Of a stretch of DNA of 36,226 nt, positions 1 to 36,226 are shown piece after piece. How positions within the stretch are numbered: position 1 is the stretch's first letter; every line of letters begins with the position of its first letter. A program made the translations under genes and the position numbers. The notes beneath the pieces were generated by a model. That model was not told where the DNA came from. It searched no databases and saw only the letters and a program-made list of their open reading frames with translations. Source of the DNA: Nocardiopsis endophytica (GTDB taxonomy: Bacteria; Actinomycetota; Actinomycetes; Streptosporangiales; Streptosporangiaceae); NCBI RefSeq assembly GCF_027706725.1, contig NZ_JAQFWQ010000075.1, positions 1-36,226 of the forward strand. Direction: 5' to 3'.

Positions 1-1050
1 GCGTTCATCGCGATACCAGAACGGGATTCGGTGCCGAGAGGGGTCCAAACGGCACTCTGGGGCCGTTTGCCGCGCCCGGTGTCACCGCGTGTAGTCGATA
101 TCGGGTCCACGGGAGCCCCGGTGGCCCGGCGCGGGCGTCCGGACGGCCGCGCCCTCGTGGCCGCGCACCTCAAGAACATCCCGATGTGGCATGAATCGGG
201 CATTCCGTTGGCAGAACACGTTCTGGTCTCGCCGGGTTCGTCGCCCGGGGGCGCCCAGGGGTGTCGCGGAGCGCGCTTCCCGTCCCCTCCCGCGCGTAAC
301 GGGGAGTGTTCGCCCAGGTCACGGGGGTGCGGGGTTCGCTGGACGGGAGCGGCGGCCGCCCCGGGGCGACGGAGTCCACGCCCCCGCCCGGCCCGCCGCC
401 CGGCCTGGGCCGTGAGTGGGGTACCAGCTGGGCCGCCCGCCGACCCGGACCACAAGGAACCCGCCACCCGGCAGGCAGGGCCGGGGAACCGCCCCGCTTG
501 TGCCGTCGCCGCCCTTTACGGTGACCATCCGCGCGCCCGACGGCCGACAGCGCTGCCGGGCGGGCCGCTGACCTGCGTCGTCGCCGCTCGCACTGCACGC
601 ACGCAAGGGGAGGCGCGCCCGCCTCCCCTTGCGGACGCGCCTCCTTTAGGGGGAACGCCGTGCGGCGTTCCCTCGGTTACCGGTCGGTTCGGGGGGTCGC
701 CCCCACCGGGGGCCAGAGGACCCTCCCGCTCGACGAGCCGGCAACCCTTCACCGGGACGGAACCCGGTGGCGGCCGGTCCGCGCGCTCCCGCCCCCTCAA
801 ACGGGGCGCCGCAGGCCGGCCTGCCGCCGGTGCAGGGCCCCGCCCCCTCTACGGGGCCGCATGCACCGGCGGCGCCTGGATCAGACGGCGGCCATGGTGC
901 ACCCCGCATCGGTGGTTCCGGACGGTGCCGAGGACGCGGGCCGCGCGTGCGGCCTGGCGCGCATGCGCAGTCTCGACCGTGTGCACAGGGAGCACGGCGC
1001 GCCCGGCTCGGACCGGTGGGCGGGGACGGGGTCGGGAACGGTGTGGGTGG
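1..1050. other. gene-free left flank
   Basis: No reading frame here has a convincing start, ribosome binding site or recognisable protein; the open frames on both strands look like low-complexity Arg/Pro/Gly readings of GC-rich DNA. A short inverted repeat (CAAACGGC at 46-53, GCCGTTTG at 62-69) could be a hairpin or terminator. The right third holds a cluster of strong hairpins, described separately. The region lies downstream of the leftward gene that ends at 1051. Confidence 0.5.
602..872. repeat. array of seven GC-rich hairpins
   Basis: Successive inverted repeats: 602-614/621-633 (13-bp perfect stem, 6-nt loop), 651-672 (GGGAACGCC arms), 692-704 (G5/C5), 750-769 (CACCGGG arms), 791-807 (GCCCC arms), 811-824 (GCAGGCC palindrome) and 824-834/862-872 (11-bp stem enclosing a 7-bp stem at 836-842/852-858 with a C-rich loop). 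No gene overlaps them. It could be a structured noncoding RNA, stacked terminators or a folded DNA element. The strand cannot be decided from the sequence. Confidence 0.55.
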
Positions 1051-1803
1051 TCATGTGGAGAGGGGCCTTCCGATGTCGTCCAACAGGGCGCGCGCTTCGC
1101 GCTCGGTCTCCGGGAGCGGCACGGTCCACAGCTCCGCGCCGTGCTCCCGGCAGAGGTTCTCGCGCAGGTGGCGGGTGTGCTCCGCCAGCTCCGGGCCCTC
1201 CGGGGCCAGCACCGCCAGCCGGGTTCTGCTCAGCAGCGCCAGGGACTCCCCCGAGCTGAAGGACCGGCTCAGCTCGTGGCCGAGCACGATCAGCTGGGCG
1301 GTGCGGCGCCACGGGTCGGCCCGCTGCTCCAGGGCGACCACCACCAGCCGGTGCCGCGCCGCCGCGCCCGCCCCCGAACCGGCCCCCCGGTACAGCTCGC
1401 CGATCCGGGTGTGCAGGTAGGCGGCGGTCGCCAGGCCGGTCAGCGGGTCCTGGCAGTCGTCGGGCGACCGCCCGCCGTCCACCCACCCCTCGGCCAGCGC
1501 CCGCAGCAGCGGCAGCGGCACGCCGTCCCAGCCGAGCACCTCGCCCAGCGAGGACAGGTCGGCCATGGCCGCGCCGATCCCCACGCCCGAGCGGGCCCGC
1601 GCCTGGCCGAACCGGAAGCAGCCCGGCGCCAGGTCGTCCCCGCCCGCCGCCGCCTCGCAGATCTGGTCCACCACCGGGGTCCACCAGTCGTCCGGCGGAT
1701 CCCAGCCGTTCTTCCGGCTCCGCCGGCTCCACAGGCTGCGCAGCCTGCGGCGCTCGGCCGGGTCACTCACCCGCCCGGGCCCGTCCCGTCCACATGCCTC
1801 CAT
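1051..1803 (-). CDS. degenerate GGDEF-like protein
   Basis: A 250-residue cytoplasmic protein. Residues 119-124 read DPLTGL, the hallmark entry motif of GGDEF (diguanylate cyclase) domains, followed by a helix and a hydrophobic strand (RLVVVALEQ, near 152-160). Where GGDEF itself should fall, the sequence reads SRTRL (about 192-196), so cyclase activity is unlikely and any role is probably as a fold or c-di-GMP-related sensor. The N-terminal ~115 residues match nothing I recognise. The start at 1803 is chosen for GGGAG about 8 nt upstream; an in-frame GTG at 1767 is an alternative. It is transcribed divergently from the membrane sigma factor gene at 2071, so the two may share a control region. 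The family call is moderate; function unknown. Confidence 0.6.
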   Translation of the reverse strand: MEACGRDGPGRVSDPAERRRLRSLWSRRSRKNGWDPPDDWWTPVVDQICEAAAGGDDLAPGCFRFGQARARSGVGIGAAMADLSSLGEVLGWDGVPLPLLRALAEGWVDGGRSPDDCQDPLTGLATAAYLHTRIGELYRGAGSGAGAAARHRLVVVALEQRADPWRRTAQLIVLGHELSRSFSSGESLALLSRTRLAVLAPEGPELAEHTRHLRENLCREHGAELWTVPLPETEREARALLDDIGRPLST

Positions 1804-2070
1804 CGCTGAAGCTCCCGTCGTCGTCCGCGTTCCGGCGCCCTCCGGCAGGGCCCACGCCCCCGTTGCGGTGGGCCCCACCGGTGCGCCTTCACCCCTAATC
1901 ACGGACTCGGGTGGCGGCTATGACGCGATTGCGGGATATTTTTTTCGGCTTTCTTTCGCGGGGCGATCGGCGGGGAGGGGAGCGCGGCGGAGGGGCCGCG
2001 CCGGATCGCCCGCCCCGCGGGCGATGCACGGAACACGCGGACGCCGGGGACCGGCGGGAGGGGCGGGTGC
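1804..2070. promoter_or_regulatory. divergent control region of the GGDEF-like and sigma genes
   Basis: This 267-bp divergent spacer contains a run of seven T at 1939-1945 inside otherwise GC-rich DNA, a likely flexible or curved promoter segment. I cannot assign unambiguous -35/-10 boxes on either strand. A GGAGGGG ribosome binding site sits just before the ATG at 2071. Autoregulation by the encoded sigma factor is a reasonable but untested idea. Confidence 0.35.
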
Positions 2071-4959
2071 ATGGCGGACGCTCGGGGTGAGCACACCGAG
2101 TTGCTGGCCGGAGACGATGAGTTGCTGGACCGTGTGCGGGCCGGCGATACCGGCGCCTTCGGCACGCTGTGGGAGCGGCACGTCGACGCCGCGCGCGGTC
2201 TGGCGCGCCAGCTCGTCCGGGGCGAGGCAGAGGTGGACGACGCGGTCGCCGACGCCTTCGCGCGCGTCCTGGACGTGCTGCAGCGCGGCGGCGGACCCTC
2301 GGCCGGGTTCCGCCCGTACCTGCTCACCGCGCTCCGGCACTGCGTCTACGACCGGGGCCGCAAGGACAAGCGGCAGGTCGTCACCGACGACATGGAGCGC
2401 TTCGACAGCGGGGAGCCGTTCGTCGACCCGGCGCTGGAGGGGCTGGAGCGGTCGCTGATCGCGCGCGCGTTCCTGTCGCTGCGCCCGGACTGGCAGTCGG
2501 TGCTCTGGTACACCGAGATCGAGGGGCTGGGCCCGGCCGAGGCCGCCGGGTACCTGGGCAAGGACCCGGGCAGCGTGGCCGCGATGGCCTACCGGGCCCG
2601 TGAGGGGCTGCGCCGCGCCTACCTCCAGATGCACCTGGCGGGCGGCGCCCCGGCCGAGAGCTGCCGCCCGGCCTTGGAGCTGCTCGGCGGCTACGTGCGC
2701 GGCGGGCTGGCCAAACGGGACACCGCGGTGGTCGAGCGCCACCTGGACGACTGCGCGCAGTGCCGGGAGGTCTGCGCGGAGCTGATGGACGTCAACGTCG
2801 GGCTGCGCGGGCTGGTGCTGCCGCTCATCGCGGGCCCCGCCGCCGCCGGGTACCTGGCGAGCCTGCCCGCCGGCGCCCTGTCCGGCGGCTGGTGGACCCG
2901 GATGTCCAAGGGGCAGCAGCAGGCCACCGCCGCGGGTACGGCCGCGACCGCCGTCGCCGCGGCGGTCGCCCTGGCCCTGGTCGGCGCCGAGGAACCGCTC
3001 CCGCCGCCCGGGTCGCCGCCCCCGGCCGCGGCGCCGCCCGCCGACGACCCGCCGCAGGAGGCCCCGCCCGAGGCCGACCCGCCCCAGGACCCGCCGCAGG
3101 ATCCACCGGCCGATCCGCCCGAGGATCCGCCGGACGAGGAGGACCCCCCGCCGGACCCGGCCGATCCGCCCGAGGAGGACGAGCCCGCTCCGGACGAGCC
3201 CGACCCCGAGGACCCCCCGGTGCCGGACGAGCCGGGCCGTCCCGCGTTCGCCGCCCAGGTCGACCCGGTCGGGTCGCTGGTGCCGGGCCGCCCCGGCATC
3301 GTGGTGATGAGCGTGGCCAACGAGGGCGACCCCGCCGAGGACGACGTGATCGCCGACATCCTCCTCCCGGACGGGGTGTCCTTCGGCGAGGGCGGCGGCC
3401 CCGGCAACACGGTCCCGTTCGCGCCCGGCGAGGACGGGTGGAGCTGCACGCCCAGCGACCGGGGCGCGCGCTGCGTCCGCTCGGGCCTGGACGCGGGGGA
3501 GAGCACCACCGAGTACCTCGACGTCGATGTGGACGGGGGCGCCCAGGCCGGCGACCCGCCCCGCATCCGGGTGTCGTCCGGCGGCGAGAGCGTGTCGGCC
3601 GGCGGGACGTACGGCGTCGACCCGGAGGGGACTCCGGCCCGGTACGCCACCGCCGGGCGCGTGCGCGTGGAGAGCGTCGGCAATGCGCTGCTGACCTGCG
3701 AGGACCCGGAGCCGCCCGAGGACGATCACGACCACGACCACGGGCACGACCACGACGGCTGGCCCTGGTGGCCCGGTGTCGTCGGCGGAGGCCACGGCCA
3801 CGACTACGGGCACGGCCACGACAACGGCCACGGCCATGGAGTCGGACACGACGGACACGACGGCCAGGGCGCCGCGCCCCCCGCCGACGAGCGCCCGGCC
3901 CCCGTCGCCCTCGACCTCCCGGACGCCCCCGAAGGCCCCGCCGGCCCCGACGGCTCGGAGGGCCCCGAGCTCCCCGGCGCACCGGAGGCGCCCGAGCCCC
4001 CGTCGTCGTCGGCCCCCGCGCCCCCGGAGGGGCCCAAGAAGCCGGAGGCCCCCGAGGCGCCCTCTCCGGAGAAACCGGAGAAGCCCGAGGCGCCCGACCC
4101 CGAGACCCCCGAACCGCCCGAACACCCCGAGGAGCCCGAGCCCCCCGAGCCGGAGCCCGGCCCGTGCTCCGAGGCCCAGCAGCGCAAGGGCGACCAGCGC
4201 GACAACGACCTGTGGGACATGGTCCCGCTCGACCTGGACTCCGACCCCGCCACCCGCACCTCCAGCTCGGCCCGCTGGACGCTGCCCTCCGGCGGGTCGG
4301 TCCGCTGGGCCGGGCTGTACTTCTCCGGCGTCGGCGACCCCGGGACCGCCTCCGCGCGGATCAAGGGGCCCGGCTCCTCCTCCTACACCGAGGTCGCCGC
4401 GTCCGACGTGCGCACCGCCGAGCTGCCCGGCTACACCGCCTACCACGCGTTCGCCGACGTCACCTCCCAGGTGCGGGCGGGCGGAGGCGGCGAGTGGTGG
4501 GTCGCCGACGTGCCCGGGAAGGAGGGCGTGAGCACCTATGCCGGGTGGAGCCTGGTCGTCGTCCTGGAGGACCCCTCCGAACGGTTCAACCAGGCCATGG
4601 TGCTCGACGACGCCGCCGCGGTCTTCCACGGCGGCGGGGTGCGCTTCCCCCTCGCCGGGCTGCTGCCCGCCGCCGTCTCCGGCACCGTCGACGTCGTCGC
4701 CTGGGAGGGCGACGCCGACCTCCCCGGCGACCGGGTGCTGCTGAACGGGTCGCCGCTCACCCCCTCCGGGGGCGACCGCGACCCGGACAACGCCTTCGCC
4801 GGCCACGCCCGCGGCGGCATCGGGCCGCCCCTGGCCTTCGGCACCGACGTGGTCCGGTTCCCGGCCCGGCTGCCGCGCGACCCCGAGGTCCGCATCGAGA
4901 CCGAAGGGGACGCGGTGCTTGCCGGGGTGGTCGCGGTGACGGCACCGATGCGCACCTGA
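2071..4959 (+). CDS. membrane-anchored ECF sigma factor fused to zinc-finger anti-sigma and surface domains
   Basis: A 962-residue protein. Residues ~12-105 form sigma-70 region 2 and ~129-188 form region 4 with its helix-turn-helix. A zinc-finger anti-sigma motif follows (H224, C228, C231: HxxxCxxC). One transmembrane helix lies near 287-307, so the N-terminal sigma part should be cytoplasmic and the rest outside. The outer part has a Pro/Asp/Glu-rich stalk (~310-390), a DUF11-like beta domain (~391-545), a His/Asp/Gly-rich patch (~552-600), a second Pro/Glu-rich stalk (~610-705) and a C-terminal beta domain (~710-962) resembling surface domains of the DUF3344 type. Sigma factors with zinc-finger/TM extensions (ECF52/53-like) are known in actinobacteria. 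Here one chain would sense outside conditions and direct transcription, perhaps after proteolysis. The ATG is preceded by GGAGGGG. Fusion architecture is clear; ligand and targets unknown. Confidence 0.85.
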   Translation: MADARGEHTELLAGDDELLDRVRAGDTGAFGTLWERHVDAARGLARQLVRGEAEVDDAVADAFARVLDVLQRGGGPSAGFRPYLLTALRHCVYDRGRKDKRQVVTDDMERFDSGEPFVDPALEGLERSLIARAFLSLRPDWQSVLWYTEIEGLGPAEAAGYLGKDPGSVAAMAYRAREGLRRAYLQMHLAGGAPAESCRPALELLGGYVRGGLAKRDTAVVERHLDDCAQCREVCAELMDVNVGLRGLVLPLIAGPAAAGYLASLPAGALSGGWWTRMSKGQQQATAAGTAATAVAAAVALALVGAEEPLPPPGSPPPAAAPPADDPPQEAPPEADPPQDPPQDPPADPPEDPPDEEDPPPDPADPPEEDEPAPDEPDPEDPPVPDEPGRPAFAAQVDPVGSLVPGRPGIVVMSVANEGDPAEDDVIADILLPDGVSFGEGGGPGNTVPFAPGEDGWSCTPSDRGARCVRSGLDAGESTTEYLDVDVDGGAQAGDPPRIRVSSGGESVSAGGTYGVDPEGTPARYATAGRVRVESVGNALLTCEDPEPPEDDHDHDHGHDHDGWPWWPGVVGGGHGHDYGHGHDNGHGHGVGHDGHDGQGAAPPADERPAPVALDLPDAPEGPAGPDGSEGPELPGAPEAPEPPSSSAPAPPEGPKKPEAPEAPSPEKPEKPEAPDPETPEPPEHPEEPEPPEPEPGPCSEAQQRKGDQRDNDLWDMVPLDLDSDPATRTSSSARWTLPSGGSVRWAGLYFSGVGDPGTASARIKGPGSSSYTEVAASDVRTAELPGYTAYHAFADVTSQVRAGGGGEWWVADVPGKEGVSTYAGWSLVVVLEDPSERFNQAMVLDDAAAVFHGGGVRFPLAGLLPAAVSGTVDVVAWEGDADLPGDRVLLNGSPLTPSGGDRDPDNAFAGHARGGIGPPLAFGTDVVRFPARLPRDPEVRIETEGDAVLAGVVAVTAPMRT

Positions 4960-5187
4960 CCGGCCCGCCGCCTCCTTCGCACCGCCTCTGACGAGGGACG
5001 ACGCGCGCCGACCGGTGTCCGCGGCGGACCGGCTGTGGCGCCCCGCACGCAAACCGACACAGACTTGGCTAGGCTGTGGGCGGCCTGTCCATCGGCCGGG
5101 AGCCGAACACAGGCCGGTACTTCGCGGAGCGGCCCGGTGCGCATCAGCCGCTCCGGGCGGCTGGACCTTGGGAAGGGGCGGTGTCGC

Positions 5188-6972
5188 GTGGATCGCTGCG
5201 CGCTGTTCGTTGACGCCGGCTACCTCCTCGCCGACGGCGCGATGGCTGTACACGGAACCCGCAACCGCGACTCCGTGTCCTGGGACTACGCAGGACTCGC
5301 CCGGCTCCTGGAGGAGGTGGCCCGGGACCGTACGGGGCTGCCCCTGCTGCGGTGCTACTGGTATGAGGCGACGGCCGACGGCCGCCGCACCCAGGAGCAG
5401 GACGGGATCGCGGACATCCCCGGGATCAAGTTCCGAGCCGCGCGCATCCGTCCGGGCAGACGGGAGGGCGTCGAGAGCTATGTGCAAAGAGACCTGACCA
5501 CCCTGGCCCGCACCGGCACCCTGTGCGAGGCGGTGCTGGTCAGCGGTGACGAGGACATGGCCCAGGTGGTGGCCGACGTCCAGGACATGGGTGTGCGCGT
5601 CACCGTCGTGCACGTGTCCGTCGAGGGCAACTGGACCATCTCGCGGGCGCTGCGCCGCGAGTGCGACGACCTCATCGAGATCGGCGCCGGGCACCTGCGG
5701 CCCTACGTGAACCTGCTCTCCGGCGCGGGGACGAGCGAGCCCTCGGCCGCCGAGACCACCGCGCCGCTGTCCAACGGCCCACTGTCCAACGGGCACGCCC
5801 GCTCGGCCCCCGAGACCGAGCGGCACCCGGTGGAGGCCCACCCCGCCTCGACGCGGGTGGAGCCGGCCGTCCAGCAGAGCGGCGGCATGGAGGCGGTGCT
5901 GGCGGCCACCGGCGCCCAGCAGGCGATGGGCGGCAGCGCCATGGACCAGCTCCGGGCCATGCGCCAGACGCTGGACCGGCAGCGCGGCGGCGACCAGCTC
6001 GCCCCGCAGACCGGGCCGGACGCGCCCCGGCAGAACACCTCCGGGCCGATCGACGTCAACGGGTTCCCGACCGGGCCGCGCGCCTCGCATGCCGCGCCGC
6101 CGCGGCAGCAGCCCCCGGCGCCGCCCGCGGCCCCCGCCACGGGCCCGCAGCCGTCGATGGGCCCCCAGCACGGCACCGGACCGCAGCCCGCCATGGGCGC
6201 GCAGCCGGGCACCGGCCCGCAGCACGGCGCCCCGGCCCACCCGGGGACCGGCCCGCAGCCGCCCGTGCACCCCGGCCCGGCGGCCGGTCCCGGCCACACC
6301 GGGCCCACCGGACACTCGGGCCACACCGGTCCCGTGGGACACGCGGGCCACACCGGACACGCAGGGCACGCCGGCCACACCGGTCAGCAGCCCTCCTTCG
6401 CCCCGGACGGCTACGGCGCACCGCAGCAGCGGCCGGCGCCGCCGCAGCCGCCCTACGAACGGGAGGCGCCGCCCGGCGCCGCGCCGCCCGATCCGCGGTA
6501 TGGGCCCACCACCGGGGAGAACCCCGGGTTCGGAGGTGGCACCGGGCCAAACCCTATTTTTGGGGCCAGTACGGAGGCTGACTCCCCGCAGGGGAGCGGC
6601 ACGGGGGGACCGCATGGGCCCCCGGACGGCGGTACTGGCCCCCGGCCCCGACCGAGGGTCCAGCATGGGCCCTACACCGATCCGACCCCCAGCGCGGACT
6701 TCGCCCGCGCCGGGGCGTCGGTCGCGCGCACCATCGAGGACGCGGTGAATGTCGCGCGCCAGGAGGGGAACGACTTCGCCGAGTCCATCGCGCGCGACGC
6801 GCCCGTCCTGTGGCTGGAGGCGGTGCTCGTCCGCCGTCCCCGGATGCCCTCCGACCTGGAGGCGCGGCTGTTGCAGGGGTCGGCGCTGCCGATCGACTTC
6901 CTGCTGCGCGACGAGGTCCGTGAGGCGCTGCGGCAGGGCTTCTGGGAGGCGCTGGAGCGCCACCGGGAATGA
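5188..6972 (+). CDS. NYN-domain (PIN-like) protein, putative RNase
   Basis: A 594-residue protein. Residues 1-~165 form a NYN/LabA-type PIN-fold domain: FVDAGYLL carries acidic residue D9, and SGDEDM carries D121 and D123, as expected for metal-dependent nuclease sites. The middle (~190-500) is low-complexity Pro/Gly/His/Gln sequence with a collagen-like run of GHTG/GHAG units near 369-399. The C-terminal ~80 residues are again ordered and helical. The start is GTG 5188, with GGAAGGGG at about 5170-5177; the frame is open upstream but not protein-like. The TPR gene follows within 42 bp and is probably co-transcribed. RNA cleavage is inferred from the fold only. Confidence 0.8.
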   Translation: MDRCALFVDAGYLLADGAMAVHGTRNRDSVSWDYAGLARLLEEVARDRTGLPLLRCYWYEATADGRRTQEQDGIADIPGIKFRAARIRPGRREGVESYVQRDLTTLARTGTLCEAVLVSGDEDMAQVVADVQDMGVRVTVVHVSVEGNWTISRALRRECDDLIEIGAGHLRPYVNLLSGAGTSEPSAAETTAPLSNGPLSNGHARSAPETERHPVEAHPASTRVEPAVQQSGGMEAVLAATGAQQAMGGSAMDQLRAMRQTLDRQRGGDQLAPQTGPDAPRQNTSGPIDVNGFPTGPRASHAAPPRQQPPAPPAAPATGPQPSMGPQHGTGPQPAMGAQPGTGPQHGAPAHPGTGPQPPVHPGPAAGPGHTGPTGHSGHTGPVGHAGHTGHAGHAGHTGQQPSFAPDGYGAPQQRPAPPQPPYEREAPPGAAPPDPRYGPTTGENPGFGGGTGPNPIFGASTEADSPQGSGTGGPHGPPDGGTGPRPRPRVQHGPYTDPTPSADFARAGASVARTIEDAVNVARQEGNDFAESIARDAPVLWLEAVLVRRPRMPSDLEARLLQGSALPIDFLLRDEVREALRQGFWEALERHRE

Positions 6973-7013
6973 CCGGGCGCTGCGGGGGCGGCGACGAGCG
7001 AGGGAGGCCGACA

Positions 7014-7565
7014 GTGACCCGAGTGACCACGGCCGATCTGGACCGCCTGGAGTTCCGGGCCGTCCAGTCCGGCGACCATGCCGACGTGGCGCGGGAGCTC
7101 CTCGGGCTGGCCAACAGCGTCGACGCGGACAGCGAGGTCTCACGCGCCGAACTGTTCGTGCGCGCCGGGGAGCAGTGGGAGATGGCCCAGGAGTTCGACC
7201 GCGCCGCCCGCTCCTACCAGCGCGCGATCGACGACGGCGGAACGACCGTCATCGACGCCCGCGCCCTGCAGGCAGGAGCCCTGCTGGAGCTGGACGACAT
7301 GGACGGCGCCGGGGCCCGCCTGGAGCAGCTCCGCGCCGAGGGGCCGCGGAACCTGCCCACCTACATCCACCTCGCCGAGACGCTGCAGGCGCACGGCGAC
7401 CTGAAGGGCGCGCACACCTGGGCGACGCTGGGGGTGGAGCGCTTCCGGCACCAGGACGTGTCGCCGTACGTGCACGACCTGCTGATGGAGCTGCTGCGGG
7501 TCCGCTTCCGGATCCGCGTCGACCTGGGCCTGGACGAGGACGCCCTGGACCGCATGCTCGACTGA
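7014..7565 (+). CDS. tetratricopeptide-repeat protein
   Basis: A 183-residue, helix-rich cytoplasmic protein. Pairs of helices such as AELFVRAGEQWEMAQEF and AARSYQRAIDDGG, then ARALQAGALLELDDMDGA, follow the TPR pattern of small residues at fixed spacing, giving about three repeats. TPRs mediate protein contacts, and the obvious partner is the NYN protein 41 bp upstream. GTG 7014 is chosen because AGGGAGG lies at 7001-7007; an ATG at 6969 overlaps the preceding stop but lacks a good site. The gene ends just before a 62-bp palindrome shared with the converging HAD gene. Confidence 0.75.
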   Translation: MTRVTTADLDRLEFRAVQSGDHADVARELLGLANSVDADSEVSRAELFVRAGEQWEMAQEFDRAARSYQRAIDDGGTTVIDARALQAGALLELDDMDGAGARLEQLRAEGPRNLPTYIHLAETLQAHGDLKGAHTWATLGVERFRHQDVSPYVHDLLMELLRVRFRIRVDLGLDEDALDRMLD

Positions 7566-7570
7566 CCCGC

Positions 7571-7632
7571 GTTGATCTCGGGAGAAGCGACGCTACCGGG
7601 CCGGTTGTAGCGTCCTTTTTCCCGAGATCAAC
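7571..7632. repeat. 62-bp palindromic element, copy 1 (likely bidirectional terminator)
   Basis: Outer arms GTTGATCTCGGG/CCCGAGATCAAC enclose an inner stem (GACGCTAC/GTAGCGTC) and a 10-nt loop. A T-rich stretch lies on the 3' side of the plus strand. It sits between convergent genes; the minus gene's stop codon begins at 7628, inside the last bases of the element. Inner pairing uses G.T wobbles that suit a plus-strand RNA better than a minus-strand RNA. Confidence 0.85.
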
Positions 7633-8281
7633 GAGATGGGAGGCCGCGCTCCAGCAGGGCGCGTCCGGTGCGGTAGGCCTCCGGGAGGCTGGTGCCCCGG
7701 TACGCGGCGGCGGCCAGGTGGGCGATGTGCGCGTCGCCGTTGACCGCGACCGTGTGCGCCAGGTGCCCGAACAGCGGCGCGTCGGACTTGGAGTCGCCGT
7801 AGGCGACGCAGTCCTCCGGGCGCACGCCCAGCGACGTGCGCACCTCCTCGGCGATGCGGACCTTGTCCTCGGGCGTCAGGATGCGCTCGGCGTCCGGCGG
7901 CGCGGGGAACGGCGGGGCCGGGAACGGTGTGGCGGCGATCCGGTCGAAGCCGAACACCGCCAGCCGCTCGGCGAAGAACGACGGCGACATGGTGATCACC
8001 AGGGAGTGCTCGCCGCGCCCGCGGATGTCGGCGCACACCTCGGCGATGCCCTCCAGGAAGGGCCCCGAGGCGAACGCCGTGTCGACGTGCGCCGGGGTCA
8101 GGTCCGCCCACACCCCGTACAGGGCGGTGGAGAAGCCGCGGGTGTCCAGCTCGCCAGAGGCGAAGCGGCGCTCCAGGTCGGCGATGGCCTCCTCGGTGCC
8201 GCTGGCGCGGGCGATCTCCAGGTTCGCGGTGCTCCCGGCGAGGAGGGTTCCGTCCATGTCGAAGATGTGCAGCCTCGTCAT
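7628..8281 (-). CDS. HAD-superfamily phosphatase (SerB-like)
   Basis: A 217-residue cytoplasmic hydrolase. Motif I is FDMDGTL with nucleophile D8 and acid/base D10. Motif II lies in VITMS, motif III lysine in EDKVRIAEE, and motif IV is GDSKSD. The helical cap inserted after motif I, and the overall length, fit the phosphoserine-phosphatase-like (HAD-IB) group; the substrate cannot be told from sequence. The start is the ATG at 8281, directly before MTRLHIFDMDG; only a weak AGGG precedes it. It converges on the TPR gene across palindrome copy 1 and diverges from the nrdAB regulatory region. Confidence 0.85.
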   Translation of the reverse strand: MTRLHIFDMDGTLLAGSTANLEIARASGTEEAIADLERRFASGELDTRGFSTALYGVWADLTPAHVDTAFASGPFLEGIAEVCADIRGRGEHSLVITMSPSFFAERLAVFGFDRIAATPFPAPPFPAPPDAERILTPEDKVRIAEEVRTSLGVRPEDCVAYGDSKSDAPLFGHLAHTVAVNGDAHIAHLAAAAYRGTSLPEAYRTGRALLERGLPSR

Positions 8282-8341
8282 CGATCGGAACCCTAACCGG
8301 TCGCACCGCCCGCGCGATCCACCCCCACCCCTCCTGTGACA

Positions 8342-8357
8342 CACGGCTATCTTGAGG
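8342..8357 (+). promoter_or_regulatory. candidate NrdR box 1 (weak half-site)
   Basis: Aligned to the NrdR box consensus (acaCwATATaTwGtgt), the right half TATCTTG fits and the left half is poor. Its centre is 32 bp from the better box at 8374, the three-turn spacing usual for tandem NrdR boxes. NrdR is the ATP/dATP-sensing repressor of RNR genes. Confidence 0.45.
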
Positions 8358-8373
8358 TGGTCGCAGCGGGGTG

Positions 8374-8389
8374 CCACTAGATGTAGAGT
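8374..8389 (+). promoter_or_regulatory. candidate NrdR box 2
   Basis: CCACTAGATGTAGAGT matches the 16-bp NrdR box at 12 positions, including the symmetric core C-W-A..A-T..T-W-G. TAGAGT at 8384-8389 could be the -10 box, so bound NrdR would block RNA polymerase. It lies just upstream of the cobalamin riboswitch of nrdAB. Confidence 0.6.
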
Positions 8390-8394
8390 CGCTC

Positions 8395-8685
8395 CCGCCG
8401 ACGGTTCGCCCCGGTCGCGCATTCGTGCGGACGGGGGCGAGGCAAGAGGGAACCCGGTGCGAATCCGGGACTGCCCCGCAGCGGTGAGTGGGGGACGGCG
8501 CGGCCTGACGGCCCGAACGGCCGGTGAACCGGGGGGATCCGGCACCGGGTCCGCGCCTTCCGGTGTCCGCATGGTCGCACTGGGCGCGTGAGCGCCCGGG
8601 AAGCGGCGGACGCCGTGCCGCCCGGCCTTGGGCCGGAAGCACACCCGCGAGTCCGAAGACCTGCCGCCGGTGTGCGCCTGCGCGC
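8395..8685 (+). promoter_or_regulatory. cobalamin (AdoCbl) riboswitch upstream of nrdAB
   Basis: The conserved core is visible: AGAGGGAACCCGGTGCGAAT followed by CCGGGACTGCCCCGCAGCGG near 8446-8485, and the B12-box region GAGTCCGAAGACCTGCC near 8650-8667. The long leader has peripheral stems between them. A hairpin downstream (GGGTCCG at 8726-8732, CGGACCC at 8746-8752) is a candidate expression platform. Control of an aerobic RNR operon by AdoCbl is established in Streptomyces coelicolor (nrdABS). Here it should shut off nrdAB when B12 allows use of a class II enzyme. Confidence 0.93.
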
Positions 8686-8817
8686 GCACGTTTGACGGGG
8701 CCTCGAGGGCGGGCCGCCGCGAGCCGGGTCCGCCGTGTCCGAGGACGGACCCCCGTCTCGTGCTTCCCGGCCTCGACTTCCCGACCGGTTGATGGACTAC
8801 CTGGTGGGAGCGAGCGA

Positions 8818-11334
8818 ATGACCCTCGACACGGAGCCGGCGGCACGGATCGCGGAGGCGGTACGGGAGGCGGCGGCCGGCCTGCCCGGTGTGCGGCCGGA
8901 CGCGGTGGAGGCCGAGGCCCGCCGCGGGCTCTACCCCGGCATCCGCGCCGACGAGGTGGACCTGGCCCTGGTCATGGCGGCGCGCAGCCTCGTCGAGGAG
9001 GACCCCGACTACTCGCCGATGGCCGCCCGGCTGCTGCTGGGCTCGCTTCGCCGCGAGGCGCTGACCTTCCTGGCCTCCTCCGCCGCCTCTGCCGACAGCG
9101 CCGGCGCCACCGACACCGCCGGGCAGGCGGAGATGGCCGCGCGCTACCCCGCCTATCTCGCCGACTACGTGGCCCGCGGCGTGGAGCTGGGCCAGCTCGA
9201 TCCGGAGCTGGAGAAGTTCGACCTGGACCGCCTGGGCGCGGCCCTGCGCCCCGAGCGGGACCTGGACTTCACCTTCCTGGGCCTGCAGACCCTCTACGAC
9301 CGGTACTTCCTGCACAGCGACGGGGTGCGCTACGAGCTGCCGCAGGCGTTCTTCATGCGCGTGGCCATGGGCCTGGCCCTGGAGGAGGACGACCGCGACG
9401 CGCGGGCGGCCGAGTTCTACGACCTGCTGTCCTCGTTCGACTTCATGTGCTCCACCCCCACCCTGTTCAACGCGGGCACGCGCCACGCGCAGCTGTCGTC
9501 GTGCTTCCTGACCACGGTCGACGACGACCTCGAGGGCATCTTCAAGGGGATCTCGGACAACGCCCTGCTGTCGAAGTACTCCGGCGGCCTGGGCAACGAC
9601 TGGACCCCGGTGCGCGGCATCGGCGCCCACATCCGCGGCACCAACGGCAAGAGCCAGGGGGTCGTGCCGTTCCTCAAGATCGCCAACGACACGGCGGTGG
9701 CGGTCAATCAGGGCGGCAAGCGCAAGGGTGCCGTCTGTGCCTATCTGGAGACCTGGCACATCGATGTCGAGGAGTTCCTCGATCTGCGCAAGAACACCGG
9801 GGACGAGCGGCGGCGCACGCATGACATGAACACCGCCAACTGGGTGCCCGACCTGTTCATGCGCCGGGTCGAGCAGGACGCCGAGTGGACCCTGTTCTCC
9901 CCCGATGAGACGCCCGACCTGCACGACCTCTACGGGCGGGAGTTCACCGAGCGGTACGAGGCCTACGAGCGCGCCGCCGACGAGGGGCGGATCCGGGTGT
10001 GGCGGCGGGTCCGCGCCGTCGACCTGTGGCGGCGCATGCTCACCATGCTCTTCGAGACCGGGCACCCGTGGATCACCTTCAAGGACCCGTGCAACCTGCG
10101 CTCGCCGCAGCGGCACGCCGGGGTGGTGCACTCCTCCAACCTGTGCACGGAGATCACCCTCAACACCAAGGCGGGCGAGGAGGTCGCGGTCTGCAACCTC
10201 GGGTCGGTCAACCTCGCGCGGCACGTGCGCGACGGCGGGCTGGACTCCGAGAAGCTGGAGCGCACCGTGCGCACGGCCGTGCGGATGCTCGACAACGTCA
10301 TCGACGTGAACTTCTACACGATCCCCGAGGCGCGGACGGCGAACATGCGCCACCGCCCGGTCGGGCTCGGGCTGATGGGCCACCAGGACGCGCTGTTCCA
10401 GCTGCGCATCCCCATGGGCTCCCAGGAGGCCGTGGAGTTCGCCGACTCCAGCATGGAGCTGATCTCCTACCACGCCATCGCCGCCTCCAGCGATCTGGCG
10501 GCCGAACGCGGCGCCTACGCCTCCTTCGACGGGTCGCTGTGGAGCCGGGGCGTTCTGCCCATCGACTCCCTTGAGTACCTGGCCCAAGCGCGCGGGGGCG
10601 ACGGTGACGGGAGCGGCCTGGACGTCGATCGCACCGCCCGCCTGGACTGGGACGGGCTGCGCGAGCGGGTGCGTGCGCAGGGCATGCGCAACTCCAACGT
10701 CATGGCGATCGCGCCGACCGCCACCATCGCCAACATCACCGGCGTCGGCCAGTCCATCGAGCCGATCTACCGGAACCTGTTCGTGAAGTCGAACATGTCC
10801 GGCGACTTCACCGTGGTCAACCCCTACCTGGTGCGCGACCTCAAGGAGCGCGGCCTGTGGGATGACGACATGGTCGCGCGGCTCAAGCTGCACGACGGCA
10901 GCCTCGGGCCCATCGAGCGCGTGCCCGAGGACCTCAAGGAGCTGTACGCCACCGCGTTCGAGGTCGACCCGGAGTGGCTGGTGGACGCCGCGTCCCGGCG
11001 CCAGAAGTGGATCGACCAGGCGCAGTCGCTCAACCTCTACATGGCGGCCCCCAGCGGCCGGAAGCTGGACGCGCTGTACCGGCGCGCGTGGAAGACGGGC
11101 CTGAAGACCACGTACTACCTGCGCTCGCAGAGCGCCACGCACGTGGAGAAGTCGACGCTCAAGGGCACCGACGGGCGCCTGAACGCCGTCGCGGCGACCC
11201 CGGCGCCGTCGCCGGCCCCCGCGCCGTCCCCGGTCGCGGCGGTGTCCCCGCAGGCGGGGAGCGCTCCGGAGATCGACCCCGACGCGGGCTCGGTGTGCTC
11301 CATCGACGACCCCGAGTGCGAGGCCTGCCAGTAG
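8818..11334 (+). CDS. nrdA: ribonucleoside-diphosphate reductase, alpha subunit (class I)
   Basis: An 838-residue catalytic subunit that reduces NDPs to dNDPs using a radical supplied by NrdB. Active-site residues are in place: C229 (QLSSCFL) and C459 (AVCNLGS) as the redox pair, N441/C443/E445 in NLCTEI as radical site, Y766-Y767 for radical transfer, and C-terminal C834/C837 (CEAC) as thioredoxin-facing shuttle. [10 protein letters not shown] marks the phosphate-binding loop. The N-terminal ATP-cone is short: the helical part (to ~85) is present but the leading VxKRDG-type strands are missing. A low-complexity Ala/Pro linker precedes the tail. The start at 8818 follows GGGAG; the frame stays open upstream only through riboswitch DNA. 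nrdB follows after 134 bp. Expression is likely governed by NrdR boxes and the B12 riboswitch. Confidence 0.96.
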
Positions 11335-11468
11335 CACCGCCCCCTGGAGGGGCGGGCGGCCCGTGCCCCCGGCCGCCCGCCCCGCCCCCGCGCTCTCCAC
11401 CGCCAGCGCTCCGCACCGCACTCTGCACCGCCACAGACACCGATTCAGAAGGACGACGGAACCCACCC

Positions 11469-12542
11469 ATGACGACTGCCCCGGAGACCCACGGCACCGG
11501 ACTCGGCGCGATCGACCGCGGCGGCGCCCGCGTGAGCGTCGGCGACAAGGCGATGATCAACGCGCGCGCCGACGTGAACCAGCTGCTTCCGCTGAAGTAC
11601 CGGTGGGCCTGGGACAAGTACCTCGCCGGGTGCAACAACCACTGGATGCCCACCGAGGTGTCCATGCAGGCCGACATCGCCCTGTGGAAGTCGGCCGACG
11701 GGCTCACCGACGACGAGCGGCTGATGGTCAAGCGCAACCTGGGCTTCTTCGCCACGGCGGAGTCGCTGGTCGCCAACAACATCGTGCTGGCGGTCTACCG
11801 GCAGCTCACCAACCCCGAGTGCCGCCAGTACCTGCTGCGCCAGGCGTTCGAGGAGGCCGTGCACACGCACACCTTCCAGTACATCTGCGAGAGCCTGGGC
11901 CTGGACGAGGGCGAGCTGTTCAACATGTACAGGGAGGTCCCCTCCATCACGGAGAAGGACGCCTGGGCGCTGAAGTACACGCAGAACCTGGAGGACCCGG
12001 ACTTCACGACCGGCACCCCCGAGGCCGACCAGGCGTTCCTGCGCGACCTGGTGGCCTTCTACGTCATCTTCGAGGGGATGTGGTTCTACACGGGCTTCGC
12101 CCAGATCCTCTCCCTGGGGCGCCGCAACAAGATGGTGGGCGTGGCCGAGCAGTACCAGTACATCCTGCGGGACGAGTCGATCCACCTGAACTTCGGCATC
12201 GACGTGATCAACCAGATCAAGCTGGAGAACCCGCACCTGTGGAGCGAGGGGTTCCAGCGCGAGGTGCGCACGATGCTCGCCGAGGCGTGCGAGCTGGAGG
12301 TGGCCTACGGCAGGGAGACCATGCCGCGCGGCATCCTCGGGCTCAACGCCGACCTGTGCGAGCGGTACATGCACTTCATCACCGACCGCCGGGCCGAACA
12401 GATCGGGCTGGAGCCGGTCTTCGGCGGCACGGAGAACCCGTTCCCGTGGATGGCGGAGATGATGGACCTCGACAAGGAGAAGAACTTCTTCGAGACCCGG
12501 GTCATCGAGTACCAGACGGGCGGCGGCCTGAGCTGGGACTGA
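11469..12542 (+). CDS. nrdB: ribonucleotide reductase beta subunit, class Ic-like (Phe at radical site)
   Basis: A 357-residue ferritin-like radical-generating subunit. Metal ligands read E98, E129, H132, E202, E236 and H239. In Escherichia coli R2 the first ligand is Asp and the residue four after the first His is radical Tyr122; here these are Glu98 and Phe136 (EEAVHTHTF). Both substitutions are those of the class Ic R2 of Chlamydia trachomatis, which uses a Mn/Fe cofactor instead of a tyrosyl radical. The C-terminal tail has a Tyr (VIEYQTGG) suited to radical transfer to NrdA. Start ATG 11469; AGAAGGA lies about 15 nt upstream, an unusually long spacing. Family is certain, the Mn/Fe cofactor inferred. 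A terminator follows. Confidence 0.95.
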
Positions 12543-12554
12543 CCTGCGCGGACA

Positions 12555-12597
12555 CGGCTCCCCGGGCCCGTCGGCGGAGGGTGCGGGGAGCCGTTTC
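12555..12597 (+). terminator. intrinsic terminator after nrdB
   Basis: CGGCTCCCCG (12555-12564) pairs perfectly with CGGGGAGCCG (12584-12593), followed by TTT. It lies 13 bp past the nrdB stop and should end the nrdAB transcript. Confidence 0.75.
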
Positions 12598-12764
12598 GGG
12601 GGAGGCCCGGGAGACGTCCGGCGCTCCGTGGTGTGACCGACATCACTGATCGGGGTAGTGGGCCTGGCATGGAGGGGCTCTCGGCGCCGAGGGCGCCCGC
12701 ACGGCGACGCGCCGGGCGTGCTCCGGCTGGCGCCGATTCGTTACCTCAGGTAGACCGTTCGTTT

Positions 12765-13658
12765 ATGGACCACCGAGGAATCGTTTACGAACGGCACGGC
12801 CGGGGCGAGCCCCTCGTGCTGCTGCACGGGCTGGGGCACCGGCGCCAGGCCTGGGAGCCGGTCGTGGACGAGCTGGCGCGGCGGTACGAGGTGTTCGCCC
12901 TGGACCTGCCCGGGTTCGGCGAATCGCCGGGACCCGCCCCTGACGGCCCATACGGTATCCCCGCCCTGGTCGACGCGGTCGCCGCGTGGTGCGCCGCCGC
13001 CGGGCTGCCCCGGCCCCACCTGGCGGGGAACTCCCTCGGCGGCGCCGTCGCGCTGGAGCTCGGCGCGCGCGGGCTGGCCTCCTCGGTCACCGCCCTGTCG
13101 CCGATCGGGTTCAGCCGCGGGACCGAGATGCTGGGCAGCCGCCTGATGCTCGGCGGCATGCACGTCGCCACCCGGGTGCCCGCCAAGGCATGGCGCCGGG
13201 TGATCGACAGTCGCCCGGTCCGCACGATGACCACGCTCGCCGTGCACGGGCGCCTGCGCGACCCGTACGGCGAGCTCGCCCGGCTGGACCCGTCGGTGGT
13301 GACGCGCGGATCCCCCTACACGCGCCTGGCGCCCGAGGTGGTGCGCTACAGCTTCACCGGTGGGCCGGTCGTGACCTGCCCGACCACCGTGGCCTGGGGC
13401 GAGAACGACCGCGTCCTTCCGGTCCGCGCGGTACGGCGGGTGCTGCGGGCGATCCCGCACGCGCGCGAGGTGCGGCTCCTGGGGTGCGGCCATGTGCCGA
13501 TGGACAACGACCCCAGGACGGTTGCCCACACCATCCTGAGCACCTGCGCCCCCGAGTCGGCGTCGAGCGGCCGGGGTGCCGTGAGGCCCAAGCGCGCGCG
13601 ACTGCGCCCGCGCGTGACCGCCGTTCCGGCGAACGCCCCCGCAAACGCCCCCGCCTGA
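12765..13658 (+). CDS. alpha/beta hydrolase
   Basis: A 297-residue alpha/beta-hydrolase fold protein with a recognisable triad: nucleophile S90 in GNSLGG, D215 in WGENDRVLP and H243 in GCGHVPMD. LLHGLGHRRQAW carries the oxyanion-hole HG motif. The substrate is unknown; esterase, epoxide hydrolase or haloperoxidase-like roles fit equally. An upstream in-frame ATG at 12633 would add 44 low-complexity residues, so I prefer ATG 12765, directly before the conserved start of the fold, though no strong Shine-Dalgarno precedes it. The C-terminal ~40 residues are basic and Ala-rich. It stands alone after the nrdB terminator. Confidence 0.85.
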   Translation: MDHRGIVYERHGRGEPLVLLHGLGHRRQAWEPVVDELARRYEVFALDLPGFGESPGPAPDGPYGIPALVDAVAAWCAAAGLPRPHLAGNSLGGAVALELGARGLASSVTALSPIGFSRGTEMLGSRLMLGGMHVATRVPAKAWRRVIDSRPVRTMTTLAVHGRLRDPYGELARLDPSVVTRGSPYTRLAPEVVRYSFTGGPVVTCPTTVAWGENDRVLPVRAVRRVLRAIPHAREVRLLGCGHVPMDNDPRTVAHTILSTCAPESASSGRGAVRPKRARLRPRVTAVPANAPANAPA

Positions 13659-13702
13659 CCGGGTGCGGACGATCCGCGGGGATTGCGGCGGACCGTCGGC
13701 GA

Positions 13703-13732
13703 TTGCGATGATCTGCGGCGTTGTGCGATAGG
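13703..13732 (+). promoter_or_regulatory. candidate promoter of the MHYT gene
   Basis: TTGCGA (13703-13708) and GATAGG (13727-13732) are separated by 18 bp, giving a leader of about 37 nt before the MHYT start. Confidence 0.35.
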
Positions 13733-13775
13733 GGGAAACGGTCCGCGGCCGCGGATCTGAGGGGAAAAATCAGAC

Positions 13776-14540
13776 ATGGTCGAGCATTTCGCTCAAGGGG
13801 TGTGGACCCCGCTGGTCGCGTGCGCCGTTTCGGTCCTGGGGTCGTTCCTGGGTCTCAGATACGCCTCGCGGGCGCTGTCCTCCTCGGGCCGGACCCGGAC
13901 GGCCTGGACCGTGCTCGGCGGGATCTCCCTGGGCGGCGCGGCCGTGTGGTCCATGCACTTCATCGCGATGCTCGGCTTCCGCGTCCCCGGCACCCCGATC
14001 CGCTACGACCCGCTGATGACCGCGGCCAGCGCCGCCGTGCCGGTGGTCGTCATGACCGGGGCGCTCGCGGTGGTGATCGCCCGCCTGTGGCGCCGGCTGG
14101 TGCTGCTGCCCGTCGGCGGCGCGCTGGTGGCCCTGGCCATGCTCACCATGCACTACATGGGCATGGGGTCGATGCGGATGGACGCCGACATGGTGCACGA
14201 CCCCCTGTTCGTGGTCGCGGCCGCGATGGTGGCGCTGGCCGCCTCGGTCGGGGCGCTCTGGTTCGTCGGCAAGCGGTGGACCCTGTCGGCGACCCTGGTG
14301 GGCGCCGCGCTCCTGGGCGGCGCCGTGACGGCGATGCACTACATCGCGATGGCCGGGGTGGGCGTCGAATCCGTGGGGCAGGGGGCCGACATGTCCGGCG
14401 GCGTGCCCGCGCTCGGCTTCCTCACCCCCATGATCATCGGCCCGGGCGCCTTCCTCGTGCTCGGCACCCTGCTCCTGCTGGTGCTGCCCGACGAACGGCC
14501 CGTCACCGGCGGTGCCGCCGCCGAGGCCCCCGCCCACTGA
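13776..14540 (+). CDS. MHYT-domain integral membrane sensor
   Basis: A 254-residue membrane protein with about seven hydrophobic helices. The MHYT signature (Met-His-Tyr/Phe, then Met) occurs three times: MHFIAM, MHYMGM and MHYIAM, at the ends of successive helices. MHYT domains are thought to bind copper and sense O2, CO or NO, usually attached to signalling outputs. This one stands alone with no kinase, GGDEF or EAL domain, so its partner must be another protein or it signals in the membrane. GAGGGG near 13759 fixes the ATG. It converges on btuC across palindrome copy 2. Confidence 0.88.
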   Translation: MVEHFAQGVWTPLVACAVSVLGSFLGLRYASRALSSSGRTRTAWTVLGGISLGGAAVWSMHFIAMLGFRVPGTPIRYDPLMTAASAAVPVVVMTGALAVVIARLWRRLVLLPVGGALVALAMLTMHYMGMGSMRMDADMVHDPLFVVAAAMVALAASVGALWFVGKRWTLSATLVGAALLGGAVTAMHYIAMAGVGVESVGQGADMSGGVPALGFLTPMIIGPGAFLVLGTLLLLVLPDERPVTGGAAAEAPAH

Positions 14541-14552
14541 CGCCCCCACCCC

Positions 14553-14614
14553 GTTGATCTCGGGAGAAGCGACGCTACCCGCGCGGTTTTGGCGTCGTTT
14601 TTCCCGAGATCAAC
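14553..14614. repeat. 62-bp palindromic element, copy 2
   Basis: It has the same outer 12-bp arms and total length as copy 1. The inner sequence differs yet still pairs: GCGACGC on the left against GGCGTCG on the right, with T5 before the right arm. It lies between the convergent MHYT (+) and btuC (-) genes, 8 bp before the btuC stop, so it probably ends both transcripts. Confidence 0.85.
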
Positions 14615-14622
14615 GACGGGGG

Positions 14623-15705
14623 TCAGCCCATGGTCCTGCCGGCGCGTGCGTCGCGGCGCATCAGCCACAGGAAGAACGGCGCGCCGCACAGGGCGGTGAG
14701 GATGCCGATGGGGATCTCCTGCGGCGCGGCGAGCGTCCGCGCGGCCAGGTCGGCGAGCACCATGAAGGACGCGCCGAGCAGGACCGCGACCGGGAGCATG
14801 CGCCGGTGGTCGGTGCCCACGAGCAGCCGGGCGATGTGCGGCATCATCAGCCCGACGAACCCGATCGGCCCCGAGAGCGCGACGAGCACACCGGTGCACA
14901 GGGACACGGCGACGAACATCAGCGCGCGGAACCGGTGCACCCGCAGTCCCATGCCGACCGCCGTCTCCTCGCCCAGCTGCACGACGTTGAGCGCGGGCGT
15001 CGCCGCCGCCGTCACCGCCAGGGCGGTGAGCACCGCGGCGCCCGCCAGGGGCAGGTCCTCCCAGGTGGTCCCGCCGAGCCCGCCCAGGGTCCAGCGCTGC
15101 ACGGCGCGGGCGGCGTGCGGGTCGCCCGACATGGTGATCATGAGGCTCGCGGCGGCCGAGCACACCTGGCCGACCACCACACCGGCCAGGATCAGCCGGG
15201 TGACCGTCATCCGCCCCGCCGTGCGGGACAGCAGGTACACGGCGACGAGCGTCCCTAGAGCGCCGAGGAACGCCGCAGCAGGGGTGGAGTAGGCGCCGAA
15301 GACGGTCACGCCCCCGACGACGACGGACACCGCGCCCAGCGTCGCCCCCGAGGACACGCCCAGCAGCAGCGGGTCCGCGAGCGGGTTGCGCACCAGCGTC
15401 TGCAGCACCGCCCCGACGGCCGCCAGTCCCGCGCCGTTCAGCACCGCCAGCAGCACGCGGGGCGCGCGGGCCGACACCACGATCGCCTCGTGCGAGGGCG
15501 GCCAGTCCGGTTCGACCAGGCCGGGGAGGAGGCGGTGCGCGGCGATGCGCCAGGTGTCGGCGGCGGACACCTCCACCGACCCGGCGACCACGCCGAGGGT
15601 GGCGGCCGCCGGGAGGGCGGCCGCCAGCGCGCACAGCACCACGGGCAGGGGCGGCGCGGCGGGGCGGCGCCGTGTGGGCCGGGTGCTTGTGGGCCGGGCG
15701 CTCAC
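14623..15705 (-). CDS. btuC: FecCD-family ABC transporter permease, probably vitamin B12 importer
   Basis: A 360-residue polytopic protein with 9-10 membrane helices. RNPLADPLLLGVSSGA and GPIGFVGLMMPHIARLLVGTDHR are hallmark segments of BtuC/FecCD type II importers, the latter containing the coupling region for the ATPase. Start GTG 15705 lies 2 bp after the btuF stop, so translation is coupled. The operon is headed by a cobalamin riboswitch, so the substrate is likely B12 or a cobinamide rather than a siderophore. No ATPase gene follows: the next gene is convergent. Confidence 0.88.
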   Translation of the reverse strand: MSARPTSTRPTRRRPAAPPLPVVLCALAAALPAAATLGVVAGSVEVSAADTWRIAAHRLLPGLVEPDWPPSHEAIVVSARAPRVLLAVLNGAGLAAVGAVLQTLVRNPLADPLLLGVSSGATLGAVSVVVGGVTVFGAYSTPAAAFLGALGTLVAVYLLSRTAGRMTVTRLILAGVVVGQVCSAAASLMITMSGDPHAARAVQRWTLGGLGGTTWEDLPLAGAAVLTALAVTAAATPALNVVQLGEETAVGMGLRVHRFRALMFVAVSLCTGVLVALSGPIGFVGLMMPHIARLLVGTDHRRMLPVAVLLGASFMVLADLAARTLAAPQEIPIGILTALCGAPFFLWLMRRDARAGRTMG

Positions 15706-15707
15706 CG

Positions 15708-16739
15708 TCAGCCGTCCGCGCCGGGGTGGAGCTGGTCGGCGACGTCGGCCACCGCGTCGCCGACGCGCACCCCCGCCACCGCCGACGACAGCGGGAGGAC
15801 GGCGTACCGCTCCTCCTCGACCGCCGGGGTCCGCGACAGCAGGGGGTCGTCCTCGACCGCCGCGATCTTCTCCTCGACCGGGACCGACCCGTAGTCGTAG
15901 AAGAGGATCGTCTCGGGGGCGCGGTCGGAGGCGTCCTCGATGGACACGTCGGCGAAGACCTCGTCCACGTCGGTGAAGACGTTCCGCCCGCCCGCGCGCT
16001 CGATGATCTCGTCGCCGATCCCGGCGCCCCCGGAGGTGAACACGGTGCTCCCCACACTGTCCACCACCAGCACGTCCACCGGGTCGGTGCCCTCCAGGCG
16101 GCCCTCCACCCCGGCCAGGCGGTCCTCGATCCCGCCGACCAGCTCCTCGGCCCGCTCCTCGGCGCCGAAGAGCGCCCCGACGTTGCGGATCTCCTGGTAG
16201 ACCGTCTCGGCGGTGACCTCGTCGGCGCACTGCTCCAGGCTGCCGTAGGTGGCCATCCCGGCGCCCTCCAGCGCGTCCCGCCCGCGCCCCTCGGCCTCGT
16301 CGAAGGCGCTCCCGGGGTACCCGGCGTAGACGAAGTCGGGCTCGGCGGCCAGAAGCTCCTCGAAGGAGGGGTACTCGTCGGCGAGGACGGGGATGTCCTG
16401 ATACGCGGCCTCGTATTCGGGAAGGACCGCGTCGTCCAGGTAGGCGGTGCCCACCATGCGGTCCTCCAGCCCCAGGGCCAGCATCACCTCGGTCGCGTGC
16501 TGGTTGAGGGCGACCGCGCGCCGCGGCGGAGCGTCGACCGTCACCTCGCGGCCGCACTCCTCGACGGTGACCGGGTACCCCTCGGCGGCGCCGGCGGATC
16601 CGCCCGAGCCGCCGGACCCGGGCGCTCCGCATCCGGTGAGCGCGGCGGCGCCGGCCGCGGCCAGCGCGATCAGGCGTGCGGCCCCCGGGCGGGGGCGGGT
16701 GACGGGCGTCCTGCGGTCATTGCGGCTGGGATGGTGCAC
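15708..16739 (-). CDS. btuF: cobalamin-type substrate-binding lipoprotein
   Basis: A 343-residue periplasmic-binding-protein type III lipoprotein. The N-terminus has basic residues, a hydrophobic stretch and a lipobox LTGC with lipidated C37. The mature protein has the two-lobed fold pattern: VALNQHATEVMLALG in lobe 1, FVYAGYPG near the cleft, a long linking helix and VLVVDSVGS in lobe 2. GTG 16739 is preceded by GAGAGGA; the next in-frame Val codon is GTC and cannot start. It delivers ligand to the permease at 14623. B12 specificity is inferred from the riboswitch, and siderophore binding is the main alternative from sequence alone. Confidence 0.87.
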   Translation of the reverse strand: MHHPSRNDRRTPVTRPRPGAARLIALAAAGAAALTGCGAPGSGGSGGSAGAAEGYPVTVEECGREVTVDAPPRRAVALNQHATEVMLALGLEDRMVGTAYLDDAVLPEYEAAYQDIPVLADEYPSFEELLAAEPDFVYAGYPGSAFDEAEGRGRDALEGAGMATYGSLEQCADEVTAETVYQEIRNVGALFGAEERAEELVGGIEDRLAGVEGRLEGTDPVDVLVVDSVGSTVFTSGGAGIGDEIIERAGGRNVFTDVDEVFADVSIEDASDRAPETILFYDYGSVPVEEKIAAVEDDPLLSRTPAVEEERYAVLPLSSAVAGVRVGDAVADVADQLHPGADG

Positions 16740-16844
16740 GTCCGGTCCTCTCGCGGGATCCGGGCGCGTCCGGGGGAGGGCAGGGCAGAGCCGTGCACGT
16801 GCGGCGTCCTCTCCGGGGTCCGCGCCCCTGGTCGGCGTCGTTCC

Positions 16845-17003
16845 GCGACGGGACAGTCTCCTGACTCCCGGATCGGCGCCTCGCCCGGCCTTCCAGCGCT
16901 CACGCGCCGTGGCCCTTCGAGGGGTCGGCTCCCCGGTCACAGTGGCGGGACCGTGCCGGACTCGCACCGGCTTCCTGGCTCCCGTCGCGCCACCAGCCTA
17001 CGG
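16845..17003 (-). promoter_or_regulatory. cobalamin riboswitch upstream of btuFC
   Basis: On the minus strand the core reads GGGAGCCAGGAAGCCGGTGC, then GAGTCCGGCACGGTCCCGCC and ACTGTGACCGGGGAGC, and after a variable stem GGGAGTCAGGAGACTG, the B12-box end. It is compact compared with the nrdA riboswitch. It should repress btuF-btuC when adenosylcobalamin is abundant. Confidence 0.92.
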
Positions 17004-17143
17004 GGGCGGCCGGGCGCGGAACCGGTCAGGTCCCTTTCTGTGCGATCGGACAATTCGCGGGACGTGCTCTGGCCGGTCAAACAACTATGGGGCACGAATG
17101 TGACGGCCCTATCTCAAAGCAGTGGTGAAGTGCATATCGGTCA

Positions 17144-17171
17144 TTGCGCCGCAGGTCACACCGCGTACAAG
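17144..17171 (+). promoter_or_regulatory. candidate promoter of the symporter gene
   Basis: TTGCGC (17144-17149) and TACAAG (17166-17171) are spaced by 16 bp, about 45 bp upstream of the GTG start. Confidence 0.45.
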
Positions 17172-17217
17172 ATGCGGGGGTCATCACCGTCCTGAACAGG
17201 AGAGAAGGAGGCCAGGC

Positions 17218-18759
17218 GTGGACAAGTCGCTGTTGGCGTCCATCCTCACCTTCGCCGCGTACTTCGTGGTGATGGTGGGAATCGGTCTGTGGGTCTACAA
17301 GCGCACCGTGTCGCTCTCTGACTTCGTACTCGGAGGCCGCCGGCTGAACAGCTGGGTCGCCGGTCTGAGTGCGAATGCCAGCGACTTCAGCGGCTGGCTG
17401 CTGCTGGGCCTGCCCGGAGCCATCTACCTGTCGGGGCTCGGTGAGGCCTGGATCGCGGTCGGCCTGGCGCTCGGCTTCGCCGGGAGCTGGATCGTCATCG
17501 CCGGACGGCTGCGCGTGTACACCGAGCGCGCCACCGACGCACGCAGCGGGGGCGAGTCCGACTCGCTGACGCTCTCCTCCTACCTGGAGAACCGCTTCTC
17601 CGACCGCACCGGGCTGCTGCGCGGCGTGTCCGCCGTGCTCATCCTGGCCTTCTACCTCTTCTACGTGGCCTCCGGCCTGGTCGCCATGGGCGGGCTGTTC
17701 GAGCAGGTCTTCGGCATGAGCTCGGCCGTGGCCATCATCGCCGGCGTGTCCATCGTGGTCTTCTACACCTTCCTCGGCGGCTTCCTCGCGGTCAGCTACA
17801 CCGACGTCGTGCAGGCCGTCATGATGTGGGTCGCGCTGCTCATCGTCCCGATCGTGGCGGTCGTCGCCATCATGGGCGACGAGGGCCGGGACATCGGCGG
17901 GATCTCCGCGGTGCTGGGCGGCTTCGAGGGCCAGGGGAGCCTGGACATCGGCGGCGTGCTCGCCCCGGTCGTCGTCATCTCCGGCCTGGCCTGGGGCATC
18001 GGCTACCTGGGCCAGCCGCACATCCTCGCCCGCTTCATGGGCATCCGCTCGGTCAAGGACGTGCCGCGGGCCGGCGCGGTCAGCGTGGCCTGGGCCGTCT
18101 CGGCGATGACCCTCGCCGTGGTGATGGGCTTCGCCGGCGTCGCCTTCTTCGGCTTCGAGGAGGGCCTGGAGAACTCCGAGAACGTCTTCCCCTCGCTCAT
18201 CCAGGCGCTGATGAACCCGTGGGTGGCCGGGCTGCTGCTGGCCGCCATCCTGGCCGCGGTCATGAGCACCGCCGACTCCCAGCTGCTGGTCGCCTCCTCG
18301 GCGCTGACCGAGGACGGCTACCGCGCCTTCCTCAAGCGCGACGCCTCCCCGCTGACCCTGGTGTGGGTGAGCCGGGGCGCCGTGGTCGCGGTCGCCGTCG
18401 CGGCCGCCGGGATCGCTCTGAGCGGCAACAACACCGTGATGGACCTGGTGGGCTACGCCTGGGCCGGGTTCGGCGCCGGGTTCGGCCCGGTGATCCTGCT
18501 GTCGCTGTACTGGAAGCGCATGACCTGGACCGGCGCGCTGGCCGGGATGGTCGGCGGCGGCGCGACCGCCGTCATCTGGGACGTCCTGGACGAGAAGGTG
18601 CTGGAGACCGGGCTGTACGCCATGGTCCCGGCGGTCGTCGTCAGCCTCGTGGGGATCTTCGTCTTCAACGGCCTGGGCAGGGCCACCGACGCCATGGGCG
18701 AGGACTTCGACCGCGTGGACACCGAGTACCGCGAGGCCAAGAAGCCCGTCTCCGCCTGA
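17218..18759 (+). CDS. putP: sodium:proline symporter (SSS family)
   Basis: A 513-residue inner-membrane transporter with about 13 hydrophobic segments, close to the 502 residues of Escherichia coli PutP. Na+-site residues align: D56 in NASDFSGWLL (E. coli D55) and S350/T351 in AAVMSTADSQLLV (E. coli S340/T341). The LGLPGA loop is also conserved. It should co-import Na+ and L-proline for nutrition or osmoprotection. The start is GTG 17218 behind a strong AGAGAAGGAGG. The gene is monocistronic, with its own promoter and a terminator 20-odd bases after the stop. No putA or proline regulator is in the window. Confidence 0.93.
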   Translation: MDKSLLASILTFAAYFVVMVGIGLWVYKRTVSLSDFVLGGRRLNSWVAGLSANASDFSGWLLLGLPGAIYLSGLGEAWIAVGLALGFAGSWIVIAGRLRVYTERATDARSGGESDSLTLSSYLENRFSDRTGLLRGVSAVLILAFYLFYVASGLVAMGGLFEQVFGMSSAVAIIAGVSIVVFYTFLGGFLAVSYTDVVQAVMMWVALLIVPIVAVVAIMGDEGRDIGGISAVLGGFEGQGSLDIGGVLAPVVVISGLAWGIGYLGQPHILARFMGIRSVKDVPRAGAVSVAWAVSAMTLAVVMGFAGVAFFGFEEGLENSENVFPSLIQALMNPWVAGLLLAAILAAVMSTADSQLLVASSALTEDGYRAFLKRDASPLTLVWVSRGAVVAVAVAAAGIALSGNNTVMDLVGYAWAGFGAGFGPVILLSLYWKRMTWTGALAGMVGGGATAVIWDVLDEKVLETGLYAMVPAVVVSLVGIFVFNGLGRATDAMGEDFDRVDTEYREAKKPVSA

Positions 18760-18781
18760 CCCCACCCCGCATCCCCTCACT

Positions 18782-18827
18782 GGAATGGGCCCCGCGTACC
18801 GTCCGCGCGGGGCCCATTCCGCTTTTT
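18782..18827 (+). terminator. intrinsic terminator after putP
   Basis: GGAATGGGCCCCGCG pairs with the mirrored arm ending at 18820 across an 8-nt loop, followed by GCTTTTT. It is the clearest classical rho-independent terminator in the window. Confidence 0.88.
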
Positions 18828-18915
18828 CGGAGGCGGCCCGCCGCACCGCCCGACGTTCATGCATTGTGATGGGGGCGTTCTGGTGCGTAACGGACGCCAC
18901 CGGTAGAACAGACGC

Positions 18916-19473
18916 ATGTGCGAACTTCCCGCCGCGTGGCGCCGCCTGGGCGGCGAGGGCACCGGGGTGGGCACGGTCATCGCCGAGCGCGACGGGTTCC
19001 GCCTGGAGGCGGCGGAGGCCGCCGCGGGGGAGCGCCCCTACGGCGGGCGGCTGACCGTGCGCACGGACCTGGCCTGGGAGGTGGTCCGTGCGCGCGTCGA
19101 GACCGTGACCGACCAGGGCATGCGCGCGCTCGACCTGTCCCGCGAGGGGGCGCTGTGGAGCGTCGACGGGACACGCCGCCCCGACCTCGACGGCTGCGTG
19201 GACGTGTGGGCCCCCTGCACCCCGCTGACGGTGACGCTGCCCGTCCGCAGGCTGGGGCTGCGCCGCGGCGAGGCGCGCGACGTGGCGATGGCGTGGGTGG
19301 AGGTCCCCGGCCTCACCGTGCGCAAGGTCCTCCGCCGGTGCACCCGCCTGGAGCCCTCCGGGGGCCGCGAGTGCTATGAGATCAGTGACGAGGCCCTGGG
19401 GACCGTCACGGTGACGGTCGACCGCGAGGGCGTCCCCGTCGACATCGAGGGCCTGTACGCGCGCGCGGCCTGA
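18916..19473 (+). CDS. putative glycolipid-binding domain protein (DUF1089-like)
   Basis: A 185-residue soluble protein rich in beta strands, with alternating patterns such as GGRLTVRTDLAWEVVRARVE, GALWSVDGTRRPDLDGCVD and TPLTVTLPVRRLGL. This order and length fit the bacterial putative glycolipid-binding family (PF06475), whose cellular role is unclear. There is no signal peptide. No Shine-Dalgarno is visible before ATG 18916, and TAGAAC at 18904-18909 would place the transcription start almost on the ATG, so the mRNA may be leaderless. It sits between putP and nadE without an obvious functional link. Confidence 0.7.
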   Translation: MCELPAAWRRLGGEGTGVGTVIAERDGFRLEAAEAAAGERPYGGRLTVRTDLAWEVVRARVETVTDQGMRALDLSREGALWSVDGTRRPDLDGCVDVWAPCTPLTVTLPVRRLGLRRGEARDVAMAWVEVPGLTVRKVLRRCTRLEPSGGRECYEISDEALGTVTVTVDREGVPVDIEGLYARAA

Positions 19474-19482
19474 ACGCGGGGC

Positions 19483-19534
19483 GCCGCCCCGGTGCCGCCC
19501 CGGTGCCGCCCCGGCGCCCCCCTGCCGCCCCGGC
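19483..19534. repeat. short GC-rich tandem repeat
   Basis: The 11-bp unit GCCGCCCCGGT occurs three times in tandem (19483-19515; third copy ends GGC), then GCCCCCCT, then once more at 19524-19534. It lies between two co-directional genes. It could vary by slippage; no function is visible. Confidence 0.8.
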
Positions 19535-19599
19535 GTCGGGCCGCGGCCCCCGGCGCGGGATAATCCCGGAGGACAGACGCAGCCCCGGGGAGGACCCAC

Positions 19600-20430
19600 A
19601 TGAGCGCAGCCGACCTGAGCGACGCCCGCAGGCAGATCATCCGCGACCTGGAGGTCGCCCCGGAGTTCGACGCGCGCCGCGAGATCGAGCGCCGCGTTGC
19701 CTTCCTGGCCGAGCGGCTGACCTCCACCGGCGCCCGCGCGCTGGTCCTGGGCATCAGCGGCGGGGTCGACTCCAGCACCGCCGGGCGGCTGTGCCAGCTG
19801 GCCGCCGAGCGGGTGCGCGAAGGCGGCGGGTCGGCCGAGTTCATCGCCATGCGCCTGCCCTACGGCGTGCAGCAGGACGAGGACGACGCCCAGCGCGCGC
19901 TGGGGTTCATCACCCCCGACAGGGTCCTGACGGTGGACGTGCGGCCCGCCACCGACGGCCTGGCCGACGCCCTGGACAAGGCGGGCCTGGAGTACGAGGG
20001 CGACTCCGCCCGCGACTTCGTCATCGGCAACGCCAAGGCGCGCGAGCGCATGGCCGCCCAGTACGCCGTCGCGGGCGCGGCCGGAGGGCTCGTCGTCGGC
20101 ACCGACCACGCGGCCGAGGCGGTCACCGGCTTCTTCACCAAGTTCGGCGACGGCGCCTGCGACCTGGTGCCGCTCACCGGGCTGACCAAGCGGCGGGTCC
20201 GCGCGGTCGCCGCCGAGCTGGGGGCGCCGTCGTCCATCGTGGACAAGACCCCCACGGCCGACCTGGAGACGCTGAGCCCGCAGAAGCCCGACGAGGAGGC
20301 GCTCGGCCTCACCTACGAGGAGATCGACGACTTCCTGGAGGGCCTCCCCGTCGACGACCGCGTCGAGGAGGCCCTGGTGGCCCGCTACCGGGCCACCGCG
20401 CACAAGCGCGCGCTGCCGGTCGCGCCCTGA
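19600..20430 (+). CDS. nadE: ammonia-dependent NAD+ synthetase
   Basis: A 276-residue enzyme for the last step of NAD synthesis: deamido-NAD+ + ATP + NH3 to NAD+. The ATP-pyrophosphatase P-loop is SGGVDSS (53-59). [25 protein letters not shown] and [21 protein letters not shown] are diagnostic NadE blocks, and K225 or so lies in the KTPTADLE segment. There is no glutaminase (nitrilase) domain, so it is the short ammonia-using form, unlike the glutamine-dependent NadE common in mycobacteria. CCGGGGAGG precedes the ATG, and GATAAT near 19559 may be the -10 box. It converges on the nucleoside hydrolase gene with only 15 bp between stops and no palindrome. Confidence 0.95.
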
Positions 20431-20445
20431 CCCGGCCCTGGGCCC

Positions 20446-21420
20446 CTACCCCTGCTCCGGGGGCCGGATCTCCCGCGACGGGGTGGTCGGGGTGGACAGC
20501 AGCCCCTTGAGGTAGGCGTAGAAGCCGTCGGCGTCGACCTCCTCGACCACCTCGGCGTTGGGCTCCAGCCCGTGCACGCCCCACGACATCGCCGAGTAGC
20601 CGCGGGTCAGCTCGCCCGCGGTCTCCACGTCCACGTTGTAGCGGGACGAGGCGCGCACCAGGTCCGGGTGGAGCAGCACGGCGGCGGTGAGCGAGTCCGG
20701 GTGGGTGGTGCCGTCGATGCCGACGCTGCGGTCGAACTCCAGCGTCGCCGCGCACACCCGGGTGAAGAAGTCCGACAGCGGCGTGCCCAGCGCCGCGATC
20801 TCCTTCAGCCGATCCTCGCCGAACACGGCCTGGCGCAGCGTGAGCGGGTCCCAGGGGACGACGGTGACGGCGAACCCGGCGTCGAAGACGGTCTTGGCGG
20901 CCTCCGGGTCGACGTAGAAGTTGAACTCCGCGGCGGCGGTGATGTTGCCGCGCCCGTTGTTGGACCCGCCCATGACATAGAGCGCCTTGACGTTCCGGGC
21001 GAAGTCCGGGTCCTTCACGGTGGCCATGGCGATGTTGGTGAGCGGGCCGATCGCCACGATGGACAGCTCGCCCGGGTTCTCGGCGGCCATCCGCACCAGG
21101 GCGTCCACGGCGTGCTCGTCCTCGGTGGACAGGTCGGCGTCGTCCATGGTCAGGCCGCCGGCGCCGTCGCCGTGCACGTCCTCGGCGCTGACCCAGGGGC
21201 GCACCATGGGGCGGCGGCAGCCCAGGTGGATGGGGACCTCGCCGAGCCGCCCGGCGGCGCTGAGGGTGAGGAAGGCGTTGCGCACCTGGCGCTCGAACCC
21301 GACGTTGCCGGCGACCATCGTGATCGCCCGCAGGTCGGCCTCCGGGTCGAGGAGTCCGGCGAGCAGGGCGACGCAGTCGTCCTGGGCGGTGTCGGTGTCG
21401 ATGATCAGGGGAACGGGCAT
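20446..21420 (-). CDS. nucleoside hydrolase (IUNH family)
   Basis: A 324-residue hydrolase releasing base and ribose from nucleosides. The N-terminal DTDTAQDD carries catalytic D10 and Ca2+ ligands D14/D15, and VAGNVGFERQVRNA and SIVAIGPLTNIA are family blocks. The usual HDPL before the C-terminal part reads WDPL here, which may alter base preference. ATG 21420 is chosen over the ATG four codons upstream because GGAGGGG lies at the right distance before it. It is divergent from the ribokinase-like gene at 21644, which could phosphorylate its ribose product. Confidence 0.88.
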   Translation of the reverse strand: MPVPLIIDTDTAQDDCVALLAGLLDPEADLRAITMVAGNVGFERQVRNAFLTLSAAGRLGEVPIHLGCRRPMVRPWVSAEDVHGDGAGGLTMDDADLSTEDEHAVDALVRMAAENPGELSIVAIGPLTNIAMATVKDPDFARNVKALYVMGGSNNGRGNITAAAEFNFYVDPEAAKTVFDAGFAVTVVPWDPLTLRQAVFGEDRLKEIAALGTPLSDFFTRVCAATLEFDRSVGIDGTTHPDSLTAAVLLHPDLVRASSRYNVDVETAGELTRGYSAMSWGVHGLEPNAEVVEEVDADGFYAYLKGLLSTPTTPSREIRPPEQG

Positions 21421-21514
21421 TGACCCCTCCACGGGCGCGATTTGTCCATCGTTTGTCGACTGCGCCCTCCGGGGCCGACCGGCCGTCGTGTCCCCGTCCG
21501 CGCGTCGCCTGAGA

Positions 21515-21544
21515 ACGCTATGCCACGGATCTGACGTGCGTCAA
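21515..21544 (-). promoter_or_regulatory. candidate promoter of the nucleoside hydrolase gene
   Basis: On the minus strand TTGACG (21544-21539) and TAGCGT (21520-21515) are separated by 18 bp, about 95 bp upstream of the ATG. Confidence 0.55.
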
Positions 21545-21594
21545 TCGGTCATGTCGGGGCATGTGGACAGTGGAGGGGCGGGTGGGGGATGGGG

Positions 21595-21608
21595 TACAAA
21601 TGTATAGA
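21595..21608 (+). promoter_or_regulatory. candidate operator/-10 region before the ribokinase-like gene
   Basis: TACAAATGTA (21595-21604) is an imperfect palindrome overlapping TATAGA (21603-21608), a likely -10 box; no good -35 is visible. GTGGACA (21562-21568) and TGTCCAC (21611-21617) form a wider inverted repeat around it. The GntR regulator at 23378 is the obvious candidate ligand-controlled binder. Confidence 0.4.
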
Positions 21609-21643
21609 GATGTCCACCCCCCTCGTGGAAGCCTGGTGAGAGT

Positions 21644-22549
21644 ATGCGGATCGCGGTCGTCGGCAGTTACGGCGCAGGCCTGACCATGCGCACGCCCCGG
21701 GTCCCGGACGCCGGGGAGACCCTCGGCGGCGGCGAGTTCGCCTCCGGGCCCGGAGGCAAGGGGTCGAACCAGGCCATCGGCGCCGCCCGCCTGGGCGCGG
21801 ACGTGTCGCTCCTGACGGCGATCGGCCCCGACGCCTTCGGGGACGAGGCGCGCGACCTGTGGTGCGCCGAGGGCGTCGACGCCTCATCGGTCGTCACCGC
21901 CGAGGCGGCCACCATGGTCGGCGTGATCCTCGTCGAGGAGGGCGGGGAGAACCGCATCGTCATCGCCCCCGGCGCGCTGGAGGAGCTGCGCCCCGCGCAC
22001 GTGGAGGCCTTCTCCGGGAGCATCGCCCGGGCCGACCTGATGATGACGTGCAACGAGATCCCCGAAGAGACCGTCTCGGCGGCCCTGCGCACCGCGCGGG
22101 AGGCCGGTACCCCGGCGCTGCTCAACCCCGCCCCCGCCCGCGAGCTGTCCGCGGCCGACGCCGCGCTCGTCGACCACCTGACCCCCAACCTGGGTGAGGC
22201 GCGACTGCTCACCGGCCTGGGGGAGGATGCCGGGCCCGAGGCGCTCCTGGACGCGCTGCGCCGCCGCCTTCCCTCCGCCACCATCGTCCTGACCTGCGGC
22301 GCCGACGGGGCGTGGGCCGACGACGGGAGCGAGCGCACGCACGTCGCCGCCGTGCGCCCGCCCCGGGTCGCCGACACCACCGGCGCGGGCGACGCCTTCA
22401 ACGCCGCCTACGCCGCCGCCGTGTGCGCAGGGCTCCCCCTGCGCGAGTGCGTGCGCCGCGCCGCCGCCGCGGGCGCATTCGCCGTCTCGCGGCACGAGGT
22501 CCTGCCCGGCCTCGGCCGCCCCGCCGACCTCGACGCCCTCATCCGCTGA
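21644..22549 (+). CDS. PfkB-family sugar kinase, ribokinase-like
   Basis: A 301-residue kinase. GPGGKGSNQA near residue 36 is the ribokinase N-terminal signature, and DTTGAGDAFNAAY with catalytic base D250 is the PfkB C-terminal signature. It should phosphorylate ribose or deoxyribose, feeding pentose phosphate metabolism. Context supports pentose handling: nucleoside hydrolase diverges from it and deoC follows 62 bp downstream. GGTGAGAG precedes the ATG. I cannot separate ribokinase from deoxyribokinase by sequence; with deoC next, either fits. Confidence 0.88.
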   Translation: MRIAVVGSYGAGLTMRTPRVPDAGETLGGGEFASGPGGKGSNQAIGAARLGADVSLLTAIGPDAFGDEARDLWCAEGVDASSVVTAEAATMVGVILVEEGGENRIVIAPGALEELRPAHVEAFSGSIARADLMMTCNEIPEETVSAALRTAREAGTPALLNPAPARELSAADAALVDHLTPNLGEARLLTGLGEDAGPEALLDALRRRLPSATIVLTCGADGAWADDGSERTHVAAVRPPRVADTTGAGDAFNAAYAAAVCAGLPLRECVRRAAAAGAFAVSRHEVLPGLGRPADLDALIR

Positions 22550-22611
22550 CCGGGCGCCGCCCCACGGCCGGCCGCCCGGACCCGGCCGTCCCACTACCGA
22601 GGAGAACCACC

Positions 22612-23295
22612 GTGACCGACGCACAGCGCACCGCCGCCTCCCTGGCGCCCTTCATCCAGCACACCGCCATCGACGCCGGCCTCACGCGCGACGACATCAT
22701 CGCCCACTGCGAGGAGGCGGCGCGCTACGGCTTCAACGCCGCGATGATCCCCGCCTCCTGGACCGCGCTCGCCGCGGACGTCCTGAAGGGCACCGGCATC
22801 GCCGTGGCGTCCGCCCTGGACTTCCCGACCGTGGGCGTCATGACGTCCGAGGGCAAGGCCGCCGAGGCGCGCGCCATCGTCGCCGCCGGAGGCGAACAGA
22901 TCGACATGGGCGTGCAGGTCGGCTGGCTGCGCAGCGGCATGGAGAAGGAGTTCCGCGACGACATCGCCGGGGTGGTCGCCGCGGGCGTCCCGGTCAAGGT
23001 CATGCTGGAGCTGCCGCTGCTCGGCGCCGACGAGCGCGAGCGCGCCGTGGAGCTGGCCATGGACGCGGGCGCCGCCTACCTCAAGAACGCCAGCAGCGGC
23101 GCGGTGGAGGTCGCCAACCCGGAGAGCATCGCCTACCTGGCCGCGCGCGTGCGCGACGGGGTGAAGGTCAAGGCCTCCGGGGGCATCAAGACGCTGGAGC
23201 AGGCGCGCGCGCTGCTGGACGCCGGTGCGTCGCTGCTGGGCACCAGCTCCGGTGTGGCCATCGTCGGCGGCGGCGAGGGCACGGGCTCGTACTGA
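22612..23295 (+). CDS. deoC: deoxyribose-phosphate aldolase
   Basis: A 227-residue class I aldolase cleaving 2-deoxyribose 5-phosphate to glyceraldehyde 3-phosphate and acetaldehyde. Schiff-base lysine K158 lies in AAYLKNASSG, and K187 in VKASGGIKT is the proton-relay lysine of the family. The first is followed by N rather than the usual T (KTSTG), a modest variation. GAGGAGAA sets the GTG start. It lies in an apparent operon with the ribokinase-like kinase and the GntR gene 82 bp downstream. The closing SSGVAIVGGG phosphate-binding loop is intact. Confidence 0.92.
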   Translation: MTDAQRTAASLAPFIQHTAIDAGLTRDDIIAHCEEAARYGFNAAMIPASWTALAADVLKGTGIAVASALDFPTVGVMTSEGKAAEARAIVAAGGEQIDMGVQVGWLRSGMEKEFRDDIAGVVAAGVPVKVMLELPLLGADERERAVELAMDAGAAYLKNASSGAVEVANPESIAYLAARVRDGVKVKASGGIKTLEQARALLDAGASLLGTSSGVAIVGGGEGTGSY

Positions 23296-23377
23296 TCGGG
23301 GGAGACGCGCTGATCAGGTGAGACGGGGGACTCGGTAGGGTTCCGGCAGGGGAGCACGAGGGGCACGGAGGGGCGAC

Positions 23378-24199
23378 GTGGACGGCGTGGACGCCGCCGG
23401 GAGCGGTACAGGGCTGGCGGGGGCCGTCTCCCGCGGCGCGCCCGAGCCGCTGAACGTGCAGATCGCCCGGGCGGTGCGCGAGCGCATCGCCACAGGGGCC
23501 TGGCCGCCGCACTTCAAGCTCCCCGCCGAGCCCGACCTCGCCCGCGAGCTGGGCGTCAACCGGGGGACGGTGCGCAAGGCGCTGGCGTCGCTCACCGAGG
23601 AGGGCCTGCTGGTGCAGACCAGGGGCCGGGGGACGTTCGTGACGTCCGGCAAGGCCGAGCCCGCGATCGCCCAGCGCCTGAGGTCGCTGTCCGAGGACTT
23701 CCGGGACCAGGGCATCGAGGTCCGTTCCGAGGTCGTGGACGCGCGCCTGGTGCGCCTGCCGCTCACCGTGCAGGCGCTCCTGGGGGCCGGGGCCAACACC
23801 CCCGGCCTGCGCCTGGTCCGCGTCTTCCACGGCGAGGAGGGGCCGCTGGCCTACCTCGTCAACTATGTGCGCGCCGACCTGTGCCCGGGGATCGACCGGG
23901 TCGACTTCGAGCGGGAGTCGCTGTTCGGCACCCTGGAGCAGCGCTACCGGCTGGACATCACCGAGGGGCGCCGCTCCTTCAGCGCCGAGCCCGCGCGCGA
24001 GGAGGCCGCCGAGGCGCTCCGCCTGGAGCCGGGGGCGCCCGTGCTCTACCTGGAGCAGGTGACCTACACCCGGGGAGGGCAGGCGGTGGAGTACTCCGAC
24101 GTGTGGATCGACAGCTCCCGCGTGAAGGTGACCTCGCTCCTGGACCGGGGCCCCGTCGGCACGCCCCGGCCGGGCCCCGGAGGTCCCGCCCGGAGGTAG
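23378..24199 (+). CDS. GntR-family regulator with UTRA domain (HutC type)
   Basis: A 273-residue transcription factor. Residues ~27-90 hold the winged helix: IARAVRERIATGAWPP, then LARELGVNRGTVRKALASL as recognition helix, and GRGTFVTSG as wing. Residues ~105-255 form a UTRA effector domain ending in the typical VEYSDVWIDSSRVKV. HutC-type members usually bind a sugar phosphate or related metabolite and repress their own operon. Being last in the ribokinase-deoC run, it probably controls that operon and perhaps the divergent nucleoside hydrolase. GGAGGGG precedes GTG 23378; GTG 23387 is an alternative. Confidence 0.9.
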   Translation: MDGVDAAGSGTGLAGAVSRGAPEPLNVQIARAVRERIATGAWPPHFKLPAEPDLARELGVNRGTVRKALASLTEEGLLVQTRGRGTFVTSGKAEPAIAQRLRSLSEDFRDQGIEVRSEVVDARLVRLPLTVQALLGAGANTPGLRLVRVFHGEEGPLAYLVNYVRADLCPGIDRVDFERESLFGTLEQRYRLDITEGRRSFSAEPAREEAAEALRLEPGAPVLYLEQVTYTRGGQAVEYSDVWIDSSRVKVTSLLDRGPVGTPRPGPGGPARR

Positions 24200-24400
24200 C
24201 CGGAGGTCCGGCCGGGAGGTGGCCGGAAGGCCCGCCGGGACAGGTGCCTCCGTCCGCTATCGGCCCTGCTGTGGTCCCGCGGCGAAGAGTCCGATATCGT
24301 CCGGCTGCACAGGGCCCCGCACCGCCAGCGCACCGCGGCGCGGAGCCGATCCGAACCGGCCGCCCGCACGGCCCCGGCGCACCCCCTCAACGGTGGCCCG

Positions 24401-24865
24401 ATGAACGAGACCGGAGACGCCACGTCCATGGTCGGCGACGCCCCGGCGCTTGACGCGCGCCGGACCTTCCCCGGCGACCCCGAGCAGTGCCGTGAGGCGC
24501 GGCTGTGGGTGCGCGCCGTGATGCGCCCCTTCCCCGACGCCGCCGACGCCGTCGAAGTGGTCGTCAGCGAGTTCTTCGGCAACGCCGTCCGGCACACCGC
24601 CTCCGGCGAGCCCGGCGGCGAGGTGGCCGTGGAGCTGTCCGGGGGCGACGGGAACCCGATCCGGCTCAGCGTGGTCGACCAGGGGGGCCGGTCGGACCGC
24701 CCGGCGACCGCCGCCCGCGTGCTCGCTCCGACCCTCAGCCGCCCCGACGGCCGCGGCCTGTTCCTGGCCGCCGCCCTGAGCAGCGAATGGGGCCGCTCCC
24801 CCCTCGACGGAACGGGGTCGATGGTCACCTGGGCCGAGTTCCCCGCCGACCGTCCGGACCTCTAG
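24401..24865 (+). CDS. HATPase_c (RsbW/SpoIIAB-like) ATP-binding regulator
   Basis: A 154-residue GHKL ATPase domain alone. The N box is EFFGNAVRHT (N61), the G1 box VVDQGG and the second Gly loop GRGLFLAAAL. Such single-domain proteins in actinomycetes act as anti-sigma factor kinases on anti-anti-sigma (STAS) proteins or in signalling complexes. No sigma factor or STAS gene is adjacent, so the partner is unknown. The ATG at 24401 lacks a strong ribosome binding site; ATG 24428 is possible. The gene ends before the palindromic element pair at 24902-25080. Confidence 0.8.
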   Translation: MNETGDATSMVGDAPALDARRTFPGDPEQCREARLWVRAVMRPFPDAADAVEVVVSEFFGNAVRHTASGEPGGEVAVELSGGDGNPIRLSVVDQGGRSDRPATAARVLAPTLSRPDGRGLFLAAALSSEWGRSPLDGTGSMVTWAEFPADRPDL

Positions 24866-24901
24866 GTCCCGTCCGGAGTCTCCCCGTTCGCCCCCACCGT
24901 C

Positions 24902-24917
24902 GTTGATCTCGGGAGAA
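24902..24917 (+). repeat. left half of a 62-bp palindrome (truncated copy)
   Basis: GTTGATCTCGGGAGAA is identical to the left arm of copies 1 and 2, but no matching right arm lies within 62 bp. The following bases contain a direct repeat GAGAACCCGC. It lies 102 bp before full copy 3, in the same convergent gap, and looks like a decayed or half-deleted element. Confidence 0.7.
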
Positions 24918-25018
24918 CCCGCCCCTACGAGCGCGCTTTGAGAACCCGCGCGGATGGGCGGGCGGGCGGCAGGGCGCCCGGCCTCGCCGACTCCGCTGCC
25001 GAGCGCCGCTCCTGCGTC

Positions 25019-25080
25019 GTTGATCTCGGGGAATGCGCCCCAAAACGCGGCCCGGAAGCGTCGTTCCTCCCGAGATCAAC
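25019..25080. repeat. 62-bp palindromic element, copy 3
   Basis: Outer arms GTTGATCTCGGG/CCCGAGATCAAC are perfect. The inner part (GGAATGCG against CGTCGTTCC) pairs imperfectly with a bulge. Length is again exactly 62 bp. It lies between the convergent HATPase (+) and TetR (-) genes. Confidence 0.8.
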
Positions 25081-25130
25081 GACGAGCACACCTGCCGATC
25101 GGCCGGACGGGATCCGGCAGTGCCCCGGGG

Positions 25131-25790
25131 TCAGCGCGGGCCGTGCAGGGCGAGGAACGCGGCGACGCCGGACGCGATCAGCGCGTCGGTCTCCTCCTGC
25201 GGAAGCGGCAGTGCCCCGTGGAAGGAGCGCTCGTAGACCTCTGAGGCGACGAGCTGGGTGAAGTGGGCGGCCAGCTCCTCCGGCGGGCCGCCGCTCAGCC
25301 CGCCCTCCTCGGCCAGGGCCCCCATCCGTTCGGCCAGCCGGGAGTGGACGCGCCCGGGCCCGGTCTCCCGCCACCCCTGCAGCACGTGCTCGGGCAGGTG
25401 CCGCGCCTCGGCGAAGATCACGCGCACGAGGGCGAAGTGGCCGGCGAAGTCCTCGTGCGGGACGGCCAGCCCGTGCCCGAGCCGGGTGAGGGCGGCGGCG
25501 AGGTCCGGGGGCGGGGTGCCCAGGTGGCGGTCGATCAGTCCCTCGTGGTACTCGGCCACCGCCCGCGCGCTCTGCTGCAGCACGGTCAGGAAGAGCTGCG
25601 CCTTGTCCCGGTGGTGGTTGTAGATCGTGCGCTTGGAGACCCCCGCCTCGGCGGCGATCGCGTCGACGCTGGCGCGGCTGTAGCCCTCGTTCCCGAAGAC
25701 GGTGCGGGCGGCGGCGTCGATGGCGGCGCGCTTGGCGGGGTGGCCGCCGGGGGCGCGCCCGGCGGCGCGGGGCGTGTCGGACGGGTCCAT
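25131..25790 (-). CDS. TetR-family transcriptional regulator
   Basis: A 219-residue repressor. The N-terminal helix-turn-helix spans ~25-66, with YSRASVDAIAAEAGVSKRTIYNHHRDKAQLF typical of the family (split: YSRASVDAIAAEAG, then VSKRTIYNHH). The C-terminal ~150 residues form the variable helical ligand and dimer domain. ATG 25790 is preferred for the GGAG nine bases upstream; ATG 25805 is possible. The divergent YczE-like gene is the likely target because a directly repeated sequence overlaps its promoter. Confidence 0.9.
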   Translation of the reverse strand: MDPSDTPRAAGRAPGGHPAKRAAIDAAARTVFGNEGYSRASVDAIAAEAGVSKRTIYNHHRDKAQLFLTVLQQSARAVAEYHEGLIDRHLGTPPPDLAAALTRLGHGLAVPHEDFAGHFALVRVIFAEARHLPEHVLQGWRETGPGRVHSRLAERMGALAEEGGLSGGPPEELAAHFTQLVASEVYERSFHGALPLPQEETDALIASGVAAFLALHGPR

Positions 25791-25807
25791 GGGTGGTCGC
25801 TCCATTG

Positions 25808-25852
25808 ATTGCACTGGACGGTTTACCTATTGCACTGCACGGTGTAGTTTAC
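25808..25852. promoter_or_regulatory. direct-repeat operator and promoter between TetR and YczE-like genes
   Basis: ATTGCACTGGACGGTTTAC (25808-25826) recurs as ATTGCACTGCACGGT plus GTAGTTTAC (25829-25852), 21 bp apart, two helical turns. TTTACC (25822-25827) and TAGTTT (25845-25850), spaced 17 bp, could be the plus-strand promoter, so a regulator bound here would cover it. Confidence 0.55.
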
Positions 25853-25924
25853 GTCGCGGCGGGCCGACCCGGAACCCCCGGAGCCGCGCCCGTTCCGCAT
25901 CCGCCCCGTTCACGGGAGGCCGCC

Positions 25925-26608
25925 GTGCCCTCTTCCGCCCCACCCGTCTCCGACGCCCCCGCGCCCCCGGTCCGCATCGCGCGGCTCGTTCCCTATCTCG
26001 CGGGCTGCGCCGTCTTCGCCGCGGGCGCGGCCTCCTTCATCCGCGCCGGGCTGGGTGTCGACCCCCTGGACGTGCTCTCCCTGGGCATCCTCGAACACGT
26101 CCCCGGGACCATCGGCCTGGCGCAGGCGTCCATCGCCGCCGTCTGCATCGCCGTCTGGGCCCTGTGGAACCGCCGCCGCCCGGTGCTGATGCCCTTCGTG
26201 ACCTTCCTGCTCTGCGGCTCGCTGATCGACCTGTTCCTGCTGGCCGGCCCGGTCGGGGCGCCCCCGGCCCTGGCGCTCGCGGCCGCCGTGCCGCTGTGCG
26301 CCTACGGTTCGGCGCTGATCATCATGAGCGGCATCGGCATCCGCGCCATGGACCTGCTGGTCATCAGCGCGAACGCGCACTGGAACACGCCCTTCTGGGC
26401 CGCGAAGGCCGGAATCGAGGCCGTGCTGCTGACCGTCGGCTGGCTGCTGGGCGGCCCCGTCGGCGTCGGCACGCTCGTCTTCCTCGTCGGCGTCGACGGG
26501 CTCATCCAGCCCGCGATGGCCTTCAACACCCGCATCCTGCGGATGACCAACCACGGGCTGCCCGGCCGCGCCGCCGCGTGCACGCCCGCCGCCGCGGGGG
26601 CCCACTGA
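25925..26608 (+). CDS. YczE/YitT-like integral membrane protein
   Basis: A 227-residue protein with about five transmembrane helices. The first helix region FAAGAASFIRAGLGVDPLDVLSLGI is the conserved YczE/YyaS block (split: FAAGAASFIRAGLG, VDPLDVLSLGI), and a later RAMDLLVISA repeats the pattern, as in this internally duplicated family. Function is not established; some members influence antibiotic production or export. GGGAGG fixes GTG 25925; the upstream ATG at 25793 lies inside the operator. It is likely repressed by the divergent TetR protein, and the DsbA-like gene follows 79 bp later. Confidence 0.8.
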   Translation: MPSSAPPVSDAPAPPVRIARLVPYLAGCAVFAAGAASFIRAGLGVDPLDVLSLGILEHVPGTIGLAQASIAAVCIAVWALWNRRRPVLMPFVTFLLCGSLIDLFLLAGPVGAPPALALAAAVPLCAYGSALIIMSGIGIRAMDLLVISANAHWNTPFWAAKAGIEAVLLTVGWLLGGPVGVGTLVFLVGVDGLIQPAMAFNTRILRMTNHGLPGRAAACTPAAAGAH

Positions 26609-26687
26609 CCCCTGGACCCTGCCCGCCCCGACCCGCCCCCCGACCCGCCCGCGAACCGTTCGCGGACCGTCCCTCCCGGAGGTACCG

Positions 26688-27287
26688 ATGAAGATCACCA
26701 TGGTCGTCGACATCATCTGCTCGCACTCCTACCTCGCCTTCCACCACCTGCGCCAGGCGCTGGACGCCCACCGCGCCGACGGCGGCGACGCCGAAGTCTC
26801 CTTCCTGCCCTACCGGCTCGACCCCGGCGCTCCACCGGAGCCGGAGCCGGTCACGGCCGTGCTGGAGCGCAGGTTCGGCCCGGCCGCCCTGGACGCTGCG
26901 GCGGGGATGGCGGAGAAGGCCGCGGCCGAGGGCCTCGTCCTCGACTACGGCCGGGCACTGAACGCCAACACCCGCTCGGCCCACCTCCACCTGGTGCACG
27001 CCGAGCGCCACGGCCGCGCCGAGGAGATGGCAGAACACCTGTTCCGAGCCCATTTCACCGAGGGGCTCGACATCGGCGACCCCGCAACCCTCGCGGACCT
27101 GTCCGCTGAGACGGGCGTGCCGGGTGCGCCCGGCGCGGAGGACCGGGAGGAGCTGGCCCGACGCGAGGAGCGCACCCGTGCGCTCGGCGTCCGCGGCGTG
27201 CCCGTCGTCCTGACCGAGGCGGCGGGGCCGCTGGTCGGCGACCGGTCGCGGGCCGACTTCGCGCGGCTCCTCGCCGGCGGGCGGTAG
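26688..27287 (+). CDS. DsbA/FrnE-family thioredoxin-fold protein with altered active site
   Basis: A 199-residue cytoplasmic thioredoxin-fold protein with the helical insertion of the FrnE/HCCA-isomerase group. The usual CPWC motif reads C11-S-H-S14 followed by YL, so the resolving cysteine is replaced by serine. cis-Pro lies in GVRGVPVVLTE. With a single active-site Cys it cannot form the normal disulfide; isomerase, glutathione-linked or binding functions are options, since 2-hydroxychromene-2-carboxylate isomerases use Ser-containing SPFSYL-like motifs. GGAGG precedes the ATG. It is probably in one transcript with the YczE-like gene. Confidence 0.8.
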   Translation: MKITMVVDIICSHSYLAFHHLRQALDAHRADGGDAEVSFLPYRLDPGAPPEPEPVTAVLERRFGPAALDAAAGMAEKAAAEGLVLDYGRALNANTRSAHLHLVHAERHGRAEEMAEHLFRAHFTEGLDIGDPATLADLSAETGVPGAPGAEDREELARREERTRALGVRGVPVVLTEAAGPLVGDRSRADFARLLAGGR

Positions 27288-27401
27288 CGGGGGAAGCGGG
27301 GGTAGCGGCGGCGACGAGGTCCTGCGCGCCGCGCTGCGGGGCCGGGCCGGGGATGGGATCCTCTGTCCGACCGGCTCGGCCCTGCGGGAAGGGGACAGTC
27401 C

Positions 27402-27881
27402 ATGGAGGAGACCGGAAGGCCGAAGCGGCCGTCGGGGGTGGCGCGGGCGCTGTACCGCGTGCCCATCCACCTGTACCGGTGGAACCTCGGGTGGCTCATG
27501 GGCCGGCGCTTCCTCATGCTGAACCACATCGGGCGCCGGTCGGGGCTCATGCGCCGGGTGGTGGTGGAGGTCGTGGACCGCGACGCCGCCCAGGGGACCT
27601 ACACCGTCTGCTCCGGGTTCGGCCCCGGATCGGACTGGTACCGTAACCTGCTCGCCGAGCCCAAGGCCGTGATCCAGATCGGCAATAAGCGCATGAAGGT
27701 CACCGCGCACCCGCTGGACGCCGAGTCCGGGGCCGACACCATGGCCCGCTATGCGCGCCGCCACCCGCGCTCCGCCAGAGCGCTGGCGGGGTTCATGGGG
27801 TTCCGCGTCGACGGGAGCGAGGCCGACTTCCGCGAGGCGGGGCGCCGCCTCCCGTTCATCAGGTTCGAACCCCGCCAGTAG
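27402..27881 (+). CDS. deazaflavin (F420)-dependent oxidoreductase, Ddn-like
   Basis: A 159-residue split-barrel protein of the nitroreductase/deazaflavin-dependent family. LNHIGRRSGLMRRVVVEVV is the hallmark strand-turn-strand (GRRSG), and GSDWYRNLLAEPKAVIQIGN is the second conserved block. These enzymes use reduced F420 to reduce quinones, nitro compounds or enones at the membrane. GGAAGGGGA lies upstream of the ATG. Its stop overlaps by one base a possible GTG of the APH-like gene, suggesting coupling. The substrate is unknown. Confidence 0.88.
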   Translation: MEETGRPKRPSGVARALYRVPIHLYRWNLGWLMGRRFLMLNHIGRRSGLMRRVVVEVVDRDAAQGTYTVCSGFGPGSDWYRNLLAEPKAVIQIGNKRMKVTAHPLDAESGADTMARYARRHPRSARALAGFMGFRVDGSEADFREAGRRLPFIRFEPRQ

Positions 27882-27892
27882 TGTCGCGGGAC

Positions 27893-28795
27893 ATGAACCG
27901 GGACACGAACGAGGTCTTCGACAGCGGCACCGCCCGCTCCGTGATGGAACAGGCCTGCGCCGACGCGGGCCTGCCCTCTCAAGGGGCGAGGCTGGTCTCC
28001 CTCGGTGAGAACGCGGTGTTCGCCCTGGACGGGCCCGGTGTGGTGGTGCGCGTCGGACGGGACGCCGCTCTTCTGGAGCGGGCCTGGCGCGAGGTGCGCG
28101 TGGCCTCCTGGCTGGCCGACGAGGGCGTCCCCGCCGTCCGCCCGGCGGACGGCGCCCCGGAGCCCACCCTGGTCGACGGGCGCCCGGTCACGTTCTGGCG
28201 CCGCCTTCCCGACCCGGTGCGCCCGGCGGGCGGCGCGGACCTGGCCGGGCTGCTGCGCCGCGTCCACGCCCTGGGGCGCCCGCCCTTTCCCCTGCCCCCG
28301 CGCGACCTGCTTTCGGGGGTCGAGCGCTGGCTCGCCGCCGCCGAAGGGCACATCGACCCGGCCGACGCCGACTACCTGGCGCGGCGGCGCGACGCGTTCG
28401 CGGAGAAGGCCGGCGCCCTGGCGCCGCTGCTGCCCACCGGCCCCGTGCACGGCGACGCGCTGCTGCGCAACGTGCACATCGGCCCCGACGGGCCGGTCCT
28501 GGTCGACCTGGAGACCTTCGCCGACGACATGCGCGAGCACGACCTCGTCGTCATGTGGCTGATGCGGGACCGCTACGGCATGCCGGAGGAGGAGTACCGC
28601 GCCTTCACCCGCACCTACGGATGGGACGTCGCCGAGTGGGAGGGCGCGGCGGTGCTCCGGGGCGCCCGGGAGACCGCGAGCGCGGCGTGGGTCGCTCAGC
28701 ACACACCGGGTAACCCCCAGGCGCTGGCGGAGTTCGAGCGCCGTGTCGCCTCGCTCAGGGACGGCGACCCCTCGGTGCGCTGGCGCCCCTTCTGA
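27893..28795 (+). CDS. aminoglycoside-phosphotransferase-family kinase
   Basis: A 300-residue protein-kinase-like phosphotransferase. VVVRVGRD is the nucleotide-binding strand, VHGDALLRN the catalytic loop with its Asp, and VLVDLETF the metal-binding Asp equivalent of DFG. The family covers antibiotic, choline, homoserine and other small-molecule kinases, so a resistance role cannot be assumed. ATG 27893 is taken as start; GTG 27881, overlapping the upstream stop, would add four residues. Neither has a strong ribosome binding site. A 545-bp gap follows. Confidence 0.83.
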   Translation: MNRDTNEVFDSGTARSVMEQACADAGLPSQGARLVSLGENAVFALDGPGVVVRVGRDAALLERAWREVRVASWLADEGVPAVRPADGAPEPTLVDGRPVTFWRRLPDPVRPAGGADLAGLLRRVHALGRPPFPLPPRDLLSGVERWLAAAEGHIDPADADYLARRRDAFAEKAGALAPLLPTGPVHGDALLRNVHIGPDGPVLVDLETFADDMREHDLVVMWLMRDRYGMPEEEYRAFTRTYGWDVAEWEGAAVLRGARETASAAWVAQHTPGNPQALAEFERRVASLRDGDPSVRWRPF

Positions 28796-29340
28796 CGCGT
28801 TTCCGGGCCGGCGGCAACGGCCCCGGTCTTCCTCACCCTCCGTCGCGTCCGGATCGCCCCGCAGGTGCGCTGCGCTGCGCCCTTGGGCCGCCCGCCGGTT
28901 CCAGAAGTCCGGGAATTGGCCGGATCCGGTACGTGTGCCGGAAGAATGTTGACATTTGAACATGGGAAGGTCGATGCTGTGCGGCGACGGCTCCGCTCAC
29001 GTGGGGTGACCGGGAGGCGGTGCCGTCGACGGGTGCGGCCTCCGGGGGAGAGGGGGCTCAGGGGCGCGCCCGCGGCGGGGGCCGTCCCGCGCGACCGAAC
29101 CTTGTCCCGACCCGTTCCGGGCTGTGTCCCGGGTGTTCGCCACCTGGCACGGCGATCCGTCCACACCCGGTGGACCGTCCGGAGCGGCGCGGTCCGGGCC
29201 CCGGGCGCACACGCTGTGCGTCCGGGCCCCGGACCCGCGTGGGAACGACCGTCCGGGCGCTTCTTGCTACCGTGCGGTGTGCCGCCCCCGGCCGCCGGAC
29301 ACCCTCCGCGCGGCCGCCGTCCCGATCCGGAGAGTCCCCC
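28796..29340. other. intergenic gap with local AT-rich patch
   Basis: No supported gene in 545 bp. A less GC-rich stretch near 28946-28976 contains TTGACA, a perfect -35 box, without a convincing -10 at the right distance. TACCGT at 29268-29273, preceded by TTGC, could be an extended -10 for the lipoprotein gene at 29341. The rest is GC-rich sequence with no repeat or structure I can define. Confidence 0.4.
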
Positions 29341-29994
29341 ATGCGCGTCCCGCCGCTTCCCCGCCCCGCCCGCGCCGCCGCGGCCGCCGGAGGCCTCGCC
29401 GCCGTCGGCGTCCTGCTGGCGGGGTGCAGCGGGTCCGACGTCGGCGAAGGCGTCGGCGACCTGGAACTGCCCGACCTGGGCGCCATGGTGCCCTCGGCCT
29501 CGCCGTCCGAGGAGGCCGAGGCCGCGGCGGCGCTCCCGGCGAGCTGCGCCGAGGCGGGCGCCGCCGAGGTCGTCGGGGACAGCGTCCCCCAGGGGGCCCA
29601 GCTGGAGGAGGAGAGCGGCGCCATCGAGGGCGCCGACGGCGCCGAGCGGCTCGGCTGCGTCTGGTCGGGCCGGGACGCCTCGGTCGCCGTGGTGTACGCG
29701 CTCAACGCCGACACCGCCGACCTGACCCAGGTGCTTCAGGACTCCGCGGGCGGTCCGGAGGCCAACTGGGAGGTCGACGTGGACGTCTACGGCGACACCT
29801 ACCACTCCGAGGACGCCGACGCCGTCGGCGGCGAGCTGGAGTACCTGGCGACCGCGGGCGACACCACCCGCTACGTGCTGCTCACACTGCCCGGTGACGT
29901 CCGGGTGGCCGCCGCCGCGAACGGCGGCGGCCTGGAGCAGGAGGACCTGGAGCGGATCGCCCTGGAGGCCGGGCAGCGGATCGTCACCGACTAG
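29341..29994 (+). CDS. secreted lipoprotein of unknown function
   Basis: A 217-residue predicted lipoprotein. The signal has Arg residues, a hydrophobic Ala/Leu/Val core and lipobox LLAGC with C29. A Glu/Asp/Ala-rich acidic segment follows, then a compact domain with two cysteines (PASCAEA and RLGCVWSG) likely to form a disulfide. The domain layout recalls DUF3558-type actinobacterial lipoproteins but I cannot confirm it. GGAGAG precedes the ATG. It converges on the OmpA-domain lipoprotein across palindrome copy 4; both are surface lipoproteins. Confidence 0.75.
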   Translation: MRVPPLPRPARAAAAAGGLAAVGVLLAGCSGSDVGEGVGDLELPDLGAMVPSASPSEEAEAAAALPASCAEAGAAEVVGDSVPQGAQLEEESGAIEGADGAERLGCVWSGRDASVAVVYALNADTADLTQVLQDSAGGPEANWEVDVDVYGDTYHSEDADAVGGELEYLATAGDTTRYVLLTLPGDVRVAAAANGGGLEQEDLERIALEAGQRIVTD

Positions 29995-30009
29995 CCCGGC
30001 CCCCGCCTC

Positions 30010-30071
30010 GTTGATCTCGGGGAAGTCGGGCTCATGGTGTCCGTTCTTACCCCGACTTCCCCGAGATCAAC
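30010..30071. repeat. 62-bp palindromic element, copy 4 (perfect 21-bp stem)
   Basis: The arms extend to 21 bp without mismatch: GTTGATCTCGGG plus GAAGTCGGG on the left, mirrored exactly on the right, around a 20-nt loop. Outer 12 bp are identical to copies 1-3 and total length is again 62 bp. It is placed 16 bp after the lipoprotein stop and 24 bp before the stop of the converging OmpA gene. Confidence 0.9.
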
Positions 30072-30094
30072 GGCACAGGGCGGCGAGGAGTGCC

Positions 30095-31681
30095 TCACCC
30101 CTCGATCGGGACGTCCTCCAGGAGCCCGAAGGGGCCGGCCCGCATGTCCAGCTCCTCGACGTCCTTGCCCGGGGCCGGGAACACCGCCACCACCTGGTAG
30201 GTGTTGCCCGGCTGCAGGCGGTACACCTCCTCGGCGAACCCGTCGTAGCGGCCGTCGCCGAAGTTCATCTGCGCCACGTACCGCACCAGGCCCGTCTCCG
30301 GCTCCAGGAGCTGGAACCCGCCCAGCGAGCCCTCGCTGAACTGCTCGGGGCCGCCCGCGACCTTCTGCTCCAGGCCGCCCATGTCCGGGAGCACCGCCTC
30401 GTCCCCGGTGTTGGTCAGCTCCACCGTCCCGATGACGTACGCGCCGTCCCGCACCAGCGGGTACACGTCCAGCCGGACGCCGTCGCGCTCGGTGCTCGCC
30501 GCGACGCCGCCGGGGTCGTCGCTGAAGGGCGCGGGCCAGTTCACGTGGCGGTCGGCCACGCCCAGGCCGCCGTCGACCGACTGGTCGTCCTCCTCGACGT
30601 CGTCCTCGCCGGGCCGGCTGACCGTGTAGGAGAACTCCACCCGCCGGTTGCGGGCGCGCGCCTGCTCATCGTCGGGGCCGCCCTCGCGGGCGATCGGCTC
30701 CTTGCTGCCGCGCCCCTCCACCTCGTAGGTGTAGTCGTCGCCGATCTCCTCGACGAGGAGGTCGCGGACGGTCTGCGCGCGCTTCTCCGAGAGCGTCTGG
30801 TTGTAGGCGTCGGTGCCCTTGCCGTCGGTGTGCCCGATGACGGTGATGGCCGGGTCGTCCGGGTCCACGTTGGCGGCCAGGGACGCGGCGGCCTGGCGCA
30901 CCACGCCCTCGGCCTTCGGTGTCAGCTCGTACTCGTCGAACTCGAACATCACATCGGAGTGCAGCGAGATCGTCTCGGTGTCGCCGTCGCGGGTGGTGGA
31001 GGCGATCTCGGAGTCCACGAAGCTCTCCACCGCCCCCTCCTCGGCGACGGCGTCCTCCCCGGGGCGCCGGTTCTCGAACACGAGGTTCTCGCCGTCGGCC
31101 GGGGGGTCGTCGACGGTCAGGTGGTCCGGCCCGTTGGGGTCCTCCGGGTCCGGCCGCTCCTCCTCCACGTCCTGCACGGGGATGCCGGTCATGGCCCCCA
31201 GGCCGCTGCCGACGAACGTCACCTGCGCCACCTCGTCGGGGATGCGCGGGAAGTAGCGCCGGTACTCGTTGGTGACGCCGTCGTGCACCGGGTACAGGCC
31301 GTCCCCGTTGGGGCTGACCGACCCGTACTTGAGGCCGTCGGCGTCGAAGTACTCGCGCCACACCCGCCCGGTGATCGGGTCGACCAGCGTCTGCGCCATG
31401 CTCAGGTTCCGGTTCGCGCCGGTGAAGCCCTCCGGATAGGAGATCTCGTAGTACATCACCGTGTACTCGTCGGTGCGCTCCAGACCGGTGATGGAGAAGC
31501 GCATCTCGTTGTCCTGCCCGGTGTCCTGGAAGATGCGCCCCTCCTTGGTGTAGGGGAACTCCTCTCTCACCTGCGGCGGGCCGCCCCCGAACCAGTCGGA
31601 CCAGTCGCCGCTGCAACCGCTCAGCAGCAGGGCGCCCGACACCGCCAGGGCCGCCGCCGCGAGGATCCGTTTCCGCGCCAT
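30095..31681 (-). CDS. OmpA-family cell-wall-binding lipoprotein
   Basis: A 528-residue lipoprotein. MARKRIL, a hydrophobic core and lipobox LLSGC give lipidated C23. Residues ~24-230 are an unrecognised beta-rich domain with acidic Pro/Asp-rich linkers. Residues ~235-350 form an OmpA/MotB domain (IGHTDGKGTDAYN and ARNRRVEF carry the peptidoglycan-contacting Asp and Arg). A further ~170-residue domain with a strand-rich VGTVELTNTGDEAV segment follows. OmpA domains bind diaminopimelate peptidoglycan, so the protein would link membrane and wall. GGAG lies about 10 bp before ATG 31681. It diverges from the DyP gene. Confidence 0.87.
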   Translation of the reverse strand: MARKRILAAAALAVSGALLLSGCSGDWSDWFGGGPPQVREEFPYTKEGRIFQDTGQDNEMRFSITGLERTDEYTVMYYEISYPEGFTGANRNLSMAQTLVDPITGRVWREYFDADGLKYGSVSPNGDGLYPVHDGVTNEYRRYFPRIPDEVAQVTFVGSGLGAMTGIPVQDVEEERPDPEDPNGPDHLTVDDPPADGENLVFENRRPGEDAVAEEGAVESFVDSEIASTTRDGDTETISLHSDVMFEFDEYELTPKAEGVVRQAAASLAANVDPDDPAITVIGHTDGKGTDAYNQTLSEKRAQTVRDLLVEEIGDDYTYEVEGRGSKEPIAREGGPDDEQARARNRRVEFSYTVSRPGEDDVEEDDQSVDGGLGVADRHVNWPAPFSDDPGGVAASTERDGVRLDVYPLVRDGAYVIGTVELTNTGDEAVLPDMGGLEQKVAGGPEQFSEGSLGGFQLLEPETGLVRYVAQMNFGDGRYDGFAEEVYRLQPGNTYQVVAVFPAPGKDVEELDMRAGPFGLLEDVPIEG

Positions 31682-31907
31682 GCGGGTGATCTCCGATCGT
31701 TCGTGGGGGACGCGTGCGGAGTCAATCCTGGGGCACATCGGCGCGCCGGGGCGAAACGGGGCGTCCGGGGTCCCCTTGACCTGGGGCCGGTCCGCGGCCG
31801 ACCCGGCATTGACCCGGCGCGGGTAGGTCCGGTGGGGACGCGCCCGGCTCGGGCCGGGCCACCGCGCCCGCGCGCGCGGGCGCAGCCGCCGACCGCGAGG
31901 AGAGCCC

Positions 31908-32939
31908 ATGCCCAGCGCCTCCGGGCGCCCCCGGCCGCAGCCGGTGCTGGCGCCGCTGACCCGCTCCGCGATCTTCCTGACGGCGGTGGTGCCGCCCGGC
32001 GGGGAGGAGGGGGCACGCGAGGTCCTGGGGTCGCTGGAGGCCCTGCAGCGCTCCGTGGGGTTCCGGAACCTGGGCAGCGGGCTGGCCTGCGTGGCCGGGG
32101 TGGGCTCGGCGGTGTGGGACCGGCTGTTCACCGGCCCGCGCCCGGCCGGGCTGCACCCCTTCCGGGCCCTGGACGGCGGGGTGCACCGGGCCCCGTCCAC
32201 CCCCGGCGACCTGCTGTTCCACATCCGGGCCATGCAGATGGACGTGTGCTTCGAGCTCGCCTACCAGCTCATGGCGGCGGCGGGGCCGTCGCTGCGGGTC
32301 ATCGACGAGGTGCACGGGTTCCGCTACTTCGACGAACGCGACCTGCTCGGGTTCGTCGACGGCACGGAGAACCCCACCGACACCGAGGCCGAGGAGTCGG
32401 TGCGCATCGGCGACGAGGACCCGGCGTTCGCCGGCGGGTCCTACGTGGTCGTGCAGAAGTACGTCCACGACATGGAGGCCTGGGAGGCGCTGACGACCGA
32501 GCGGCAGGAGGCGGTCATCGGGCGCACCAAGCTCACCGACATCGAGATGGACGACGACGTGAAGCCCGCGGACTCGCACGTCGCGCTGAACACCATCACC
32601 GACCCGGACGGCACCGAGCGCAAGATCGTGCGGCACAACATGCCGTTCGGGCGCGTGGGCGACGGGGAGTTCGGGACCTACTTCATCGGCTACTCGTCCG
32701 CGCCGGACGTGACCGAGCGGATGCTGGAGAACATGTTCCTCGGCGATCCGCCGGGCACCTACGACCGCATCCTCGACTTCTCCACGGCCCTCACCGGAGG
32801 GCTGTTCCACGTCCCCACGCTCGACTTCCTGGACGACATGCCGGAGGCGCCGCGCGAGCGGTCCGGCGGCGCGTCCCTGGGCATCGGCGGCCTGAGGGCG
32901 ATGACAGGCACGAGAGGCACCGACGGAGAGGAGCCCTGA
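31908..32939 (+). CDS. dye-decolorizing (DyP) peroxidase with encapsulin-loading tail
   Basis: A 343-residue haem peroxidase of the B type. GFVDGTENP carries distal D151, SHVALN the proximal haem ligand H224, and VRHNMPFG distal R242; these match Rhodococcus DypB D153, H226 and R244. A flexible C-terminal extension contains SLGIGGLR (323-330), the cargo-loading peptide that docks DyP inside family 1 encapsulins. GAGGAGAG precedes the ATG. The stop is immediately followed by the encapsulin ATG, so the two are translated together. It should oxidise phenolic or dye-like substrates with H2O2 in the shell. Confidence 0.95.
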   Translation: MPSASGRPRPQPVLAPLTRSAIFLTAVVPPGGEEGAREVLGSLEALQRSVGFRNLGSGLACVAGVGSAVWDRLFTGPRPAGLHPFRALDGGVHRAPSTPGDLLFHIRAMQMDVCFELAYQLMAAAGPSLRVIDEVHGFRYFDERDLLGFVDGTENPTDTEAEESVRIGDEDPAFAGGSYVVVQKYVHDMEAWEALTTERQEAVIGRTKLTDIEMDDDVKPADSHVALNTITDPDGTERKIVRHNMPFGRVGDGEFGTYFIGYSSAPDVTERMLENMFLGDPPGTYDRILDFSTALTGGLFHVPTLDFLDDMPEAPRERSGGASLGIGGLRAMTGTRGTDGEEP

Positions 32940-33746
32940 ATGAGCACGCGAGACAACCTCCACCGGTGGCTGGCGCCCGTCTCCGGGGCGGCCTGGGCCG
33001 ATCTGGAGGAGGAGGCGCGGCGGACCTTCCGGCGCCACGCGGCCGCCCGCAAGGTGGTGGACGTGCCCGACCCCGGGGGGCCGGAGCTGGCGGCGGTGGG
33101 GACCGGGCGCTCCGCCCCGGCGGCGTCGCCGGGGGCGGAGGTGCTCGCGCGGGTGCGCGAGTCGGTCCCGCTCGTCGAGCTGGAGGTCCCGTTCGTGCTC
33201 GCCCGGGAAGAGGTCGACGCGGTGGAGCGCGGGGCGCAGGACGCGGACTGGCAGCCGGTCAAGGACGCCGTGGCGAGCATGGCGCTCGCCGAGGACACGA
33301 TGGCCTTCGGCGGCTATGGGGCGGCCGGCTTCACCGGGATCGTCCAGGGGTCGTCCAACGCGCCGGTGCCGCTGCCCGAATCGGTGCGCGAGTTCCCCGA
33401 CGCGGTCGGCCGGGCCCTGCGCGCGCTGCGGGAGGAGGGCGTGGGCGGCCCGTACGCGCTGCTGCTGGACGCGGAGGGGTACACGGCGGTGTCCGACACG
33501 AGTATCCACGGGTACCCGGTCCGGGACCACCTCAAGGAGCTCGCGGACGGGGGCGTCGTGTGGGCCCCGGCGCTCGGCGGGGGGCTGCTGGTGTCGCTGC
33601 GCGGCGGCGACTTCGAGATGCGCCTGGGGGAGGACCTGTCCATCGGGTACCTGGACCACGACGCGACCCAGGTACGGCTGTACCTGCGGGAGACGCTGGC
33701 GTTCCTGATGCACACGGCGGAGGCGTCGGTGGCGCTGCCGCGCTAG
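32940..33746 (+). CDS. family 1 encapsulin shell protein
   Basis: A 268-residue HK97-fold capsid protein that self-assembles into a nanocompartment. The N-terminus NLHRWLAPVSGAAWADLEEE and the ARRTFRRHAAARKVVDVPDP stretch are the family 1 signature, and the LYLRETLAFLMHTAEASVAL ending is typical. The N-terminal region forms the cargo-peptide pocket. It starts directly after the DyP stop. A weak hairpin (GCACCC/GGGTGC, 33763-33782) follows the stop. No second cargo gene, such as ferritin-like protein, is adjacent. Confidence 0.95.
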   Translation: MSTRDNLHRWLAPVSGAAWADLEEEARRTFRRHAAARKVVDVPDPGGPELAAVGTGRSAPAASPGAEVLARVRESVPLVELEVPFVLAREEVDAVERGAQDADWQPVKDAVASMALAEDTMAFGGYGAAGFTGIVQGSSNAPVPLPESVREFPDAVGRALRALREEGVGGPYALLLDAEGYTAVSDTSIHGYPVRDHLKELADGGVVWAPALGGGLLVSLRGGDFEMRLGEDLSIGYLDHDATQVRLYLRETLAFLMHTAEASVALPR

Positions 33747-34099
33747 GGGGCCGACGGGGGCGCACCCGACAAAGGGGGTGCGGTGGTGCAGGGCACCGAT
33801 TTCGGTCAGCCCTCCCGCGGAAAGCGAGGAACCGATAAAGTCGTCCCGAGAGTGCGGGAGTTCCGAGTCGACGTGTCTCCCTGTCGATTCGTCGATTTGT
33901 CGACATTTCCGCGCCGTCGGCCGCCCGGCCGGCCGTCCCGGGGCGGGCGCAATTCGGTCCGACCGCATCCCGGTTTCGTCCATTTCCCGGAGAAACGGCA
34001 CAACGTCCCGTCATTCTCCGTTCTCGTTGACGCGGCGGATGCGCTCCGAGCAGGGTTGACTCCGGAGGGGAGTCCCGTGGAGAGAGCGGAGCCGTGCCC
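33747..34099. other. control region of the terpene synthase gene
   Basis: A 353-bp gap, noticeably less GC-rich than its surroundings at 33830-34030. It holds the hairpin after the encapsulin gene, the 8-bp iterons at 33867-33906, and TTGACG at 34027-34032 without a clear -10. GGAG at about 34088 is the ribosome binding site of the terpene synthase. No gene is supported inside it. Confidence 0.5.
33867..33906 (+). repeat. five 8-bp iterons
   Basis: Five consecutive 8-bp units all begin with GTC: GTCGACGT, GTCTCCCT, GTCGATTC, GTCGATTT, GTCGACAT. The third to fifth share GTCGA, as does the first. Regular 8-bp phasing 194 bp before a secondary-metabolite gene suggests a regulator binding array, although 8 bp is not a full helical turn. 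Confidence 0.6.
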
Positions 34100-36226
34100 A
34101 TGGCGCAGCCCTACGTCGTCCCCGACCTGTACCGCCCCTATCCCGCGCGCCTGAACGTCAACGTGCAGGCGGCCCGCACCCGTGCGAAGGAATGGGCGAA
34201 GGGGGCGGGAATGCTGGTGGGGGACGGCGGGCGCGCGGGCGGGAGATGGTCGGAGAGCGGATTCGACGCGATGGACACCGGGCTCCTCGGGGCGTACGCG
34301 CATCCCGACGCTTCGGCGGCGGAACTCGAATTGCTCACCCAGTGGTACACGTGGCTGTTCTTCGTCACCGACCATTTCCGCGGCGAACGCCGATCCGGCG
34401 CGGGCGGGGAAGGGCGGGACCGCCTGCTCGACCTCATCGGCCCCGTCGGCGGCGCCGGTGGTGCCGACGGCACCGGGGCCGACGGCCGTCACGCCGCCTC
34501 CCCGCGCTCCGCCGCCGAGACCGGGCTGGCCGACCTGTGGCCGCGCACCGCCGCGATCGCCCCCGAGTCCTGGACGGAGGGCTTCGCCGCGGCCACGCGC
34601 GCGCTGATCAGGTCCATCGCCGAGCGGGAGGGGCGGTCGGGCGGGGACATCCCGCACCCGCTGAAACTCTTCGCCGACCGGCGGAACTCCGGGGCGGCCG
34701 CATGGGCGACGCACCTGGTGGGGCTGGTGTCTCCGGGGGCGCTGCCCGACCGGGTCCTGAGGACGCGGCGCTTCGCGTCCCTGAGGGCCTGCTTCGCGGA
34801 CGCCGCGCACCTGGCGAACGACCTGTACTCCTATCGCAAGGAGACCGAGGAGGAGGGCAGGCCGGACAACGCGGTGCTGTCGGTGGAGCGCTACCTGCAC
34901 CGGTCTCCGCAGGAGGCGGCCGAGCTGGTGAACCGCGTGCGCACGGCGCGGATGCGCCGGTTCGAGGAGATGTCGGCGACGGAGGCCCCGGCGTGGGTGG
35001 CCGACCACGGACTGACGCCGGGGGAGTGCGCGGCGATCGCGGTGACCGTAAAGGGGCTGCAGGACTGGCATGCCGGGGCGGTGGAGTGGCACGAGAGGAC
35101 GGCCAGGTACCGCCCGACCGGGACACGGGAACCGGCCGCCGTTCACCCCCCGTACTCACCCCCGAGGCTCGTCATCCCGTCCATCACCTCTCACCCGCGC
35201 CCGCACTCCCCGACCTTTGTCCCGCCCTCCTTAGACCATCCCTTTCGTCTGCCGCCGTTCGAGCAGCCGTGGCCGCACAGGATCAACCCCCACGTGGAGG
35301 CGGCCCGCCGGGAGGCCCGGACCTGGGCGCGCGAATCCGGTCTCCTGGCCCCGCCCCTCTGGACCGACGCGACATTCACCGCCGACGACCGGCCGCTCTT
35401 CACGGCCTTGACGCGCCCGGACGCGAGCGCGGAGGAGGTATGCCGGGCGGCGAAGTGGGACGTGTGCCTGATGGCGATCGACGACCACTTCGTGACGGCC
35501 TATAAGACCGAGCGGGACGTCCCCGGAGCGCGCGCGTTCGTAGAGCGCGTCCCCGACCTCATGCCGATCGCTCCCTCAAGCCCACCGCCCCGTTCCTCCC
35601 CCTCCCCGATCGAGCACGCCATCACGTCCCTATGGCACGAGACGTCCGCCGACATGCCCGAGGCCCTGCGCCACCGGTTTCGATCCGCCGTGGCGGACTT
35701 CGTCGGCGCGAACCTGTGGGAGCTGGACAACATCGTCCGGGGAAGGCCGCCGGATCCCGTCGAGCACCTGGAGATGCGCCGCGCGACGTCGGGGGCGGAC
35801 CTGTCCATCGCCCTGATGCCCGGAACCCCTGAACTCGACCTCCCCACTGCCGTCCTCCGCTCGGCCCCCCTGCGAACGATGCGGGAGGCCTTCGCGGACA
35901 CGGCGGGAATCCGGAACGACATCCACTCCTACCGAATGGAGACCGAGAAGGAGGGGGAGGTGAGCAACGGGGTGCTGGCGATCGAGCGCTTCCTGGAGTG
36001 CGGCCCGCAGGAGGCGGTCGACGTGGCCTACGCGGCGTTCACGGCCGGCATCGCGTCCTTCCAAGAGGCCGAAGCGGCCCTCCCGCGCCTGTTCGGCCGC
36101 CTCGCCGCGGACGCCCCGACCCGCGAGGCCGTCCACAGGTACGTGGAGGCGCTGAAGACGTGGATGGCGGGCGCCAACGAGTGGTACCGGCGCACGGGGA
36201 GGTACACCAGGCGCCCGACCCCACCC
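34100..36226 (+). CDS. two-domain terpene synthase, geosmin-synthase-like (partial, 3' end beyond window)
   Basis: At least 709 residues, still open at the window end. Each half is a class I terpene cyclase. Domain 1 (~1-340) starts QPYVVPDLYRPYPARLN, very like geosmin synthase, has NSE motif N240-D241-S244-E248 and RY pair R336/Y337, but its Asp-rich motif reads T90-D-H-F-R-G instead of DDHFLE. Domain 2 (~385-705) restarts at RINPHVEAARREA, has DDHFVT at 461-466, NSE N606/D607/S610/E614 and RY pair R701/Y702. In known geosmin synthase the N-terminal domain (FPP to germacradienol) keeps DDHFLE. Here the intact site is the second one, so the product may not be geosmin. A TTA codon (35231-35233) lies in the linker. 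GGAG precedes ATG 34100. Confidence 0.88.
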   Translation, partial: MAQPYVVPDLYRPYPARLNVNVQAARTRAKEWAKGAGMLVGDGGRAGGRWSESGFDAMDTGLLGAYAHPDASAAELELLTQWYTWLFFVTDHFRGERRSGAGGEGRDRLLDLIGPVGGAGGADGTGADGRHAASPRSAAETGLADLWPRTAAIAPESWTEGFAAATRALIRSIAEREGRSGGDIPHPLKLFADRRNSGAAAWATHLVGLVSPGALPDRVLRTRRFASLRACFADAAHLANDLYSYRKETEEEGRPDNAVLSVERYLHRSPQEAAELVNRVRTARMRRFEEMSATEAPAWVADHGLTPGECAAIAVTVKGLQDWHAGAVEWHERTARYRPTGTREPAAVHPPYSPPRLVIPSITSHPRPHSPTFVPPSLDHPFRLPPFEQPWPHRINPHVEAARREARTWARESGLLAPPLWTDATFTADDRPLFTALTRPDASAEEVCRAAKWDVCLMAIDDHFVTAYKTERDVPGARAFVERVPDLMPIAPSSPPPRSSPSPIEHAITSLWHETSADMPEALRHRFRSAVADFVGANLWELDNIVRGRPPDPVEHLEMRRATSGADLSIALMPGTPELDLPTAVLRSAPLRTMREAFADTAGIRNDIHSYRMETEKEGEVSNGVLAIERFLECGPQEAVDVAYAAFTAGIASFQEAEAALPRLFGRLAADAPTREAVHRYVEALKTWMAGANEWYRRTGRYTRRPTPP
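35231..35233 (+). promoter_or_regulatory. in-frame TTA (leucine) codon in the terpene synthase
   Basis: Codon 378, in the linker between the two cyclase domains, is TTA. In streptomycetes TTA needs the developmentally timed bldA tRNA and marks secondary-metabolite and developmental genes. The linker also has other AT-rich codons (TTT, CGT, CAT). Confidence 0.7.

Follow-up and report, generated by a model that had tools for sequence, protein, structure and literature searches.

Four palindromes of 62 bp in the window, by which we mean the whole 36,226-nucleotide stretch of Nocardiopsis endophytica DNA analyzed here, are probably miniature mobile hairpins of a REPIN-like kind, 60 to 62 bp long, served by a putative mobilizer acting in trans and tolerated at gene 3' ends; we place the probability of this reading at about 0.6. 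An earlier note on this DNA had suggested a dispersed, REP- or MITE-like element, and that suggestion was borne out by some 190 to 270 copies in the genome, presence or absence of elements between relatives, composite arrangements, and a preference for gene 3' ends. The family is likened to REPINs rather than classed with them because the defining transposase was not found in most of the carriers searched.

The earlier note described four elements of equal length with identical 12-bp arms, GTTGATCTCGGG and CCCGAGATCAAC, and these were found to be exact in all four (Table 1). As it also stated, all lie at convergent junctions: elements occupy four of the window's five convergent junctions, and the remaining one (20430/20446), which it held to leave no room, has a 15-bp gap and no element. 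Genes were predicted with our own simple caller rather than a published one, and gene 5' ends are rough. At the first element, the minus-strand arm provides the TGA stop codon (7628 to 7630) of the leftward gene. Predicted RNA folds of the four elements ranged from −29 to −45 kcal/mol over both strands, with z-scores of −3.6 to −10.3, and for each element none of 200 shuffles was equally stable. Rfam at its gathering threshold gave no match at the elements. Elsewhere in the window, a cobalamin riboswitch was matched. A truncated element overlooked in the earlier note is connected to the third full element by a linker, and linkers resembling this one adjoin other elements of the genome, those of class A and class B alike.

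Table 1. Elements of the repeat family in the window
Feature	Position	Strand	Remark
62-bp element, class A	7571..7632	.	convergent junction
62-bp element, class A	14553..14614	.	convergent junction
Truncated element (left arm plus about 28 bases)	24902..24941	.	end approximate
Linker joining half and full elements in a longer composite repeat	24942..25018	.	
62-bp element, class A	25019..25080	.	convergent junction
62-bp element, class B	30010..30071	.	convergent junction

A search of the whole genome (G000, Nocardiopsis group) recovered 188 copies with exact arms when gaps of 24 to 52 were allowed, and none with a reversed-pattern control. At up to 3 mismatches, 270 copies were counted in G000, 7 in G001, 99 in G002, 2 in G003, 9 in G004, and 74 in G005, composite pairs entering the counts as two elements. 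Length was held closely: in 2.01 Mb, 67 of 67 arm pairs measured 62 bp, although total lengths of 30 to 120 bp and up to 2 mismatches per arm were allowed. Likewise, a spacer of 46 to 48 took in most of the copies obtained at 40 to 56, namely 199/199 in G000, 146/146 in G025, 50/53 in G002, 52/53 in G206, 8/9 in G046, and 14/17 in G011, with G004 as the exception (9/15). By a regular expression, which misfiled at least the element at C19:28113, the 67 elements in these 2.01 Mb were split into 46 of class A, 19 of class B, and 2 of neither. BIMEs, which are mosaics of REPs, are similar to the composite arrays seen here (half element, linker, and element, together with six class A/class B pairs spaced 91 to 92 bp) and differ from them in the building unit.

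Within G000, the inner halves of the elements showed less complementarity than halves paired at random, in class A (10.2 versus 12.1 ± 0.34) and in class B (12.4 versus 13.8 ± 0.52); therefore, simple selection for a perfect hairpin does not operate in this genome. A random mosaic of half-elements was rejected on the same values and on loop orientation. Where one arm was GACGC and the other GCCCC (29 class A elements), the two loop orientations numbered 11 and 9, with 1 element of same type and 8 unclassified, counts that fit an oriented consensus with flipped centers.

The claim that elements lie only at convergent junctions, and at no co-directional or divergent ones, failed outside the window. 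In 2.01 Mb, none of the 67 elements was within a predicted gene; 30 were convergent, 30 co-directional, 2 divergent, and 5 at a contig edge. Relative to random intergenic placement, convergent sites were favored (30 of 62 observed versus 12.5 ± 3.2), as were positions no more than 35 bp from a gene 3' end (37 of 62 versus 8.1 ± 2.6), and divergent sites were avoided (2 versus 18.1 ± 3.5). Of the genes whose ends lie five bases into an element, seven of seven take their TGA stop from it. Such placement might be expected of bidirectional terminators or 3'-end RNA barriers, in which the hairpin would act on both strands to halt RNA polymerase or exonucleases and would be kept by selection at gene ends, a reading that we consider possible but unlikely. 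Position and the fold stabilities given above would permit such a role; in 30/67 elements, one strand or both have four or more consecutive T residues in the stem's 3' half, and by eye the class A T run sits after the inner hairpin. However, only 28 of 299 convergent junctions have an element, and flank composition revealed no U-tract directly behind the hairpin of the kind seen at intrinsic terminators, the ten bases past it not being U-rich (matching upstream A, 0 to 13% per position).

The four bases beside the element in the 132 flanks of 66 G000 elements were most often CCTC (23), CGTC (20), and CCGC (19), with TGTC in 4; this motif occurs at both sides in G000, and flanks vary in other genera. 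Insertion into pre-existing hairpins was rejected, as flank complementarity over 10 bases was 4.57 versus 4.40, with 0.20 of permutations as high, for 30 unique-flank elements among 108 with flanks. Position −1 was an exception (0.83 versus 0.66; 0.012).

Comparison of shared sites argues for gain or loss of whole elements. G001, which is 91 to 96% identical to the window, is without the first two window elements, and in 5/5 G000 sites with both flanks matched in the G001 stretches compared (92 to 98% identity), no element was present in G001. At the first window junction, the element was absent from G001, G002, G003, and G005 (G004 was not resolved and is left out), and at the second from G001, G002, and G005 (G003 and G004 gave no comparison); the third borders a stretch missing from G001 and G002. 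Conversely, two junctions in N. halophila are occupied where G000 is empty, calls from which L029 and L033 were excluded for poor alignment. At N. halophila L017, an element stands where G000 has, by eye, only a different G+C-rich hairpin; this difference and the orthologous junctions of relatives that lack an element speak against a terminator function. The element at C4:29651 is kept in G001 as well, and since some sites are shared by different species, the set includes old, inherited members. The spacer beside each insertion had changed too, so that the comparison yielded no clean insertion boundaries, and the low count in G001 could reflect loss in that genome instead of gain in G000.

Elements also change in place. 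At C6:79787, the G000 element matches its N. suaedae counterpart at 62/62 positions when flipped and at 56/62 unflipped, and the surrounding spacers differ only by one substitution and a 4-base gap, so that this one case is an exact in-place inversion of the center. At the fourth window junction, N. suaedae carries a class A element and G000 class B, so that stem class can differ at one junction between related species.

In other genera, hairpins of 60 to 62 bp carry the same 7-bp ends as in G000 and have different stems, pairing having been scored for a minority of the matches. The outer 7 bp, GTTGATC...GATCAAC, are preserved in several actinomycete families and were invariant but for one double change in 14 sequences, 13 of which came from searches requiring these ends or arms. 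Across these 14 elements, which represent seven genomes, 90.9% of stem cells were paired, compared with 33 to 49% in slid controls, and 22 of 29 stem pairs showed change on both sides; the stem is self-complementary yet lineage-specific. The arms had been called more specific than termination needs, and this is supported by an outer 7 bp that hardly varies between genera whose stems differ; termination requires neither a constant length nor such ends. Constant ends, constant spacing, and convergent enrichment might instead reflect sites for protein binding or chromosome architecture, where a conserved actinomycete protein would hold the GTTGATC ends at fixed spacing and, for example, absorb supercoiling between convergent genes. 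We regard this as improbable, as it leaves unexplained the self-complementary, lineage-specific stem, the 30 co-directional copies, and the few copies in G001 and G003, which are of the same genus. Membership is doubtful for G310 (family f22), in which two loci pair at 16/30 and 20/31, and where a genome from another genus yields 1 to 4 matches, these look like chance, many being in coding-like sequence. Outside G000, 1 of 16 loci was inside a predicted gene. Viral contigs gave 0 matches for two patterns, and plasmids gave no match for two single elements.

A RAYT-like transposase, proposed in the earlier note as a check, was not a general companion: of 24 high-copy genomes, 5 gave a Y1 match (PF01797), whereas none was found in the remaining 19. 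In a set of 12 genomes, 9 had PF01797, including all five with high copy number (G000, G002, G005, G025, and G079; the G002 match is weak, at 30 positions), and it was not found in G003 and G004, both of the same genus as G000; this is the pattern expected of a partner. In a further set, it was present in 0/19 high-copy genomes (at least 5 copies; 4 of them less than 90% complete) and 4/20 low-copy genomes. None of 16 fetched Y1 loci had an element within approximately 1.5 kb on either side (less at contig ends), and the G000 Y1 protein reads, by eye, like IS200/IS605 TnpA. A RAYT/Y1 transposase was thus rejected as general mobilizer, being not found in most high-copy carriers; as mobilizer in Nocardiopsis alone, it is only weakened. 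No target-site duplication was evident in 66 elements: left end and right start shared no bases in 63, as in permutations, and 2 or 3 bases, never more, in 3, with no excess over permutations. This, together with the near-palindromic form of the entire unit, makes a classical DDE-transposon MITE bounded by terminal inverted repeats of 12 bp highly improbable, even though the terminal repeats are constant and the copies many. Integron attC sites were set aside, as we take their terminal boxes to be opposite in sense.

The closest likeness is to REPINs, which are REP doublets that form hairpins and are linked to RAYT transposases (PLoS Genet 2011, PMC3116915). REPINs and the 62-bp family share conserved ends, many copies, extragenic location, and compensatory changes, and in both the spacer forms a hairpin, varies in sequence, and keeps a set length. 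REPINs differ in being tied to RAYTs, whereas 19/24 carriers here had no detected Y1 transposase, and in consisting of two 16-mers with REPs (PMC3116915), whereas the ends here are 7 to 12 bp of one long stem and the carriers are actinomycetes. Conserved ends with a hairpin-forming spacer of set length were found; a RAYT gene flanked by the repeat was not, among 24 high-copy genomes and 16 Y1 loci.

According to Di Nocera et al. 2013 (PMC3733652), CGTC- and GTAG-tagged REPs lie between convergent and co-directional genes, at convergent sites mostly less than 20 bp from 3' ends; GTAG REP ends frequently provide the stop codon, and CGTC REPs are without a dedicated transposase. The 62-bp family resembles them in gene-junction placement, 3'-end proximity, and supply of stop codons; its prevalent adjacent bases may be akin to the CGTC/TGTC/CCTC tag. 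CGTC REPs have stems of 8 to 9 bp, loops of 4 to 5 nt, and an unpaired tag at one end (PMC3733652), sizes not matched by the single stem of approximately 29 bp with its flank motif on both sides. In 0/66 G000 elements did either flank, read towards the element, present GTAG or GGAG as its four nearest bases, and the main text of PMC3733652 contains no match for Actinobacteria, Nocardiopsis, Streptomyces, or GATC. A process described in yeast, template switching at inverted repeats (PMC8604942), would through arm homogenization and spacer inversion yield stem covariation and a flipped center, but it is a mutational process rather than an element and leaves spread and constant ends unexplained. 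No title describing the family was recognized among the best matches listed in literature searches of an incomplete collection, so that a published account may exist, and the family is unmentioned in the available portion of a survey of bacterial inverted repeats (PMC10434271).

Under the reading of these palindromes as mobile hairpins, a putative trans-acting factor would recognize a DNA hairpin or cruciform by its ends and size, placing copies in spacers. Insertions would persist chiefly right behind genes and be removed from promoters, and template switching inside the palindrome would restore the arm match and invert the center. Some copies probably act secondarily as transcript 3'-end structures, and those at gene 3' ends were perhaps exapted there. 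More tentatively, and at rather less than even odds, the family may constitute a class of mobile DNA across several actinomycete families, with a non-Y1/RAYT mobilizer that reads only the 7-bp ends and size, and with flipping centers and stem exchange at fixed sites. Such a mobilizer would leave the stem free to be any self-complementary sequence, and center flips and whole-stem exchange at fixed sites would be expected if the element passes via a DNA hairpin intermediate.

If correct, actinomycetes would harbor REP-like dispersed hairpins on a large scale, mostly without the transposase thought to mobilize them elsewhere. The spread of REPs that lack a transposase, such as the CGTC kind, would become directly testable, with the 270 copies of G000 versus the 7 of its relative G001 as a natural comparison. 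Hairpin covariation of such elements need not imply RNA function, and gene 3' ends in these organisms would be undergoing rewriting by short palindromes that are sometimes the source of the stop codon.

The four 62-bp palindromes of the window were exactly as the earlier note described, and all four folded strongly on both strands. The source genome G000 (Nocardiopsis endophytica) held 188 exact-arm copies, compared with 0 for a reversed-pattern control, and 270 copies of 62 bp when up to 3 mismatches were permitted over the 24 arm positions. A 2.01-Mb sample, equal to 28% of G000 and drawn from the window and portions of the 20 largest contigs, was searched for arm pairs spanning 30 to 120 bp, with up to 2 mismatches permitted in each arm; it yielded 67 arm pairs, and all 67 were 62 bp. 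Stems fell into two main classes, A and B. Composites comprised six A/B pairs at a spacing of 91 to 92 bp and units of half element, linker, and element. The stem at C6:40765-40826 (contig:position) belongs to a third class, in which changes in one arm are matched in the other (GTTGATCTCGAC...GTCGAGATCAAC), and a similar stem occurs on contig C125 of G001, a relative of the same genus. Eight G000 copies (C2:21888, C6:1720, C6:18056, C11:18201, C13:11, C17:41, C18:11844, and C19:116), several at contig ends, lie in a longer dispersed repeat, as their flanks match non-orthologous G001 stretches (mostly 72 to 85% over about 60 to 420 bases). Separately, the cobalamin riboswitch of the window lies upstream of a pair of leftward genes, of which the second is of FecCD transporter type.

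Features of the window
Feature	Positions	Strand	Details
62-bp element	7571-7632		
62-bp element	14553-14614		
Cobalamin riboswitch	16834-17000	minus	Rfam RF00174, 81.9 bits
Stretch of ~2.9 kb	24853-27805		TetR-family regulator, DsbA-like protein; F420H2-dependent quinone reductase-like protein in last part
Composite (half element, linker, element)	24902-25080		
62-bp element	25019-25080		
62-bp element	30010-30071		

Placement only between convergent genes, as the earlier note had it, proved to be a small-sample effect, because the 67 elements comprised 30 convergent, 30 co-directional, 2 divergent, and 5 contig-edge cases (our own gene caller, 1,716 genes). A strong bias nevertheless remains in G000 against a random intergenic null: 30 of 62 elements were convergent (null 12.5 ± 3.2), 2 of 62 divergent (18.1 ± 3.5), and 37 of 62 no more than 35 bp from a gene 3' end (8.1 ± 2.6), with 0 of 5,000 random draws as extreme for each count. 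For seven elements the overlap with a gene end was exactly 5 bases, and every one of these genes stops at the TGA of the arm. Beyond G000 the bias is weaker or unproven, given convergent counts of 13/22 in N. suaedae and 8/21 in N. halophila, and 6 convergent, 7 co-directional, and 2 divergent loci, plus 1 within a predicted gene, among 16 loci of eight other genomes.

Hairpins of 60 to 62 bp with identical 7-bp ends and unrelated stems were recovered by a family search (250 genomes, GTTGATC and GATCAAC at 40 to 56 bases) and a class search (394 genomes, 46 to 48 bases). The latter found matches in 66 genomes and at least 5 in each of 21, across five families, one of which (f22) is a doubtful member; the reversed pattern gave 0, save in one genome (2). 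Stems were compared in a hand-chosen, gapless alignment of 14 elements of 62 bp from seven genomes (G000, G001, G004, N. suaedae, N. halophila, G046, and G349), where the outer 7 bp are constant in part by design, because most elements were found by asking for those bases. Pairing held in 90.9% of cells and fell to 33 to 49% when the partner was slid; changes on both sides affected 22 of 29 pairs (91 cells), and one-sided changes were rare (8 cells). Scarce wobble pairs fit a DNA hairpin, but also RNA made from both strands, because a G-U pair on one strand becomes A-C on the other. Template switching can yield such covariation without selection, according to one report (PMC8604942).

Stem orientation and class differed between relatives at some shared sites. 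The N. suaedae element at C6:79787 inverts that of G000 exactly (62/62 flipped versus 56/62 unflipped), and the spacers differ only by a 4-base gap and a single substitution. Given the symmetry of the stem at this site, turning the centre alone would suffice. Among five orthologous pairs between G000 and named species, two matched better in flank orientation, one was exactly inverted, one was slightly better inverted (32 versus 30 of 38), and one was unrelated. The element at C4:29651 is class A in G000 and N. halophila but class B in G001, with a double arm change (GTCGATC/GATCGAC). The 1.3 kb between G000 elements 28397 and 29651 is missing from G001, as if two elements of C4:28397-29712 had recombined; on G001 contig C113 the gene between the neighbouring elements is gone and one element is left, a possible element-mediated deletion.

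Although G001 retains that element, it lacks one at all five G000 sites with both flanks matched in the G001 stretches compared (7571, 14553, C19:28113, C19:29706, and 30010, the last occupied by 267 bp of other sequence); window 6500-15700 matches G001 at 91 to 96% identity (two longest matches, 94%). The change is no clean 62-bp insertion at 7571, 14553, and C19:29706, the three cases readable closely, because the adjoining spacer differs too. G002, taken as N. suaedae LSu2-4, lacks the first two window elements, carries its own element at the 25019 junction, and shows class A at the 30010 junction, where G000 has class B. The ~2.9-kb stretch adjoining the composite element is missing from G001, and most of it (about 24889-27389) from G002.

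The elements behave similarly to REPINs as PMC3116915 describes them, but a search for the REPIN-defining transposase did not find it in 19 of 24 carriers; the Y1 protein of G000, judged by eye, resembles an ordinary IS200/IS605 TnpA. PMC3733652 describes like placement for other REPs, including convergent copies <20 bp from 3' ends, and GTAG repeats that can supply stop codons. Our elements lack the GTAG tag and the short stem typical of CGTC REPs, and no target-site duplications were found at G000 elements. With REPIN-like behaviour but these features missing, we class them as a new variety of a known repeat type, with a real chance that they are a separate class of mobile hairpin.

Because ends and length are constant and the interior is free but self-complementary, we infer that some factor would read the ends and size of the folded DNA element. 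Copy number and presence/absence suggest spread via copying; centre flips and arm re-matching would be the expected outcome of template switching within the palindrome, and survival at 3' ends with purging from promoters may reflect ordinary selection on insertions. Several copies may serve as transcript ends, but elements occupy 28 of 299 convergent junctions in the G000 sample, and most such junctions therefore lack one.
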